This document shows, piece after piece, positions 1 through 64,000 of a DNA stretch of 64,000 nucleotides (positions are counted from its first letter, which is position 1; every line of letters begins with the position of its first letter). The stretch spans positions 1 to 64,000 of the forward strand of contig CACYQB010000020.1 of the NCBI GenBank assembly GCA_902776435.1. The letters run 5' to 3'. Under the pieces are notes generated by a model. It made no database searches. It had not been told where the DNA came from and saw only the letters and a program-made list of their open reading frames with translations. The stretch is from an uncultured Bacteroidales bacterium. Its GTDB lineage: Bacteria; Bacteroidota; Bacteroidia; Bacteroidales; Muribaculaceae. The translations under genes were made by a program, and so were the position numbers.

Positions 1-40
1 AATTAAAATAAAAATTTAATTTGTTTAATTTTAATACTAA

Positions 41-95
41 ATTTTGTTTAATTTCTCGGCCGTTAGGCCGATTAAAACCCAGAGGCCTATTATGA
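41..95. repeat. Dispersed hairpin repeat, copy 1
   Basis: An A+T-rich lead-in is followed by an inverted repeat at 47-76: outer arms TTTAAT/ATTAAA, a four-base bulge, inner stem CGGCC/GGCCG and loop GTTA. Nearly the same sequence recurs at 29690-29743, including the text after the hairpin (aggc.tattatg). It is non-coding and its function is unknown. The preceding attttg resembles a -7 box, so a short transcript could begin at the hairpin; that is inference. Confidence 0.6.
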
Positions 96-105
96 CACAA
101 CTTCC

Positions 106-232
106 AGGAGGCGTTGATGATACCCAAGCCGGAAATCAGCCGCAGTAACACGAACGCCCCTGCCCTATCGGGCACCCCCTCTTAACCAAGAGGGGGAATT
201 GAGCATCAGCATTTTATTTTCATCGAACTCAC
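106..232. repeat. Inverted-repeat element, truncated copy A
   Basis: The right half matches the right arms of the elements at 21163-21409 and 22334-22537: acgaacgccc, then gggcaccccctctt, agagggggaa, tgagcatcagc and a TTCATCGAACTCA end. The left arm is missing or degenerate; only a ggaggcgttgat core remains. The element ends a few bases before the SatD-like gene, so it forms that gene's leader. Confidence 0.6.
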
Positions 233-240
233 ATAAAAAA

Positions 241-891
241 ATGATGAAAAATATGATAAAAGGAGTAATTACAGGAGACATCGTGGGGTCAACAAACATC
301 AAGACCGAATACCGGGCGAACTTGCTGAATTGCTTGAACACGATGAAGGAAGAGCTGCAATGCGTATCGCCGTTCTCGATGGAACTGTTCCGCGGCGACA
401 GCTTCCAGTTGCTGGTTGAGGACCCTGCAGCGGCCCTCAAAGTCGCCATCCTGCTGCGAGCTGGACTCATCCACCAGACCCCCGACAGGGAGAACGGAAT
501 GTGGGATGCGCGCATCTCGCTGGGAATAGGAGAAGTGCAGTTCATGGCAGACAGCATTGTGACCTCGGACGGGGAAGCGTTCCAATATTCAGGCCGCCAA
601 CTCGACACGATGAACAAGACGCGTCTTGCCATCAAGACGCCCTGGAATGACGTTGACCAAGAACTGGAAGTATCCACAGCATTTGTCGATGACATCATCA
701 AGAGGTGGTCTGGCAAACAAGCGGGCATGATTTACTTGTCGCTCAAGGCCGACAGTCCCAAGAAAAGAGTCGCCGAATATATCGGCACCTCGGTCCAGAA
801 CGTGCGCAACGTGCTCTCATCGGCACGAGAGCCACTCATCAGAATGTACCTTGAGCGCTACTGCAAAATCGTCAACAACCATCTGAGCTAA
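241..891 (+). CDS. SatD-like family protein
   Basis: A soluble protein of about 216 residues. The N-terminal motif GVITGDIVGSTN and overall layout fit the SatD family (named after a streptococcal acid-tolerance/secretion locus); the biochemical role is not established. The C-terminal 50 residues (KKRVAEYIGTSVQNVRNVLSSAR) look like a helix-turn-helix, so nucleic-acid binding or regulation is possible. The open frame extends to a TTG at 199, but that lies inside a repeat element, so I prefer ATG 241 (ATG 244 or 253 also possible). The DUF3307 gene begins 8 bases downstream; I recall these two families being adjacent in other Bacteroidetes, which suggests a functional pair. Confidence 0.7.
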   Translation: MMKNMIKGVITGDIVGSTNIKTEYRANLLNCLNTMKEELQCVSPFSMELFRGDSFQLLVEDPAAALKVAILLRAGLIHQTPDRENGMWDARISLGIGEVQFMADSIVTSDGEAFQYSGRQLDTMNKTRLAIKTPWNDVDQELEVSTAFVDDIIKRWSGKQAGMIYLSLKADSPKKRVAEYIGTSVQNVRNVLSSAREPLIRMYLERYCKIVNNHLS

Positions 892-899
892 AGGATAAC

Positions 900-1625
900 A
901 TGATGAATATTCTGCTTCTACTCAAACTGTTGTCGTCGCATGTCATTGCCGATTTCTTCCTCCAATTTGACTGGCTGTGCAAGGGCAAACGCGAGGAAGG
1001 CATGCGTGGAATCACCTTCCAGGCCATCCATGCGCTCATCCATGCCGGCTGCGCTTATCTGCTGGTGGGTGATTGGGGCGGATGGATCATTCCGCTGGTG
1101 ATTTTCATCACCCACTTCATCATCGACATCACCAAGGTCAAATGGTTCCCGACCAGCACCATCGCATTCCTGGTCGACCAACTGGCCCACATTGCCGTCA
1201 TGACAGGATTGTGGTGGGCGCTCTATGCCGATCAAGCCATCGGGTTGACATGGGTGACCGATATCGCACAGTCGGGCACTTTCTGGGCTATCCTTATCGG
1301 TTATATGCTGATGCTCAAGCCCTCGTCGCTGCTCATCAGCATGTTCATCAAGGGCTGGACCCCGTCCAATAGCATGCAGACGCAAGGCATGCCCAACGCG
1401 GGCAAATGGATCGGATATATCGAACGCGTGCTTATCCTGACTTTTGTCATCACAGGAAATATCGAGGCCGTCGGGTTCCTGCTCGCAGCGAAATCCATCT
1501 TCCGCTTCGGCGACCTGAACAAGGCCCGTGAGATTAAGATCACCGAGTATGTCCTGCTCGGTACTCTAGCCAGTTTCTCGATTGCGTTGTTGACCGGCTT
1601 TGCCGTCAATATGTATATAGAATAA
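900..1625 (+). CDS. DUF3307 family integral membrane protein
   Basis: A 241-residue protein with several hydrophobic segments. The N-terminus (LLLLKLLSSHVIADFFLQFD) and the following HALIHAGCAYLL and THFIIDITK segments are typical of DUF3307, a membrane family of unknown function with conserved His/Asp residues in its helices. It is probably cotranscribed with the SatD-like gene. The first GH92 gene begins 17 bases after its stop, so the unit may run on into carbohydrate genes, although no functional link is obvious. Confidence 0.8.
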   Translation: MMNILLLLKLLSSHVIADFFLQFDWLCKGKREEGMRGITFQAIHALIHAGCAYLLVGDWGGWIIPLVIFITHFIIDITKVKWFPTSTIAFLVDQLAHIAVMTGLWWALYADQAIGLTWVTDIAQSGTFWAILIGYMLMLKPSSLLISMFIKGWTPSNSMQTQGMPNAGKWIGYIERVLILTFVITGNIEAVGFLLAAKSIFRFGDLNKAREIKITEYVLLGTLASFSIALLTGFAVNMYIE

Positions 1626-1642
1626 CCAATTTTACCATAACT

Positions 1643-3847
1643 ATGAAAAAAGCCATTTCTACACTGATAATTCTTGCGGCCAGCATTTCGATCATGGCAA
1701 GTGCGCAAAGTGACATGACCAGACCACAGGAGCGTCATTCAGTCCGAAGCAATTGGGTGAATCCGCGAATCGGCACGGGTGGGCACGGGCATGTGTTCTA
1801 CGGAGCCAACGTGCCATTCGGCTATGTACAGTTGGGACCCACCGAGCCTACACGCGGTTGGGACTGGTGCTCGGGCTACCACGACAGCGACTCGGTACTC
1901 ATCGGGTTTGGGCATCAGCACCTGAGCGGAACGGGTATCGGCGATCTGGGCGATATCGCCTTGCTGCCCGTAACTAACCGTGACCAGCGAGAGGTCATTT
2001 TCGGCCACAATGACGAGAGTGCCCATCCGGGCTATTACTCTATAACACTACGTAATGGGAGCAAGTCTTACGTTCGGGTGGAATTAACCGCCACCCAGCG
2101 CACGGGTATGCACCGCTATGACTTCGATGCCGAACAAGACACAATCTACCTGCGCCTCGATTTGGGCCAAGGCATCGGATGGGATTCCCCTAAACAAATG
2201 ATGATGGAGCAACGATCACCCCAGAGGATTGTAGGCTACCGTTATTCATCGGGCTGGGCAAGAGACCAGAAGGTCTATTTTGTCATGGATTTCCAGCAAA
2301 ATGTGACGCTCGAGAAACTGAATGGCGACACCGCGGGCATCATATCGGCACCCAACTTTCCCGCTACACCATTTATCGTCAAAGTGGGACTGTCGGCCGT
2401 GAGCATCGAGAATGCGATAGAGAACCTGGTGGCAGAGAATCCCGGCTGGGACTTCTATGATATCGCCCGCAAAGCATGGAGCGCCTGGGCCGTCGAACTG
2501 GATAAAATCCAGATTGATACAGATAACGAGGACGACCGCAAGGTTTTCTATACTGCGCTCTATCACACGATGGTCGCACCGTCGGTCTTCTGTGATGTGA
2601 ACGGGCAATACCGAGGAGCGGACGGCAAGGTGCATCAGGGTGATTTCACCAACTACACTACCCTATCACTATGGGACACTTATCGCTCTGCCCACCCGTT
2701 GCAGACACTTATCCACCGCGAGAAACAACGGGACATCGCACAAACCTTTCTGCACATCGCCGAGCAACAAGGCAAACTGCCCGTGTGGCACCTGATGGGC
2801 AACGAAACCGACTGTATGGTGGGCAATCCCGGCGTGCCCGTGCTGGCCGATCTGGTGCTGAAAGGCTTTGACGTGGATTCCAAAGCAGCCCTCAAAGCAA
2901 TGACCACCAGTGCAATGCTAGATGAGCGCTCCATGGGCCTGTTGAAACAGTACGGTTACATCCCCTACGACTTGGAACCCGATAAGGAGACTGTGGCGCG
3001 AGGACTGGAATATGCCCTGGCTGACTGGTGTATCGCCCGTGTGGCCAAAGTGGCTGGCGACAAGGAGAATTATGACTATTTCCTGAACCGCAGCAAGTCC
3101 TACGAGAAATACTTTGACAAGAAATTGAAATTCATGCGTGGCAAGGACTCGAAAGGCAATTTCCGCGACGTTGCGGAATTTGACCCACTATCGACCAAGC
3201 ACCGCAACGATGACTACTGCGAGGGCAACGCCTGGCAATATACCTGGCTTGTGCCTCATGACGTGCACGGGCTGGTGAAACAGTTTGGCAGTGAGAAAGC
3301 CTTTATCCAGAAACTCGACTCGCTGTTCATCGTCGAGGGCGACATGGGAGAGGAGGCTTCTCCCGACGTATCGGGCCTGATTGGCCAGTATGCCCACGGC
3401 AATGAGCCCAGCCACCACATTATCTATATGTATAACTACGTGGGACAACCCTGGAAAGCGGCACAGCTCATCCGTCGCGTGCTGCGTGAGCAATACCGCA
3501 ACGATGTGGACGGCCTGTCAGGCAATGAGGACGTTGGGCAGATGTCTGCATGGTATGTCCTCTCGTCCATGGGCCTGTATCAAGTTGAGCCCGCAGGTGG
3601 CAAGTATATTATCGGCTCACCACTGTTCAACGAGGCCAGAATCAATGTAGGCGATGGCAAAACCTTTACTGTCAAGGCCGTAAACAACAGCGACGAGAAC
3701 ATCTACGTTCAAAGCGCTACGCTCAACGGCAAGCGCTATAACAAGAGTTATATTGACTATCGTGACATCGTTGCGGGCGGCACCCTTGAACTTGTCATGG
3801 GTCCCAAGCCATCGAAATGGGGCATCGACAAGAAGAACCGACCGTAA
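1643..3847 (+). CDS. GH92 family alpha-mannosidase, secreted
   Basis: A 734-residue protein with a signal peptide (about residues 1-22, ending near ASAQS) followed by the two-part GH92 fold. Family marks: the N-terminal GTGGHGHVFYGANVPFG block; LWDTYRSAHPL in mid-protein; CEGNAWQYTW near 526-535, whose Glu corresponds to the proposed catalytic acid; AHGNEPSHH near 585; and GNEDVGQMSAWYVLSSMGLY near 626, which supplies the acidic residues proposed to act as base and Ca-linked ligands. GH92 enzymes are Ca-dependent exo-alpha-mannosidases acting on N-glycans or yeast mannan; linkage specificity cannot be read here. Expected in periplasm or on the cell surface. A second GH92 gene follows 77 bases later. 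No SusC/SusD pair or regulator accompanies them. Confidence 0.92.
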   Translation: MKKAISTLIILAASISIMASAQSDMTRPQERHSVRSNWVNPRIGTGGHGHVFYGANVPFGYVQLGPTEPTRGWDWCSGYHDSDSVLIGFGHQHLSGTGIGDLGDIALLPVTNRDQREVIFGHNDESAHPGYYSITLRNGSKSYVRVELTATQRTGMHRYDFDAEQDTIYLRLDLGQGIGWDSPKQMMMEQRSPQRIVGYRYSSGWARDQKVYFVMDFQQNVTLEKLNGDTAGIISAPNFPATPFIVKVGLSAVSIENAIENLVAENPGWDFYDIARKAWSAWAVELDKIQIDTDNEDDRKVFYTALYHTMVAPSVFCDVNGQYRGADGKVHQGDFTNYTTLSLWDTYRSAHPLQTLIHREKQRDIAQTFLHIAEQQGKLPVWHLMGNETDCMVGNPGVPVLADLVLKGFDVDSKAALKAMTTSAMLDERSMGLLKQYGYIPYDLEPDKETVARGLEYALADWCIARVAKVAGDKENYDYFLNRSKSYEKYFDKKLKFMRGKDSKGNFRDVAEFDPLSTKHRNDDYCEGNAWQYTWLVPHDVHGLVKQFGSEKAFIQKLDSLFIVEGDMGEEASPDVSGLIGQYAHGNEPSHHIIYMYNYVGQPWKAAQLIRRVLREQYRNDVDGLSGNEDVGQMSAWYVLSSMGLYQVEPAGGKYIIGSPLFNEARINVGDGKTFTVKAVNNSDENIYVQSATLNGKRYNKSYIDYRDIVAGGTLELVMGPKPSKWGIDKKNRP

Positions 3848-3855
3848 AACCGCGT

Positions 3856-3872
3856 GCAAGCCACAGGCTTGC
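3856..3872. repeat. Mini-hairpin (7-base stem, 3-base loop)
   Basis: GCAAGCC-ACA-GGCTTGC is a perfect 7-3-7 hairpin lying 9 bases after the GH92 stop. The identical sequence with the same flank (tgc...aatac) sits after the lpd stop at 47745-47761. There is no strong T-run, so it is either a weak terminator or a small dispersed palindromic repeat. Confidence 0.6.
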
Positions 3873-3924
3873 AATACTTTAACTTTTGCTCAAATTTTAA
3901 TTTAGATACAATTGCGCTGTTCTC

Positions 3925-6192
3925 ATGAGAAAAAGAATATTTATCATCTTATCGTTGATTTGGGCCATCACATCATCGGCCAGTATCCTGGAGCCAGTGG
4001 ATTATGTGAATACACTGGTGGGAACACAGTCGAGTTTTCAACTGTCAACGGGTAACACCTACCCTGCCATCGCCATGCCATGGGGCATGAACTTCTGGGT
4101 GCCGCAGACAGGCAAGATGGGTGACGGGTGGCAATATACCTATGGAGCCAACAAGATACGCGGCTTCAAGCAGACGCATCAGCCTAGCCCCTGGATCAAC
4201 GACTATGGTCAGTTCTCGCTGATGCCCACGGTGGGAGAGCCGATATTTGACGAGAACGAGCGAGCCAGCTGGTTCTCGCACAAGGCCGAAGAGGCAACAC
4301 CTTACTATTACAAGGTCTATCTTGCCGACCACGATGTAATTGCCGAGGTGGCGCCTACCGATCGGGCAGCCATGCTGCGGTTCACCTTCCCCGAGACGGA
4401 CCAGGCCAACATCGTCATAGATGCTTTTGACAAAGGCTCCGATATCAGGATCGACCCTGAGAAACAATTGGTATGGGGGTACTCGACACGGAATAGTGGC
4501 GGTGTGCCTGAGGGCTTCAAAAACTTCCTTATCATTCAGTTTGACAAGCCTTTCTCATCGTTCAGCGTTGTTGAAGACAGCATCCTGCACAAGGGTGAAA
4601 AAGGCATTAGTTGTAGCCATGCTGGGGCCATCGTGACGTTTAAAACGCATCGTGGCGAGCAAGTCAATGCACGGGTCGCATCATCTTTCATCAGTGTTGA
4701 TCAAGCGATCATCAACCTCCGAGAATTGGGAAATGATAGTTTTGAGACCGTTAAGGAGAAAGGCCGCCAGCGCTGGAACGAGGTGCTGGGGCGCATTGAA
4801 GTCCAGGATGACAACATCGACCACTTGCGCACGTTCTACTCGTGTCTGTACCGCTCGGTGCTGTTCCCCCGCAGTTTCTATGAGATAGATAGCAACGGAA
4901 AGCCAGTCCATTACAGCCCCTATAACGGCCAGGTGCTGCCGGGACGCATGTTTACCGACACAGGCTTCTGGGATACCTTCCGCAGCCTGTTCCCGCTCGT
5001 TGACCTGATGTATCCCACGATGGGCGCCTGGATGCAGGAGGGATTGGTGAACACCTATCTTGAGAGCGGATTCCTGCCCGAGTGGGCCAGCCCTGGACAC
5101 CGCGACTGCATGGTGGGCAACAACAGCGCCTCGATTGTCGCCGATGCTTACCTGAAAGGCTTGCGTGGCTATGACATCAACAAGTTGTGGGAAGCCGTCG
5201 TGCATGGCACCACCGCCGTTCACCCCCAAGTGAAATCCACTGGTCGCCTGGGACATGAGTACTATAATAAATTGGGCTATATCCCCTATGATGCCGGCAT
5301 CAACGAGAACGTGGCCCGCACGCTGGAGTATGCTTACGACGATTGGTGCATCTATCGGTTGGGCAAGGCCCTGGGCAAGCCTGAAAACGAAATTGCGGTT
5401 TTCGCTCAGCGCGCAATGAATTACCGTAACGTGTTTGACCCCGATACAAAGCTGATGCGCGGACGTCTTGCCGACGGAACATTCCAAGCGCCTTTCAGCC
5501 CGCTCAAGTGGGGCGACGCCTTCACCGAAGGCAACAGTTGGCACTACACATGGAGTGTTTTCCATGACCCGCAAGGCCTCATCAACCTGATGGGAGGCAA
5601 GGAGATGTTTAACCAGATGCTTGATTCAGTGTTTGCCGTGCCTCCCGTTTTTGATGACAGTTACTATGGTTATACCATCCACGAAATACGGGAGATGCAG
5701 ATCATGAACATGGGAAACTATGCCCACGGGAACCAGCCCATCCAACACATGATTTACCTGTACAATTACGTTGGTCAGCCATGGAAAGCGCAGTATTGGG
5801 TCACTCAAGTCATGGACCGGCTCTATAGTCCTGCTCCCGATGGCTACTGTGGTGACGAGGATAACGGGCAAACTTCGGCATGGTATGTGTTCTCGGCATT
5901 GGGGTTCTATCCCGTATGCCCTGGCAGTAACCAGTATGTGATAGGCACACCCTACTTGGATAAAACCACACTCCACCTTGAAAACGGTCATCGGGTGACT
6001 CTCAGCCGCGAGGGCAAAGGATGCTATATCCAGTCGATGCTGCTCAATGGCAAAGAGTACACCCACAACTATCTGGACCACAAGCGGCTGTTGCAAGGCT
6101 GCAACATCCGCTTCATCATGAGTGAAAGTCCCAACTACAAGCGTGGCACAACCAGGCAGGATTTCCCCTACTCATACTCTACTGCACAATAA
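3925..6192 (+). CDS. GH92 family glycosidase, secreted (second paralogue)
   Basis: 755 residues with a signal peptide (about 1-19, ending ITSSAS). The GH92 hallmarks are present: GNTYPAIAMPWGMNFW, GFWDTFRSLFPL, EWASPGHRDCMVGNNS, TEGNSWHYTW with the presumed acid Glu, and GDEDNGQTSAWYVFSALGFY with the acidic base cluster. It differs from the upstream paralogue at a conserved site: AHGNEPSHH becomes AHGNQPIQH, changing a Glu and a His. Catalytic acid and base candidates remain, so it is probably active with altered glycan preference. Likely cotranscribed with the first GH92 gene, with a hairpin in the 77-base gap. Confidence 0.9.
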   Translation: MRKRIFIILSLIWAITSSASILEPVDYVNTLVGTQSSFQLSTGNTYPAIAMPWGMNFWVPQTGKMGDGWQYTYGANKIRGFKQTHQPSPWINDYGQFSLMPTVGEPIFDENERASWFSHKAEEATPYYYKVYLADHDVIAEVAPTDRAAMLRFTFPETDQANIVIDAFDKGSDIRIDPEKQLVWGYSTRNSGGVPEGFKNFLIIQFDKPFSSFSVVEDSILHKGEKGISCSHAGAIVTFKTHRGEQVNARVASSFISVDQAIINLRELGNDSFETVKEKGRQRWNEVLGRIEVQDDNIDHLRTFYSCLYRSVLFPRSFYEIDSNGKPVHYSPYNGQVLPGRMFTDTGFWDTFRSLFPLVDLMYPTMGAWMQEGLVNTYLESGFLPEWASPGHRDCMVGNNSASIVADAYLKGLRGYDINKLWEAVVHGTTAVHPQVKSTGRLGHEYYNKLGYIPYDAGINENVARTLEYAYDDWCIYRLGKALGKPENEIAVFAQRAMNYRNVFDPDTKLMRGRLADGTFQAPFSPLKWGDAFTEGNSWHYTWSVFHDPQGLINLMGGKEMFNQMLDSVFAVPPVFDDSYYGYTIHEIREMQIMNMGNYAHGNQPIQHMIYLYNYVGQPWKAQYWVTQVMDRLYSPAPDGYCGDEDNGQTSAWYVFSALGFYPVCPGSNQYVIGTPYLDKTTLHLENGHRVTLSREGKGCYIQSMLLNGKEYTHNYLDHKRLLQGCNIRFIMSESPNYKRGTTRQDFPYSYSTAQ

Positions 6193-6219
6193 GCAAGCAT
6201 CATCATAATGCAAAAAAAA

Positions 6220-6247
6220 GGTTCGCTGCGCTCCCGCGTGACGAACC
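6220..6247 (+). terminator. Hairpin downstream of the GH92 pair
   Basis: GGTTCG...CGAACC stem with a 16-base G+C-rich loop, 27 bases after the GH92 stop and preceded by an A-run. No long T-run follows. Plausible end of the GH92 transcript. The rest of 6248-6546 is A+T-rich and I see no gene in it. Confidence 0.4.
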
Positions 6248-6546
6248 CTTCGCAAATAACATTTCTCCAAATTTATTAACTTTTGTAACTTGAATAGAAT
6301 TGATTCAAATATAATTAGTATAATTATGAAAAGAGTTATTCAAAATCAAATATTGAAATCAAAAACAGATTTCCAATCATTTTCATGTCAATTCACTTCC
6401 TCTAAAACAGAGAGAAGCAATTTTTGACGATGCAAATATACTATATATTTTTAAATAAAGACAAAAATTTAGATTTTTTTCAACAAAAATACCATTTTTT
6501 TAGGTAAAATCGCCTTAAAAGACCTAGATTCAGTCAATTATTGGGT

Positions 6547-7719
6547 TTACAGGCAGTTACGGAAGATGATTTCGATGTCTTCCTTCTTGAGGGGAACAAA
6601 GCCCGGCAGCACACCATCACCACAAGCCTTGCGGGCCATGGTGGGAATGTGTTCATCACCGATACCTAATGCAGTGAAAGTGCTTGTCAGGCCAAGGGTG
6701 CCGAAGAGAAATTCTTTGGTCTTCTCGATAGCTTGACGGGCGATGTCCATAGCGGGCAGAGAAGCATCAATACCGAAGACATTGACACCATACTGCACGT
6801 ACTTGCTCACCGTGTCCTCGCTCAGACAATATTCCATCCATCGCGGAGTGATGATGGCAAGTCCCAAACCGTGGGTGATGTCATAGTAGGCCGATACCTC
6901 ATGTTCCATCGGATGACAGCTCCAAGCCTGGCGTTTGCCACCGTCAACAAAGCCGTTGATAGCCCATGACGAAGTCCACATCAGATTGGCTCGAGCCTCG
7001 TAGTTCTCTGGTTCCTTCATGGCAATGGGGGCATACTTGATGATGGTCTTCATCAATCCCTCCATGAAGCAGTCAAGCATGTAGAGGTCCTGATCCATGT
7101 TGAAATAGACTTCAAAGATGTGGGACAGCATGTCGGCTGCGCCACAGGCCGTCTGATAAGGGCTCACGGTATAGGTCACCGTGGGATCCAGGAAGGATAC
7201 CTTGGGCAACAAGGTGGGATGAACGACACGACCTATCTTGTCGTTGGTTTCAGGATTGCTGATCACACCACCGGCATCCATTTCGCTACCGGTAGCTGAA
7301 AGTGTCAGCACGCTGATGATGGGCAGGGCCTCGGTGATGGGAGCCCACTTCTCATTGAAAAAGTCCCACGGGTCATGGTCAACCTTGGCACCAGCAGCCA
7401 TAAACTTGGTGGCATCGATGGTGGAACCGCCACCCACTGCGAGCAACACATCAATGTTATGCTCCTTGCACATCTGGGCACCGCGGCGCACACTATCAAT
7501 GCGGGGATTAGGCTCAATGCCTGACAATTCAAACAGTTCCATGCCAGCTTTCTTGACCTCGGCTACTACCGCGTCATACAGGCCCGTGCGCTTGATAGAA
7601 CCACCACCATAGGTGAGCAGGACACGTTTGCCAAACTTAGCGAGTTCTTCACTGAGGTGATGCAACTGGTTCTCACCGAAATAAACCTTGACCGGAATGT
7701 TATAGATGAAATTGTTCAT
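6547..7719 (-). CDS. Iron-containing alcohol dehydrogenase (butanol-dehydrogenase-like)
   Basis: A 390-residue group III (Fe-dependent) alcohol dehydrogenase, expected to reduce aldehydes to alcohols with NAD(P)H in the cytoplasm. The nucleotide-binding region carries GGGSTIDATKFMAAGA and, earlier, TYGGGSIKRTGLYD. The metal-binding His residues lie in HPMEHEVSAYYDITHGLGLA. The length is typical. The open frame reaches back to 7764, but the family N-terminus (MNNFIYNIPVKVYFGENQL) begins at the ATG at 7719. The gene is monocistronic between divergent neighbours, with a candidate promoter at 7815-7822 and therefore a leader of about 90 bases. The physiological substrate is unknown. Confidence 0.9.
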   Translation of the reverse strand: MNNFIYNIPVKVYFGENQLHHLSEELAKFGKRVLLTYGGGSIKRTGLYDAVVAEVKKAGMELFELSGIEPNPRIDSVRRGAQMCKEHNIDVLLAVGGGSTIDATKFMAAGAKVDHDPWDFFNEKWAPITEALPIISVLTLSATGSEMDAGGVISNPETNDKIGRVVHPTLLPKVSFLDPTVTYTVSPYQTACGAADMLSHIFEVYFNMDQDLYMLDCFMEGLMKTIIKYAPIAMKEPENYEARANLMWTSSWAINGFVDGGKRQAWSCHPMEHEVSAYYDITHGLGLAIITPRWMEYCLSEDTVSKYVQYGVNVFGIDASLPAMDIARQAIEKTKEFLFGTLGLTSTFTALGIGDEHIPTMARKACGDGVLPGFVPLKKEDIEIIFRNCL

Positions 7720-7814
7720 TTTTATTGATAGATAATAATTGATTAATTGAAAATTGCATGTCAATAATTAAAAACTGTAACTGCACAGCCCTCGAATTCG
7801 GGCCGACTGCGTTA

Positions 7815-7822
7815 CAAAATTA
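7815..7822 (-). promoter_or_regulatory. Candidate -7 box for the alcohol dehydrogenase
   Basis: On the minus strand the bases read TAATTTTG, matching the Bacteroidetes -7 consensus TAnnTTTG. The start codon is about 95 bases downstream, leaving a long A+T-rich leader. Confidence 0.5.
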
Positions 7823-7903
7823 CAAAAAAACTCCACACACCCCATCTCACGAGCCAAAAATTAGCATTTTTTCAAGAAAAATGCTCATTATAATATTAAA
7901 ACT

Positions 7904-7934
7904 TTGGCATTTTATCAAAAACTCACTAATTTTG
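7904..7934 (+). promoter_or_regulatory. Bacteroidetes promoter for the C10 protease cluster
   Basis: TTGG at 7904-7907 and TAATTTTG at 7927-7934 with a 19-base spacer match the -33/-7 pattern. The first protease ATG lies 45 bases downstream. Confidence 0.6.
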
Positions 7935-7978
7935 GCAGCAGTTTAATCAACATATTTTTTAACAGTAAACCCTGAAAC

Positions 7979-9637
7979 ATGATGACAATCAAGAATCTCA
8001 TTAGTGCTTGTGCATTGGTAACGCTCATGATGGGCGGCTTGAACGCCAATGCTGACAACATCAATGAAGCTGATGCACGCAACGCCGCCAGCTTCTATGT
8101 CAAACAACATGCGTCGGCCAAGCCCGGCTCGCTGAGGGCGCCCGCAACAGCCGACCTGAAACTCGCCCATGCCGAGGCGTCGCGTACCGCCGAAGGCGCT
8201 CATTCCTACTACGCCTATAACATCACGGGCGGCGGTTTTATCATCATCGCCGGTGAGGACCGCGCCCCGCAGGTATTAGGCTACAGTGACCAAGGCAAGC
8301 TGGACTACAACAACCTGCCCGAGGGCTACATTGCCCTGATGAAAGGTTATCAAGAGCAAATCGAATACCTCCAGGCCCATCCGGAGTACAAGGTCGCTCC
8401 GTCCATTCGTGCCACTGGCGGTGTTGCCCCCCTTATCAAGACCTATTGGGGCCAGGAAGAGCCCTATGACTGGCAGTGTCCCGTCTATCAGGGTGAGTAT
8501 TGCGTTGTGGGCTGTGTGGCTACAGCGATGGCCCAAGTGATGTACTACTGGCGCTATCCGACAATGAGCCGTGCAATCAGCTCCTACTACTGTTATGATA
8601 TCGGCCAGACGATTCCCGCACTGCCCGAGACCACCTTCAACTACAATCTGATGTTGCCCAGCTACTGCCATTGGGACTGGGATAGAAGTGAACTCATCCA
8701 GGACACATATACCGATGAGCAAGCTCAGGAGGTGGCAAAACTGGGCCGTTACTGCGGTCAGGCCGTGGATATGGGTTACAGCCCTGAGGGCAGTGGCGCC
8801 TATACCTTCAGCCAGCTGAGTGCGATGAAGGAATTCGGTTACAGCAACAATGCCCGTGACGTGGAGCGCGACAGTTGGTGGGGAACATCTTACAGTACCG
8901 CTGAGTGGGAAGCCATGCTCCGGGAAGAACTGGACCTGCGTCGTCCCATCCTCTACTCAGCTTCTGATCCTGCCGAGGGAGGACATGCCTTTATCTGCGA
9001 CGGCTATAATGCCGAGGGCTTGTTCCATTTCAACTTCGGCTGGTACGGCACCTGCGACGGCTGGTATGTATCGACCGCGTTGAACATGACTCACCGCTCG
9101 GGAGACTACCTGAGATTCAACTCCAACCACGAGATCCTCCTGGGTGTTGTGCCTCCCGAGTACTGCATCATCTCGGCTGACGCTCTGCAGGCATCTAACG
9201 AGCTGCTCGTGTTAGGCGAAACCATGAACGTTCAAGCTAACAACGTCAACGTCCTTGCCACCCAGGAGAGCTTGAACCTGATGTTTACCATCAACAATGC
9301 CACGGGCAAACTTGCCATGAGCAATGCCATCAACGTGGTTCCCGCTAACTTTGAGCAAGGCAGCAACGTGACTGCTGGCATCGTCCTGCCCACGACACTC
9401 GAGACAGGCAGTTATGACGTGCAGTTCCATTACTTCTTCTCGACAGCGAACCGCAGCACGCGCATCCAGTGCGAGAGCAGCCAGCTCAATGTGGTGGGCC
9501 ATCTGGCCAAGTATGGAGCTCCGTTCAACATCGATGACGTGACCCTGACCATCGACATGCTGCTGAACAATACCCATCCCGTGTTGATCATCGATGACGT
9601 GACCGAACTCATTGACCTCCTGTTGTCAACAAAATAA
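7979..9637 (+). CDS. C10 family (streptopain-like) cysteine protease 1
   Basis: 552 residues. Signal peptide about 1-25 (ends NANA), a Spi_C10-type propeptide (about 26-140) with the repeated phrase GGGFIIIAGEDRAPQVLGYS, then the papain-like catalytic domain. The nucleophile is Cys179 in VGCVATAMAQVMYYW and the catalytic His is His336 in EGGHAFICDGYN. After the protease come about 120 residues of a beta-sandwich-like segment absent from the two paralogues, then a dockerin-like tail that retains the IDDVT..IDMLL helices but has lost the DxNxDG calcium loops. Secreted protein degradation is the likely role. The next protease begins 42 bases after the stop, so they are probably cotranscribed. 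Confidence 0.9.
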   Translation: MMTIKNLISACALVTLMMGGLNANADNINEADARNAASFYVKQHASAKPGSLRAPATADLKLAHAEASRTAEGAHSYYAYNITGGGFIIIAGEDRAPQVLGYSDQGKLDYNNLPEGYIALMKGYQEQIEYLQAHPEYKVAPSIRATGGVAPLIKTYWGQEEPYDWQCPVYQGEYCVVGCVATAMAQVMYYWRYPTMSRAISSYYCYDIGQTIPALPETTFNYNLMLPSYCHWDWDRSELIQDTYTDEQAQEVAKLGRYCGQAVDMGYSPEGSGAYTFSQLSAMKEFGYSNNARDVERDSWWGTSYSTAEWEAMLREELDLRRPILYSASDPAEGGHAFICDGYNAEGLFHFNFGWYGTCDGWYVSTALNMTHRSGDYLRFNSNHEILLGVVPPEYCIISADALQASNELLVLGETMNVQANNVNVLATQESLNLMFTINNATGKLAMSNAINVVPANFEQGSNVTAGIVLPTTLETGSYDVQFHYFFSTANRSTRIQCESSQLNVVGHLAKYGAPFNIDDVTLTIDMLLNNTHPVLIIDDVTELIDLLLSTK

Positions 9638-9679
9638 ACGACTTTTAATTCATATCATAAACCAATCAAACCATCCATT

Positions 9680-11074
9680 ATGAAGATTAAAAATCTCATG
9701 ACAACTATGGCGGTTGCGGTATTTGCCATGACCGCCCTCAACGCGAATGCCGGCAATGTTGATGCCGCAAGGGCTCGCACCATTGCTAACCAATTCATTC
9801 ATCAACAAAACGCTAAAGGCTTATTTAATGCCCACACTGCCGACCTCGTGCTCGTTCACGCCGAAGCATCCAGAGCTTCATCTGATGCCAATGCCTACTA
9901 TGCCTTCAATGTCAAGGGTGGCGGCTTTGTTATCATCGCTGGTGAGGACCGCGCGCCACAGGTGTTAGGCTACAGCGACAAGGGCTACTTGGATTTCAAC
10001 AAACTCCCCTACAACCTACAGGGCTTGTTGAATGGCTATAAACAGGAGATTGAGTTCCTCCAGAAATACGAGGGTAATGACTTGGTGTCCATCCACCAGA
10101 CACTCAATGCAAGCAGCGGCGTAGATCCCCTCATCAAGACTACCTGGGGCCAAGAAGATCCTTACGACTGGCAGTGCCCCAAGAAGGACGGCGAGTATTG
10201 CGTCGTGGGTTGCGTTGCTACCGCGATGGCTCAGGTAATGTACTACTGGAAATTTCCTGAAGGCAGCGCCGCTATTTCAGGTTACACCATCGGTGGTGGT
10301 TGGTGGTGGGGTGGTAATTCATTAACTGTTGATGATTTACCTGCTACCACATTTGATTACAGTTTGATGCTCAAATCCTATTGCCACTGGGACTGGAACA
10401 CCAGCCAACTGATCCAAGACACCTATACCGATGCTCAAGCTCAAGAAGTTGCTAAGTTAGGTCGTTATTGTGGTCAAGCGGTAGAAATGGATTATGACCC
10501 TGAAGGCAGCGGTGCTTACACTGATGACCAATTGGCAGCAATGAAGAGTTTTGGCTACCGCTCCACAGCCCAACATGTGTATAAGAACAATTCACAAACA
10601 TCGCAATGGGAAGCCAAGATGAGGACCGAGCTGGATGCAGGCCGCCCAATCCTTTATTCTGCAGATGATCCTTCCGAGGGCGGACATGCCTTCATTTGCG
10701 ACGGCTATAATGCCGACGGAATGTTCCATTTCAACTTGGGTTGGTATGGCACGTGCGACGGCTGGTATGTATCCACTGCTCTGAACATGATCCACCGCAG
10801 CGGTGACGAGCTTCACTTCAGCACGGGCCATGAGATGCTTATCGGCATTCAGCCGCCTGCTGGCTGGGAGCCCCCGACGTACACCATTATGGGTGACGTG
10901 AACATGGATGGCGATGTCACTATCGCTGACGTAACCGCACTGATTGACTATCTGCTGGGTGGAGATGACAGTGCCATCGATATCGAAGCCGCTAATGTCA
11001 ACGGAGATAGTAATGTCACAATTTCTGACGTGACCGCCCTGATCGACATGCTGCTGAGCGGTGACAACAACTGA
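9680..11074 (+). CDS. C10 family cysteine protease 2 with dockerin-like tail
   Basis: 464 residues; signal peptide about 1-24, propeptide, then catalytic domain with Cys178 (VGCVATAMAQ) and His336 (EGGHAFICDGYN). It is the close paralogue of the preceding gene but lacks its extra domain. The last 60 residues form a type I dockerin-like duplication: DVNMDGDVTIADVTALIDYL and, after a linker, NVNGDSNVTISDVTALIDML, both with Asp/Asn calcium-loop residues. The middle of the gene (about 10300-10600) is more A/T-rich in codon choice than the same region of its neighbour. It is the second gene of a likely two-gene unit ended by the hairpin at 11108-11143. Confidence 0.9.
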   Translation: MKIKNLMTTMAVAVFAMTALNANAGNVDAARARTIANQFIHQQNAKGLFNAHTADLVLVHAEASRASSDANAYYAFNVKGGGFVIIAGEDRAPQVLGYSDKGYLDFNKLPYNLQGLLNGYKQEIEFLQKYEGNDLVSIHQTLNASSGVDPLIKTTWGQEDPYDWQCPKKDGEYCVVGCVATAMAQVMYYWKFPEGSAAISGYTIGGGWWWGGNSLTVDDLPATTFDYSLMLKSYCHWDWNTSQLIQDTYTDAQAQEVAKLGRYCGQAVEMDYDPEGSGAYTDDQLAAMKSFGYRSTAQHVYKNNSQTSQWEAKMRTELDAGRPILYSADDPSEGGHAFICDGYNADGMFHFNLGWYGTCDGWYVSTALNMIHRSGDELHFSTGHEMLIGIQPPAGWEPPTYTIMGDVNMDGDVTIADVTALIDYLLGGDDSAIDIEAANVNGDSNVTISDVTALIDMLLSGDNN

Positions 11075-11107
11075 TGAGGCTGAAGCCCCTCAATCACTGA
11101 AATTTCA

Positions 11108-11143
11108 CAAGTGCGCATTGTTTTTACAGCCAATGCGCACTTG
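11108..11143 (+). terminator. Strong hairpin after protease 2
   Basis: CAAGTGCGCATTG and its exact reverse complement CAATGCGCACTTG form a perfect 13-base stem around a 10-base loop, 34 bases after the stop. A short T-containing run (ttattaat) follows. Probable transcription terminator. Confidence 0.75.
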
Positions 11144-11214
11144 TTATTAATAGATAATCGACGAACAAAGTGAAAAAACCAGTAACGTATGTCGCTTTAT
11201 TAGAAAAAAATACA

Positions 11215-11222
11215 TAATTTTG
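11215..11222 (+). promoter_or_regulatory. Candidate -7 box for protease 3
   Basis: TAATTTTG matches the Bacteroidetes -7 consensus. The ATG is 60 bases downstream. With the terminator upstream, this indicates separate transcription of the third protease. Confidence 0.55.
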
Positions 11223-11281
11223 CGGCAGATAATTAACTTCAAAATTCTTATCATTATCAACCTTTTTAAAAAAGAAAAACT

Positions 11282-12679
11282 ATGAACTTAAAAAAACTGA
11301 GTGTTATTTGTGTTCTGAGTCTTGCCGGCATGGTGTCCGCCAATGCCGCAACCATCACTGCTGATGCGGCTCGCCAAGCAGCAAATGATTTCTTGAAGAA
11401 GAACGTAGCCACTAAGGGCATGTTCCATGCTCCCTCAATGGCTGACCTGAAACTCGCCCATGCTGAAGCATCGAGCGTAGAAGGCAACGCTTACTATGTG
11501 TTCAACATCCAGGGTGGCGGTTGGGTCATCATGGCTGGTGACGACCGTGCTAAGCAGGTACTCGCCTATGGTAACACGGGTAACATCGATATGAACAACC
11601 TGCCCGGCAATATGAAGGCTTACCTGAACATGCTCAAGGGCCAGATTGAAACCGCCCAGGCCTACAAGGGCAAAACCGTTCCAGTGAAAGCATCCAAGCG
11701 TTCAACTCCTATCGATCCAATGCTGAAGAGTAGCTGGGGACAAGGTGATCCATGGAATCGCCTGTGTCCGACGAACGCCTTGGGACAACGCACTTCGGTG
11801 GGTTGTGCCCCTCTTGCCATGGCACAAATCATGAACTACTGGAAATACCCGAGTGAAGTATCGGCAGTCCCGGGCTACCCTGGTAACTACACCAGTCTGC
11901 CCGCCACCACATTTAACTATGACCTGATTCTTGACCAATACGCCTACTACGATCCCGTGACTGGTAACCCTATTGTTGTAGACTTTACCGAAGATCAGGC
12001 CAATGAAGTTGCCAAGTTGAGCCGCTACTGCGGACAAGCCTGCAAGTCTCGCTATGGAAATAGCGGCACTAGCACAGGCAGTTATTCTTATGATCAGCGA
12101 GACGGTTTCAAAACCTTCGGTTTCAATGAGAACTTGCAATTGATTGGCAAAGATTCATTCTACTACACCGATAATTCTAACGATTATACCATTGATGAAT
12201 GGTGTGAACTGATATGCGCCGAGCTTGAAGCTGGACATCCCATCCCCTACCATGACGTCTGGGAAGGTCATGCTTGGGTGCTTGATGGTGTTGATGCCGA
12301 GGGTAAATTCCACATGAACTGGGGTTTCAACGGCAAGTTTGACGGCTGGTATGAAATCGACGCCTTGTCTTTCCATCCATATGGTGACGAAGAGATTTGG
12401 GATTTCAGCCAAACCAGCAACAGCGGAAATCAGATGGTTATCGGTTGCTACCCCTATGACGGCTATGTGATTCCCGGCACAGGCGGAGACGTTGTAGCTC
12501 ATGACGTAAACAAGGACGGTAAGCTCAGCATCGCTGATGTGACCGCACTGATTGACTACCTGCTGGGTGGTGATGGCAGTGCTATCGATGTTGAGGCAGC
12601 TAACGTTAATGGCAATGATGGTGTAACCATCGCTGACGTAACTGCCCTTATCGACATTTTGCTGAGCGGTAACGAGTAA
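11282..12679 (+). CDS. C10 family cysteine protease 3 with dockerin-like tail
   Basis: 465 residues with signal peptide (about 1-22), Spi_C10-like propeptide and a more divergent catalytic domain: Cys175 in SVGCAPLAMAQIMNYW and His330 in EGHAWVLDGVDAEGKFHMNW. The tail again has two dockerin-like repeats (DVNKDGKLSIADVTALIDYL and NVNGNDGVTIADVTALIDIL) with intact calcium-loop residues. Its own promoter precedes it and a strong terminator follows. It is less similar to proteases 1 and 2 than they are to each other, so the tandem arose by at least two duplications. Confidence 0.9.
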   Translation: MNLKKLSVICVLSLAGMVSANAATITADAARQAANDFLKKNVATKGMFHAPSMADLKLAHAEASSVEGNAYYVFNIQGGGWVIMAGDDRAKQVLAYGNTGNIDMNNLPGNMKAYLNMLKGQIETAQAYKGKTVPVKASKRSTPIDPMLKSSWGQGDPWNRLCPTNALGQRTSVGCAPLAMAQIMNYWKYPSEVSAVPGYPGNYTSLPATTFNYDLILDQYAYYDPVTGNPIVVDFTEDQANEVAKLSRYCGQACKSRYGNSGTSTGSYSYDQRDGFKTFGFNENLQLIGKDSFYYTDNSNDYTIDEWCELICAELEAGHPIPYHDVWEGHAWVLDGVDAEGKFHMNWGFNGKFDGWYEIDALSFHPYGDEEIWDFSQTSNSGNQMVIGCYPYDGYVIPGTGGDVVAHDVNKDGKLSIADVTALIDYLLGGDGSAIDVEAANVNGNDGVTIADVTALIDILLSGNE

Positions 12680-12702
12680 TTACTGCTTCACTAAGAACTA
12701 CA

Positions 12703-12730
12703 GTAGAGGCGCAAAATCATGCGCCTCTAC
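12703..12730 (+). terminator. Rho-independent terminator after protease 3
   Basis: GTAGAGGCGCA and TGCGCCTCTAC form a perfect 11-base stem with a 6-base loop, followed directly by TTTTTT at 12731-12736. Confidence 0.9.
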
Positions 12731-12749
12731 TTTTTTATGGCAGCAGAAG

Positions 12750-12779
12750 TTGACAATTTACAAAAATTGAGTATCTTTG
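12750..12779 (+). promoter_or_regulatory. Bacteroidetes promoter for the dxs operon
   Basis: TTG at 12750-12752 and TATCTTTG at 12772-12779 with a 19-base spacer. The first coding sequence downstream is the small membrane protein at 12806, which supports that ORF being the first gene of the operon. Confidence 0.75.
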
Positions 12780-12805
12780 CAGTTTAGACAATTCTTGAGA
12801 AGATT

Positions 12806-12982
12806 ATGACAACCGGTAATTTGATACGATTTGTTTGCATCCTGCTCTTGTGGCTAGGATTGTGCTGGTTATTGATTACCAGGGCGGCCCGCATCGACTT
12901 CATGGTGATTTTCATCATCGTGGCGTCGGGCATCATCGTATTTGTCCCTCTCTACAAGAAATATGTGAGAAAAAAAGACTAA
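12806..12982 (+). CDS. Small two-helix membrane protein upstream of dxs
   Basis: A 58-residue reading frame starting at ATG 12806. The sequence shows two hydrophobic segments (about residues 6-25 and 33-49), a short RAARID loop and a basic end (YKKYVRKKD). It ends 3 bases before the dxs ATG, an organisation that implies translational coupling, and a good promoter lies 27 bases upstream. I do not recognise a family. It could be a small inner-membrane protein of unknown function carried with dxs-trkA-trkH. Confidence 0.7.
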   Translation: MTTGNLIRFVCILLLWLGLCWLLITRAARIDFMVIFIIVASGIIVFVPLYKKYVRKKD

Positions 12983-12985
12983 GCC

Positions 12986-14905
12986 ATGACTAAGAACTCC
13001 TACATACAACAACACTGCCCGCTGCTGGCCACCATCGACACGCCTGCCGACTTGAGGAAACTCGATATCGACAAGCTGCCACAGGTGTGTGACGAGCTGC
13101 GGCAGTTCATGATACACGAGTTGTCAAGCAACCCGGGACATTTCGCGTCGAGCATGGGCGCGGTTGAGATTGTAGTGGCATTGCACTACGTGTTCAACAC
13201 GCCCGATGACCGTCTGGTGTGGGACGTGGGGCATCAAGCCTATGCCCACAAGATCCTGACGGGCCGCCGTGACCAGTTTGACGATAACCGCAAGCTTGAC
13301 GGACTGAGCGGTTTTCCCAATCCCGCCGAGAGCGAGTATGACACCTTTACAGCCGGCCACGCGTCTAACAGCATCTCGGCCGCGCTGGGCATGGCGATTG
13401 CTGCCGAACTGCAGGACAACAAGGACCGCAAGGTGGTTGCCGTCATCGGAGACGCGAGCATCAGCGGCGGTTTGGCCTTTGAGGGCATCAACAATGCGAC
13501 GACCAACCCCAACAACCTGATTATCCTGCTCAACGACAACGACATGGCGATTGACGCCAATGTGGGCGCCTTAAGTTCCTACATGAGCGACCTGCACACG
13601 TCTCACCGTTATAATAAGGTGCGCTATAAGACCTATCAGTTCCTGCGGCGCCATAATGTCATCAATGACAACCGCAAGGGATTGATCATGCGATTCAGCA
13701 ATGCGATGAAGTCCCTGTTGTCCGGTCAGCAGAACATCTTCGAGGGCTTGAACATCCGCTACTTTGGCCTGTATGACGGCCATGACGTGAAACGGTTGGT
13801 CAAGATATTCCGCGAAATCAAGGATATGGAAGGCCCCAAGCTGGTACACGTGCGCACCGTCAAGGGCAAGGGATTTGCGGCTGCCGAGGCCGATCCCGCC
13901 ACCTGGCATGCACCAGGAAAATTTGACGAGGAAACCGGTGAGCGCGCCAAGGGCGGCAAAGGCGGCCCCATCAAGTACCAGGATGTGTTCGGCAAGACAT
14001 TGGTCGAACTGGCCGAGAAGAATGATAAGATTGTCGGCATTACTGCCGCCATGCCCAGCGGCACATCGATGTCGCTGATGCTGGAAGCAATGCCGCGACG
14101 CGCCTTTGACGTGGGCATCAGCGAGGGCCATGCAGTGACCTTTGCTGGAGGCCTTGCCAAGGACGGCATGCGCCCCTACTGCGCCATCTATAGCACCTTC
14201 CTGCAACGTGGCTATGACTCCATCATCCACGATGTGGCCATCCAGGGACTGCCGGTAACCTTCTGCATCGACCGCGGCGGCATTGTCGGCGAGGACGGCG
14301 TGACCCATCACGGACTGTTTGACCTGGCCTACCTGCGCTGCATCCCCGGCATGATTGTGGCATCTCCCATCAACGAGCACGACCTGCGCAACCTGATGTT
14401 CACCGCCCAGAGCGACAATTTTGGTCCCTTTGCCATCCGCTATCCGCGCGGCAAAGGCGTTATCGCCGAGTGGCATAACGAGATGCAGGCCTTGCCCATC
14501 GGCCGCGGCCGCCGCATGAACGAGGGCGAAGGTGTGGCTGTGCTCAGCATTGGTCACATCGGCAACGAGGTCATCGAGGTGGTCAACCGCCTGAAGGAAC
14601 AAGGCATCAACGTGGGCCACTATGACATGATCTTCCTGAAACCTATCGATGAGGAGATTCTGAAGGAAGCAACTACCCGTTACCACAGCATCATCACCAT
14701 CGAGGACGGCACCGTCATGGGTGGCCTGGGGACGGCTGTTGCCGAGTGGATTACCCAACATCACTGTGACACCCGCCTCAAGATGCTGGGTGTACAGGAC
14801 GAATTTGTACACCAGGGCACTGTGGCCCAACTCTATGAGCGCTGCGGCATGGACGCCAAGTCGCTTGAGGAAGCGATCAAGGAGGAGTTAGGAGTGAAGA
14901 GGTAG
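12986..14905 (+). CDS. dxs: 1-deoxy-D-xylulose-5-phosphate synthase
   Basis: 639 residues, full length. Condenses pyruvate and glyceraldehyde 3-phosphate to DXP, the first step of the MEP isoprenoid pathway and a source for thiamine and pyridoxal; ThDP- and Mg-dependent, cytoplasmic. Visible marks: DVGHQAYAHKILTGR, AGHASNSISAALG, the GDASISGGLAFEG thiamine/Mg motif and DRGGIVGEDGVTHHG. The last residues (EELGVKR) are encoded by a stretch with 7-base periodicity that continues past the stop (14884-14918). The gene follows the small membrane protein by 3 bases and precedes trkA by 47. Confidence 0.97.
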   Translation: MTKNSYIQQHCPLLATIDTPADLRKLDIDKLPQVCDELRQFMIHELSSNPGHFASSMGAVEIVVALHYVFNTPDDRLVWDVGHQAYAHKILTGRRDQFDDNRKLDGLSGFPNPAESEYDTFTAGHASNSISAALGMAIAAELQDNKDRKVVAVIGDASISGGLAFEGINNATTNPNNLIILLNDNDMAIDANVGALSSYMSDLHTSHRYNKVRYKTYQFLRRHNVINDNRKGLIMRFSNAMKSLLSGQQNIFEGLNIRYFGLYDGHDVKRLVKIFREIKDMEGPKLVHVRTVKGKGFAAAEADPATWHAPGKFDEETGERAKGGKGGPIKYQDVFGKTLVELAEKNDKIVGITAAMPSGTSMSLMLEAMPRRAFDVGISEGHAVTFAGGLAKDGMRPYCAIYSTFLQRGYDSIIHDVAIQGLPVTFCIDRGGIVGEDGVTHHGLFDLAYLRCIPGMIVASPINEHDLRNLMFTAQSDNFGPFAIRYPRGKGVIAEWHNEMQALPIGRGRRMNEGEGVAVLSIGHIGNEVIEVVNRLKEQGINVGHYDMIFLKPIDEEILKEATTRYHSIITIEDGTVMGGLGTAVAEWITQHHCDTRLKMLGVQDEFVHQGTVAQLYERCGMDAKSLEEAIKEELGVKR

Positions 14906-14918
14906 GAGTTAGGGGTAG
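14884..14918 (+). repeat. Degenerate heptamer array across the dxs stop
   Basis: Five 7-base units (ggagtta, ggagtga, agaggta, ggagtta, ggggtag) run through the dxs TAG at 14903-14905. Two units are imperfect. Confidence 0.5.
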
Positions 14919-14952
14919 AATTGTAACGTATTTATAATAACCAAAATAAACA

Positions 14953-16284
14953 ATGAGAATCGTTATTGCCGGCGCTGGAGAAGTCGGGACACATTTGGCA
15001 AAGATGCTCAGTAATGAGGAGCAGGACATCATCGTCATGGACGTTGAAAACAGGAAGCTCGAGCCGCTCGAGAATTACAACCTGCTCACTCATCAAGGCA
15101 GTGCCATCTCCTTCAGCGACCTCAACGCCATCAAAACCGGCTATTGTGACCTGTTTATCGCTGTCACAAAGAGTGAGGCCCGCAACATATTGTCGTGCTC
15201 CATGGCCAAGAAACTTGGAGCCAAGAAAACCGTTGCCCGCATCGACAATGATGAGTTCTTCAATGTGAACTGGCGCGAGCATTTCACAAAACTGGGCATT
15301 GACCATCTCATCTATCCCGAAATGCTGGCAGCCAAAGAAATCGCCAGCGCGCTAAAGCGCACGTGGGCGAGGAACTGGTTTGAGTTATTTGACGGCGAGC
15401 TCATTGTTGTGGGCGTGAAAATACGTTCTAATGCAAAAATCGTCAACCACATGCTCAAGGATTTGTCTGATATCAGCCAATTCCTGCATGTGTCGGCCAT
15501 CAAACGAAACCGCGAGATCATCATCCCTCGTGGCGACGACGTTATCCAGGAGAACGATATCGTCTATATCGCCACTACCCGCGATTATATTGAAGAGGTG
15601 CGTGAAGCCTGCGGAAAAATACAGAACCCAGTTGACAATGTGCTCATCGTGGGAGGAAACGACATTGCCGAGCAGCTCATCAAGAGATTGGGCAAGAGCG
15701 TAGATATCAAGATTATCGAGGAAAGTGAGGAGCGGTGCGAAGAGCTAGCCCAGCGTTATCCCAACTGCAAGTTGGTGCAAGGCAACTTCCGCGATTCAGA
15801 ACTCAGTGAGGAGGAGAGCGTTAGCTACTATGACGCTTTCATCTCCCTGGGTGACAACAGCGCCGTCAACATGATGGCGTGCATGATAGCCAAGACCAAC
15901 GGCGTTCCCAAGACCATCGCCCAGGTTGAGGACATCCAGTTCATCAATGAGGCCGAGGCACTTAACATTGGCACAATCGTCAACAAGAAGTTGCTGGCGT
16001 CGAGTCGCATCTTCCAAATCCTGATTGACGCCGATGAAGACAATGCCCGCTGCCTAGCCTTGGCTGATGCCGAGGTTGCCGAAGTCATCGTTGAGGCAGG
16101 TGACCGCGTAACCCGCGCTCCAGTAAAAGACCTAAAGCTGAGCCGCGATTTCACAATAGCCGGACTCGTGCGTGACGGCAAGGGAATGCTCGTGGGCGGC
16201 AACACGCGCATCCAGGCGGGCGACCACGTGGTAGTCTTCTGCCTGCAAGGCGCAATGCACAAACTTGACAAATATTTCTCGTGA
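14953..16284 (+). CDS. trkA: Trk system K+ uptake regulatory protein TrkA
   Basis: 443 residues, cytoplasmic, peripheral to the membrane. Two RCK units are visible: a nucleotide-binding Rossmann start IVIAGAGEVGTHLAKML at residue 3 and a second VLIVGGNDIAEQLIKRL near 233, each followed by a TrkA-C-type region. TrkA binds NAD(H)/ATP and gates the TrkH channel. The stop is followed after one base by the trkH ATG, so the two are translated as a coupled pair. Confidence 0.95.
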   Translation: MRIVIAGAGEVGTHLAKMLSNEEQDIIVMDVENRKLEPLENYNLLTHQGSAISFSDLNAIKTGYCDLFIAVTKSEARNILSCSMAKKLGAKKTVARIDNDEFFNVNWREHFTKLGIDHLIYPEMLAAKEIASALKRTWARNWFELFDGELIVVGVKIRSNAKIVNHMLKDLSDISQFLHVSAIKRNREIIIPRGDDVIQENDIVYIATTRDYIEEVREACGKIQNPVDNVLIVGGNDIAEQLIKRLGKSVDIKIIEESEERCEELAQRYPNCKLVQGNFRDSELSEEESVSYYDAFISLGDNSAVNMMACMIAKTNGVPKTIAQVEDIQFINEAEALNIGTIVNKKLLASSRIFQILIDADEDNARCLALADAEVAEVIVEAGDRVTRAPVKDLKLSRDFTIAGLVRDGKGMLVGGNTRIQAGDHVVVFCLQGAMHKLDKYFS

Positions 16285-16285
16285 G

Positions 16286-17767
16286 ATGCCCAAGCATATC
16301 AACCAAAATATCAACTTTCCCATCGTGCTGCGTATGCAGGGTTGGCTGCTCCTGATCGAGGCGGCCTTCATGCTGTTCCCGTTGGCCATCTCGTGGTTTT
16401 TTGATGAAAAGACCTCTCTCTACGCGTTCATCTATAGCACGGCTATCACCGCAGGTGCCGGTGCGGCAATGGCATTCGGCATCAAGCCCAAAAGCACCTC
16501 GATGCACAAGCGCGAAGGCCTGATGCTGACAGGCATCATCTGGGTGTTCTTCTCGCTGTTCGGCATGCTACCTTACCTGTTTAGTTACACGTTTAATAAT
16601 GTGACTGACGCCTTCTTTGAGACTATGGCGGGTTTCACCACCACGGGGTCGAGCGTGATACGCTATGTCGAGGAGATACCCCGCGGCGTGCTCTTCTGGC
16701 GGGCGATGACGCAGTGGATCGGCGGCATGGGAATCATCCTGTTCACCCTGGCTGTGATACCCATGTTGAACCAGAAAGGCGGTATCGCACTGTTTAACGC
16801 CGAGGTGACCGGCATCACCCATGAACGTTTACGCCCGCGTGTGAGCCAGACGGCTAAAGACCTGTGGCTCATCTACATCGGATTGACAGTGCTGCTCACC
16901 ATATTGCTGTTTATTGGTCCAATGGACTGGTTTGACGCGATATGCCACGCGATGACAACGACCTCGACTGGCGGCTATTCGACTAAAAACATCGGCCTTG
17001 ACTATTGGGAATCAAGCTACGTGTTTATCGTGGTCATCATCTTCATGTTCATTGGCGGTATCAGTTTCTCGCTGATTGCCGCGGTCGGGCATGGAAACTT
17101 CAAGCGCCTGAGGAACAACAACACCCTGCGCTGGTACTGCATGACCACACTCATCACCACAGTTGCCATCATGGCCTACATGGGATATAAGGGCTTCCTT
17201 GACACTCATGGTGACAGGTTTATTTACAGCGCGTTTGACACCCTGTCGGCTATTACCTCGACTGGTTTTTCCACATTTGACTACGAGAACAGCGGCGAGT
17301 TTGTCACCGTGGTACTGATGGTGATGATGTTCTTTGGCGGTATGGCGGGTTCCACCTCGGGTGGTGCAAAGATGGACCGTCTGATTGTCTTGCTGAAGAA
17401 TACCGCCAACGAGTTCTATCGCGTATTGCACACCAACTCGGTGCGTGCCGTCCACATCGATGGTAAGCCCGTGCCCAACCATGTGGTGAACAAGGTGAAT
17501 ACCTTCTTTGCCGTCTATATTCTCATTATTATGGTGGTGGCGCTGTACCTCACCTTCTTTGGCGTTCCAGTATTTGACGCGATGTACACGTCGATGTCGG
17601 CCATCAGTAATGTGGGTATCGGCTACGGCATGACAGGCCCCAACAGTTCATGGGTTGTGCTTCATCCCGCCGCCAAGTGGGTTCTTGCCTTTGAGATGAT
17701 GGTGGGCCGTCTGGAATTGTTCACCGTGCTGGTCATCTTCACCCGCTCCTTCTGGAAAAAAGACTGA
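16286..17767 (+). CDS. trkH: Trk-type K+ transporter membrane subunit TrkH
   Basis: 493 residues from ATG 16286, one base after trkA's stop; the open frame starts slightly earlier at a TTG inside trkA, which I discount. Multi-pass inner-membrane protein with repeated pore motifs of the Trk/Ktr/HKT type: TMAGFTTTGSSV, MTTTSTGGYST, ALSAITSTGFSTF and MSAISNVGIGYG, which supply the four selectivity-filter glycines. GGMAGSTSGGAKMDR and the MMVGRLELFTVLVIF end are also characteristic. Imports K+ with TrkA. Confidence 0.96.
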   Translation: MPKHINQNINFPIVLRMQGWLLLIEAAFMLFPLAISWFFDEKTSLYAFIYSTAITAGAGAAMAFGIKPKSTSMHKREGLMLTGIIWVFFSLFGMLPYLFSYTFNNVTDAFFETMAGFTTTGSSVIRYVEEIPRGVLFWRAMTQWIGGMGIILFTLAVIPMLNQKGGIALFNAEVTGITHERLRPRVSQTAKDLWLIYIGLTVLLTILLFIGPMDWFDAICHAMTTTSTGGYSTKNIGLDYWESSYVFIVVIIFMFIGGISFSLIAAVGHGNFKRLRNNNTLRWYCMTTLITTVAIMAYMGYKGFLDTHGDRFIYSAFDTLSAITSTGFSTFDYENSGEFVTVVLMVMMFFGGMAGSTSGGAKMDRLIVLLKNTANEFYRVLHTNSVRAVHIDGKPVPNHVVNKVNTFFAVYILIIMVVALYLTFFGVPVFDAMYTSMSAISNVGIGYGMTGPNSSWVVLHPAAKWVLAFEMMVGRLELFTVLVIFTRSFWKKD

Positions 17768-17837
17768 TTCCAGCAGACGCATTTCCCTACCGAAAGCGGT
17801 AGAAATATTTTTTCAAGAAAAAATATTGGGATTTGCG

Positions 17838-17867
17838 TTTGTAAATCAATTTTATTTTGTAATTTTA
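17838..17867 (+). promoter_or_regulatory. Candidate promoter for ftsK
   Basis: TTTG at 17838-17841 and TAATTTTA at 17860-17867 with an 18-base spacer approximate the Bacteroidetes pattern (last base of the -7 box is off). The ATG is 43 bases downstream. Confidence 0.45.
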
Positions 17868-17909
17868 CAGCCCCAAATTAACAAGGATAGCATATTTTCG
17901 ATAGCAACA

Positions 17910-20426
17910 ATGAGCAAAAGTCAAGCCAACCACAATAAAAACATGAGTGAGAATCAAGGCTATTACGCCCCCGATATCAGTGGAATACAGCAGTCGGAAG
18001 ACTACCGCAAACGTCAAGAAGTCGAGGAAGCCATCGATAAGGAGAAAGTCACCAAGTGGCAACGCTTTAAGGCGTTTTTCCAAAATGGCAGAATGAAATT
18101 TGCCATCGGTATTCTCATGCTGTTGACGGGTATCTACCTGCTGATCTCGTTCCTGTCGTTCTTCTTGTCGGCAGGCATGAGTGACCAGAACCGTATTGCC
18201 AACTACTCGATGATCGAGAATGCCCAAGTGCCTGACCAGATACGCAACGCAGGCGCTGCCGCTGGCGCGTCGTTAAGCGACTTCTTTATCTCGAGCGGTG
18301 TGGGTGTGGCCGCGTTTATCATCGTGGTGTGGTTTATCACCCTAGGCCTGCGCATGGTGCGCCAGGGCAAGAAAATCCATTTCTTCTCCTACACCCTCGT
18401 GTGCCTGTACAGCATCTTCACCTTCTCGATGGTTGTGGGTGCCGCTACCTATTTCATGAAGGCCATCACCTTCTTCCCCCTTGGCGGATACTTCGGATTC
18501 TATGCCAACAAGTGGCTGATAGGCCTTGTGGGCATCTATGGAATGGTGGCTGTCAATCTGGCCATCTTCATGTTTTGGGTGTTCCTCACTTACAAAACGT
18601 TTAATTTACTCTACAAGCAGCTGCAACAAGAGATTGAGAAAAAACGCAGCCGCAGTAAACAAGAGTCAGAGAGAGTTATCAGCGAACCGGGCCAGTCCAC
18701 TTTCTTGGGCGGAGAGCAGAAGATTTCTACCACCGATAGAGAAGACGAGCAGCCTGATTCTAATGAGGATAAAGTCCCTCTCGCCCGCCGCGTGAGGAAC
18801 CGCACCCGTAGCAAAGCTGCGAACAACGCCTCGAACGACGAGGGCGAGACAGCCAAACTCAAACCCATCACAGCCGGCAGGGACGTGAGCAACCCTCACG
18901 ATCCCACGGGTGAATATTGCCACTACCACTTCCCCACCCTCAACCTGCTGCAGGACATCCGCATGAATCCTAACAGCGTCGATAAGCAAGAGCAGGACGA
19001 GAACAAGGAGCGCATCCGTGATACCTTGAGCAAGTATGGCATTGAGATTAAGGAAATCATGGTGCACGTGGGTCCCACGGTGACACTGTTTGAGATTGTG
19101 CCTCAGGATGGTGTGCGCGTGAACAAGATTCGCGGCCTGGAGGACGATATCGCATTGAGCCTTGCCGCCCTGGGCATCCGCATCATCGCCCCCATGCCCG
19201 GCAAGGGCACCATCGGCATCGAGGTACCCAACCGCGACCCGCAGGTTGTCCCCATGCGTGAAGTGTTAGGCTCCAAAGCCTTCCAAGAGACACGCGCCAA
19301 GCTGCCCATGTGTCTGGGCTGCACGGTGAGCAACGAGGTGTTTATCGCCGACCTGACCAAGATGCCTCACCTGCTCGTGGCAGGTGCAACCGGTAAGGGT
19401 AAATCGGTGGGTCTGAACGCCATTATCACGTCGCTGCTCTACAAGAAGGGCCCGTCGGAACTGAAGTTTGTCCTTGTCGATCCCAAGCGTGTGGAGTTCA
19501 GCGTATATGCCGACCTGGAGAAGTACTTCTTTGCCAAGGCCCCAGGTGAGGAAAAAGCCATCATCACCGATACCGACCGCGTCATCAAGACGCTGAACTG
19601 CCTCGTCCAGGAGATGGAAAACCGCTATAGCGTGTTCGAGGAAGTGAGAGTGCGCAACGTGAGCGACTACAACGACCTGTGGCGCCGCGAACTGCGTGAG
19701 GTACGTGACGAACACGGCGAGAAGAAATACCAGTACATGCCCTACATCGTGGGCATCATCGACGAGTTCAGTGACATGATTATGACCGCCGGCAAGGAGG
19801 TTGAGACACCACTGGTGCGCATCGCCCAGAAAGCCCGTGCCGTGGGCATCCACATGATTATCGCCACTCAGCGCCCGTCGTCCAAGGTGATTACCGGCTT
19901 GATCAAGGGTAACTTCCCAGGACGTATCGCCTTTGCCGTAGCCCAGGGTATCGACAGCCAGATTATCATCGACCGCAGGGGTGCTCAGCAGCTCATTGGC
20001 CGTGGTGACATGCTGTTCCAGATCGACGGCGAGTTGACGCGCTTGCAGTGCCCGTTTGTCGATACGCCCGACATCGTTCGCATCTGTGACTACATCAAGG
20101 AGCAAGAGGACAATGACCGTGACATCAACCACGATAATCCCTACATGCTGCCCGAGTACGTCGGCAAGGACGAGGGAGGCGGCAGCGATGCCAATGTGGG
20201 CAACGTCAAGGACCGTGACCCGTTGTTTGAGGAGGCCGTGCGCTACGTCGTCATGAGCAACACCGCCAGCACCTCGTCGCTGCAACGCCGCTACGAGATC
20301 GGTTACAACCGCGCTGGCCGTCTGATGGATCAGATGGAGCATGCAGGCATCGTCGGCCCCGCTCAAGGCAGCAAACCACGCCAAGTGCTCGTCAGCCCAA
20401 TGGATATCGAACAACTGTTCTCTTAA
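17910..20426 (+). CDS. ftsK: DNA translocase FtsK/SpoIIIE
   Basis: 838 residues from ATG 17910 (the frame is open back to 17826, but no earlier ATG exists). About four N-terminal transmembrane segments (to about residue 235), a charged Ser/Glu-rich linker, then the motor. Walker A is GATGKGKS at about 492-499 (the Bacteroidetes form I recall has GQGKS) and Walker B is IIDEFSDMIM. The C-terminal gamma winged helix (SSLQRRYEIGYNRAGRLMDQ) recognises the polar KOPS sequence that directs pumping toward dif. Coordinates chromosome segregation with division at the septum. A terminator follows, then the LolA-like gene. Confidence 0.95.
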   Translation: MSKSQANHNKNMSENQGYYAPDISGIQQSEDYRKRQEVEEAIDKEKVTKWQRFKAFFQNGRMKFAIGILMLLTGIYLLISFLSFFLSAGMSDQNRIANYSMIENAQVPDQIRNAGAAAGASLSDFFISSGVGVAAFIIVVWFITLGLRMVRQGKKIHFFSYTLVCLYSIFTFSMVVGAATYFMKAITFFPLGGYFGFYANKWLIGLVGIYGMVAVNLAIFMFWVFLTYKTFNLLYKQLQQEIEKKRSRSKQESERVISEPGQSTFLGGEQKISTTDREDEQPDSNEDKVPLARRVRNRTRSKAANNASNDEGETAKLKPITAGRDVSNPHDPTGEYCHYHFPTLNLLQDIRMNPNSVDKQEQDENKERIRDTLSKYGIEIKEIMVHVGPTVTLFEIVPQDGVRVNKIRGLEDDIALSLAALGIRIIAPMPGKGTIGIEVPNRDPQVVPMREVLGSKAFQETRAKLPMCLGCTVSNEVFIADLTKMPHLLVAGATGKGKSVGLNAIITSLLYKKGPSELKFVLVDPKRVEFSVYADLEKYFFAKAPGEEKAIITDTDRVIKTLNCLVQEMENRYSVFEEVRVRNVSDYNDLWRRELREVRDEHGEKKYQYMPYIVGIIDEFSDMIMTAGKEVETPLVRIAQKARAVGIHMIIATQRPSSKVITGLIKGNFPGRIAFAVAQGIDSQIIIDRRGAQQLIGRGDMLFQIDGELTRLQCPFVDTPDIVRICDYIKEQEDNDRDINHDNPYMLPEYVGKDEGGGSDANVGNVKDRDPLFEEAVRYVVMSNTASTSSLQRRYEIGYNRAGRLMDQMEHAGIVGPAQGSKPRQVLVSPMDIEQLFS

Positions 20427-20442
20427 CTGACAATTCTCATAG

Positions 20443-20477
20443 GAGTGCCGTCCCCGATGCGGGTTGGCACTCTTTTT
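20443..20477 (+). terminator. Rho-independent terminator after ftsK
   Basis: GAGTGCC (20443-20449) pairs with GGCACTC (20466-20472) around a 16-base loop and is followed by TTTTT. Confidence 0.88.
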
Positions 20478-20519
20478 GCTATAATGTACTGGAGAGATTG
20501 GATTTAATTAATTGTGTCA

Positions 20520-21128
20520 ATGATGAAAAGAATATTGTTTTTAATGATAAGTTGCATTGCGGCCATGGTAGGTCTGGCACAGACGCCTGCCGCCATGCTT
20601 GACAAGTGTGTGGCAGCCATCAATGCGAGTGGTGGCGTGACCGCGAATTATAGTGTGACCACCAATCAGGGAACGAGTTCGGGCACGATAGCGATGCAGG
20701 GCAACAAGTTTCGCATCATCTCGCCCGAGGCCAAGTGCTGGTATGACGGCAAGACTCAATGGTCGTGGTCGCCCCTGACCAGCGAGGTCAACATCTCATC
20801 GCCCACCGCTAGCGAATTGCAACTGACCAATCCGCTAGCCGCCGCAGCCCATTTCAAAGCCAACTTCAACATGAAGAAGGCCAAAGCCAAGACGCCCAAC
20901 ACCTTTGTCATCAAACTGACACCCAAAAAGAAAGACAACATCAAGACTATATGGCTCTACTTTGACCAGACGACCTCGCTGCTGCGCACTGCGCGCTTCG
21001 AGATGAGCGACAAGACCGTTAACACCGTCAAAATCACGGGCTATAAACACAAGTCCCTACCAGCCTCGACCTTCACCTTTGACAAATCGCAGGTACCGGC
21101 TGGAACCGATGTAGTGGACTTGAGGTAA
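20520..21128 (+). CDS. LolA-like outer-membrane lipoprotein carrier
   Basis: About 202 residues with a signal peptide ending near VGLAQ. The body is the LolA/LolB-like half-barrel type: GTIAMQGNKFRIISPEAKCWYDGKTQW, then a strand-rich region ending in KSLPASTFTFDKSQVPAGTDVVDLR. In Bacteroidetes such a protein commonly follows ftsK, which supports the call. It would carry lipoproteins from inner to outer membrane through the periplasm. ATG 20520 is chosen over the GTG at 20514; ATG 20523 is equally possible. It is separated from ftsK by a terminator, so it needs its own promoter, which I cannot place. Confidence 0.75.
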   Translation: MMKRILFLMISCIAAMVGLAQTPAAMLDKCVAAINASGGVTANYSVTTNQGTSSGTIAMQGNKFRIISPEAKCWYDGKTQWSWSPLTSEVNISSPTASELQLTNPLAAAAHFKANFNMKKAKAKTPNTFVIKLTPKKKDNIKTIWLYFDQTTSLLRTARFEMSDKTVNTVKITGYKHKSLPASTFTFDKSQVPAGTDVVDLR

Positions 21129-21162
21129 AAAGGATGGAGGCTACGCCGTCACACCCGTAATA

Positions 21163-21409
21163 TAACGTCAACTCGATGAAATTGTTTACTTATAATCAGC
21201 GCGTTAGCAACTCCCCATCTAGTTTTAGAGGAGGAACTCCTCCCCCGCTGGGGGGAGGTGGCACGAAGTGCCGGAGGAGGGGGAGTAGGCAGGGGCGTTG
21301 ATGCTACTGTGACGATGCATGCCATAGGTGGGATCGACGCCCCCCGGCCCCCTCTTATCCAAGAGGGGGAGCTGAGTATCAACAGTTTATTTTCATCGAA
21401 CTCAAGTTA
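21163..21409. repeat. Inverted-repeat element, copy B (about 247 bp)
   Basis: The left end (TAACGTCAACTCGATGAA) and right end (TTCATCGAACTCAAGTTA) are imperfect inverted copies, 14 of 18 positions matching. Inside each end lie cagc/gctgag, then the C-run/G-run pair (actcccc.tct, agaggggga). The centre holds extra hairpins, including CCTCCCCC-GCT-GGGGG and GGCAC-GAA-GTGCC. It carries no ORF, fills the gap between the LolA-like gene and DUF445, and resembles copies A and C. Confidence 0.75.
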
Positions 21410-21426
21410 ACTTAACACAGAGAATC

Positions 21427-22332
21427 ATGTATCATTATTTCATTGGTCCGGCTGTCGGAGCACTTATCGGTTATATTACCAATTACATCGCAATCCGCAT
21501 GTTGTTCAGGCCTCACAATGCCTGGTACGTCATGGGCATACATATCCCGTTCACACCAGGTATCATCCCGAAGGAGAAAAGCCGCATCGCAGGCTCGATC
21601 GGAAAGGCCGTGAGCGAGAATCTGATGAACCGCGAGGTGCTGGAAAAGAGCCTGTTAAGTCCCGAGATGCTGGAAAAGATGAACAATGCCATCGACGAGT
21701 TTGTGGCTACTCAGAGCCAGAACACCGAGACCATTGTGCAATTTGCCGGGCACTATCTGTCGCAGGAGGACATCGATGCCATGAAGCAGAACGCGACCAC
21801 GGGCGTTGTCAAAATGATATCGGGCAAGTTGCAGGACAGCCACTTGGGAGACAGCATCGCACACATGGCCATCGAGCATGTCATGGAGAAGACACGCAAT
21901 AGCGTGGTGGGACTCTTCGGCGCAGACAAGTTTGTCGCCGGTCTAGCCCAACCCATCGAGAAATTGCTTGCCAAACACATCAACGAGATTCTGCAAAACA
22001 ACTCCCAACAGATGATTGAAGGCTTAGTCATCGACGAATCAGAAAAGTTGATGGGCATGACCATGAGCCAACTGGTCTCGGGGCATGATGAGCAAGTGGC
22101 ACAGATCAAGAGCGGCATCCAGAGCGCTTACAAGACCATCATTACCGAGCATCTGCCCCGCATCCTGCAGGACATCGACATCAGCAGCATCATCGAGCAA
22201 CGCATCAATGAAATGGACATGGACGAGGCCGAGGCCATCATCCTAGACGTGATGAAAAAAGAGCTCCGCGCCATTGTATGGCTCGGAGCCCTGTTAGGTT
22301 GTATCATGGGAACGATTACGTCCCTCTTCTGA
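21427..22332 (+). CDS. DUF445 family membrane protein
   Basis: 301 residues. The N-terminal hydrophobic hairpin GPAVGALIGYITNYIAIRMLFRP and the closing LGALLGCIMGTI segment are the conserved parts of DUF445 (YheB-like); the middle is a long helical, charged region likely outside the membrane. Function unknown; some members are linked to envelope or cell-shape maintenance. The stop codon abuts repeat element C. Confidence 0.85.
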   Translation: MYHYFIGPAVGALIGYITNYIAIRMLFRPHNAWYVMGIHIPFTPGIIPKEKSRIAGSIGKAVSENLMNREVLEKSLLSPEMLEKMNNAIDEFVATQSQNTETIVQFAGHYLSQEDIDAMKQNATTGVVKMISGKLQDSHLGDSIAHMAIEHVMEKTRNSVVGLFGADKFVAGLAQPIEKLLAKHINEILQNNSQQMIEGLVIDESEKLMGMTMSQLVSGHDEQVAQIKSGIQSAYKTIITEHLPRILQDIDISSIIEQRINEMDMDEAEAIILDVMKKELRAIVWLGALLGCIMGTITSLF

Positions 22333-22333
22333 T

Positions 22334-22537
22334 TAACGCGAGTTTGATGAAATTATTGATTGTCAATCAGCGTATTAGCAACTCCCCCTCTAAGATTAGA
22401 GGGGGCCGGGGGGCGTTGATTCCACCGATTAAGGTTATTTATTGCTGTATCACGAACGCCCCCGCCCTAACGGGCACCCCCTCTTAACCAAGAGGGGGAA
22501 CTGAGTATCAGCACTCTATTTTCGCCGAACTCACGTT
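22334..22537. repeat. Inverted-repeat element, copy C (about 204 bp)
   Basis: Left end TAACGCGAGTTTGATGAA; right end TTCGCCGAACTCACGTT. Subterminal parts are aactccccctcta and tagagggggcc on the left and ccccctctt and aagagggggaa on the right. The element starts 1 base after the DUF445 stop and ends 2 bases before the korB stop, filling the convergent gap exactly. No ORF. Confidence 0.8.
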
Positions 22538-22539
22538 GA

Positions 22540-23571
22540 TTATTTTACTTCCCACGTGTCACCCGCCATGATAACATCCTGGAGGCAGGTGAAGCCGTGC
22601 TTGGCCTTGGCTTCCTCAACCTGCTCGGCAACAGCAGTCTCGTAGGTGGGAGCTTCAACGGCACGAATAACACCGAGGGCAACGGGCAGATCGGTGCCGT
22701 CCATCATGGCGAGCATCTGATGCAAGAAGAAGCTCTCGCAATGAGCATCATGCACGAGCACGTCGTCGATGGTGTAACCGTCCTCACCGATGGTTACCGC
22801 CTTGAGGCCAAAACCATCCTGTACGAGGCCGCGGTTATTGTCCTTACCGAAGATCATCTTCTCGCCATGGACAAGATGGATGGTGCGGTCGGGACGATTC
22901 TCACGGTCGGTGATGTAGCTGTGGATGCCGTTGTTGAAAATCATACAATTCTGCAGAATCTCAACTACTGAACACCCCTTGTGCTCGGCTGCTGCCATCA
23001 TCACCTCCTGGCTGATGTCCAACGCCACATCCAGGCTGCGGGCAAAGAACGTGCCGCGAGCGCCGAAGGTCAACTCGGCGGGGATGAAGGGATCCTCGAC
23101 AGTGCCATAGGGCGAAGACTTGGACTTGAAGCCACGAGCGCTCGTGGGCGAGAACTGGCCCTTCGTTAGACCGTAGATACGGTTATTGAGCAACAGCAAG
23201 TTAACATCAATATTGCGGCGCACCTCGTGAATGAAGTGGTTGCCACCGATAGCGAGACAGTCACCATCGCCTGACACCTGCCAAACGGTCATGTCGGGGT
23301 TAGCGGTCTTGAAACCGGTAGCCACGGCACCGCCACGGCCATGAATGGTGTGGAAGGCGTAAGTCTTGGTATAGTAAGGCAGTCGCGAACTGCAACCGAT
23401 ACCGGAAATCACAGCGGTCTTCTCGGGAGGGATATTCAACTGTGCCATGGCCTTGAGCAGGACATTGAGCACAGCATGGTCACCGCAACCGGGGCACCAA
23501 CGCACGGGCTGGTTATTCTTGAAATCAAGCGGCTTATGAGCCAAGGGCTGGATATTTTCGTTCTTTTCCAT
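22540..23571 (-). CDS. korB: 2-oxoacid:ferredoxin oxidoreductase, beta subunit
   Basis: 343 residues. ThDP-binding beta subunit of a 2-oxoglutarate/2-oxoacid:ferredoxin oxidoreductase. Visible: RWCPGCGDHAVLN with iron-sulfur/ThDP-associated Cys residues, GIGCSSRLPYYTKTYAFHTIHGR, and the diphosphate/Mg motif GDGDCLAIGGNHFIHEVRRN. Converts a 2-oxoacid plus CoA to acyl-CoA and CO2 while reducing ferredoxin in the cytoplasm. The start codon overlaps the korA stop by one base (TAATG), so translation is coupled. The gene name is by family; substrate is not proven. Confidence 0.92.
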   Translation of the reverse strand: MEKNENIQPLAHKPLDFKNNQPVRWCPGCGDHAVLNVLLKAMAQLNIPPEKTAVISGIGCSSRLPYYTKTYAFHTIHGRGGAVATGFKTANPDMTVWQVSGDGDCLAIGGNHFIHEVRRNIDVNLLLLNNRIYGLTKGQFSPTSARGFKSKSSPYGTVEDPFIPAELTFGARGTFFARSLDVALDISQEVMMAAAEHKGCSVVEILQNCMIFNNGIHSYITDRENRPDRTIHLVHGEKMIFGKDNNRGLVQDGFGLKAVTIGEDGYTIDDVLVHDAHCESFFLHQMLAMMDGTDLPVALGVIRAVEAPTYETAVAEQVEEAKAKHGFTCLQDVIMAGDTWEVK

Positions 23572-25421
23572 TACAATTCCTCCTCCATCATGATGTTTTT
23601 AACTCCATCGACAATCTCCTGAACCAGGAACGGCTGACCTTGTACCTTGTTGATGTGGCAGATGTTCAGGTTGGGCACCTTGCTCTGCAGGTAATTGGCC
23701 AATTGGCCAGTGTTCAACTCAGCGACAATCACCGTCTTATAGCGGCTCAGCAACTCGGCAGTGTTCTTGGGCAGCGGGTTGATATAGCGTATGTGTGTCA
23801 TGGCGATTCTGAAGCCTTCGTCATTCAGACGGTTAACGGCATCCAGGATGTGGCCATAGGTGCTACCCCAGCCCAGAATAATCGTGTCGGCACTGGCATC
23901 GCCCTTGAGCTTGAGCTCGGGGATGTCATTGGCAACGTTGGCAATCTTCATTCGGCGGGTCTCAACCATGTGGGCATGGTTGATGGGATCGTTGCTCAGC
24001 ACACCCAGGTTGTAGTCCTTCTCCAGACCACCGACCACGTGTTCCAGCCCCTTAGTGCCGGGGATGGCCCAGTAGCGGATGCCCAGGGCATTGCGCATGA
24101 ACGGCGTCCAAGTGGGCTTCAAAGTCTCAGGGACATAGTTGGGCTTGATGACAGGATACTCACCCTCCTCAGGGATGCGCCATGCCGAAGAACCGTTGGC
24201 GATAAAGGCGTCGGTCAACAGGATAACGGGCGTCATGTGCTCGATTGCGATGCGGGCAGCCTGGAAGGCCATCTTGAAACAGTCGGTGGGCGAAGCGGCA
24301 GCGAGCACCACCAGGGGGCTCTCACCACTGCGGCCATACAGGGCCTGGTTCAAGTCGGTCTGCTCGGTCTTGGTGGGAAGGCCCGTAGAAGGACCGCCAC
24401 GCTGCACATCAACGAGCACCAGAGGAAGTTCGGCCATCACAGCCAAACCCAGGGCCTCGCTCTTCAATGCCAAACCAGGGCCGGATGTCGTTGTCACGGC
24501 CAAATGGCCAGCGAAAGCAGCGCCGATTGCGGAACAGATACCTCCTATCTCGTCCTCCATCTGAATGGCTTTCACACCCAAGTCACGGCGCTTGGCCAGT
24601 TCATGAAGGATATCGGTAGCGGGAGTGATAGGATAAGAACCCAGGAACAAGGGACGTCCGCTCATCTCAGAAGCCTTGATCAGGCCCCATGCGGTCGCCT
24701 TGTTGCCACTAACATCAGTGTAAGTGCCAGGACGCACCTCATCGCTCTGGATACGATAGGTAGAAACGGTGGCGTGGATGTTGTGACCATAGTTGTAACC
24801 GCCCTTGATCACCAACTCGTTGGCGGCATAGACCTCGGGCTTGTCGGCAAACTTGGCCTTCAAGAACTTCAAGGGAGCCTCCATGGGTCGGTTAAAGAGC
24901 CAGCACACCAGACCGAGGGCAAACATATTGCGGCACTTGAGCTGTGCCTTCAAGTCCATGCCCGTGTCCTTGAGGGCCTCCTTGACCATCGTGGTGATGG
25001 GAGCCTCGATGACTTGCGCATTGAGGTTCAGCTCCTCATAGGGATCGGTGGTCGTGTACAAGGCCTTGTCAAGGCCAGCCTGGGTAAAGGTGTCGATGTC
25101 AACAATGGCGGCACCCCCCTTGCGCAAGAACTGTGCGTTCTGCTTGAGGGCGGCGGGATTCATTGCCACCAGCACGTCACACTCGTCACCTGGCGTGTGA
25201 ACGCCGTGACCGATATGCACCTGGAAACCGGACACACCGCCCAGTGAGCCCTGCGGTGCGCGGACCTCGGCGGGATAATCGGGGAAAGTGGAAATGCGGT
25301 CCCCAAGCCCCGCACTCACATTAGAGAAGATGTTGCCAGCCAACTGCATGCCATCGCCGCTGTCGCCCGAAAAGCGCACGACAATGCTCTGCCTGAACTG
25401 GACTTTTGCTTTTTCTGCCAT
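23571..25421 (-). CDS. korA: 2-oxoacid:ferredoxin oxidoreductase, fused gamma-alpha subunit
   Basis: 616 residues. The N-terminal third is the gamma domain (VRFSGDSGDGMQLAGNIFSN), followed by the alpha pyrimidine-binding domain (GSYPITPATDILHELAKR, EDEIGGICSAIGAAFAG, TTTSGPGLALKSEALGLA) and a C-terminal transketolase-like domain. This gamma-alpha fusion with a separate beta is the usual KorAB organisation of anaerobic Bacteroidetes. First gene of a two-gene operon, with a -7 box at 25463-25470 on the minus strand. Confidence 0.93.
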   Translation of the reverse strand: MAEKAKVQFRQSIVVRFSGDSGDGMQLAGNIFSNVSAGLGDRISTFPDYPAEVRAPQGSLGGVSGFQVHIGHGVHTPGDECDVLVAMNPAALKQNAQFLRKGGAAIVDIDTFTQAGLDKALYTTTDPYEELNLNAQVIEAPITTMVKEALKDTGMDLKAQLKCRNMFALGLVCWLFNRPMEAPLKFLKAKFADKPEVYAANELVIKGGYNYGHNIHATVSTYRIQSDEVRPGTYTDVSGNKATAWGLIKASEMSGRPLFLGSYPITPATDILHELAKRRDLGVKAIQMEDEIGGICSAIGAAFAGHLAVTTTSGPGLALKSEALGLAVMAELPLVLVDVQRGGPSTGLPTKTEQTDLNQALYGRSGESPLVVLAAASPTDCFKMAFQAARIAIEHMTPVILLTDAFIANGSSAWRIPEEGEYPVIKPNYVPETLKPTWTPFMRNALGIRYWAIPGTKGLEHVVGGLEKDYNLGVLSNDPINHAHMVETRRMKIANVANDIPELKLKGDASADTIILGWGSTYGHILDAVNRLNDEGFRIAMTHIRYINPLPKNTAELLSRYKTVIVAELNTGQLANYLQSKVPNLNICHINKVQGQPFLVQEIVDGVKNIMMEEEL

Positions 25422-25462
25422 TTCTTTTTATTTTCTATCTCTCATTGATTTGAAAACTGCCG

Positions 25463-25470
25463 CAAAATTA
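25463..25470 (-). promoter_or_regulatory. Candidate -7 box for korAB
   Basis: Reads TAATTTTG on the minus strand, 42 bases upstream of the korA ATG. Between here and 25620 the sequence is A+T-rich with no gene that I can see. Confidence 0.55.
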
Positions 25471-25627
25471 CAACTTATTTCTCGACCAAAAGGTTTTTTT
25501 GTGAATATAATTACACAAATTGATCAGTTTATCTTCACGGCCACTCTCAAACCACTGATAATAATATGAAAATTTGCCTATTAGCTATCAAAAAAAGGAC
25601 TTTCGGGGTAATTTTTTCTATCTATGC

Positions 25628-25658
25628 TTGGCTGATAAAAATAACTTTGTTACCTTTG
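25628..25658 (+). promoter_or_regulatory. Bacteroidetes promoter for the 25784 gene
   Basis: TTGG near 25628-25631 and TACCTTTG at 25651-25658 with about 20 bases between. This gives a leader of roughly 118 bases before the ATG at 25784. Confidence 0.6.
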
Positions 25659-25783
25659 CCAAGTCATTGCGGAATAGTGGTTTTACCACTTAGCAAGGAC
25701 ATAATGTGCGAACAAAGTTAAGTATATAGATAGACACGAAATCATTTTTTAATAGTATTGTTTAACAAATTAATTATTTGTCT

Positions 25784-27970
25784 ATGAAAAAATTCTTTAC
25801 TCTTATTGCTATGATGGTCATGCTGGCCTTCTCTTCGCAGGCAGCATACTACATCGTAGGTAATGTGCCTTTTGGCAACTGGAATCCCGCCGCTGGTGTG
25901 GAGATGACCCAGAACAGCGATGGCACTTACAGCTATACTGCTGCCATCAATGGCGCTGTATGGTTTGTGTTCAGTGATGGTCTCGACAGCAGTTGGGACA
26001 CCTTCAACGCCAACTACCGTATCGGCCCGTCAACCGGTGCCGACCAGACCGTAGAGGCTGGTGGCTGGATCAACACCCAGAAGCAGGGCAACGGCAACGG
26101 TGCCTACAAGTTCACCGGTACTGGTGGCGACTATGTGTTCACCCTTGATCCCGTGAACATGAAGTTCAAGATTGAAGGCTATGTGGCTCCCATCGATATT
26201 GACTCTTACACCGTAGCCGGCGCTCCCGCAGTCGTATTCGGTACTGAGTGGGATCCCGAGAACACCAGCAATGACATGATCAAGCTGGAGAACGGCAACT
26301 ATGAGCTGAAGAAGTTCGGCATCGAGTTGGCTGAGGGTACTGAGCTGCAGTTCAAGGTGGTAGGTAACCACAGCTGGGACTACAGCTGGCCCACCGACAA
26401 CATGGTTGTTCCCATCAGCCAGAACGGCACCTATGACATCACTTTCAGGTTTGAGCCTGAGACCGAGCAGATTCACTGCCAGCTCATCAGGTCAGGCAGC
26501 ATCGACATCCTCACGGGTGAGCTTTACATCCTGGGCGAGGTATTTGACCAGACTTGGGCACCCAACCAGGGCGTACAGATGGACACCGAGGATGGCAACA
26601 TCTTCACTGCCACCATCGTAACCAATGGTCAGAACATCGATGAGAACGACGGTATCGGTTATAGCTTCTTCTCCTTCACCACCAAGCTTGGCGAGGACGA
26701 GAACGACTGGTCTGGCATCGCTGCTTATCGCATTGGTGCTACTGAGGACGGTTATCTGGTAACTCCCGACCTGTTCGGCATCGAGCTCCCGATGAGCAAC
26801 TTCGGTACACCCAACAGCTTCAAGCTTCCCGCTGGCACTTACAATGTGACCGTTAACCTGGAGGCTAAGACCATCGTGATCACCGCTGCTGGCGATCAGC
26901 CCGGTGAGGGTTATGGCATCACCAAGGTTTGGGACATCACTGGTTTGGATACCATGCTGAGCACTGCCGACGTTCGTCAGGGCTTCGGTATGAACGGCTT
27001 GTTCTACATCAACAACAAGGCAGACCAGAGCATTATCGTTATCGGCGAGGACGGCATTGCCAACACTACCTATCCCGGTGGCGCTAACTGCGGTATGACC
27101 CGCGACGAGGCTGGTAACCTGGTTGTCAGCAACGCCAAGTTCCCCGATGCTTGGGCCGAGGATGCTACCATCAAGGTGATCAACCCCGAGACTAACGAGA
27201 TGAAGGAATACACCGTTCCCGCTGAGTGCGGCATCGAAGGTCGTTGCGACTTCCTCGGCTTCGCCCAGGGTAACCTGATGGAGGACGGTGTTATCTACCT
27301 GACCGGTGCAGCCAACAATGGCGTTTCTATTATGACCATCGCCGGTGGCGAGGTAGTCGTTGACGAGTGCTTCGTAGCTCCCTGTGACGGCCTGACTCCC
27401 ACCAGCTCGACCGTGATCAACTACTACAAGGACATCAATGGTGAGGATGCTCTGCTTTACGTTACCCGTAACGCTCAGCCCCTGAAGCTCATGGCCGATG
27501 GTGAAAACATCGTTGCCACTACCGTTGTCGTTCCTGAAAAGGGTAACTGCAACGGCATGTTCCCCTTCATCTGGGACGGCAAGGAGTTCTACATCTATCC
27601 CCAGAAGCCTGACTACCAGAATGGTTTTGCTATCGCCGAGGCTGGCGCCGATGAGCCCATCGCAGTAGTTCCCTCGACCGTTACTGCCAACGCCAATACA
27701 TATCAGGCCAACTGGCTGAACGCCGAGGTTGACGCTGATGGCAAGGGTGTGACCATCTATCAGTACTATCCTGGTGGCAACATCGCTGTTTACCGTCTGA
27801 CCAAGGGTACCGGCGACGTTGAGGAACTCATCAGTGACGTTGAGAAGGTTGTATCGAGCGTACGCTACTACAACATCATGGGTCAGGAGATGAGAGAGGC
27901 CAACGGTCTCACCATCGTTGTGACCACCTACACCGACGGCAGCCACAGCGCCGTTAAGGTCATCAAGTAA
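25784..27970 (+). CDS. Secreted multidomain protein with T9SS sorting domain
   Basis: 728 residues from ATG 25784. Signal peptide about 1-20 (ends SSQA). The first half has three strand-rich modules of about 110 residues, each with a phrase like YYIVGNVPFGNWNPAAGVEM, SYTVAGAPAVVFGTEWDPEN or GELYILGEVFDQTWAPNQGVQM, reminiscent of the starch-binding SusE/SusF-type repeats. The second half resembles a beta-propeller. The end (SVRYYNIMGQEM...GSHSAVKVIK) is a T9SS type A sorting domain. Likely surface-exposed, perhaps glycan-binding; the exact function is unknown. The last 42 codons and the terminator are almost identical to those of the next gene. Confidence 0.75.
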   Translation: MKKFFTLIAMMVMLAFSSQAAYYIVGNVPFGNWNPAAGVEMTQNSDGTYSYTAAINGAVWFVFSDGLDSSWDTFNANYRIGPSTGADQTVEAGGWINTQKQGNGNGAYKFTGTGGDYVFTLDPVNMKFKIEGYVAPIDIDSYTVAGAPAVVFGTEWDPENTSNDMIKLENGNYELKKFGIELAEGTELQFKVVGNHSWDYSWPTDNMVVPISQNGTYDITFRFEPETEQIHCQLIRSGSIDILTGELYILGEVFDQTWAPNQGVQMDTEDGNIFTATIVTNGQNIDENDGIGYSFFSFTTKLGEDENDWSGIAAYRIGATEDGYLVTPDLFGIELPMSNFGTPNSFKLPAGTYNVTVNLEAKTIVITAAGDQPGEGYGITKVWDITGLDTMLSTADVRQGFGMNGLFYINNKADQSIIVIGEDGIANTTYPGGANCGMTRDEAGNLVVSNAKFPDAWAEDATIKVINPETNEMKEYTVPAECGIEGRCDFLGFAQGNLMEDGVIYLTGAANNGVSIMTIAGGEVVVDECFVAPCDGLTPTSSTVINYYKDINGEDALLYVTRNAQPLKLMADGENIVATTVVVPEKGNCNGMFPFIWDGKEFYIYPQKPDYQNGFAIAEAGADEPIAVVPSTVTANANTYQANWLNAEVDADGKGVTIYQYYPGGNIAVYRLTKGTGDVEELISDVEKVVSSVRYYNIMGQEMREANGLTIVVTTYTDGSHSAVKVIK

Positions 27971-28029
27971 GATCAATTAACTTGAGAAAAAATTGGAGCG
28001 GTTCCCTTATGGGAGCCGCTCTATTTTTA
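27845..28029 (+). repeat. T9SS-tail/terminator cassette, copy 1
   Basis: About 185 bp from within the sorting-domain codons through the stop and terminator. It matches 29298-29482 with only four mismatches that I could count. Confidence 0.9.
27996..28021 (+). terminator. Rho-independent terminator
   Basis: GAGCGGTTCCC-TTAT-GGGAGCCGCTC is an 11-base stem with one G-U pair, followed by TATTTTTA. The identical structure is at 29449-29474. Confidence 0.9.
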
Positions 28030-28101
28030 CTTGCTATCACTTTGATTGACAGCATTTGTTAACGAATCAAAAAAAAAAACAGAAAACTCTCTATAACGCT
28101 T

Positions 28102-28130
28102 GGATTTTATCGCTTTTATACATAATTTTG
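28102..28130 (+). promoter_or_regulatory. Candidate promoter for the 28212 gene
   Basis: TTGG at about 28100-28103 and TAATTTTG at 28123-28130 are about 20 bases apart. The ATG is about 80 bases downstream. Confidence 0.55.
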
Positions 28131-28211
28131 TGAGCAAAGTATAACAACAGGGCTCGTTGTTTTTCATGCTAAGACCAGAAATTATTAACACATTAAATAT
28201 TTTTATTTATT

Positions 28212-29423
28212 ATGAGAAGATTATTACTTTTAGCCATATTGATGGCACTGACAATGAGCCTTAGCGCCCAAAATGATGATCCTCACGCCAGCGGCTACTG
28301 GGCGGTGATTATTGACAAGAACAATCAGGAGGTATGGTACAAATTAGAGACATCTGACTCTGATTTTTTACATACTAGTGGTATTGTCGTCGCTGATACG
28401 TCTTTAGCTGACTATGACAACTGGGGTGATACCCATGTCAATATTCCACTCTTTTTTGTCGTTGATGGTAAACGCTATGGCGGGCCCGAGGAGATGACCG
28501 AAGCCTATTTTTGGAATCCAATGGAGAATCCGCTTTACGAGAACGATAACTATTACTATATCGATTCTGATCGCTTTTATCTATTGGGTATTTACACGGA
28601 CCCTGAGACCCAACAGTATTATTGTTACGTTTTTTGGATTGATTGCTATACCGACAAACCTGTCATCAGTTACAAAGTCACAAATGATGCCGTTACCGTC
28701 ACAGCGACGGGGGATGGCGAAGTGAGGTTGTTTTTAGTAGAAGATGATTATGATAGTGAAGATTATTCACTACAGCCCGTTGAGAATCCATATAGCATTT
28801 TGAGAGGTGACAAAGATGAGACTTACTCATTTATGGCATTGGCAAAAGAACTGTGCCATTTCTGTAGTTGGGATGGAAGACTGGATGTAACTGTTCCAGC
28901 CCGCGACACTACCCATGATACGGGCTACTGGGTAGTGCTCATTGATAAGAACGGAAACGAAGTGTGGCATCAGCTTAAATCTGATGATAATCATGATTAT
29001 TACTATACATATGTAAAATTGGATTTTTCAACATATGGTGATTTTGATCAAGAAACCGGCTATCGTCCAGATGTTTGTTTTAACTTCTCAATAGATGGTG
29101 TAAGATATGGCGCAGAAGAAGATCTATTACAAGCCGCCATGGGATATGCTATTGATAATCCATTATTTGCCAACGACAACCACTACACCGCTCCTGCTGG
29201 TTACTCCTATTTATTTGGCGTTTGTTACGACTACGAAGGCAATCCATATGTATATATTACTCAGGGATCGGATGTTGACGAAATTGGGGTTGACGGTAAG
29301 GTTGTATCGAGCGTACGCTACTACAACATCATGGGTCAGGAGATGAGAGAGGCTAACGGTCTCACCATCATCGTGACCACCTACACCGACGGCAGCCACA
29401 GCGCCGTTAAGGTCATCAAGTAA
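28212..29423 (+). CDS. Secreted protein with duplicated module and T9SS sorting domain
   Basis: 403 residues; signal peptide about 1-19 (ends LSAQ). I do not recognise the body. It contains a clear internal duplication: module 1 (about 25-145) opens SGYWAVIIDKNNQEVWYKL and module 2 (about 238-352) opens TGYWVVLIDKNGNEVWHQL; both contain FxxDGxRYG and NPLFxNDNxY. About 90 residues of a different region lie between them. The tail is a T9SS type A sorting domain nearly identical, at the DNA level too, to that of the upstream gene. The body is visibly more A+T-rich than the tail and neighbours, suggesting a mosaic origin. Confidence 0.7.
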   Translation: MRRLLLLAILMALTMSLSAQNDDPHASGYWAVIIDKNNQEVWYKLETSDSDFLHTSGIVVADTSLADYDNWGDTHVNIPLFFVVDGKRYGGPEEMTEAYFWNPMENPLYENDNYYYIDSDRFYLLGIYTDPETQQYYCYVFWIDCYTDKPVISYKVTNDAVTVTATGDGEVRLFLVEDDYDSEDYSLQPVENPYSILRGDKDETYSFMALAKELCHFCSWDGRLDVTVPARDTTHDTGYWVVLIDKNGNEVWHQLKSDDNHDYYYTYVKLDFSTYGDFDQETGYRPDVCFNFSIDGVRYGAEEDLLQAAMGYAIDNPLFANDNHYTAPAGYSYLFGVCYDYEGNPYVYITQGSDVDEIGVDGKVVSSVRYYNIMGQEMREANGLTIIVTTYTDGSHSAVKVIK

Positions 29424-29482
29424 GATCAATTAACTTGAGAAATAATTGGAGCGGTTCCCTTATGGGAGCCGCTCTATTTTTA
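29298..29482 (+). repeat. T9SS-tail/terminator cassette, copy 2
   Basis: Near-identical to 27845-28029 (four mismatches counted). Homology begins inside the coding region and ends just after the terminator T-run. Confidence 0.9.
29449..29474 (+). terminator. Rho-independent terminator (second cassette copy)
   Basis: Same 11-base stem and TTAT loop as at 27996-28021, followed by TATTTTTA. Confidence 0.9.
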
Positions 29483-29524
29483 ACCATTAGGCTGTCCGGT
29501 AAAAGAAGTCATGTTGTAGAATAA

Positions 29525-29558
29525 GCAGGCCGAAGGTCTGCACAAGGCTGTAAGCCTT
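29525..29558. repeat. Two adjacent mini-hairpins
   Basis: GCAGGCC-GAA-GGTCTGC (29525-29541, one G-U) and AAGGCT-GTA-AGCCTT (29544-29558), both with 3-base loops. They lie in the 424-base gap between the T9SS client and recQ, in which I find no gene. Confidence 0.55.
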
Positions 29559-29689
29559 GACTTGATTTAACAGCATGAGGGTGTGTCATAATTTCGTCTG
29601 TAATTATGTCCGAGCAAAGCACGGAGAAATTAAGCAAAAATTTGTATAAAAATTAAACAAAATAAATTTTTATTTTAATTTTATTTATA

Positions 29690-29743
29690 ATTTTGTTTAA
29701 TTTCTCGGCCGTTATGCCGATTAAAAATTCATAGGCTTATTAT
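29690..29743. repeat. Dispersed hairpin repeat, copy 2
   Basis: Matches 41-95: ttttgtttaatttctcggcc, then a hairpin CGGC/GCCG inside TTTAAT/ATTAAA arms and a conserved tail ending tattatg. A TAATTTTG -7-like box immediately precedes it here. Confidence 0.6.
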
Positions 29744-29751
29744 GCCCTATT

Positions 29752-29786
29752 CAAGGCCTCTGGCCTTGTGCAGGCCTACGACCTGC
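29752..29786. repeat. Two adjacent mini-hairpins
   Basis: CAAGGCC-TCT-GGCCTTG (29752-29768) is a perfect 7-3-7 hairpin and GCAGGCC-TAC-GACCTGC (29770-29786) has one G-U. They lie about 60 bases from the 3' end of recQ. Confidence 0.55.
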
Positions 29787-29847
29787 TCGCCTGCCACAAG
29801 TAAGCCCACCAGCCTGTCACAAATCTTGAATCGCGGGGCGCTTTATT

Positions 29848-31758
29848 TCAGTGCTTGTAGTAGGTGTCGTCGTCGAGGTGGTCGATATAGCCTTCATCGA
29901 CGAGGAAGGATAGGGTTGACAGAATTTCGTCCTTGGGGAAGGACAGGGTGTTCAGGAATTCTTCCAGGCGGCGGGGACGCAGACCGGCCATGTAGAGGAT
30001 GCCCTGCTGGACATCGGCGGGCTCATGGTCGCCCCGCTTGCGGTTGTCGATGCACAGGTCACAATGACCACACTCGTCGGCCTTGTTCTCACCGAAATAA
30101 CTTAGCAGCATGCGTTCGCGGCATCCAGTGTCGCTATAAGCATAGTTGATGGTTGCCTCGACGCGACTGGTCATGCGGTCACGCAGGTCCTCATACACGG
30201 CTTTGGGGATGAGCACATGCTTGGGCTCCTCGCGAGAGGTGTTATATATTATATAAGGTGTACGCTTGCGCGGCACGTAATGCAGGATGCGCATGCGGGT
30301 GAGTTCGAGCAGTGATTTGTAGATGGTTTCCTGGTCAAGACCAGTGCGATAGGCAATAACGTCCTCGTTGATAAATACATAGTCGGCAAAAAGGCCCGTG
30401 TAGATACGCAGAATGGCCTGCAGCACCTGGTCGGCACCTGGCGTGTTCGTGTCCAAGTCATAGAGTTCGTCCTTGCGGGCATGGATCATCACTCGGGACT
30501 GAGTCTCAATCTCCTCAACAAATTCGATATAACCGGTTTGAGTAAGAATTTTCAATGCATTATGGGTTGGGAGGACGGGCAGATCGAACGTACGACAGAA
30601 GAGGTTGAAATTGAAGTCATACATCTGCTGGAATCCCTCGCCAAGGCTCACGCCAAGAAAATTGCCCACACGCTCATAGACACTGCGGATAAAGTCCTTG
30701 TCGGGGAACGCCTCGGTAACATGGCGGCGCAGGGTGCGTTGGTCGGTGTGCTTGACCAGCAAGACGGCATAGGAACGCTTGCCATCACGGCCTGCCCTAC
30801 CCGCTTCCTGGTAATACTCCTCCAATGAATTGGGAATATCCACGTGGACGACCAGACGGACGTCGGGCTTGTCGATGCCCATGCCGAAGGCGTTGGTCGC
30901 CACCATGACACGGCACTCGTTGCTGGTCCACTTGTTCTGCTTGTCTTCCTTGTCCTCGACATACAGGCCAGCGTGATAATAGTCGGCATGGATGCCAGCG
31001 CGGTTGAGTTCGTCGCTGATCTGCTTGGTGCGCTGCCGCGAACGGACATACACGATGGCAGTGCCAGGCACTGAGCGCAGGATGTGAATGAGTTCGGCCA
31101 CCTTCTCCTCGGTGGGTCGCACGACATAGGACAAATTGCTGCGCGCGAAACTCATCGAGAACACATTGGGTTGCCTGAAGGCCAGACAACGCTGGATATC
31201 CTCGACTACAACAGGCGTGGCAGTGGCGGTGAGCGCCAACACCGGGACGCTGGGGAAGAGTTTACGCACCTGGGCAATGCGGAGGAACGAAGGCCTGAAG
31301 TCATAACCCCACTGCGAAATGCAATGCGCCTCGTCCACAACGATGAGCGAAACCTTCATCTGGCGCAGGCGCTCCATGAACGATTGGGACTGCAGGCGCT
31401 CGGGCGAGACGTAGAGGAACTTGCAGTTGCCATACAAGCACTTCTCGTAGGTGCGGTTGACCTCGGCCCGCGTCAAGCCGGCATAGAGGTAAGTCGCCTT
31501 GATGTGAAGGGAACGCAGGCGGTCCACCTGATCCTTCATCAACGAGATAATGGGCGTGACAACAAGGGCCATGCCGTCCATGGCCATTGTAGGAACCTGA
31601 AATGTAATGGATTTGCCGCCACCCGTGGGCATCAAGCCCAAGGTGTCGCGGCCAGCGAGGACCGAGTCGATGATATCCTGCTGCAGCGGCCTGAAGGCGT
31701 CGTAACCCCAGTATTTCTTGAGAATATCAAGAATCGGCTTGGGCTGACTCGGCATCAT
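29848..31758 (-). CDS. recQ: ATP-dependent DNA helicase RecQ
   Basis: 636 residues. 3'-5' SF2 helicase for recombination and repair. Helicase motifs: FRPLQQDIIDSVLAGRD (Q-like/0), GLMPTGGGKSITFQ (Walker A), VVDEAHCISQWGYDFRP (DEAH) and YQEAGRAGRDGK (motif VI). A winged-helix-like region precedes a zinc-type cluster (CRERMLLSYFGE...CGHCDLC) near residues 540-570, and no HRDC domain is present, giving the shorter Bacteroidetes form. Its first codons overlap the 3' end of recJ by 32 bases, so it is translated as the second gene of a recJ-recQ operon. Confidence 0.93.
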   Translation of the reverse strand: MMPSQPKPILDILKKYWGYDAFRPLQQDIIDSVLAGRDTLGLMPTGGGKSITFQVPTMAMDGMALVVTPIISLMKDQVDRLRSLHIKATYLYAGLTRAEVNRTYEKCLYGNCKFLYVSPERLQSQSFMERLRQMKVSLIVVDEAHCISQWGYDFRPSFLRIAQVRKLFPSVPVLALTATATPVVVEDIQRCLAFRQPNVFSMSFARSNLSYVVRPTEEKVAELIHILRSVPGTAIVYVRSRQRTKQISDELNRAGIHADYYHAGLYVEDKEDKQNKWTSNECRVMVATNAFGMGIDKPDVRLVVHVDIPNSLEEYYQEAGRAGRDGKRSYAVLLVKHTDQRTLRRHVTEAFPDKDFIRSVYERVGNFLGVSLGEGFQQMYDFNFNLFCRTFDLPVLPTHNALKILTQTGYIEFVEEIETQSRVMIHARKDELYDLDTNTPGADQVLQAILRIYTGLFADYVFINEDVIAYRTGLDQETIYKSLLELTRMRILHYVPRKRTPYIIYNTSREEPKHVLIPKAVYEDLRDRMTSRVEATINYAYSDTGCRERMLLSYFGENKADECGHCDLCIDNRKRGDHEPADVQQGILYMAGLRPRRLEEFLNTLSFPKDEILSTLSFLVDEGYIDHLDDDTYYKH

Positions 31759-33484
31759 CGTGCAGTTTTATAGCCTTGACCATAAGTTGCACCGTAGTGC
31801 TCATGCGATGTCGGGTCTCTTCGATCGTATAGCAGATGTCCACCGCCTTGCCGGCCTTGAGAGCATCATTGTAACCAGCCATGCCAAATGCGATGGCGTT
31901 GAACACCTTGTTGCCGTCCTCGTCCACCAGATCGAGCTTGATGTGCTCCGACTTCTTGCCGACCACCTTACTCGTGCCCTGATCGTAGAGTTTGCGGGTG
32001 ACAAACAGCGGTTTGCTGTTGCCAGGACCGTAAGGATTGAGCATGCGCAGGTAACGCAGGAATGCGCCGTTGATCTCGGGTAGCTTGAGTTCGCAGTCGA
32101 TATCCATGGCGGGCGTCACCTGTTCGTCCTGGATGTGCTCCTCGACATACTCGGTGAGGCGACGGCGGAATTCGGGGATGTTTTCCTCCTTGATGGAGAG
32201 GCCCACGGCATTGGTATGTCCGCCGAAGGTCTCGAGCAGGTCACGGCACGACTTGATGGCGCTATAGACGTCAAAGCCACGTACCGAGCGGGAGGAACCC
32301 GTGGCGATACCATCGGCATAATAGGTGAGCACCACCGACGGGCGGAAGTAAAGCTCTGCCAAGCGGGCAGCCACAATGCCGATAACGCCCTTGTGCCAGT
32401 TGCGGTCATAGATGACAATAGGTTTCTTGCCATCGAGCACCTGAGCGTGGCGGTCGATAATCTCGTTGGCCTCGACAGTCACTTGGCTGTCAAGCTCCTT
32501 GCGGTTGCTGTTATACTGGTCGATGCGCTTGGAAATCTCCATGGCCGACTGGCTGTTGCGTGTCACTAACAGCTCAACAGACTCCTGGCCTGACTCCATG
32601 CGTCCCGAAGCGTTGATGCGTGGACCTATCTTGAAGATGATGTCGTTGATCGTCAGCTCGTGACGCTGCAGGCCACAGGTGCGGATAATGCTGCGCAGGC
32701 CGACGTTGGGGTTGTTGTTCAGACGGCGCAAACCATAGAACATCATCACCCTGTTCTCGCCAGTCAGCGGCACAATATCGGCAGCGATACTCACAGCCAC
32801 GAGGTCGAGCATAGCCTCCAAGTTGTACATCGTACCCAGGCCATTGCTCTTAGAGAAGGCCTGCATGAACTTGAAGCCCACGCCACATCCCGACAAGCCC
32901 TTGAAGGGATAGGTGTCGTCAACCAATTTGGGATTTAGGATTGCCGAGGCATCTGGCAACTCATCGTCAGGGACATGATGGTCGCAAACGATGAAATCGA
33001 TGCCCTTCTGCTTCGCATAGGCAATCTCGTCGACTGCCTTGATACCGCAGTCGAGCACAATGATTAATTTCACCCCAATCTGCTCAGCATAATCGATGCT
33101 CTGCAACGAGATACCATACCCGTCGTCGTCACGTGTCGGGATATAGTACACCAGATTGGAGTAAATGTTTTGAAGATACTTATAGACGAGCGCTACAGCC
33201 GTGGTACCATCCACGTCGTAGTCTCCGTACACCATGATCTTCTCTTTGGCCCCTAACGCCTTGTTTAGCCTTGCCACTGCCTTGTCCATGTTCTTCATCA
33301 AGAACGGGTCGTGCAGCTGTTGAAGCGAGGGGTAGAAGAAGTCGTGGACTGACTCCGCGTCTTTCAAGCCCCTGAGCACCAACAACCGAGCGATCGAGGG
33401 GCAATTGGGGAACTGGGCCGCCAACTGCTCCTGGGCAATGCGTTCGTCGGATGTTAGAGGTAAGTAATTCCATTTACTTATCAT
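31727..33484 (-). CDS. recJ: Single-stranded-DNA-specific exonuclease RecJ
   Basis: 585 residues. 5'-3' ssDNA exonuclease acting with RecQ in RecF-pathway recombination and repair. DHH-family catalytic motifs: MVYGDYDVDGTTAVALV, LDCGIKAVDE, VCDHHVPDDELP, and the DHHA1 glycine motif TGSSRSVRGFDVYSAI with GGHTNAVGLS. Full length. The downstream overlap with recQ matches their joint biochemical role. A -7 box lies 22 bases upstream. Confidence 0.95.
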   Translation of the reverse strand: MISKWNYLPLTSDERIAQEQLAAQFPNCPSIARLLVLRGLKDAESVHDFFYPSLQQLHDPFLMKNMDKAVARLNKALGAKEKIMVYGDYDVDGTTAVALVYKYLQNIYSNLVYYIPTRDDDGYGISLQSIDYAEQIGVKLIIVLDCGIKAVDEIAYAKQKGIDFIVCDHHVPDDELPDASAILNPKLVDDTYPFKGLSGCGVGFKFMQAFSKSNGLGTMYNLEAMLDLVAVSIAADIVPLTGENRVMMFYGLRRLNNNPNVGLRSIIRTCGLQRHELTINDIIFKIGPRINASGRMESGQESVELLVTRNSQSAMEISKRIDQYNSNRKELDSQVTVEANEIIDRHAQVLDGKKPIVIYDRNWHKGVIGIVAARLAELYFRPSVVLTYYADGIATGSSRSVRGFDVYSAIKSCRDLLETFGGHTNAVGLSIKEENIPEFRRRLTEYVEEHIQDEQVTPAMDIDCELKLPEINGAFLRYLRMLNPYGPGNSKPLFVTRKLYDQGTSKVVGKKSEHIKLDLVDEDGNKVFNAIAFGMAGYNDALKAGKAVDICYTIEETRHRMSTTVQLMVKAIKLHDDAESAQADS

Positions 33485-33506
33485 TTATGTTAGTTTTTTT
33501 AGTATG

Positions 33507-33514
33507 CAAAGATA
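33507..33514 (-). promoter_or_regulatory. Candidate -7 box for recJ-recQ
   Basis: TATCTTTG on the minus strand, 22 bases before the recJ ATG. A second TAATTTTG on the same strand sits at 33654-33661. The rest of 33515-33879 has no convincing gene. Confidence 0.6.
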
Positions 33515-33879
33515 GGGGCTCACTGCCGCAGAGCAATGAACAAGTGGAGAAAATGATATATTTCGTTGGGGTTCAATTAATTAAAGAAGCGGTTTTTAAT
33601 AAGCACCGTCGATAGGTTGCCACCAATTCTTTACACCCCACCATTTTAGACCACAAAATTACAGCATTTGAGAGATTATTCAAAGCAATAAGGGAACAAA
33701 TACGCATGCTTTTTACGCATTTTATAGAAATTTAACAACCTAAACTGAGTTCTGCTCCCTGTATAGAAGGCTTTCCGGGTGATAATTTCTTAAAGTGTTA
33801 CTTTAATGTTTTAATGGTATCGGACACAAAATCAAAATCGTTAACCAGCCACTTGGCCAATTAACGATTCCATTTGATG

Positions 33880-33951
33880 AGGTCGCTAGCGGATTCGAAC
33901 CGCTGTGCCCGGTTTTGCAGACCGATGACTAAACCACTCATCCAAGCGACC
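33880..33951 (-). tRNA. tRNA-Cys (GCA)
   Basis: On the minus strand the acceptor stem GGTCGCT pairs with AGCGACC, the anticodon stem is TCGGT/ACCGG with loop CTGCAAA (anticodon GCA), and the T loop GGTTCGAATCC is intact. The discriminator base is T, as expected for tRNA-Cys. CCA is not encoded. Confidence 0.95.
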
Positions 33952-33979
33952 TTTTGTGTTTAGCGGTGCAAAATTACAG

Positions 33980-34186
33980 CTACTTTTTGACCTGTGCAAC
34001 TTTATCGGCACATTTTTTTGCAGAATTTTTCTCTGGCTTCTGGCACACGTCCTTTAATTTGCATGCAGCACAAGCAGTTAAAGCCGATTTCCTGCCATCG
34101 ACAGCCCTCATGATTGCACGCACCGCAGCCACCACTGCTGCACCCACGATCACTCCTGCAAGAACATATTGAATGAAGTCACTCAT
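33980..34186 (-). CDS. Small Cys-rich single-pass membrane protein
   Basis: 68 residues: one N-terminal transmembrane segment (about 5-27), then a basic stretch and a short Cys-rich tail (ACAACKLKDVCQK) ending in Lys. The layout resembles the FeoB-associated Cys-rich membrane proteins of Bacteroidetes, but feoB is not nearby, so the name would be by resemblance only. It begins 11 bases after the topB stop and is probably cotranscribed with it. Confidence 0.6.
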   Translation of the reverse strand: MSDFIQYVLAGVIVGAAVVAAVRAIMRAVDGRKSALTACAACKLKDVCQKPEKNSAKKCADKVAQVKK

Positions 34187-34197
34187 TATATTTCACC

Positions 34198-36285
34198 TTA
34201 TTTAGAAGGATTGAAGTTCTTTTTCACGAGATTACGCAGCTTGGCCGGGGTCAAGTCGGCCGGGTATTCAGTAAACGGCAACACGGTGTGGCAACCGTTA
34301 TTGTACTCGCTGCAGCCATAAGCCGTCCGGCCCCTGACCAAGTGGCCTTTGCCACAGACGGGGCACGGTATTTCCTCGATACTCTTGAGCCTGGGGGCAC
34401 GAGCTTTCTTGGGCTTGCCCTCTCCATCGGCAGCCGATGGCGCCTTAGGCTTGGAAGGCTTGCCGTGCTCAACGGCAATGCTGCCACTACTGTTATCGCG
34501 CAAAACGTTGATGACGATTTCGCCGATCATCTGTTTCAGTTCCGCTATGAACTGTGCAGCACTGTATTCACCTCGTTCAATCTCTCGCAACTTCTTCTCC
34601 CACAACCCAGTGAGCGCAGCACTCTTAAGTAATGGTTCATGGATTGTATCAATAAGTTGAATGCCCGCCATCGTGGGAGCCAGACTCTTGCGCTCCTTAC
34701 GGATGTAGCGGCGCTTGAACAAGGTCTCAATGATTGCGGCACGGGTCGAAGGTCTGCCGATGCCATTCTCCTTCATCGCATCGCGCAGTTCCTCGTCATC
34801 GACGGTTTTACCCGCCGTTTCCATCGCGCGAAGCAGGGTTCCCTCGGTATAAGGCTTTGGGGGCTGCGTCGTGCGCTTGAGCACCGATGGCTCATGAGGG
34901 CCGCTCTCCCCTTTTTCGAAGTGCGGCATCACGCCATTATCCTCATCGTCAGCCTTTTCCTTGCCTTCTTCCTCATTATTCTTCTCACCCGGTTTATTGT
35001 ACAATTCACGCCATCCAGGCTTGAGAATTTCCTTACCCGTCGCCTTGAAGCCATACTCGCCCACTTGAGCCATGACAGTAGTCGTATTAAACTCACAATC
35101 AGGATAAAAAGCAGCGATAAAGCGCATGGCGATAAGGTGATAGACGCGCTTTTCCTCGGGTGTCATCGCCACTGTCGCCGGATTGACGTTAGTGGGAATG
35201 ATGGCATGGTGGTCAGTGACCTTGCTGTTGTCAAACACCTTTTTGCTCTTGGGCAACTTGCTGAGCGCCAGCACAGGAGCCGTCAAGTTGGCATAGGGCA
35301 CCATAGCCTGCAGGATGCCAGGCACCTGCGGATAAATGTCGTCACTCAGATAAGTTGTGTCCACGCGGGGATAAGTTGTCGCCTTTTTCTCATAAAGGGA
35401 CTGAATGGTCTTGAGGGCTTCATCGGCCGACATGCCAAACTTCTTATTGCACTCCACCTGCAAACTCGTCAAGTCGAACAGGCGAGGTGGCGCTTCCTTT
35501 CCTTTCTTGGTCTCGACCGAAGTGACTTCAAGCGGCAACTGCTTGATATTCTCTACAATAGCATTTGCTTCGCCTTCGGTCTTAAAGCGGCCACGAGTGC
35601 TATTGAAGGTAACGCCACGGTATTTTGTTTTCAGCTCCCAATAATCCTCGGGAACGAAATTGTCTATTTCACGTTGGCGGGTAACGATCATGGCCAGTGT
35701 GGGTGTCTGCACCCTGCCCACAGACAACACATCACGCGAGCGCGAATATTTTAAGGTGTACAAGCGCGTAGCGTTCATACCTAATATCCAGTCGCCAATG
35801 GCGCGAGACAAACCCGCAAAGTACAGGTTATCAAAGTCTTTGGAATCCTTCAGTTCGTGGAATCCCTTGCGGATACTTTCGTCGGTCAACGACGATATCC
35901 ACAATCGCTTGACAGGCTTGTTACAACCTGCCTTCTGGTAAACCCATCGCTGAATGAGTTCGCCCTCCTGGCCAGCATCACCGCAGTTAATCACCTCATC
36001 GGCCCCAGCAATCAAGCTCCGAATAACATTAAACTGTTGCTCTATACCTTTATCGTCTTTTAGCTTAATACCAAAACGTTGCGGTATCATGGGAAGTTGG
36101 CCAAGGCTCCACCATTTCCAGTGATCTGTGTAGTCGTTGGGCTCCTTGAGCTCACAGAGGTGCCCGAAAGTCCACGTCACCTGATAGCCATTGCCCTCGA
36201 AGTAGCCTTCGTGCCTGTCATTGGCACCAAGCAACCGGGCAATGTCACGTGCCACACTGGGTTTCTCTGTAACGCAAACCTTCAT
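34198..36285 (-). CDS. topB: DNA topoisomerase III
   Basis: 695 residues. Type IA topoisomerase that decatenates DNA and, with RecQ helicases, resolves recombination intermediates. The toprim domain starts MKVCVTEKPSVARDIA with the INCGDAGQEGELI acidic motif; the active-site region includes SVGRVQTPTLAMIV and the TYPRVDTTYLSDDI Tyr motif. The C-terminus has a basic linker and one zinc-ribbon (CPVCGKGHLV...YGCSEYNNGC). Long for the family core because of that tail. Its proximity to recJ-recQ is functionally sensible. Confidence 0.94.
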   Translation of the reverse strand: MKVCVTEKPSVARDIARLLGANDRHEGYFEGNGYQVTWTFGHLCELKEPNDYTDHWKWWSLGQLPMIPQRFGIKLKDDKGIEQQFNVIRSLIAGADEVINCGDAGQEGELIQRWVYQKAGCNKPVKRLWISSLTDESIRKGFHELKDSKDFDNLYFAGLSRAIGDWILGMNATRLYTLKYSRSRDVLSVGRVQTPTLAMIVTRQREIDNFVPEDYWELKTKYRGVTFNSTRGRFKTEGEANAIVENIKQLPLEVTSVETKKGKEAPPRLFDLTSLQVECNKKFGMSADEALKTIQSLYEKKATTYPRVDTTYLSDDIYPQVPGILQAMVPYANLTAPVLALSKLPKSKKVFDNSKVTDHHAIIPTNVNPATVAMTPEEKRVYHLIAMRFIAAFYPDCEFNTTTVMAQVGEYGFKATGKEILKPGWRELYNKPGEKNNEEEGKEKADDEDNGVMPHFEKGESGPHEPSVLKRTTQPPKPYTEGTLLRAMETAGKTVDDEELRDAMKENGIGRPSTRAAIIETLFKRRYIRKERKSLAPTMAGIQLIDTIHEPLLKSAALTGLWEKKLREIERGEYSAAQFIAELKQMIGEIVINVLRDNSSGSIAVEHGKPSKPKAPSAADGEGKPKKARAPRLKSIEEIPCPVCGKGHLVRGRTAYGCSEYNNGCHTVLPFTEYPADLTPAKLRNLVKKNFNPSK

Positions 36286-36290
36286 TTTTC

Positions 36291-36332
36291 AGATAAGAGA
36301 TGAGAGTTAATAGATAATAGATAATAGATAAA
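36291..36332. repeat. Heptamer array between mazG and topB
   Basis: Six 7-base units: agataag, agatgag, agttaat, agataat, agataat, agataaa. The array starts 5 bases upstream of the topB ATG (minus strand), so it covers its translation-initiation region. It belongs to the same heptamer family as the large array after uvrB. Confidence 0.7.
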
Positions 36333-36362
36333 ACTTATAGTATCACTTTAAAATAATGACTA

Positions 36363-37160
36363 TTATTCTCCGAGTTTCTGGGATTTGGCCTCGTTCCAGA
36401 GCTCGTCCATTTCGGCCAATGTCAGCTCATTGACGTGATGACCCTGCTCATTGGCTTTCTGCTCGATATAGTTAAAGCGGGCAATGAACTTGCGGTTGGT
36501 ACGCTCGAGGGCGTTATCGGGACGCACTCCATAAAGGCGCGCCGCGTTAATGAGCGAGAAGAACAGGTCACCGAATTCCTTTTCACGGCCCACCTCGCTG
36601 TTCCCCTTCAACTCGGCCTCCACCTCGTTAAACTCTTCACGCACCTTGTCCCAAACATCTTCCTTGTGCTGCCAGTCAAAGCCCACATTGGCGGCTTTTT
36701 CCTGGACACGTTCGGCCTTGATGAGCGACGGCAGGCTGCGTGGCACACCGCTGAGCACCATCTTGTTACCACCCTTCTCCTTCATCTTGAGCACTTCCCA
36801 GTTCTGGAGGACCTGGGCAGCGGTATCGGCCTTCTCCTCGCCAAAAACATGGGGATGACGGAACACCAACTTCTCGCACAACGCGTCACAAACGTCAGCA
36901 ATGTCAAACTTGCCCTTCTCGTCACCGATCTTGGCATAAAAGACAATGTGCAGAAGCACGTCGCCCAATTCCTTGCGGATTGTTTCGTCGTCATCTGCCA
37001 TGATGGCATCGGCAAGCTCCATGGTTTCCTCGATGGTGTTGGGGCGCAGACTCTCATTGGTCTGTTTACGGTCCCAAGGGCACTTCACGCGCAGCTCATC
37101 CAAGATATCGAGCAGCCGTCCGAAGGCCTCCAGTTTTTTCTCTCTGCTGTTGTTAGGCAT
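36363..37160 (-). CDS. mazG: Nucleoside triphosphate pyrophosphohydrolase MazG
   Basis: 265 residues with two MazG repeats. Hydrolyses NTPs/dNTPs to the monophosphates and pyrophosphate, a house-cleaning and stringent-response role. Visible: VKCPWDRKQTNESLRPNTIEE, EETMELADAI, RKELGDVLLHIVFYAKI and, in the second repeat, KEFGDLFFSLINAARLYG, with the ExxE/D metal residues. A -7 box is at 37192-37199 on the minus strand. Confidence 0.94.
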   Translation of the reverse strand: MPNNSREKKLEAFGRLLDILDELRVKCPWDRKQTNESLRPNTIEETMELADAIMADDDETIRKELGDVLLHIVFYAKIGDEKGKFDIADVCDALCEKLVFRHPHVFGEEKADTAAQVLQNWEVLKMKEKGGNKMVLSGVPRSLPSLIKAERVQEKAANVGFDWQHKEDVWDKVREEFNEVEAELKGNSEVGREKEFGDLFFSLINAARLYGVRPDNALERTNRKFIARFNYIEQKANEQGHHVNELTLAEMDELWNEAKSQKLGE

Positions 37161-37191
37161 TTTATCTTTTTATGATTTAGTTATCAGGTTG

Positions 37192-37199
37192 CAAAGTTA
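37192..37199 (-). promoter_or_regulatory. Candidate -7 box for mazG
   Basis: TAACTTTG on the minus strand, 32 bases before the ATG. Confidence 0.5.
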
Positions 37200-37306
37200 T
37201 AAAAATTTTTGATAACACCGCCTTGCCGCCAGCCATCATCTAGTCCAAGTACAACAAAGCGCCCTTCATAAAGAAAAGGCGCTTGCTTGTCATTATCGGC
37301 TGTAAA

Positions 37307-39127
37307 TTATAAGTATAGGATGATTTCAATCAGTAAGTTCACATCCGCAATGTTAATTTCTCCGTCTTGGTTAATGTCATATTTGCGCATCTCTTCATCA
37401 TCAACAGGATCTCCGAGAATGATTCCTATCACTCTGTTCACATCGCCCATGTTAGGCCCATCCGGAAATGGCGGAAATATCCAGCCTCCATCGTCGCCCT
37501 GCATGAACTTATAATCCAAGTAAGCACCAGGGAACGCAAAGCGAACGATTGCCTCGCGATAAGTAACATCTTCAGGCAGAGGCTCAGCCACAACTTTGGC
37601 GGTCACAAGACCTGAGAATTCCCCCTCCTTTATATCGTCGATCAACTCGATGCTTAACCAATCGGGCACTTCGTCACCGTCGCAGGATAAAACCCAATCA
37701 TCATCGGCACTGGGCATCCATGCCCAGAACTCGATACTTGCGGTAAAATGGTCGGCACCAAACCACTTTGTCATGAGGCCGCCCTCGTCGGGGAAGTGGT
37801 ACTCACCGTCCTCAGCATTGTAGTTGAAGGTCAGATAGGGGTTCTCGGTGCTCAGGAAGATGGACAAACCCGTCTTCATTTCGCCAGACCTGAAAAAATT
37901 GTTGAGGCCAGCCCACACATAGTCACCGATGTTGCCATCTTCATCAACGGCAGCATACTTGAGGTAGGCCAACTCTCCATATCCCTCGTCATCCTCAACA
38001 TTGCTACATATTAATGCGGAGAAATCTTTCAAGTTTTCCATTCCGGGGTCGTTATAACCATCAATAACCACGAGAATAGCACAGTCAATCGTCGGGGTGA
38101 TGTCAATTTCCAGGCCATCCTCCTCATCATAGAGGGTGAAGAAAACGAGGTCACCAGTAGCGTCTGCAGTCTCGGGAGTCAGGGTTGCGCGACCCTTGGC
38201 AATGAGTTCACCGGGCTCATCGGGCAGCACTACATAACCGTCATCCTGATAAGGGGGAATCTCATCGATTTTATAAACCTTACAGGTCATGTCGACTTGA
38301 CCTGTGACCTCGAGGATGGCGCAGTCAAGAACCACCTGGTTGAGCAGATAAGGTGCCGTCGGCTTTTCAAATGCCTGGGCGATACCATCAACGAAGCCAC
38401 CGCCATTGGTACCACCATTCTTACCGAACCACCAGCCATTTTCGTTGCTGCCGTAAGGTACGGCACCACTATAGTAAGTCATGGGGTAACGCTGGTCATT
38501 GTTGCGGCCACCGTAGCAGAAAGTCTTACTTGACTTGAGGATATCCATATCCCAATAATCCATCGTGTTGGGGAGCGATAGCACTTTACCAAACTTGAGA
38601 TCTTGTACCATCCCTGGAGTCTGCGGGATATAATAGGGATATTGGAAGTAATTCTCGAGTATGGGGGCATCAACTGACTCAATATCATATTTCACCTTCA
38701 AATCTCTGGTTCTCTCTTCATGAGTCTCCAGTTCATCAGCAGCATTATATAATTCATAAGACCACCAGAATTCATCAGACTCGCTAAAGCCAGGAGCAAT
38801 GACGGGGAAAGTATATTCCACATAAGGCTTTACAAAGATATAAGGAGCATAGTACATACCCGCGTATGCTCCATTTTCTACCACAATGCACCCAGAAAAA
38901 GCTCCAGCAGGACGGCAATAGAAGGGCTTCACATCTCCCGATCTTTTGGCCCTGGCAGGAGACAGTTGTCCAGGATCGCGCATTTTCATTTCTTGGGCCT
39001 GGCAACTAGGGCGGGTTATTGACTGAGGCCGTGCTGGCAGTACGGCAACATTTCGGCTATTCAACTGGGCGCGGCCACTCAACAGGGTTAGCGCCGCCAT
39101 CATTAAGAGTAGGGATCGTTTAAACAT
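37307..39127 (-). CDS. Secreted protein with dockerin-like C-terminus
   Basis: 606 residues with a signal peptide (about 1-20, LLSGRAQ). The body is acidic and aromatic-rich, probably beta-sandwich, and I do not recognise a catalytic family. The final 70 residues hold a dockerin-like pair: GDVNRVIGIILGDPV, in which the first loop is short, and KYDINQDGEINIADVNLLIE with an intact DxNxDG loop. Expected to be exported, possibly anchored or assembled by the dockerin. Monocistronic; -7 box at 39183-39190. Confidence 0.7.
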   Translation of the reverse strand: MFKRSLLLMMAALTLLSGRAQLNSRNVAVLPARPQSITRPSCQAQEMKMRDPGQLSPARAKRSGDVKPFYCRPAGAFSGCIVVENGAYAGMYYAPYIFVKPYVEYTFPVIAPGFSESDEFWWSYELYNAADELETHEERTRDLKVKYDIESVDAPILENYFQYPYYIPQTPGMVQDLKFGKVLSLPNTMDYWDMDILKSSKTFCYGGRNNDQRYPMTYYSGAVPYGSNENGWWFGKNGGTNGGGFVDGIAQAFEKPTAPYLLNQVVLDCAILEVTGQVDMTCKVYKIDEIPPYQDDGYVVLPDEPGELIAKGRATLTPETADATGDLVFFTLYDEEDGLEIDITPTIDCAILVVIDGYNDPGMENLKDFSALICSNVEDDEGYGELAYLKYAAVDEDGNIGDYVWAGLNNFFRSGEMKTGLSIFLSTENPYLTFNYNAEDGEYHFPDEGGLMTKWFGADHFTASIEFWAWMPSADDDWVLSCDGDEVPDWLSIELIDDIKEGEFSGLVTAKVVAEPLPEDVTYREAIVRFAFPGAYLDYKFMQGDDGGWIFPPFPDGPNMGDVNRVIGIILGDPVDDEEMRKYDINQDGEINIADVNLLIEIILYL

Positions 39128-39182
39128 GTCGCTGATGATTAAAAATTAATATGATATTTCCTATAAAAAAATAATTAGTCTG

Positions 39183-39190
39183 CAAATATA
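39183..39190 (-). promoter_or_regulatory. Candidate -7 box for the dockerin protein
   Basis: TATATTTG on the minus strand, 56 bases upstream of its ATG. Confidence 0.5.
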
Positions 39191-39254
39191 CTGATATTTT
39201 TGGAGAAACAAAACAAAAAACGGTAGTTTTTACATTCTTCTTGAGGAAATTTTG

Positions 39255-39262
39255 TACTTTTG
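39255..39262 (+). promoter_or_regulatory. Candidate -7 box for the porin
   Basis: TACTTTTG on the plus strand, 36 bases upstream of the porin ATG. The -33 element is not clear. Confidence 0.5.
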
Positions 39263-39297
39263 CAGCCAATTTTTAAAACAATAACACGATAACCGCA

Positions 39298-40512
39298 ATG
39301 ACAAGAAAACTGATGCTGCTTACCCTATGCACTACCCTACTGGGGTTGTGCGCCATGGCACAAGGTAACAACACCCGTATGGGAGGTGATGAAAATGACG
39401 AAACCGAATCGCTGGCAGAGCGCATTTTCAAGCTGGAAAAGAAGACCGACGCATTCAATTTCCATATCAATTTCGCATCGAGCCTGATTGCCGAAGACGC
39501 AAATTGTGGCAAGTGGGATTCACGCTTCATCTGCCGCGACCTGCGCCTCGACATCAAGGGTGACATCACTCCCAAGGTGTTCTACCGTATCCGTCACCGC
39601 TTCAACAGCAACCAGACCGCCAAGGGACTGGACAACTTCGCCAAAGCGACCGACATCATGATGGTGGGCTACCGCCCCAGCGAGAAGGTCAATATCGCCG
39701 CCGGCAAGCTGTGCCAGATCTGGGGCGGCTTTGAATACGATCAGAACCCCATGGAGATTTACCGCTATAGTGACCTCATCGACATGATGGACATCTTCAT
39801 GGCCGGTGCTATGGTGAGCTACCGTCCTGTACCCACCCAGGAAGTTGCATTCCAGGTGACCAACAGCTATAACGGCTCGTTTACTGAGGACCTGGGAGAG
39901 GGTCCGCAGATTGTCACCGATGACCTGCAACGGCCCGAGATGCTGCAGAGGAGCCGCACCCCTTTCACTTACATCCTGAACTGGAACGGAGATTTTCTGC
40001 AGAGCCAATTGCAGACCCGCTGGGCATGGGGTATCCAAACCCAGGCTAAACATAAATACAGCCGCATGGTCACCCTGGGTCAGCGTCTGAATCTGTCGAA
40101 TTACCAGTTATACTTTGACTACTTCGGCGAATGGGATGACGTGGACCGCCTGCACTATGCCACCCATGACCTGCAGGACATGATTGCTCCGGGCTCGACC
40201 CACCTGGGCAAGGTGCACAGCCACACCTTCATCGCCAAGATGAACTGGCAGTTCGCCCCCAAGTGGAACCTGATGCTCAAGGGCACTTACGAGACCACGA
40301 GTATCGCCAAGATTAAAGACCTGCACAATTACCGCAAATCGATTGGCTATCTGGGCAGTATCGAGTACTGGCCGATGCCCAAGAAGCTGGACTTCCGCGT
40401 GTTCCTTGCATACCTGGGACACAAGTACGATTTCAACAAGGCCAGCGGCTTGCAGGACTATAATACTAACCGCGTGGAGCTCGGCTTCATGTACCGCATC
40501 AAGTGCTACTAA
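39298..40512 (+). CDS. Outer-membrane porin (OprO/P-like beta-barrel)
   Basis: 404 residues with signal peptide (about 1-22, CAMAQ). A short heptad-like stretch (LAERIFKLEKKTDAF) is followed by a succession of amphipathic strands (DSRFICRDLRLDIKG, KVFYRIRHRFNSN, VNIAAGKLCQIWGGFEY) ending in an aromatic residue-rich strand YNTNRVELGFMYRIKCY. This is the style of phosphate-selective porin O/P family members in Bacteroidetes. The substrate is unknown. Monocistronic, followed by an imperfect direct repeat and a terminator. Confidence 0.8.
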   Translation: MTRKLMLLTLCTTLLGLCAMAQGNNTRMGGDENDETESLAERIFKLEKKTDAFNFHINFASSLIAEDANCGKWDSRFICRDLRLDIKGDITPKVFYRIRHRFNSNQTAKGLDNFAKATDIMMVGYRPSEKVNIAAGKLCQIWGGFEYDQNPMEIYRYSDLIDMMDIFMAGAMVSYRPVPTQEVAFQVTNSYNGSFTEDLGEGPQIVTDDLQRPEMLQRSRTPFTYILNWNGDFLQSQLQTRWAWGIQTQAKHKYSRMVTLGQRLNLSNYQLYFDYFGEWDDVDRLHYATHDLQDMIAPGSTHLGKVHSHTFIAKMNWQFAPKWNLMLKGTYETTSIAKIKDLHNYRKSIGYLGSIEYWPMPKKLDFRVFLAYLGHKYDFNKASGLQDYNTNRVELGFMYRIKCY

Positions 40513-40623
40513 TTACCGCGGCAGAGCCGCGGCCCACGGGACACAGCCTGACCACGGGGCGCTGGAATTACCGCGACGGAGCCACGGCACAGGGGACACT
40601 GACTGGGCACGCTCGAGCGCTGG
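40511..40623. repeat. Two imperfect tandem units of about 55-58 bp
   Basis: Unit 1 (40511-40565) and unit 2 (40566-40623) both run aattaccgcg...gagcc.cgg..ca..gggacac...ctgg. They are G+C-rich and directly follow the porin stop (TAA at 40510-40512). Confidence 0.7.
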
Positions 40624-40640
40624 AATAACATTATAACATG

Positions 40641-40669
40641 ACGGCCATTCCCTCACCAGGGATGGCCGT
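40641..40669 (+). terminator. Terminator after the porin
   Basis: ACGGCCATTCCCT pairs with AGGGATGGCCGT (one bulged base) around a CACC loop, followed by a G/T-rich run. Confidence 0.8.
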
Positions 40670-40710
40670 TGTTGTGTAAAAATCGGGTTTTAATAATTAT
40701 TTTGAGTTAT

Positions 40711-40744
40711 AATTTTATAATGTGAGGAATTTGGCTTACTTTTG
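40711..40744 (+). promoter_or_regulatory. Promoter for the lplA-gcv operon
   Basis: TTTG at 40711-40714 and TACTTTTG at 40737-40744 are 22 bases apart. The lplA ATG is 18 bases downstream. No glycine-riboswitch-like structure fits in so short a leader. Confidence 0.6.
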
Positions 40745-40762
40745 TGGTTAGTTTAAAGAGAC

Positions 40763-41743
40763 ATGATGAAATACCTGAGTCTGCCTGACAACGCGACACG
40801 TATTCTTCCGTTCTACTTAGCGATGGAGGAGTATGCAGCACGCATCCTTGGAGAGGAGGATATCTTCTTCATGTGGCAGGTGGAGCCGACGGTTATTTTC
40901 GGTCGCAACCAGCTGATCGACAGCGAAGTCAACGTGGATTACTGCCGTGAGCACGGCATCGCTTTTTATCGTCGACGCAGCGGCGGCGGCTGTGTATATG
41001 CCGACCGAGATAACATCATGTTCAGCTACATCACCCGCAGCGATGAGGTGCAGACGACTTTTTCGCGTTACACTCATGCTGTGGCATCGATGTTGTGTGA
41101 CCTGGGGCTGAATGCCAGCGCCAGCGACCGCAACGATGTGCTTATCGACGGGCGTAAGGTGAGCGGCAATGCGTTCTATCACATCCCTGGACGCAGCATT
41201 GTGCATGGCACGATGCTCTACGACACCAACATGGAACACATGCTCAACGCTATCACGCCCTCGCGCGAGAAGCTGACGAGCAAAGGCGTGGAGTCGGTGC
41301 GTAGCCACATCACCACCCTGAGCGAGCACCTGTCGATGGACATCGAGGACTTCAAGCGCCATGTGCGCGAGACCTTGTGCGACGGCGAAATCCGCCTTAC
41401 AGCCGATGATGTTGCTGAAATCGAGCGCCTGACCCTACCCTATCTGGAGCCTCAATTTCTGCAGGGCAACAACCCGCGTCATGAGGTGAAGCGAGGGGGA
41501 CGTATCGAGGGCGTTGGCAGCATCCACATGCACGTGGAACTCAAGCACGACGCAATCAGCGCCCTGCACCTGACAGGCGACTTCCTGCCCTTGTGCAGCA
41601 ATGTCGAAGAAAAGTTGCTCGACAAGCTGCGTGGCGCAAGACTCGAAACAGGTGCTCTGGAAACAGCCCTTGACGGCTGTGACACAGGCCAATGGATACT
41701 GAATTTAACAAACGAACAATTAATAACACTATTAACCAATTAA
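40763..41743 (+). CDS. lplA: Lipoate-protein ligase A
   Basis: 326 residues. Activates free lipoate with ATP and transfers it to lipoyl-domain lysines, here most obviously on GcvH. Motifs: PTVIFGRNQL, RRRSGGGCVYADRDNIMFS, and DGRKVSGNAFYHIPGRSIVHGT containing the catalytic Lys. A C-terminal accessory domain is present. It is the first gene of the glycine cleavage operon (gcvT starts 15 bases after the stop), which ties it to lipoylation of the H protein. Confidence 0.93.
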   Translation: MMKYLSLPDNATRILPFYLAMEEYAARILGEEDIFFMWQVEPTVIFGRNQLIDSEVNVDYCREHGIAFYRRRSGGGCVYADRDNIMFSYITRSDEVQTTFSRYTHAVASMLCDLGLNASASDRNDVLIDGRKVSGNAFYHIPGRSIVHGTMLYDTNMEHMLNAITPSREKLTSKGVESVRSHITTLSEHLSMDIEDFKRHVRETLCDGEIRLTADDVAEIERLTLPYLEPQFLQGNNPRHEVKRGGRIEGVGSIHMHVELKHDAISALHLTGDFLPLCSNVEEKLLDKLRGARLETGALETALDGCDTGQWILNLTNEQLITLLTN

Positions 41744-41758
41744 AAACCATTTTAAACC

Positions 41759-42856
41759 GTGACTGAAGAAATCAAAGTTACCTGTCTTCATGACAGACAC
41801 GTAGCGCTAGGCGCTCTCATGTCCCCCTTTGCAGGTTATGACATGCCCATCCAGTATGTAGATATCACCACCGAGCACAACGCTGTTCGCCAGAAGGTGG
41901 GTGTTTTTGACGTGTCCCACATGGGTGAGGTGGAAATCACCGGTCCCGACGCCGCCAAGTTCACCAACTACATCTTCACCAACGACATCAACACCATCAA
42001 GGCCGGCCAAATCCTGTACGGCATGATGCTGTATCCCGACGGAGGCACCGTTGACGACCTGCTGGTTTACCGTGTTGACGACAACGACTTCTTCCTCGTG
42101 ATCAACGCCGCCAATATCGACAAGGACGTGGCCTGGATCATGGAGCAAGCCAAGAACTTCGACGTGAAGGTTGACCACCAGAGCGAGCAGTACGGCCAGA
42201 TCGCCGTTCAAGGTCCCGAGGCCGAGAAGACCATGGGCGCAGTATTAGGCATCGACACCACCGACCTGACGTTCTATACTTTCAAGAAGATGGAATATGA
42301 CGGCAAGACCATCATCGTGAGCCGCACCGGTTACACTGGTGAGGACGGCTTTGAGGTATATGCCGACCCCGCTATCATCTGCAAGATGTGGGACCAGCTC
42401 ATGGAAGCCGGCGTACAGCCTTGTGGACTGGGTTGCCGCGACACTCTGCGCTTTGAGGCCGGTCTGCCCTTGTATGGCGACGAATTGACTCCCGAGATTT
42501 CACCCATCGCTGCCACCTTTGGCATGTTTGTGAAACTCGACAAGGAAGGTGGCTTCATCGGCCGTGATGCCTGCGCTCAGCAGAAGGCTGAAGGCACGCC
42601 CAAGAAGTTGGTGGGTCTGGAACTTGAAGGCAAGGCTATTCCCCGCCATGGCTATGAGGTGCTCGACGGCGAGAACGTAGTGGGTTACATCACCACCGGC
42701 TATCACAGCATCACGCTGGACAAGAGCGTAGCGTTTGCACTGGTTGACCGTGCCGTTGGTGCCCTGGGCAATACCCTCAACGTGCGCATCCGCAAGAAAG
42801 TGTTCCCCGCCGTAGTGGTGAAGAAACGCTTCTATACGCCTAATTACAAGAAGTAA
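41759..42856 (+). CDS. gcvT: Glycine cleavage system T protein (aminomethyltransferase)
   Basis: 365 residues. Transfers the methylene from the aminomethyl-lipoyl H protein to tetrahydrofolate, releasing NH3. Family blocks: LHDRHVALGALMSPFAGYDM, FDVSHMGEVEITGPDA, GQILYGMMLYPDGGTVDDLL, SRTGYTGEDGFEVY and GLGCRDTLRFEAGLPLYG. GTG 41759 is taken as start: a stop lies two codons upstream and the first ATG (41819) would delete conserved residues. The heptamer array at 42857-42898 begins directly after its stop. Confidence 0.95.
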   Translation: MTEEIKVTCLHDRHVALGALMSPFAGYDMPIQYVDITTEHNAVRQKVGVFDVSHMGEVEITGPDAAKFTNYIFTNDINTIKAGQILYGMMLYPDGGTVDDLLVYRVDDNDFFLVINAANIDKDVAWIMEQAKNFDVKVDHQSEQYGQIAVQGPEAEKTMGAVLGIDTTDLTFYTFKKMEYDGKTIIVSRTGYTGEDGFEVYADPAIICKMWDQLMEAGVQPCGLGCRDTLRFEAGLPLYGDELTPEISPIAATFGMFVKLDKEGGFIGRDACAQQKAEGTPKKLVGLELEGKAIPRHGYEVLDGENVVGYITTGYHSITLDKSVAFALVDRAVGALGNTLNVRIRKKVFPAVVVKKRFYTPNYKK

Positions 42857-42898
42857 GGTTTTAGGTTTTAGGTTTTAGGCTTTAGGTTTTAGGCTTTA
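42857..42898 (+). repeat. Heptamer array after gcvT
   Basis: Six 7-base units directly following the TAA: ggtttta three times, ggcttta, ggtttta, ggcttta. The unit contains TAG across its junction. Confidence 0.85.
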
Positions 42899-42966
42899 GG
42901 TGCCTAAACGAAGGTAGAATCAATTATAACAAACAGAATATTAACTAATTAATTTTTAAAAGCACA

Positions 42967-43347
42967 ATGAGTAAGATTATCGACGGACTCTATTACAGCG
43001 AGTCACATGAGTATGTAAAGGTAGAAGGCGACTTCGGTTTTATTGGTATCACCGACTATGCACAGCATGAGTTGGGCAACGTGGTTTACGTGGACATGCC
43101 CGAGGTTGACGACGAGGTTACCGCAGGTGAGGACTTTGGCGCAGTAGAGAGCGTTAAGGCTGCCAGCGACCTGATGTCACCCGTTAGCGGTACCGTTGTT
43201 GAGGTGAACGAAGCCCTCGAGGACGAGCCCGGCCTGATCAACAAGGATGCCTTTGAGAACTGGATCATCAAGGTTGAGTTGAGCGACAAGAGCGAACTCG
43301 ACAGCCTGATGGACGCTGCCGCTTACAAAGCCATGATCGGCGAGTAA
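42967..43347 (+). CDS. gcvH: Glycine cleavage system H protein
   Basis: 126 residues, the lipoylated shuttle of the complex. The lipoyl attachment site is Lys64 in GAVESVKAASDLMSPVSG; the N-terminal part SHEYVKVEGDFGFIGITDYAQHELG is also conserved. Fits between gcvT and gcvPA; the 119-base gap upstream holds heptamer repeats. Confidence 0.97.
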   Translation: MSKIIDGLYYSESHEYVKVEGDFGFIGITDYAQHELGNVVYVDMPEVDDEVTAGEDFGAVESVKAASDLMSPVSGTVVEVNEALEDEPGLINKDAFENWIIKVELSDKSELDSLMDAAAYKAMIGE

Positions 43348-43351
43348 TTCA

Positions 43352-43379
43352 GAGTTAGGAGTTAGGAGTTAGGAGTTAT
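43352..43379 (+). repeat. Heptamer array after gcvH
   Basis: Four 7-base units (gagttag three times, then gagttat), four bases after the gcvH stop. Confidence 0.85.
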
Positions 43380-43412
43380 TATAAATAACCGACAACTGTA
43401 AACTAATAGATA

Positions 43413-44759
<1,347 letters not shown>

Positions 44760-44762
44760 ATT

Positions 44763-46256
44763 ATGAATAACACTTTTTACGGTAAACTCATATTTGAGTT
44801 GTCACAGAATGGCCGTCAGGGTTATTCCCTGCCCGAGAACAGGTGTGCCGAGTACCAGATGAGCGACCTCCCCAAGGGCCTGATGCGTGAAAACGCACCC
44901 CTGTTGCCCGAGGTGGATGAGTTGAGCGTCGTGCGCCACTACACCAACATGAGCAACAACAACTTCGGTGTGGACACGGGTTTCTATCCCCTGGGTTCCT
45001 GCACGATGAAGTACAATCCCAAGATCAACGAGGAAATCGCTGCCCACCGCGAGTTCACCGGTCTGCACCCGCTGCAGAACCCCGAGACCACCCAGGGCGC
45101 CCTCGCCGTGTATTATTTCCTGCAGACCAGCCTCGCCGAGATTTCCGGCCTGAGCGAGTTCACCTTGAACCCCTATGCCGGTGCCCATGGTGAGTTGACA
45201 GGCTTGATGATCATGCGCGGTTACCACCTGGAGCGTGGCGACGCGAAGCGCACCAAGGTGATCATCCCCGACAGTGCACACGGCACCAACCCCGCCAGCT
45301 CGGCCGTCTGCGGTCTTGACGTGGTGGTAGTAAAGAGCCGTCCCGACGGCACCGTCGATGTGGACGACCTGCGTCCACTGCTCGACGACACCATCGCTGG
45401 CATGATGATGACCAACCCCAACACGCTGGGTATCTTTGAGCACAACATTGGCGAAATTGCCAAGGCTGTTCACGATTGCGGCGGCTTGATGTACTATGAC
45501 GGTGCTAACCTGAACCCCATGTTGGGCAAGGTGCGTCCCGGTGACATCGGCTTCGACATCATGCACATCAACCTGCACAAGACCTTCTCGACACCTCACG
45601 GTGGAGGCGGTCCCGGTAGCGGTCCTGTCGGCGTTCGCGCTGGCCTGGAGCACCTGCTTCCCAACCCCCGTGTCGTGAGAGTCGAGGAAGAGGATTACGA
45701 CTACTTCAAACTGGAGTGCAGCGACAAGTCCATCGGCAGCATCAGCGGTCACCTGGGCAACTTCGGCGTGATGATGCGCGCCCTGGCCTATATCCTGACC
45801 CTGGGCCGCGACCAGCTCAAGTGGGTCGGCCCGCTGGCTACCCTCAACGCCAACTACATCAAGGAGTCGTTGAAGGACGTTTATGAGCTGCCCATCGGCG
45901 GTGTGTGCAAGCACGAGTTTGTCTATGACGGTTTGAAGGACAAGTCCACTGGTGTGACCACGCTCGACGTGGCCAAGCGTCTGCTGGACTACGGTTTCCA
46001 TGCTCCCACGATCTACTTCCCCTTGCTGTTCCACGAGGCACTCATGGTAGAGCCCACCGAGAACGAGAGCAAGCAGACCCTGGACGAGTTCATCCGCATT
46101 ATGCGTGTGATTGCCCAGGAGGCTAAAGATGATCCCGAGATGGTGAAGACCGCTCCCCACAACACGCCCGTTCGTCGCCTCGACGACACCCAGGCCGCTT
46201 TGCATCCCATCGTGACCTGGCGCGAGCTCGTGGCTGATAGTCAAGTTGCTGAATAA
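44763..46256 (+). CDS. gcvPB: Glycine dehydrogenase (decarboxylating) subunit 2
   Basis: 497 residues. C-terminal half of the split P protein carrying the PLP-binding lysine, Lys273 in HINLHKTFSTPHGGGGPGSG. Other marks: YPLGSCTMKYNPKINE, LNPYAGAHGELTGL and SAHGTNPASSAVCG. Three bases separate it from gcvPA, so the two are coupled. The split arrangement is the norm in Bacteroidetes. Confidence 0.97.
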   Translation: MNNTFYGKLIFELSQNGRQGYSLPENRCAEYQMSDLPKGLMRENAPLLPEVDELSVVRHYTNMSNNNFGVDTGFYPLGSCTMKYNPKINEEIAAHREFTGLHPLQNPETTQGALAVYYFLQTSLAEISGLSEFTLNPYAGAHGELTGLMIMRGYHLERGDAKRTKVIIPDSAHGTNPASSAVCGLDVVVVKSRPDGTVDVDDLRPLLDDTIAGMMMTNPNTLGIFEHNIGEIAKAVHDCGGLMYYDGANLNPMLGKVRPGDIGFDIMHINLHKTFSTPHGGGGPGSGPVGVRAGLEHLLPNPRVVRVEEEDYDYFKLECSDKSIGSISGHLGNFGVMMRALAYILTLGRDQLKWVGPLATLNANYIKESLKDVYELPIGGVCKHEFVYDGLKDKSTGVTTLDVAKRLLDYGFHAPTIYFPLLFHEALMVEPTENESKQTLDEFIRIMRVIAQEAKDDPEMVKTAPHNTPVRRLDDTQAALHPIVTWRELVADSQVAE

Positions 46257-46270
46257 TCAGCAACTTTCCC

Positions 46271-46354
46271 GATTAGTGATTAGAGATTAGTGATTAGTGA
46301 GGATTACCTCCAGTCTATCAATAATTTCTCTAATCACTAATCTATAATCACTAA
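46271..46354. repeat. Heptamer array folded into a long inverted repeat
   Basis: 46271-46300 has four 7-base units (gattagt, gattaga, gattagt, gattagt). 46327-46354 carries a nearly exact reverse complement, about 25 of 28 positions by eye, around a 26-base loop. It lies 14 bases after the gcvPB stop. Confidence 0.75.
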
Positions 46355-46358
46355 CCCT

Positions 46359-46381
46359 CAATTGGGCTAAAAGCCCAATTG
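46359..46381. promoter_or_regulatory. Perfect 10-base hairpin upstream of lpd
   Basis: CAATTGGGCT-AAA-AGCCCAATTG is an exact inverted repeat with a 3-base loop, ending 16 bases before the lpd ATG. It may attenuate or set relative expression of lpd, or be a mobile palindrome. Confidence 0.55.
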
Positions 46382-46397
46382 AATAAAAAGAAAGAAT

Positions 46398-47735
46398 ATG
46401 TTTGACATTATTATTATAGGTGCTGGTCCTGGCGGTTATGAGACCGCTGCCGATGCTGCCGCAAAGGGACTGACCGTCGCCATCGTCGAGCGTGACCAGA
46501 TGGGCGGCACTTGTCTGAACCGCGGTTGCATCCCCACCAAGGCCCTGTGCCGCAATGCCGAGGTCATCAACCTCATGCGAGAAGCCGAGGTGTGGGGCGT
46601 GAAGACCGGCGAGATGGCCTTTGACTATGCACCCGTATTTGAGCGCAAAGAGGCTGTCGTCAAGCAGTTGCGCGAAGGTGTGGAGATGCTTATGGGCGCT
46701 CCTGGCATCACCGCCATCAAGGGCGAAGCCACCCTCAAGGACGCTAACACCGTTGTGGTCAATGGCGAGGAGTACAGTGCCAAGAACATCATCATCGCCA
46801 CGGGATCTGCTCCTCGCGGCCTGCCCATCGAGGGTGCCGACCTGGCAATGACCAGCGACGACATCCTGGCGATGGAAACGTTGCCCAAGAGCCTGTGCAT
46901 CGTGGGTGGTGGCGTCATCGGTATGGAGTTTGCCGCCGTGTTCAGCACGTTTGGCGTTGAGGTGACCGTCATCGAGTACTGCAAGGAAATCCTGCCTCCG
47001 TTTGACAAGGACGTGGCTAAACGCCTGAAAACCGTCCTGAGCAAACGCGGCATCAAGATTATCACCAGCGCTGCCGTTAATGGTATTACTCAAAGCGAGG
47101 AAGGCTTCACCGTATCCTATGAGCTCAAGGGCAAGCCCCAGAGTGTCACCTGCGAAAAGGTGCTCATGTCGGTTGGTCGCCAGCCCGTGCTGCCGCAGGG
47201 TCTTGACGCAGTGGGCGTTACCGTGGGCCGCCGTGGTATCGAGGTGGATGACAACATGATGACCAACGTCAAGGGCGTTTACGCCATCGGTGACGTGAAC
47301 GGTCGCATGATGCTTGCCCATGCCGCCAGCGCACAGGGACAACGCGCCCTGCATGCTATCCTGGGCAAGGCTGATGAGATCAAGCTCGACATCGTGCCCA
47401 GTGCCGTGTTCACTGTACCCGAGTTGGCCATGGTGGGCCTCACCGAGGAGCAGTGTGCCGAGAAAGGCCTTGATGTGACGGTAAAGAAGTCATTCTTCCG
47501 CAGCAACGGCAAGGCTGTAGCCATGAACGAGACCGACGGTCTGATCAAGATGATCGTCGATAACACGACACGCCAGATTGTGGGTTGCCACATCTGCGGT
47601 GCCCATGCTGCCGACCTCATCCAGGAAGTAGTGACCGCCATGAATGCCGGTGCTACCGTTGACCTGCTGGCTCGCAGCATCCACGGCCATCCCACCTTGA
47701 GTGAGGTGATGCTGACCGCCGCAAGGCAGTTCTAA
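46398..47735 (+). CDS. lpdA: Dihydrolipoyl dehydrogenase (L protein)
   Basis: 445 residues. FAD- and NAD-dependent enzyme that reoxidises dihydrolipoyl groups on GcvH. The FAD motif is IIIGAGPGGYETAADAA; the redox disulfide is Cys39/Cys44 in GGTCLNRGCIPTK; the NAD motif is IVGGGVIGMEFAAVF; and the His-Glu pair near the end is in SIHGHPTLSEVML. As the last gene of the cluster it completes T-H-P-L. Two hairpins separate it from gcvPB. Confidence 0.95.
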   Translation: MFDIIIIGAGPGGYETAADAAAKGLTVAIVERDQMGGTCLNRGCIPTKALCRNAEVINLMREAEVWGVKTGEMAFDYAPVFERKEAVVKQLREGVEMLMGAPGITAIKGEATLKDANTVVVNGEEYSAKNIIIATGSAPRGLPIEGADLAMTSDDILAMETLPKSLCIVGGGVIGMEFAAVFSTFGVEVTVIEYCKEILPPFDKDVAKRLKTVLSKRGIKIITSAAVNGITQSEEGFTVSYELKGKPQSVTCEKVLMSVGRQPVLPQGLDAVGVTVGRRGIEVDDNMMTNVKGVYAIGDVNGRMMLAHAASAQGQRALHAILGKADEIKLDIVPSAVFTVPELAMVGLTEEQCAEKGLDVTVKKSFFRSNGKAVAMNETDGLIKMIVDNTTRQIVGCHICGAHAADLIQEVVTAMNAGATVDLLARSIHGHPTLSEVMLTAARQF

Positions 47736-47744
47736 TCTTCTCAT

Positions 47745-47761
47745 GCAAGCCACAGGCTTGC
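47745..47761. repeat. Mini-hairpin, identical to the one at 3856-3872
   Basis: GCAAGCC-ACA-GGCTTGC, 9 bases after the lpd stop, with the same spacing to a stop codon as after the GH92 gene. Confidence 0.6.
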
Positions 47762-47778
47762 AATACGACGACATGACG

Positions 47779-47808
47779 CGCCACCCGCAACCCACAATGC
47801 GGGTGGCG
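47779..47808 (+). terminator. Hairpin after lpd
   Basis: CGCCACCCGCA pairs perfectly with TGCGGGTGGCG (11 bases, 8-base loop). No T-run follows, so it is a possible terminator of the gcv operon or a block to read-through. Confidence 0.55.
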
Positions 47809-47890
47809 TGCCATTGTGTCATCAAACAATAAATCATGCCATGGCGGCAAAATAGTGATGACCGAAAACGGAGAACTAAAAAGTTTTTTG

Positions 47891-47898
47891 TATCTTTG
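47891..47898 (+). promoter_or_regulatory. Candidate -7 box for uvrB
   Basis: TATCTTTG, 25 bases upstream of the uvrB ATG, with a T-rich -33 region. Confidence 0.55.
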
Positions 47899-47923
47899 TG
47901 GTTTGGAGTAAATGTATTAGACG

Positions 47924-49996
47924 ATGGAGTATAGACTGCATAGCGAATATGAGCCGACGGGTGATCAGCCGCAGGCGATAGCCGAGTTGGCCGACGGCGT
48001 GAATGAAGGGGTGCCTTATCAGACGCTGCTGGGCGTAACGGGTTCGGGCAAGACCTTTACCATGGCCAATGTCATCGCGCGCACTGGGCGTCCCACGCTG
48101 GTCTTGTCACACAACAAGACGCTTGCGGCGCAGCTGTATGCCGAGTTCAAGAGTTTCTTCCCCGAGAACGCTGTGCACTACTTCGTTTCCTATTATGACT
48201 ACTACCAGCCTGAGGCCTACATCCCCTCGACAGACAAATACATCGAGAAAGATCTGGCCATCAACGACGAGATTGAGAGGTTAAGGCTCTCGACGGTGAC
48301 GGCGCTGCTCAGTGGACGACGCGACATCGTGGTCGTGTCGAGCGTGTCGTGCCTGTATGGCATGGGCAATCCCGAGGACATCACTGCCAACGCCATTGAA
48401 CTGAAGGTGGGGCAACTGATTGGCCGTGACGAGTTGCTACACCGACTCGTTGATGCCTTGTATTCGCGCAGTGACACCGAATTGAGGATGGGCACTTTCC
48501 GCGTCAAGGGTGACACCGTTGACTTGTTCCTGAGCGACGAGGACATCATGTTGAGGATTATCTTCTGGGGCAACGAAATCGAACGCATCCAGATTCTCGA
48601 CAGCGAGACGCAGATGCCTACCGAGGACGTTGAGGGCTTTAAGATTTTCCCAGCCAACATCTTCGTGACCACGAAGGAACGCATGAAGGCCGCCATTGGC
48701 CAGATTGACCTGGACCGCGAAAACCAAGTAGCCGCCTTTGCCCGTGAGAACCGTTTTGCCGAAGCCAAGCGGCTGAACGAACGCGTGACCTATGATATGG
48801 AGATGATGCGCGAGGTGGGTTATTGCTCTGGTATTGAGAATTATAGCCGATATTTTGACGGTAGGAGGCCAGGCATGAGACCGTTCTGCCTATTAGACTA
48901 CTTCCCCGACGACTTCCTCACCATCATTGATGAGAGTCACGTGACAGTGCCACAAATCAGGGCCATGTACGGTGGCGACCAGTCGCGTAAGACCAATCTG
49001 GTGCATTACGGTTTCAGACTGGAGGCCGCACTGGACAATCGCCCGTTGCGGTTCGAGGAATTTGAGACCATGACGCACCAGACCATCTATGTGAGCGCCA
49101 CACCAGCTGACTATGAGTTGAATAAGAGTGAAGGCATCATCACAGAGCAGTTGATACGTCCTACAGGCTTGCTTGATCCACAAATCATCGTTCGTCCCTC
49201 CCAGGGACAGGTGGATGACCTGGTTGAGGAAATCCAACTGCGCATCGAGCGCGGCGAACGCACCCTGGTAACCACCTTGACCAAGCGCATGGCCGAGGAA
49301 CTGAGCGACTACCTCAAGCGGCTGGACATCCGTACGGCCTATATGCACAGCGATGTCGAGACGCTGGAGCGAATCGAGATTATCGACAACCTGCGTGCCG
49401 GCGCCATCGACGTGCTTGTGGGCGTGAACCTGTTGCGCGAGGGCCTTGACCTGCCTGAAGTATCGCTGGTTGCTATCCTTGATGCCGATAAGGAAGGATT
49501 CCTGCGCAGCCGCCGCTCATTGACGCAGACAGCAGGTCGTGCAGCACGCAACTTGAACGGTACCGTTATCATGTATGCTGACAACATCACCGACTCGATG
49601 AGGCAGACCATCGATGAGACCGAACGCCGCCGCACCCTGCAACTCAAGTATAACGAGGAACACGACATCACCCCCACGGCCATTATCAAGGCCCGCACGG
49701 CCATCATCGGCCAGGATACCGACATGCGGCATCCGACGACGCCCAGCCGTCACAACCAAGGCATGGTGCCTCCCACACCAGCGTCTAATCTGCGCTATAC
49801 CGAGGAATTTGACAACAGCGCCGGCGTAGCCGCCGATCCCGTTGTCGCCTACATGAGCGGCAAGGATATGCAGGCCGCCATCGACCGATTGAAGACTCAG
49901 ATGATCGAGGCCGCCAAGCGGATGGACTTCCTGGAAGCCGCGCAGTACCGCGATGAGATTCTGAAACTCGAGGAGATGATGAAGGGGAGGGATTAG
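47924..49996 (+). CDS. uvrB: Excinuclease ABC subunit B
   Basis: 690 residues. Damage-verifying helicase-like subunit of nucleotide excision repair. Walker A GVTGSGKTFTMANV, beta-hairpin YYDYYQPEAYIPSTD, IDESHVTVPQ (DEAD-like), GVNLLREGLDLPEVS and QTAGRAARNLNGTV (motif VI), and a C-terminal UVR motif MIEAAKRMDFLEAAQYRDEI that contacts UvrC. Full length. The stop codon TAG is the first part of the large heptamer array. Confidence 0.97.
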   Translation: MEYRLHSEYEPTGDQPQAIAELADGVNEGVPYQTLLGVTGSGKTFTMANVIARTGRPTLVLSHNKTLAAQLYAEFKSFFPENAVHYFVSYYDYYQPEAYIPSTDKYIEKDLAINDEIERLRLSTVTALLSGRRDIVVVSSVSCLYGMGNPEDITANAIELKVGQLIGRDELLHRLVDALYSRSDTELRMGTFRVKGDTVDLFLSDEDIMLRIIFWGNEIERIQILDSETQMPTEDVEGFKIFPANIFVTTKERMKAAIGQIDLDRENQVAAFARENRFAEAKRLNERVTYDMEMMREVGYCSGIENYSRYFDGRRPGMRPFCLLDYFPDDFLTIIDESHVTVPQIRAMYGGDQSRKTNLVHYGFRLEAALDNRPLRFEEFETMTHQTIYVSATPADYELNKSEGIITEQLIRPTGLLDPQIIVRPSQGQVDDLVEEIQLRIERGERTLVTTLTKRMAEELSDYLKRLDIRTAYMHSDVETLERIEIIDNLRAGAIDVLVGVNLLREGLDLPEVSLVAILDADKEGFLRSRRSLTQTAGRAARNLNGTVIMYADNITDSMRQTIDETERRRTLQLKYNEEHDITPTAIIKARTAIIGQDTDMRHPTTPSRHNQGMVPPTPASNLRYTEEFDNSAGVAADPVVAYMSGKDMQAAIDRLKTQMIEAAKRMDFLEAAQYRDEILKLEEMMKGRD

Positions 49997-50185
49997 ATAA
50001 GAGATAAGAGATAAGAGATAAGAGATAAAAGATAAGAGATAAAAGATAAGAGATAAGAGATAAGAGATAAAAGATAAGAGATAAGAGATAAGAGATAAAA
50101 GATAAGAGATAAAAGATAAGAGATAAAAGATAAGAGATAAAAGATAAGAGATAAAAGATAAGAGATAAAAGATAAGAGATAAAAA
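49995..50185. repeat. Large heptamer array, about 27 copies
   Basis: GATAAGA and GATAAAA units run uninterrupted from the uvrB stop to 50185, in near-alternation toward the right end. All length changes stay in a 7-base register. No spacers, so not a CRISPR. It ends about 20 bases before the usable start of the next gene. Confidence 0.95.
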
Positions 50186-50204
50186 CCACGTCAAAGGGCA
50201 ATGG

Positions 50205-51998
50205 TTGCCCACGACCAAGAAAGAGATGGAACACCTGGGCTGGGAACAGGCCGATGTAATCCTGTTCACTGGTGATGCCTACATCGACCATCCGTCGATG
50301 GGTACTGCTGTCATCGGGCGTGTGCTGGAGGCCCAGGGCTATAAAGTGGCCATCGTTCCGCAGCCCAACTGGCGTGATGACCTGCGCGATTTCAAGAAAT
50401 TGGGAAAGCCGAGGCTGTTCTTCGGCGTGTCGGCGGGAGCAATGGATTCGATGGTGAACCACTACACCGCTGCCCGCCGCAAGCGCAGTGATGACGCCTA
50501 TACACCAGACGGCCGAGCAGGTGCCCGTCCTGACTACCCCACGATTGTCTATAGCGACATCCTCAAACGACTGTTCCCCGACGTTCCCGTTGTGGCTGGC
50601 GGCATCGAGGTGTCGTTGCGGCGCCTTGCCCATTACGACTACTGGCAGGACAAACTACGGCCTTCCATCCTCATGGATTGCCAGGCGGACATGCTGGTCT
50701 ATGGCATGGGCGAGTTGCCCAATACCACTATCGCCAATGCCCTTGCCAGCGGCAAGCGTATTGAAGAACTGACCGACATTCCCCAAACCGTAGTGCGCCG
50801 CCCACTTAGCGAACTCCCAACCGAAAACACTGATACCGACGTGGTGCTGCACTCCTATGAGGAATGCCAAAAGTCGAAGAAATCACAGGCAGAGAATTTT
50901 AAGGTTATTGAAGTTGAGAGCAACCTGTGGCACGGGCACAACGTGTGGCAAGCCACGGGCGAGATTGCGGTGAAGGTGAACCGCACTAACCCGCCCATGA
51001 CCACCGAGCAGATAGATGCCTCGTTTGACCTGCCCTATACCCGTCTGCCCCACCCCCGTTACCAGGGCAAACGCATACCGGCTTATGAAATGATCAGGCA
51101 CTCGGTGTGCATGCATCGAGGATGCTTCGGCGGATGCGCTTTCTGCACCATCAGCGCCCATCAAGGCAAATTCATCGCTTCACGCAGTAAGGAATCTATC
51201 CTGCACGAAGTCAAGCAAGTGGTACAGATGGAAGACTTCAAGGGCTACATCAGTGACCTGGGAGGCCCGAGCGCCAACATGTACGGCATGCATGGCAAGG
51301 ATCTAGAGCGTTGCCAGCGTTGCCAACGTCCCTCGTGCCTGCATCCGCAACCCTGTGGCAACCTCAACACCGATCATAGCCAACTGCTAGACATCTACCA
51401 TGCCGTGGATGCCCTGCCCGAAGTGAAGAAATCGTTCATCGGCAGCGGTGTGCGCTATGACCTGTCGATGCACCGCACGGGAGATGCGCGTGTGGATAAG
51501 GTCAATGCCCAATATAACGAGGAACTGATCCGCTTCCATGTCTCAGGACGACTGAAGGTGGCGCCCGAGCACACCAGCGATGAGGTGCTGATGCTGATGC
51601 GCAAACCCTCATTTGCTCTGTTCCGTCGCTTCAAAGCCCTGTTTGATCGCGTGAACGTGAAGTATAACCTGCGCCAGCAACTTATCCCCTACTTCATCTC
51701 TTCACACCCCGGCTGCCATGAGGCAGACATGGCCGAACTGGCTGCCATCACCAAGGAGTTGGATTTTCGCTTGGAGCAGGTACAGGATTTCACGCCAACT
51801 CCCATGACCGTCTCGACCGAGACCTATTATACTGGGTTCCACCCCTACACGCTGAAACCGGTCTATTGTGCTAAAACACCGATGGAAAAACAGGCCCAGA
51901 GGCTGTTCTTCTTCTGGTATGACCGCAAGAACCGCGCCGCCATCACTGCCGCGTTGAAGCGCATCCATCGAGTCGACTTGCTCAAGAGGCTTTATTAG
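50205..51998 (+). CDS. YgiQ family radical SAM protein
   Basis: 597 residues from TTG 50205. Radical SAM enzyme of unknown reaction: the YgiQ N-terminal domain (GWEQADVILFTGDAYIDHPS) precedes the SAM core with the cluster CFGGCAFCTI (CxxxCxxC), ISDLGGPSANMYGM, and a C-terminal YgiQ-associated region. No in-frame ATG or GTG lies between the upstream stop and TTG 50205; the first ATG is at 50226. Codons for QW just upstream of TTG seem to continue the family N-terminus (I recall a W-LPT start in Bacteroides), which suggests that the repeat array removed the original start. Heptamer units follow the stop. Confidence 0.85.
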   Translation: MPTTKKEMEHLGWEQADVILFTGDAYIDHPSMGTAVIGRVLEAQGYKVAIVPQPNWRDDLRDFKKLGKPRLFFGVSAGAMDSMVNHYTAARRKRSDDAYTPDGRAGARPDYPTIVYSDILKRLFPDVPVVAGGIEVSLRRLAHYDYWQDKLRPSILMDCQADMLVYGMGELPNTTIANALASGKRIEELTDIPQTVVRRPLSELPTENTDTDVVLHSYEECQKSKKSQAENFKVIEVESNLWHGHNVWQATGEIAVKVNRTNPPMTTEQIDASFDLPYTRLPHPRYQGKRIPAYEMIRHSVCMHRGCFGGCAFCTISAHQGKFIASRSKESILHEVKQVVQMEDFKGYISDLGGPSANMYGMHGKDLERCQRCQRPSCLHPQPCGNLNTDHSQLLDIYHAVDALPEVKKSFIGSGVRYDLSMHRTGDARVDKVNAQYNEELIRFHVSGRLKVAPEHTSDEVLMLMRKPSFALFRRFKALFDRVNVKYNLRQQLIPYFISSHPGCHEADMAELAAITKELDFRLEQVQDFTPTPMTVSTETYYTGFHPYTLKPVYCAKTPMEKQAQRLFFFWYDRKNRAAITAALKRIHRVDLLKRLY

Positions 51999-52019
51999 GT
52001 TTTAGGCTTTAGGTGTTAG
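51992..52019 (+). repeat. Heptamer array across the YgiQ stop
   Basis: Four 7-base units, ttattag, gttttag, gctttag and gtgttag, the first of which contains the last codons and the TAG stop. Confidence 0.75.
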
Positions 52020-52062
52020 GGGGAAATCTTCATTCATTTTGTTCATTTCATTCATTGTATAT

Positions 52063-52611
52063 ATGAGAAGTCTTGGGTACCTGATATTGTGTGTGATGAT
52101 GCTGGCTTCAAGCCAACAAGTCCAGGCCGGGGATGACGGGTTAAGGCACACGACTGATGTGCTGTGCCTCCTACCCGATGCCACCGCACTGGGTGTCGCC
52201 ATTGCGAAACATGATACCGAAGGTCTGAAGCAGTTAGGCCTGAGCACAGCCACCTGCCTTGCCGTTAACTATGGACTTGAATTATGCATCCGCAAGGACC
52301 GCCCCGACGGGACAGGGCACCACGCCTTTCCCAGCACCCACACGGCAGTAGCATTTAACGGCTCGACTTACCTGATGAAACGTTACGGCTGGAAATGGGG
52401 CGTGCCCGCCTATGTCGTGTCGAGTTTCGTCGCCTGGGGCCGCGTGCACACCGACCGTCATGACTGGTGGGACGTGCTGGGCGGGGCCGCCATCGGAGCC
52501 GGTAGCGCATTCATCTTTACCCGCCCCTTTGTCAAGGATGTTAATGTAACAATAAGCCCGACCACCTTCGGTGACCGGGCCTATGGAATGACTGCGACAA
52601 TTCAATTCTGA
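52063..52611 (+). CDS. PAP2 superfamily phosphatase-like protein
   Basis: About 182 residues from ATG 52063. An N-terminal signal sequence (about 1-24, QQVQA) precedes a PAP2-type domain: RKDRPDG (motif 1), FPSTHT (motif 2, Thr in place of the usual Gly) and GRVHTDRHDWWDVLGG (motif 3). The domain is short and has fewer hydrophobic helices than lipid-phosphate phosphatases, so a periplasmic acid phosphatase or an altered lipid enzyme are both possible. Converges with the Omp28-containing operon. Confidence 0.75.
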   Translation: MRSLGYLILCVMMLASSQQVQAGDDGLRHTTDVLCLLPDATALGVAIAKHDTEGLKQLGLSTATCLAVNYGLELCIRKDRPDGTGHHAFPSTHTAVAFNGSTYLMKRYGWKWGVPAYVVSSFVAWGRVHTDRHDWWDVLGGAAIGAGSAFIFTRPFVKDVNVTISPTTFGDRAYGMTATIQF

Positions 52612-52665
52612 ATTATCGCAGTCATAACTTTGTTCAATCGCTTTTCGGGCTCGCGTGCAAGCCTC

Positions 52666-52679
52666 CGGGCTAACGCCCG
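52666..52679. terminator. Small hairpin between convergent genes
   Basis: CGGGC-TAAC-GCCCG between the PAP2 and Omp28/T9SS stops. The flank gcgtgcaagcc resembles the mini-hairpin repeat family. Confidence 0.35.
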
Positions 52680-52715
52680 CCAGCGATTACGCCGGGAAAA
52701 ACAATTCCAGAAATC

Positions 52716-54623
52716 TTACTTCACGAGAACCTTCTTGGCAGTGCCGTTGCTCATCTTCACGATGTTGATACCGGGCTGCAGGCTGTCATGCTGACGACCC
52801 ATCACGTCATAATACTCAACGGGTACTGCATCATTGTCAATGAGAAGCTCCTCAACACCAGCGGTCAATTCATTGACGCGAACCGAGTTGGCATTGTTGA
52901 CATACATATCGGTGTAAACGCCAGTCGTACCGTTAGCGAGCGGGCGGCTGATGAAGGCAACAACGTCCATGTTGTCAATGTTCCAGTCAGCAGGAATTTC
53001 AACCTCGAAGGTGTTAGAATACTTGTTGTCACCTACCTTGTTGAGGTCAACACCCTTTACAGAACCGAGGGCCTGACGCAGCACGTGGTTGTGCACATAA
53101 TCAGAAATCCACTTACCCTGATTGAGCTGGCGATATACCAGGCCGTCCTCAGTCAGATAAACCGTCAGCTTGGCATCTTCACCCATCATGACGTCAAAGT
53201 CGGGAGTGAGATCACCATGAACATCCAACTGCAACATGCGATCTTCAGTCACTACACCATTGATCTCAACGGTAGCAAAGCTGGGAGTTTCTTCAGCAAG
53301 ATAATCCAGGAAGCCACTCAACTCCTCAGCTACCATCTGATGATACTGCTCATAGTAACCGATACCACAAGCGATGTTGCTATCATCTTCCCAACCTACA
53401 GAACGGTTGAATGCAGCATAGGGCCAACCCTGAGCGCCCATGTAGTTGAACAGGGTATCGCATTGTGCTGTATTGCAGGGGTCAACGCCACTCTGGTTGC
53501 CGTGGATGGCTACCATAGCGATGTCGTTACGCATATCCATGAGGTAGTGGAGCATGGAAGCGCCAAGCGGGCAATAGGTGCAAGTGTTGGAAGTGAGCTC
53601 CTCAATCAGGTGCTTCTGACGGGGGAAGCTGCTGGTGATGATCTTGAAGGTGTAATCCAGCGACTGGCCATCCTCAATAGCCTCGCCATTGAGTGTAGCG
53701 AGAGCAACGGTGAGCACGTGCTCGCCGGTCTCCATTCCAGCAGTCGATACAACGCCAGCCATGTCAACAGAGGTCGAACCAACTTCAACAGGGTTGGTAA
53801 GGGTACCGACCTTCTCGCCATCAACCATGACATCAAGAACCAGAGCCTCGGGCTCAACGGGCAGCAGACCGGTGTTCTTCAGCTTGAAGGTGAAATTGAT
53901 GTCATCACCCAGGTTCACAAAATTGCTGGTGTGAAGGTTTGACATGCGGATTGCATAGTCGGGGAACTCATCGCTCTCGACGATACACTGAACGCTAAGG
54001 TTGCCATAAGAATCCAAACCTACGTTCTGCCAAGCACCCTGGATGTAGCAATATGAAGGATAGATGTCACCAACCTCAACAGCCGAGATAGGATAGTTGC
54101 TTGAAGTCTGGGTGTAATCAAAACCAATCATCAGACCGGAGTTTGCATCTAAATTCAACTCGTAAGGCTCAGGGAGAGTAATCACGTTCCAACCAGCCTG
54201 GCCTGAACTGTTTGACCACTCGGTAAAGTTACCGATATTGCCATTTGCATCGACGGGAGCAACAAAGACTCGTGTAATGGAGGTGGCCTGAGCCAAACCT
54301 ACACGGAAAGCAACGATCTTACCACCAAGGTACATCGAGAGTTCACTGGGCTCGAGCACGGTAGCGATGGGCATCGTACCGGGCAGACCTGTGATACCCA
54401 AGCCATCGCTTGAAAGATCATCAGTGTCGTAGTGGCCCATGATGCGCTGGTTCTCAGCCAAATCGGCATGCATGGGAGCCTTTTGAGGCGCATTAATACT
54501 TTTGAGTCCAACAGTGTTGTAATGCAACAGGCCATTAGCCTGGGGGGCATTAAGCAACTGTGCACCCATTGACAGCGGCAACAGCAAGGCTGCCATCAAC
54601 ATGAGTAAAGATTTTTTCTTCAT
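52716..54623 (-). CDS. Omp28-related secreted protein with T9SS sorting domain
   Basis: 635 residues from ATG 54623 (the frame opens at 54707, but the signal peptide MKKKSLLMLMAALLLPLSMG starts here). The N-terminal half is Ig/jelly-roll-like; the central region is an Omp28-type thioredoxin-like domain with EELTSNTCTYCPLG as its CxYC-type redox motif. The end (YYDVMGRQ...GTAKKVLVK) is a T9SS type A sorting domain. Probably surface-attached, perhaps dealing with disulfides or redox. It is the last gene of a five-gene operon with a TlpA thioredoxin and another Omp28 protein. Confidence 0.8.
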   Translation of the reverse strand: MKKKSLLMLMAALLLPLSMGAQLLNAPQANGLLHYNTVGLKSINAPQKAPMHADLAENQRIMGHYDTDDLSSDGLGITGLPGTMPIATVLEPSELSMYLGGKIVAFRVGLAQATSITRVFVAPVDANGNIGNFTEWSNSSGQAGWNVITLPEPYELNLDANSGLMIGFDYTQTSSNYPISAVEVGDIYPSYCYIQGAWQNVGLDSYGNLSVQCIVESDEFPDYAIRMSNLHTSNFVNLGDDINFTFKLKNTGLLPVEPEALVLDVMVDGEKVGTLTNPVEVGSTSVDMAGVVSTAGMETGEHVLTVALATLNGEAIEDGQSLDYTFKIITSSFPRQKHLIEELTSNTCTYCPLGASMLHYLMDMRNDIAMVAIHGNQSGVDPCNTAQCDTLFNYMGAQGWPYAAFNRSVGWEDDSNIACGIGYYEQYHQMVAEELSGFLDYLAEETPSFATVEINGVVTEDRMLQLDVHGDLTPDFDVMMGEDAKLTVYLTEDGLVYRQLNQGKWISDYVHNHVLRQALGSVKGVDLNKVGDNKYSNTFEVEIPADWNIDNMDVVAFISRPLANGTTGVYTDMYVNNANSVRVNELTAGVEELLIDNDAVPVEYYDVMGRQHDSLQPGINIVKMSNGTAKKVLVK

Positions 54624-54672
54624 AAAGTTAAAGTTTTTATTGTTAATAAAAATAGTAAAACCCATTATTAAA

Positions 54673-55362
54673 TTAATTACCAGAGAGAATGATGTCGATG
54701 ACAGCATTCACGTCGCTGATACCGATCTCACCATCCTTGTCCACATCGGCCGAAGCCACGAAATCGGCACCTGACAGAATCATGTCAACCAAGGCGTTAA
54801 CGTCGCTAATGCCGACCTCGCCGTCACCGTTCACGTCACCCTTGATGGGCTCAGGTGCTCCGCCCTTGACAAACTTCAAGGTCATGCTACGTCCCCAAGC
54901 CTGATGAGACACCGTGGGCGGGAAACCAGATTTAGTGACAAGTTCGATTCGGAGTTCAACGATACAGGTGCCGTCGGCCGTGGGGAACCATTCGCTCTGT
55001 ATATCCTGGAGGTCAGACATCAAGGTACCATCGGAAGTCACAAAATCGCCCACCTCGGTCCTTGTGTTACAAGTAATCGGGAAGCAGATTTGATATGAGC
55101 CATTGTCAATCTGCTTGATGGAGTAATGCATCCTGAGGAGCTGGCTAGCAGGCGCCGACTCATTCAACACCGAGATACCCGAGTAAATCACCTCGGTACC
55201 CTCGTCATACTGCTCGACAGTGTTGCGAACAACAGTCGCGCCATCTGCGATGATTTCGCCCTCCTCATCAACAAAGACAAAACTGTTGTCAACGTCCTGG
55301 GCATGCATTGGCATCGCCAACAGTGACAAGCCAAACAATAATAAAGTAAGAAATCTCTTCAT
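54673..55362 (-). CDS. Secreted protein with dockerin-like C-terminus
   Basis: 229 residues with signal peptide (about 1-21, MPMHAQ). About 150 residues of beta-rich, unrecognised domain precede two dockerin-like repeats: KGDVNGDGEVGISDVNALVD and SADVDKDGEIGISDVNAVID, both with intact Asp/Asn loops. It lies between the two Omp28 genes of the operon and starts 22 bases after the Omp28 lipoprotein gene. A small accessory or anchoring subunit is a reasonable guess. Confidence 0.7.
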   Translation of the reverse strand: MKRFLTLLLFGLSLLAMPMHAQDVDNSFVFVDEEGEIIADGATVVRNTVEQYDEGTEVIYSGISVLNESAPASQLLRMHYSIKQIDNGSYQICFPITCNTRTEVGDFVTSDGTLMSDLQDIQSEWFPTADGTCIVELRIELVTKSGFPPTVSHQAWGRSMTLKFVKGGAPEPIKGDVNGDGEVGISDVNALVDMILSGADFVASADVDKDGEIGISDVNAVIDIILSGN

Positions 55363-55384
55363 AATTGTAATATCTGAGTTTAGG

Positions 55385-56194
55385 TTAGATAGTCAATTTA
55401 TTTTTTGCCACTTGCCGCACTCCGTTTTCGTCATACAGGAAAGTAACGATAGCGCAATGCTCGGGTACCCATGCGGGATCCAACTTAAATTCATAATCCT
55501 TGATCACTACCTCGCCGTGGTTTACGGTTAACGCATCTCCCCATGGATCGTTCACACTTGCACGGAAGACGTGCATATGGTTATAATGCTCTTGTGTCGA
55601 GCCGCCGGGCATCATCTGAAAGTTATCAATGCTATCCTCGACCAGCCACACTTGCAGTTTGCCACTAACAGCCTGTGAATCCAAGCCGATTGTCTGCACC
55701 TCAATTGAAACTTGGCGTGTTTTGGTATCATACACCGGAATAGTGATAAAAGACACAGGAGCCTTGGCAAAAGGAGATTCAGAGAGTTCATAGTTTACAC
55801 CACCTCCCCAATCAGTATAACTAAGGGGCATAGAGTCGAACATCCTGTCCACCAACCCAATGGGCTGAGCTTGAAGGCCCCACGTATTGAAATACATATC
55901 TCCCGTCTCGGTATAAAGTGGCGATGGCTCACCCTTTTTAGAGAATGGCCCCGAGTGAATGGCAACCGCTATCACAACCGAGTCACCATACTGTTCCACC
56001 AAGCGTTCTATTTCTTCTGTAGCTCGTGGACAGTTCACACAATACTGCCCAGTATAGTCCTCAATGAGCACGGCTCGTCCCGCCTCGGGAGGCTCGACAT
56101 AAGTAAGACGGTCGTCTCGCGAGACCTCATCACAGGAGATCAGCATCAGCGCCACACAGGCCAATATGATATATACTGTTTTCTTCATCGTCAT
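55385..56194 (-). CDS. Omp28-related lipoprotein, thioredoxin-like
   Basis: 269 residues. A lipobox (LMLISCDE) indicates lipidation and outer-membrane or periplasmic anchoring. The thioredoxin-like domain carries IEDYTGQYCVNCPRATEEIE, a CxxC motif at the expected place, then Omp28-type strands. Start may be ATG 56194 or 56188. Begins 5 bases after the DUF6029 stop, so translation is coupled. Confidence 0.8.
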   Translation of the reverse strand: MTMKKTVYIILACVALMLISCDEVSRDDRLTYVEPPEAGRAVLIEDYTGQYCVNCPRATEEIERLVEQYGDSVVIAVAIHSGPFSKKGEPSPLYTETGDMYFNTWGLQAQPIGLVDRMFDSMPLSYTDWGGGVNYELSESPFAKAPVSFITIPVYDTKTRQVSIEVQTIGLDSQAVSGKLQVWLVEDSIDNFQMMPGGSTQEHYNHMHVFRASVNDPWGDALTVNHGEVVIKDYEFKLDPAWVPEHCAIVTFLYDENGVRQVAKNKLTI

Positions 56195-56199
56195 TACTC

Positions 56200-57849
56200 T
56201 TAGAAGGTGTAATTATAGGAGAATGTGAAGCCGCGAGTAGCAGGCACCCAACGACATACGCCGCCCGAACAGTTGTAACCGGCATCGGTGCGACCATAGC
56301 CCGCCTGAATGCGGTGTGACTTGAGGCTATAAGTGACCAAAGCCTGATAGAAATGAATCTTGCTCTCACCGCAATTCCACATGTCACTCACCGTGAACAT
56401 CCAGTGTGGAGCCCATGAGAGTTCGGCCAGACCAAACGCCCAATCACCCCGGTCGCCCTTGCAGAACTGATACTGCAGTTCACAACGCAAAGTCAACTTA
56501 GGCGAGAACTTGTACTTACCGTCAGCCACCAGGATGTTGCTGGTAATCATGCCGCCGTGGCCCTCGACCACAGTCATGTTATAACGCTGATTCATGTACA
56601 TGAACACGAGCGAGAAGTCGCGAGTGAATCGCTTGTCAATCTGCACATCGATGTCCTGATAATAGGTCTCTCCCATCTTGAAGAAGGAAGTCTTGTAGCC
56701 ATCGCTACCCATGGGAATATCGGGATGGAAGGGATTCTTGAGTTCTCCCTGATCCAGACCGCGTACATGAGAGAAGTTGACCTTGACCTTGGTGCCATAC
56801 TTGCCGCCAAGGGGCGTCTGCTTCTTGAAGGTATAACCTGCCTCGGCCTGAAATGCCCATTCGCCATCAAATTGTGTGGCGTAGGGATATTGGGCGGGCA
56901 AGGCGTAGGTCTGGTCATGGGTGAACGGCGGCAGGTGGTTGATGAAACTAGAGGTTCCGCTCATCGTGCGACGGCTGCGGAAAGACATGTTTTCGCTGCG
57001 TTTGGCCTGCAGCAGCAGACTCACACCCTTTTGAGAATATGAGGCACTAAGCATGGCGACACTACCCTTACCGTAGTGATACAAATTATCGAAGGTCGGA
57101 TCCTGTGACTTCTGGGCATACTCAGCCAGGATACTGAATCCCTTGTGAATCAAGTTCAAACGGGCATCCCAAGCGTTGACATACTTGGGCAATTTGAGTT
57201 TATGAGTCACGTCAACGAAAAACTCATCGTCCTTGTTGTCCTCATGCTTATTGACCCAAGAGCCACCTACGGTGATGCGGGTATCATGAGCCTCCAGCGA
57301 CTTGATGAACTGCTCGATGCCAATCTCCACATCCACACCGCTGACGAGGGCATCGTTATGGTGCCAGTAGCGGCGCTGCTTGCCTGTCAAGGCCTTGATG
57401 GCCACACCCTCGACCGGCTTGTAACTCAAACGGGCACCACGCAGGGCGTTGTCGATACCCAGCGAGCGTTCCTCGTAAGTGCGCAGGATGAAACCTGAGC
57501 CAAACTGCTCGTAGTAGTCACCCACGGTAAGTTCCAAATTCTTGTAATGGCCCTTGATATAGAAATGAGGCACACCCCATCCCTTCAGGTCGGGTTCGTA
57601 TCCGGGCAAGGGGTACTGCAGGAACTCAAAGCGGCCGCCAGCATCAACATACTTGCTGCCGAGTTTCAGGTCAACATAAGTGTTGGTCAGTACCTTGTCA
57701 TCGTAGTGCTCGGTGCCGATTTTCTCGTCGTCCTGCGGTATGAGGACATCACTCTGGATGCTACCGCTCAGCGTCACCTGGGAAAAAGCAGGCAAAGCCG
57801 CCAGCAGGAATACGGGCAGCACCAGGTGTATGATTCTCAATCGGTTCAT
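56200..57849 (-). CDS. DUF6029 family outer-membrane protein
   Basis: 549 residues with signal peptide (about 1-23, LPAFSQ). The rest is a long series of alternating strands such as NTYVDLKLGSKYVDAGGRFEF, HFYIKGHYKNLELTVGDYYEQF and SRIQAGYGRTDAGYNCSGGVCRWVPATRG, ending GFTFSYNYTF with a terminal aromatic, as in outer-membrane barrels. I recall DUF6029 next to Omp28/TlpA genes in Bacteroidetes. Function unknown; candidate partner or channel for the co-encoded thiol-redox proteins. Confidence 0.75.
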   Translation of the reverse strand: MNRLRIIHLVLPVFLLAALPAFSQVTLSGSIQSDVLIPQDDEKIGTEHYDDKVLTNTYVDLKLGSKYVDAGGRFEFLQYPLPGYEPDLKGWGVPHFYIKGHYKNLELTVGDYYEQFGSGFILRTYEERSLGIDNALRGARLSYKPVEGVAIKALTGKQRRYWHHNDALVSGVDVEIGIEQFIKSLEAHDTRITVGGSWVNKHEDNKDDEFFVDVTHKLKLPKYVNAWDARLNLIHKGFSILAEYAQKSQDPTFDNLYHYGKGSVAMLSASYSQKGVSLLLQAKRSENMSFRSRRTMSGTSSFINHLPPFTHDQTYALPAQYPYATQFDGEWAFQAEAGYTFKKQTPLGGKYGTKVKVNFSHVRGLDQGELKNPFHPDIPMGSDGYKTSFFKMGETYYQDIDVQIDKRFTRDFSLVFMYMNQRYNMTVVEGHGGMITSNILVADGKYKFSPKLTLRCELQYQFCKGDRGDWAFGLAELSWAPHWMFTVSDMWNCGESKIHFYQALVTYSLKSHRIQAGYGRTDAGYNCSGGVCRWVPATRGFTFSYNYTF

Positions 57850-57872
57850 TATAAACGTCAGTCGCTTAGGCT

Positions 57873-58364
57873 TTATTTAGCAAGGAGCTTGCGCACCTCT
57901 TCAATCAGTTCATTCTCAGCGCCGTCAGTATATCCACTGTGCTTACTGGCAATATTGCCGTTACCGTCCACAACGACGACAAAGGGGATCATCTGTCCAC
58001 CAAGCGCCTTCAGCAATTCACTGTTGGGGTCTAACAAGACTTCATACTCCCACTCATTCTGGTCAACGAGAGGTTTCACCTTGTTGATGTTCTGCCCCTG
58101 GTCAATGCTCACGGCGATGATTTTTACGCCTGTCTCTTCCTGCCACTCGTCATAGACCTCGGCAATAGCGGACAACTCACGGTTGCAAGGCTTACACCAT
58201 GTGGCAAAGAAGTCGATAATAAACGGCTTGCCATCATTACTCAAGGTCTCACTCTGAACTGTTGCGCCATCGATGCTCTTGAGCGTCACAGCGGGCAGTT
58301 GGGCCTGCATGACACCCATGCCAGCAAGCAGACAAACCATCAAGGAAAAAATAATCTTTTTCAT
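57873..58364 (-). CDS. TlpA-family thioredoxin-like protein
   Basis: 163 residues with signal peptide (about 1-22). The redox motif is FFATWCKPCNREL, and the TlpA/ResA-like core follows (KPFIIDFFATWC, GVKIIAVSIDQGQNINKV, GQMIPFVVVVDGNGNI). Acts in the periplasm, probably reducing or oxidising cysteines on exported proteins. First gene of the operon that continues to DUF6029 and the two Omp28 proteins; its promoter -7 box is at 58403-58410. Confidence 0.88.
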   Translation of the reverse strand: MKKIIFSLMVCLLAGMGVMQAQLPAVTLKSIDGATVQSETLSNDGKPFIIDFFATWCKPCNRELSAIAEVYDEWQEETGVKIIAVSIDQGQNINKVKPLVDQNEWEYEVLLDPNSELLKALGGQMIPFVVVVDGNGNIASKHSGYTDGAENELIEEVRKLLAK

Positions 58365-58402
58365 ATTCGTGCTAATAATCTAATTCATTTGAATTCATCT
58401 TG

Positions 58403-58410
58403 CAAAGATA
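58403..58410 (-). promoter_or_regulatory. Candidate -7 box for the TlpA-Omp28 operon
   Basis: TATCTTTG on the minus strand, 38 bases upstream of the TlpA-like gene. Confidence 0.6.
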
Positions 58411-58511
58411 AGAATTATTGAACAAATAACAAATAAAAAGCAGAAAAAATGCTTATATCATCTAACTATTTTTAATAATAATTGTGTCATGGAGTACATT
58501 AAGGCAAAATT

Positions 58512-58545
58512 CAAGCCTTGTGCCACTGTTGGGACACAAGGCTTG
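58512..58545 (-). terminator. Terminator of the 58578 gene
   Basis: CAAGCCTTGTG and CACAAGGCTTG form a perfect 11-base stem around a 12-base loop. On the minus strand AATTTTGCC follows. It lies 33 bases beyond the minus-strand gene's stop. Confidence 0.75.
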
Positions 58546-58577
58546 AAGTGTTAAATCGCTATAATGCTATGACTACA

Positions 58578-60233
58578 TTACTTGAGCACTTCCTTGCTCG
58601 TGACGTTGCCATTGGCATCGGTGATGCGGAGGATGTTCACACCATTCTCCAACTCGTTGACACGACGACCGTCGAGCGTGTAAATCTCGGTCTTCACAGG
58701 CTGGCCTGCCTCTACCTCATTGACGGCGGTGTGGCTCTGACCAGAAATGTCAACACACATTACATACATGCCTGCACTGCCGGGAATCTCGTTCCAGTCA
58801 TCATCATACTGGGTCTCCTGGGTGTAGAAGATATAGGCATTGTTCTCATCATATACAATCGAGAATCCGCTCGACTTGAAATTGTCCTCGCAGATCTGCT
58901 TGCTCCACATGATTTCGCCGAAATCATCCATCTTCACCACCATGAAGTTGGCGCCATTCCAACTCGTGCTCTTGCCGTAGAGCAATACCCAGCCATCGCT
59001 CTGAGGAATTACCTTGACAGGTGTAAAGCCCCACATATCGGTCTCGTCGATAGAGCGGCCATACCGGTAATCATCGGGCCAGCAGAAGTCGCCAACGGCA
59101 TCGAGGACATTCACATTCATGAAGTAATCTGAGAACTCATATTCCCAAGCCACAAATGCCACATCCTCCTTAACGCCCATGTAAGCCGAGCCGGCATCAC
59201 CATCCTGGGAATTGTTGCAGCTGGGTGCTTCGGCCAGGAATGTGCCGTCAGCATTCAAGTGGTTCAGAACCTGATATCCCGAGAAGGATTCGAGTGCACG
59301 ATAGGACAGGAAGAGACCGCCTTCGTCATCAAGTTCAGCAAGAGGAGTAGGCATGTACATACCACTCGAGAGCGGTCTTTCTTCGATTGTCTTCACTTCG
59401 TCCCAAACGTTCTCCAGATCGGCATTAACCATTTGGGCATCCAATGAGAGGTTTTCGTTGTCATAAATGAAGAAGATGTTGCCATCAGTAGAGGGCTTCA
59501 TAACAACTATCTTCGAAGCGATTTTCAAGGGCTCCTCAGAAACCAACTCTCCCTCATCATTGACGAGCAACAACAACCAGGCGTTATCGCTGACATCCAC
59601 CGAATCGGGCATCTGCTGGTTGGGGAACCAAGGCGAAGGAGACCAGTTGTCCTCATTAGCCTCTTCCCTGTAGTACTCGGAGTGCATTGCTGCCACATAG
59701 ATATTGTCACCACTTACACAGATCTTGGGGCTAACATCCTCAACCGCAAAAGCATTCTCGTGAATCAACTCAGCGGGGAACAAGATGCCATCAACATCCC
59801 ACACGGGTGCACCCTGCTGGGTGTAACGATACAGATAGACTTCGGTGTTCTCCTGATTCTCGGGATCATTTCTAACGTCATTGTATGCCAAGAGGATATC
59901 GCCATTCGGGGCCAATTCCAATGAATAGTCGGTTGTCCATGTGCGAGTCGGCTTGTCACACACAATGATGCCCTCATCGCCAAATTGGGCATTGCCATCG
60001 GCATCAAATACCTGCAGGTGCAACCTGTAGGAGAAAACACCGTCCACCCTCTCGCCACGCAACCAGCTAAGGATGATTTTACCCTCGGGGGTACGGATTG
60101 TCTTCATCTGGACCTGACCGTCGGCATCTTCCTTGTCGAGACGGATAGCCTCGGTGTCACTGGGCTGCCAATTTGCCATCATCGTACCAACGGCAAACAC
60201 AGCCAACATTAAAAGCGTAAATAATTTTTTCAT
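58578..60233 (-). CDS. Secreted beta-propeller-like protein with T9SS sorting domain
   Basis: 551 residues with signal peptide (about 1-21, GTMMA). Repeated segments of the form GNIFFIYDNENLSLDAQM, GGLFLSYRALESFSGYQ and GWVLLYGKSTSWNG suggest a beta-propeller of about seven blades. The tail (TEIYTLDGRRVNELENGVN...SKEVLK) is a T9SS type A sorting domain. No catalytic motif is recognised; a binding or adhesive role is possible. Monocistronic, with its own promoter and terminator. Confidence 0.72.
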   Translation of the reverse strand: MKKLFTLLMLAVFAVGTMMANWQPSDTEAIRLDKEDADGQVQMKTIRTPEGKIILSWLRGERVDGVFSYRLHLQVFDADGNAQFGDEGIIVCDKPTRTWTTDYSLELAPNGDILLAYNDVRNDPENQENTEVYLYRYTQQGAPVWDVDGILFPAELIHENAFAVEDVSPKICVSGDNIYVAAMHSEYYREEANEDNWSPSPWFPNQQMPDSVDVSDNAWLLLLVNDEGELVSEEPLKIASKIVVMKPSTDGNIFFIYDNENLSLDAQMVNADLENVWDEVKTIEERPLSSGMYMPTPLAELDDEGGLFLSYRALESFSGYQVLNHLNADGTFLAEAPSCNNSQDGDAGSAYMGVKEDVAFVAWEYEFSDYFMNVNVLDAVGDFCWPDDYRYGRSIDETDMWGFTPVKVIPQSDGWVLLYGKSTSWNGANFMVVKMDDFGEIMWSKQICEDNFKSSGFSIVYDENNAYIFYTQETQYDDDWNEIPGSAGMYVMCVDISGQSHTAVNEVEAGQPVKTEIYTLDGRRVNELENGVNILRITDANGNVTSKEVLK

Positions 60234-60351
60234 AAGAGTCTTGAATTAAATGATTACACAATTTATACGATTTACATCTCTTTCTTGTATTACAAACAAC
60301 ACTATCGGCGCACAACAATGCTTATCATTGCCACGCTGGTAAGAATAGCCA

Positions 60352-60359
60352 CAAAATTA
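60352..60359 (-). promoter_or_regulatory. Candidate -7 box for the 58578 gene
   Basis: TAATTTTG on the minus strand, about 120 bases upstream of the ATG, leaving a long leader. Confidence 0.45.
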
Positions 60360-60443
60360 GTCAATAATTTTATAAACAAGCAGAAAATTGTAAGAAAATA
60401 ACAAATTTGTTATAAAAAGGCCAAAAACAACTATAAAAAGGCA

Positions 60444-61400
60444 TCATTGCAGCCCTCTTCGTTTCAACTCATTGATCAAGTCACGTGTGAATTCATCGGC
60501 ACCGAAGGCATTGAGGTGTATGCCGTCGCTATAGTATTGGTCTTGATGGACATATTTCGGATCGTTGGAAAAGTCCAGCAGGGGTAAAGAGCGCTGCTTG
60601 CAGATGTCCTTGACGATATCCAGCACCAGGGTGTCCTGTCCGTACCAAATGGGTGATACGACCATGGTTACAGTGGAACCCTGTTGCTGCGCCAAGTCAA
60701 GGAACTTATTGAAATACTTGATTTTCAGAGAATCATACTGGTAACCCATTTTTCTGTCATACTGCAGGGGAGCATCCTTCTGGACCTTCATCGCATCAAA
60801 CGTTCCCTCAAACGGAGAGAATCCCCTGACACCCTCCTGCCCCGACGACTTGAACAGAGAAATCAAATCCATCAGACAAGAGGAATTGTGGCGGTAAAGC
60901 CGGCTCCACATCTTGTAACTCTGAGTGGCATCGACTTGCCACAACAGGCTGTCGATAGCGGGGATACGGCCATAATGCAGTTTCATGCGTCCCAAGGCTC
61001 GTTGACTCTCGTCATAAATCAGGTAGTCGTAGATGGGTGTCACCTCGTAAATGATGTGCTTCGGGTGGCAACGCTCACCGATCATCTGCAACCGAGCATA
61101 AGCCAGAAGGATGCCACAGGCACCTTCACCACAGTTGAAGCAGGAAAGGCCCAGGGAGTCGGTCATCATCTGGGCATTGTAGTGGCGGAAAGCCTTTGAC
61201 GAGCCCATAATGAGCAGATCGGCCGCCACGCTGTCGCTGATGTAATTGTCACGGCCTGCCTCGCCCGAGGTGACATGAGAGGAGACATAGTCCAGCGCCG
61301 AACCTACCACGAAGTCCAACACGACAAGCGCCAGCAGACACGCCGCCACCTTGACGATAAACGATCTCATGAGTCTATATCCCTTTGCCTGATCCATCAT
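60444..61400 (-). CDS. SGNH-like periplasmic partner of the MBOAT acyltransferase
   Basis: About 318 residues from ATG 61400, one base after the MBOAT stop (ATG 61397 or 61370 are alternatives). One N-terminal transmembrane helix (about 11-35) and a periplasmic SGNH/AlgJ-DltD-like domain: LLIMGSSKAFRHYN holds the nucleophile-type GSS block, FNCGEGACGI a later Gly block, and DGIHLNAFGADEF the C-terminal Asp-x-x-His pair. Such proteins take acyl groups from the MBOAT partner and O-acylate an envelope polymer. The polymer is not identifiable here. Confidence 0.75.
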   Translation of the reverse strand: MMDQAKGYRLMRSFIVKVAACLLALVVLDFVVGSALDYVSSHVTSGEAGRDNYISDSVAADLLIMGSSKAFRHYNAQMMTDSLGLSCFNCGEGACGILLAYARLQMIGERCHPKHIIYEVTPIYDYLIYDESQRALGRMKLHYGRIPAIDSLLWQVDATQSYKMWSRLYRHNSSCLMDLISLFKSSGQEGVRGFSPFEGTFDAMKVQKDAPLQYDRKMGYQYDSLKIKYFNKFLDLAQQQGSTVTMVVSPIWYGQDTLVLDIVKDICKQRSLPLLDFSNDPKYVHQDQYYSDGIHLNAFGADEFTRDLINELKRRGLQ

Positions 61401-61401
61401 A

Positions 61402-62817
61402 CTAGAACTGGTTATAGATAAACTGGTCCGAATCCAGAACACCCGTCAATAATATCAAGACTACCAGCGACAAACAGGTTCCCCACCTGACCGCGGCATG
61501 CGCGTTCAACATCAAGGGGAAACGCTGGGGGAAGAACTCGTCACGCAAGTCCTTGAGGAACAAGAGCGTAATACCCATTACCGTGAAAGGGAAATTGGGC
61601 ACCCAATCAAAATAAACCGACATTGGCAAGCTGAAGTCAAAAATCCGCGCATAAACGCCAACACCGTCCATCACCGTCGGCATGCGGAAGAATATCAACG
61701 CAGCGCAGAAGGCTCCGAAAGTGAGAACAATCCTGCAGAGTTTCACCCACGGGCCTCCGGTACACCGTTGCCAACCTATGGCCTTCTCGGTGCACATGAA
61801 CACACCCAACATCGCGCCCCAAATCACGTAAGTCCAGTTCGCACCGTGCCAGAGGCCACTGACGACGAAGGTAACAAGGATGTTGAAATAGTTGCGGATG
61901 GTGGAGCAACGGCTGCCGCCCAGGGGAATGTAAACATAATCCTTCAACCAGTTGAACAAGGAAATGTGCCAGCGGCGCCACAGGTCAGCCACGCTCGTGG
62001 CAAAGAAGGGACGACGGAAGTTCTCGGTCAGGTCAATGCCTAATACCCTGGCCACACCCAGGGCCATGAGCGAATAGCCGGCAAAGTCGGCGTAGATCTG
62101 TATCGCAAACAGGATGATTGCCACCAGGCAGGTCATACCTGTAAAGTTCACATAGTGGGAGAAGACCATGTCCACATAGATGGCGATGCGGTCGGCAACC
62201 ACCACCTTCATGAACAGGCCCCACAACAGCATCCTCATCCCCTCGACAGCCTTGGGGTAATCGAAGTAAGGACGCAGGCGCTTCAACTGTGGAATGACAA
62301 GCGACGCCTTGTTAATAGGGCCCGACGTGATGCTCGGGAAGAAAGAGACAAACAAGGCATAGGTGAGAAAATCACGCTCCACCTCCTGGCGCTTGTAATA
62401 CACGTCCCACAGGTAGCCCAGGGCCTGTAAGGTAAAGAATGAGATACCCACAGGTATGGCCCAGTTCAAGCCCGGCAGGCTGAACTGGAGGTGCGCCAAT
62501 GAGAGCAGACTGCTCAAAGCCTCGTTCAGAAAATTCAGGTACTTGAAAAACAGCAGAGGCAACAAGGACAGGAGGACACCCAGAGTCAAGACTAAGCGGG
62601 GCCGACGCGACTGTCCCAAGAGCAAAGCCGCCAGATAGGTCACGACAGTCACACCCATCAGCACCAACGCATAGGCGGGTTTCCACTGCATGTACAGCAG
62701 GTAGCTGACTACCAGCAGAAACAGGTTGCGTCCCTTGCCGAATCGTGCCGGAATGGCATAATAGAGCAGGAACAGCAGCGGAAATATGATGATGAAACTG
62801 AATGAGTTAAACGTCAT
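61402..62817 (-). CDS. MBOAT family O-acyltransferase (AlgI/DltB-like)
   Basis: 471 residues, about ten or more membrane helices. Conserved blocks: SFFPSITSGPINKASLVIPQ, LWRRWHISLFNWLKDYVYIP and VSGLWHGANWTYVIWG, whose His is the MBOAT active-site residue. Moves acyl groups across the inner membrane for transfer to an exopolysaccharide, teichoic-like or peptidoglycan substrate, with the downstream SGNH-like protein as partner (stop and start one base apart). Follows the LptF/G permease by 37 bases. Confidence 0.92.
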   Translation of the reverse strand: MTFNSFSFIIIFPLLFLLYYAIPARFGKGRNLFLLVVSYLLYMQWKPAYALVLMGVTVVTYLAALLLGQSRRPRLVLTLGVLLSLLPLLFFKYLNFLNEALSSLLSLAHLQFSLPGLNWAIPVGISFFTLQALGYLWDVYYKRQEVERDFLTYALFVSFFPSITSGPINKASLVIPQLKRLRPYFDYPKAVEGMRMLLWGLFMKVVVADRIAIYVDMVFSHYVNFTGMTCLVAIILFAIQIYADFAGYSLMALGVARVLGIDLTENFRRPFFATSVADLWRRWHISLFNWLKDYVYIPLGGSRCSTIRNYFNILVTFVVSGLWHGANWTYVIWGAMLGVFMCTEKAIGWQRCTGGPWVKLCRIVLTFGAFCAALIFFRMPTVMDGVGVYARIFDFSLPMSVYFDWVPNFPFTVMGITLLFLKDLRDEFFPQRFPLMLNAHAAVRWGTCLSLVVLILLTGVLDSDQFIYNQF

Positions 62818-62854
62818 TGTCCTGTGAATCTATATCTTAGATTTGCGCCCTCCC

Positions 62855-64000
62855 CTACCTCGATGCACGGTAGTAGAGAATCGCGGCAATAATGATATAC
62901 ACAAAATTGGGAATCCACATCGCCACACGCGGACTGGTATATCCCGACACGGCAAAGGACGAAGTCACCGTCATGAACAGGATATAGGAGAAACTCAACA
63001 ACAGTCCCAAGCCGATGTTAAGTCCGATGCCGCCCCTGACCTTACGCGACGAGAGTGACAGGCCGATGATGGTGAGGATGAACGCGGCTGCCGTCATGGC
63101 GATGCGGCGCTCATATTCGATTTCAAAGTTCTTGATATTGGCAACACCACGGGCCTTTTGCTTGTTGATGTAGCGCTTGAGTTCGGGCGAGGTCATGGTC
63201 TGCTCGTCATTCTTGGAAATCAGGAAGTCACGCGGGTCGATGTTGAGCAACGTGTCCATCACGGTACCCTTGGTCATGGTTTCCTTCATCCCGTTAAAAT
63301 TGCGGATGGTGTACTGGCGGACGGTCCACAAGCCGACCGAGTCATACCGGATGGTCTCGGCTGTCAGGCGGGACTTCAACGTGTTGCCGTCAAACTCCTC
63401 CAGAGTGAAGCGGAAACCGCTACGCGTCGTGTTGTCATATCGTGCCATATAGGCCATCACGCCTGGCCTGACCTGCAGCTGGATGTTGTCACCGTAGATG
63501 ACCTCCTTGTTCTTGACCCACTTGTTGGTGTAAGCGATACGCTCCACGTTGGCAGGCGGAATGATATAGGCCGCCAGCAGGTAACTGCCCAGGGCGATGA
63601 TTGCCGCCGAAACCATGTAGGGCACCGCCAACCGGTGGAAACTGATGCCATTGGATAGCATGGCAATCACCTCGCTGCGGTCCGCTAGACGGGATGTAAA
63701 GAAAATCACCGCAATGAAAGTGAACAACGGGCTGAACTGGCTGAGCACAAAGGGCAGGAAGTTCATGAAATACTGGAAGACGGTCGCCTTCAGGGGGGCG
63801 GTGAGCACGGCATCCAGTTTCTCGTTGATGTCAAATACCACAACAATGGCAAACAGCAACAGGATGGCAAAGAAGAACGTACCCAAGAAATTCTTCATGA
63901 TGTAGCGGTCGAAACGCTTCACGTAATACCACGGGTAGCGCTTGGCAGCAGGTGCCGCAGGCTGAACGGAATCAGCGGTATTGGTGGGCTGATTCTCTCC
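62855..64000 (-). CDS. LptF/LptG family permease (runs off the window)
   Basis: The visible part has the YjgP/YjgQ layout: RFDRYIMKNFLGTFFFAILL, then three further N-terminal helices, a periplasmic jellyroll-like stretch, and C-terminal helices ending NFVYIIIAAILYYRASR. Component of the LPS-export ABC machine in the inner membrane. The earliest usable start inside the window is GTG 63922, but the same frame stays open to the edge with plausible coding text (AAKRYPWYYVKRFDRYIMK), so I treat the gene as having a longer N-terminus that begins beyond base 64000. LptF and LptG cannot be told apart here. Confidence 0.85.
   Translation of the reverse strand, partial: GENQPTNTADSVQPAAPAAKRYPWYYVKRFDRYIMKNFLGTFFFAILLLFAIVVVFDINEKLDAVLTAPLKATVFQYFMNFLPFVLSQFSPLFTFIAVIFFTSRLADRSEVIAMLSNGISFHRLAVPYMVSAAIIALGSYLLAAYIIPPANVERIAYTNKWVKNKEVIYGDNIQLQVRPGVMAYMARYDNTTRSGFRFTLEEFDGNTLKSRLTAETIRYDSVGLWTVRQYTIRNFNGMKETMTKGTVMDTLLNIDPRDFLISKNDEQTMTSPELKRYINKQKARGVANIKNFEIEYERRIAMTAAAFILTIIGLSLSSRKVRGGIGLNIGLGLLLSFSYILFMTVTSSFAVSGYTSPRVAMWIPNFVYIIIAAILYYRASR

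What the first reader, a model, noticed from the sequence alone, without database searches (positions are those of the whole stretch)
14884..52019. Different 7-base tandem repeats sit at stop codons at seven sites
Arrays with strict 7-base periodicity occur at 14884-14918 (dxs), 36291-36332 (mazG/topB), 42857-42898 (gcvT), 43352-43379 (gcvH), 46271-46300 (gcvPB), 49995-50185 (uvrB) and 51992-52019 (YgiQ). The unit differs (ggtttta, gagttag, gattagt, gataaga and relatives), but the length is always seven and each begins within a few bases of, or across, a stop codon. On the + strand each unit contains TAG or TAA; because 7 is one more than a multiple of 3, three consecutive units put a stop in all three frames. 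They could act as read-through stoppers, as slippage-prone expression spacers, or be the debris of an unknown insertion mechanism. I know of no described function. The mazG/topB copy is a partial exception: its genes are on the minus strand, where the unit carries no stop.
Basis: partly seen in the sequence, partly recalled or inferred. Interest (0 to 1): 0.8.

Follow-up and report, generated by a model that had tools for sequence, protein, structure and literature searches.

The report
Seven-base repeat arrays at gene ends
A gut bacterium carries many short arrays of seven-base repeats that sit at the edges of its genes and point away from them; repeats of this kind are already known in other bacteria, but what they do and how they spread is not established.

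Summary
The arrays are real and 7-periodic. In an 864-kb sample of this Bacteroidales genome, periods 7, 14 and 21 give 70 intergenic arrays; all other periods from 4 to 24 give 25 together; intergenic shuffles give none at period 7.

"At stop codons" is only partly right. Arrays touch both kinds of gene edge (3' ends about 2.5 times more than 5' ends), and the AG strand runs away from the nearest gene in 45 of 47 arrays within 40 bp. The mazG/topB array lies at the topB start.

This placement is in print for heptamers of Xanthomonas and Nostoc (PMC4692102). New here: 24 related units for 65 arrays, units shared between sites without intermediates (AGTTTTT/AGTCCTT), membership in dispersed palindromic elements, and a concentration in part of the genus.

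Dedicated read-through stoppers are not shown: arrays far from gene ends carry stops as often (19 of 21 against 17 of 18). Most likely these are dispersed repeats, homogenised in place and kept where their AG strand does least harm. Why they also point outward at start codons is unexplained.

The parts
14883..14918 (+). degenerate heptad array (GGAGTTA type) running across the dxs stop codon (14903-14905)
36291..36332 (+). heptad array (AGATAAT/GAGATAA type), 5 nt from the topB start (gene on the minus strand, so antisense), 31 nt from the mazG stop
42856..42901 (+). heptad array (GGTTTTA/GGCTTTA) starting at the gcvT stop
43352..43379 (+). heptad array (GGAGTTA), 4 nt after the gcvH stop
46271..46300 (+). 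heptad array (GATTAGT), 14 nt after the gcvPB stop; left arm of an inverted pair
46327..46354 (-). inverted heptad array (CTAATCA on +) facing the gcvPB array; right arm of the pair, upstream of lpd
49995..50185 (+). longest array of the sample (about 27 units, GAGATAA/AAGATAA) starting at the uvrB stop
51992..52020 (+). short degenerate heptad array (GGTTTTA/GGCTTTA/GGTGTTA) across the ygiQ stop

Best explanation
These are dispersed intergenic heptanucleotide repeats, a known kind of bacterial simple-sequence repeat, in an uncultured gut Bacteroidales genus. A family of related AG...T heptamers was copied to many places, mainly in one part of the genus, partly as arms of small dispersed palindromic elements (shown: shared units, variants without intermediates, repeated cores). 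Each array then grows, shrinks and is homogenised in place by slippage or unequal exchange (inferred from unit turnover at orthologous sites). Where an array stays depends on its strand: the AG/G strand, which usually carries a stop in all frames, is found in sense at gene ends, where it can supply the stop codon itself, and not inside genes; the C-rich strand is the sense strand in the arrays found inside genes of relatives (shown as correlation; tolerance as the cause is inferred). No dedicated function such as read-through stopping is needed. What copies the arrays, and why arrays beside start codons also point outward, is unexplained.
For: Period 7/14/21: 55+12+3 intergenic arrays against 25 for all other periods 4-24; none at period 7 in three intergenic shuffles; one coding array. 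24 majority units for 65 own arrays, 62.8 for random heptamers beside stops, minimum 58 of 500 draws. AGTTTTT (25 units, 14 sites) and AGTCCTT (28 units, 12 sites) occur together at 10 sites with 0 single-step intermediates among 455 units. Type II element (arm-core-inverted arm) at 12 near-full-length places of G000; type I (TGCTCGC pair, heptads, GGCATCCGCATTCC) with 48 matches; both are lower bounds, 40 candidates were scored in each. Type II in 12 of 41 genomes, all of the own genus. 19 arrays in 132 kb of four congeners against 2 in 242 kb of eight others. Units at orthologous sites differ by 1.74 bases, at different sites by 2.50, random heptamers by 3.66. In-gene arrays of other Bacteroidales more than 30 nt from the stop: sense C>G 26 of 27, G>C 0, one tie. 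TAG is the stop of 11 of 26 genes touched by an array, 83 of 648 of all genes.
Against: Stops cannot be the whole filter: for 11 of the 27 in-gene arrays the other strand has no stop in all three frames either, yet the sense strand is still C-rich. Arrays after a stop that do not overlap it are also mostly in sense, and all 13 own arrays within 15 bp of a start are antisense. Array-free sequence after stops is C>G, opposite to the arrays. No mobilising enzyme identified. The congener stretches were partly chosen round gcvH, where arrays were known, and G019, a close congener, has none in 20 kb. p-values treat copies as independent; gene calls are from my own script; only 25% of the genome was sampled.
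Confidence: 0.53

Rival explanations
1. Read-through insurance: the arrays are kept because three successive units put a stop in every frame behind the gene.
For: 26 of 26 own 3'-edge arrays within 15 bp have stops in all frames in sense against 18.5 expected from shuffled units; more arrays at 3' than 5' edges; TAG supplied by arrays.
Against: 19 of 21 arrays far from edges have the same property; a third of edge arrays lie at start codons in antisense (13 of 41 own arrays within 15 bp); at orthologous ends arrays are often absent: dxs 3, ygiQ 2, mazG 5 of 16.
Confidence: 0.1
2. Every array is a whole or half arm of an inverted-repeat element inserted between genes, which by itself fixes the outward strand on both sides.
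For: Pairs in one gap: 13 convergent, 0 divergent, 1 tandem; type II and some type I copies are true palindromes; arrays match the rest of their own gap better than permuted gaps (23 of 2000 permutations reach the sum).
Against: Only 13 of 68 arrays have a strong own partner (8.7% of other pairings also reach the score); gaps with arrays are not richer in inverted repeats (8 of 39 against 50 of 275); several pairs carry different units.
Confidence: 0.17
3. Independent slippage at each site: polymerase favours 7-base duplications and local seeds expand without any copying between sites.
For: Heptamer excess is reported widely and polymerase footprint has been proposed (Mrazek 2007, seen only as cited in PMC4679880 and PMC4692102); in-place unit drift.
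Against: Shared units and paired variants without intermediates; arrays rare in eight congeners of the same genus.
Confidence: 0.08
4. The arrays are binding sites for a protein or RNA that acts on mRNA ends or translation.
For: Regular placement at both gene edges; a translational role was suggested for TAACTGA repeats (PMC4679880).
Against: Unit changes at one gene end between close species; no Rfam family at the arrays, only a tRNA in the window at gathering threshold.
Confidence: 0.07

Closest known systems
Heptameric repeats GGGAATC (Xanthomonas) and GGGGA(C/T)T (Nostoc), Rehm et al. 2015, PMC4692102 (abstract, sections 3, 13, 15, 16 and passages read)
   Same: Period 7, mostly intergenic, dispersed; mostly within 50 bp after stops on the sense strand (overlap included) or within 50 bp before starts on the antisense strand; length and sequence vary between close species; no function identified.
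   Different: There one G-rich unit type per genome, able to form quadruplexes in vitro; here 24 majority units for 65 arrays, the common ones without GGG, and some arrays inside dispersed palindromic elements.
TAACTGA direct repeats of Beggiatoaceae, cyanobacteria and five Bacteroidetes, MacGregor 2015, PMC4679880 (abstract and sections 3, 9, 10, 24 read)
   Same: Intergenic heptamers with stops on one strand and an open other strand; Bacteroidetes among the carriers; TAACTGA before starts corresponds to the antisense AGT strand seen here (my inference).
   Different: TAACTGA is not among the 32 majority units here; most Guaymas arrays lie upstream of starts, here more lie at 3' ends.
Heptanucleotide long simple sequence repeats (Mrazek et al. 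2007, seen only as cited in the two papers above; survey of 7,006 prokaryote genomes, PMC6344855, passages read)
   Same: Heptamers as the most abundant intergenic tandem repeat in a wide range of prokaryotes, function unclear.
   Different: From what I read, no unit families, orientation or orthologous-site histories for this group.
Cyanobacterial STRR sequences of Calothrix (recalled; mentioned without units in the section of PMC4692102 that I read)
   Same: Several heptanucleotide repeats in one genome; one unit, as I recall it, is a rotation of AGTTGTC seen in congener locus L152.
   Different: Not compared here; no paper with the units was found.
MITEs and REPINs (PMC3116915, search listing only)
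   Same: Type II elements are short dispersed inverted repeats confined to a clade.
   Different: Their arms are heptad arrays; no linked transposase found.

Membership tests
Intergenic heptameric simple-sequence repeats | Period 7 in clear excess over other unit lengths | tested here: met
   55 at period 7 (+12 at 14, +3 at 21) against 25 for all other periods 4-24
Intergenic heptameric simple-sequence repeats | Concentrated outside coding sequence at many unlinked places | tested here: met
   65 of 70 candidates kept in 864 kb of own sequence; one coding array at period 7. In other Bacteroidales 37 of 84 period-7 arrays were scored as coding
Placement class of Rehm et al. | Sense after stops, antisense before starts, close to the ORF | tested here: met
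   outward 45 of 47 own and 18 of 20 congener arrays within 40 bp; weaker in other Bacteroidales, 27 of 37
Quadruplex-forming heptamer repeats | Units with G tracts of three or more | tested here: not met
   none of the 13 majority units found at three or more sites has GGG; one congener unit (AGGGTTT, L157) has. Folding itself not tested
TAACTGA repeats | Unit TAACTGA | tested here: not met
   not among the 32 majority units of 86 arrays
Phase-variable contingency repeats | Length polymorphism between strains that switches a gene | not testable with these tools
   no strain series held; the window genes concerned are housekeeping genes
MITE/REPIN-type elements (type II only) | Short non-coding element with inverted ends in many copies | tested here: met
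   12 near-full-length places in G000
MITE/REPIN-type elements (type II only) | Transposase flanked by, or tracking, the element | tested here: not met
   none of the three Y1_Tnp loci carries a period-7 array or a clear element copy; Y1_Tnp in 37 of 41 genomes against the element in 12 of 41. Other transposase families not tested
MITE/REPIN-type elements (type II only) | Target-site duplications and empty sites | not tested
   not examined

The most novel reading that the evidence does not exclude
The arrays are made by a templated, end-extending activity: when DNA breaks between genes, both 3' ends are extended with AG-strand heptads from a small set of templates and then joined, telomere-like. 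This would give at one stroke the outward strand at both gene edges, convergent pairs only, different units in the two arms of one gap, filler cores between arms, and paired unit variants without intermediates. No enzyme candidate is known: the genome shows no RVT_1 match.
Probability: 0.05. Interest if true: 0.9.

Novelty: new variant of a known kind. Interest (0 to 1): 0.45.

Why it matters
Heptamers are reported as the most abundant intergenic tandem repeat in a wide range of prokaryotes, with no clear function (PMC6344855, PMC4692102). This genus offers many unit types obeying one placement rule, mostly without G tracts (which speaks against quadruplexes as the common cause), close species with and without an array at the same gene end, and dispersed elements that carry the arrays. 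That makes it a usable system for separating copying, slippage and selection.

Tried and rejected
Hairpin function as the general rule: own-gap complementarity exceeds permuted gaps in sum (23 of 2000 permutations reach it) but mean rank is 0.53 and only 13 of 68 arrays have a strong partner; gaps with arrays are not richer in inverted repeats. Holds for a minority.

Background strand skew as the cause of orientation: not supported at 3' ends, array-free sequence after stops is C>G; before starts the background is slightly C>G, the same direction as the arrays but far weaker.

Reverse-transcriptase source: no RVT_1 (PF00078) match in G000 (95% complete), while 3 of 14 control genomes ring. Other polymerase families were not searched. 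Y1 transposase source: three genes in G000, no period-7 array or clear element copy beside them; family in 37 of 41 genomes.

Known RNA families in the window: one tRNA at gathering threshold. A search for heptamer, tandem repeats, Bacteroidales and intergenic gave no paper (this full-text library only). Searches gave mostly unrelated papers.

Rows dropped: 5 of 70 own candidates below 0.55 lag-7 identity; the dxs and ygiQ arrays are below the genome-wide threshold and are not among the 65. One search used 68 of 86 arrays (outward, both flanks, at least 25 nt beyond). One search used the 30 of 48 type I matches that had a locus; some are neighbouring copies. One search lists 36 of 37 coding arrays (one had no single gene). 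The output was cut, so part of its dxs and mazG rows was not read; counts are. In searches only part of the candidates was scored, so copy numbers are lower bounds.

Full report
Source. The window is contig 20 of an unnamed 3.45-Mb genome in 43 contigs. The closest named relative by GcvPB among the loci returned is an uncultured Prevotellaceae bacterium RUG575 (93% identity); its contig length, 17,953, equals that of congener G007's contig 21. The genome is a draft, so the length of the longest arrays, such as the 190-base uvrB array, may be an assembly estimate (inference).

Observation. All seven arrays are present, with lag 7 the best of lags 3-12 in each. Two, dxs and ygiQ, are short and degenerate. 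The mazG/topB array is at the topB start, not at a stop. An inverted array at 46327-46354 faces the gcvPB array.

Genome scale. I called genes with a codon-score script and looked for self-match at lags 4-24 in 864 kb of own sequence, 25% of the genome. Intergenic arrays by period: 7: 55, 14: 12, 21: 3, all others together 25. Three intergenic dinucleotide shuffles gave none at period 7, one at 14 and one at 21. Coding period 7: one. Of the 70 candidates, 65 were kept; by proportion the genome would hold about 260 (inference). In 374 kb of congener sequence 20 intergenic period-7 arrays were found against at most 2 for any other period. In 80 loci of wider Bacteroidales period 7 is the most frequent intergenic period (47; next is period 9 with 19). 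In seven genomes of other families of the order, small samples gave 2 period-7 arrays in 300 kb.

Placement. Of 61 own arrays with both flanks, 21 touch a gene edge (2.0 expected for random placement in the same gaps) and 41 lie within 15 bp (24.4 expected). Orientation was assigned from 3-mer content alone, without using position. The AG strand points away from the nearest gene in 45 of 47 own arrays within 40 bp, in 58 of 65 overall, and in 18 of 20 congener arrays within 40 bp. In other Bacteroidales (L008-L081) it is 27 of 37. 3' edges are used more than 5' edges (32 of 405 against 14 of 427 within 15 bp), but both are used. Array-free sequence after stops is C>G, the opposite skew. Pairs of arrays in one gap, own genome and congeners: 13 convergent, none divergent, one tandem, several with different units.

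Stops. Among 77 outward arrays of own genome and congeners, stops in all frames on the outward strand occur in 19 of 19 that overlap a stop or ORF end, 17 of 18 that lie 0-15 nt after one, 19 of 21 farther away and 13 of 19 beside starts. So stop content is largely a feature of the family, somewhat lower at starts. Against shuffled units the own 3'-edge arrays do have more stops than expected (26 of 26, 18.5 expected). TAG is over-used where an array touches the 3' end (11 of 26 genes against 83 of 648 overall, Fisher p 1e-4), so the array often supplies the stop. In other Bacteroidales some arrays lie inside genes: of 27 more than 30 nt from the stop, 26 have sense C>G, none G>C, one ties; of 8 that overlap the gene end, 7 have sense G>C with stops. 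That looks like a tolerance rule at coding boundaries. But in 11 of those 27 the opposite strand has no stop in all frames either, so stops are not the whole reason.

Units and dispersal. The 65 own arrays use 24 majority units; random heptamers beside stops would give 62.8. Among 455 units of 86 arrays, AGTTTTT and AGTCCTT occur at 14 and 12 sites, together at 10, and neither single-step intermediate occurs (two strings of that form are column consensuses of mixed arrays). Two composite dispersed elements carry heptads. Type II is an inverted pair of AGTTTTA/AGTTGTA arms round a conserved core, at 12 near-full-length places. Type I is a TGCTCGC pair, about four heptads and GGCATCCGCATTCC, with 48 matches, some complete palindromes. 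Both counts are lower bounds. Type I copies are outward in 24 of 30 examined: 12 of 12 within 40 bp of a gene and 12 of 18 farther away, so the rule weakens away from edges. Type II occurs in 12 of 41 genomes, all of this genus and none of 16 from other genera. Arrays number 19 in 132 kb of G006, G007, G009 and G024 against 2 in 242 kb of eight other congeners; several stretches were chosen round gcvH, where arrays were known, and G019, a close congener, has none in 20 kb.

Orthologous sites. Directly after the gcvT stop the window has AGGTTTT, RUG575 AGTTTCT/AGTCCCT, G024 GGGTCTA/GAGCTTA, G006 AGGCTTT/AGGTTTT, and G019 nothing. At the uvrB end 9 of 16 close congeners (own included) pass the array test with seven majority units; dxs 3, ygiQ 2, mazG 5 of 16; gcvT 5 and gcvH 5 of 8. 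Units at orthologous sites differ by 1.74 bases on average (70 pairs), at different sites by 2.50 (365 pairs), random heptamers by 3.66. So arrays are inherited, change unit in place, and come and go.

Prior work. PMC4692102 reports the same placement rule for GGGAATC and GGGGA(C/T)T repeats, with no function found. PMC4679880 reports TAACTGA repeats, Bacteroidetes included, and points out the stop-bearing and open strands. [quoted passage not shown] The kind is therefore known. I found no paper on it in Bacteroidales in the one search that named them. The related unit family, the dispersed elements and the orthologous-site history are what I add.

Mechanism. Best supported: copying of a limited set of heptad arrays in part of the genus, homogenisation in place, and a filter on which strand is tolerated where. 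Shown: periodicity, placement, orientation, shared variants, dispersed elements, restriction of type II to the genus, strand rule in genes. Inferred: the copying process, tolerance as the cause of the strand rule, neutrality. Unexplained: the outward rule at start codons and at non-overlapping 3' positions. No RVT_1 match was found, and Y1 transposases do not track the elements. The telomere-like end-extension reading would explain the geometry but has no candidate enzyme; I give it 5%.

Noticed in passing
L033:9192-9223, L050:9264-9292, L051:9261-9293, L064:946-975, L070:9261-9295: In several Prevotella-type loci a CTCTCAA-type heptad array lies inside the gene just before gcvPB (by gene order probably gcvPA) at 0.41-0.44 of its length, in an open frame.
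   Followed up: partly
L131:12262-12332 and L342-L371 (type I): Composite intergenic repeat: TGCTCGC pair, heptads, GGCATCCGCATTCC, sometimes a full palindrome; 48 matches in the genome.
   Followed up: partly
L150:15960-16085 and L312-L322 (type II): Genus-specific dispersed palindrome that in several copies fills the gap between two genes; core with TACCTTTG and GGCGATAG stretches.
   Followed up: partly
L156 and L158, gcvPB-lpd gap: At the site of the window's inverted heptad pair, congeners have other inverted repeats with internally repeated arms (CGCTAAGTC type) followed by a short T run, terminator-like.
   Followed up: no
window 46358-46382: A second palindrome (TCAATTGGGC TAAAA GCCCAATTGA) follows the inverted heptad array upstream of lpd.
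   Followed up: no
L188:1-66: An 8-base array (TAACAATT) at a contig end of G034, a genome of another family of the order.
   Followed up: no
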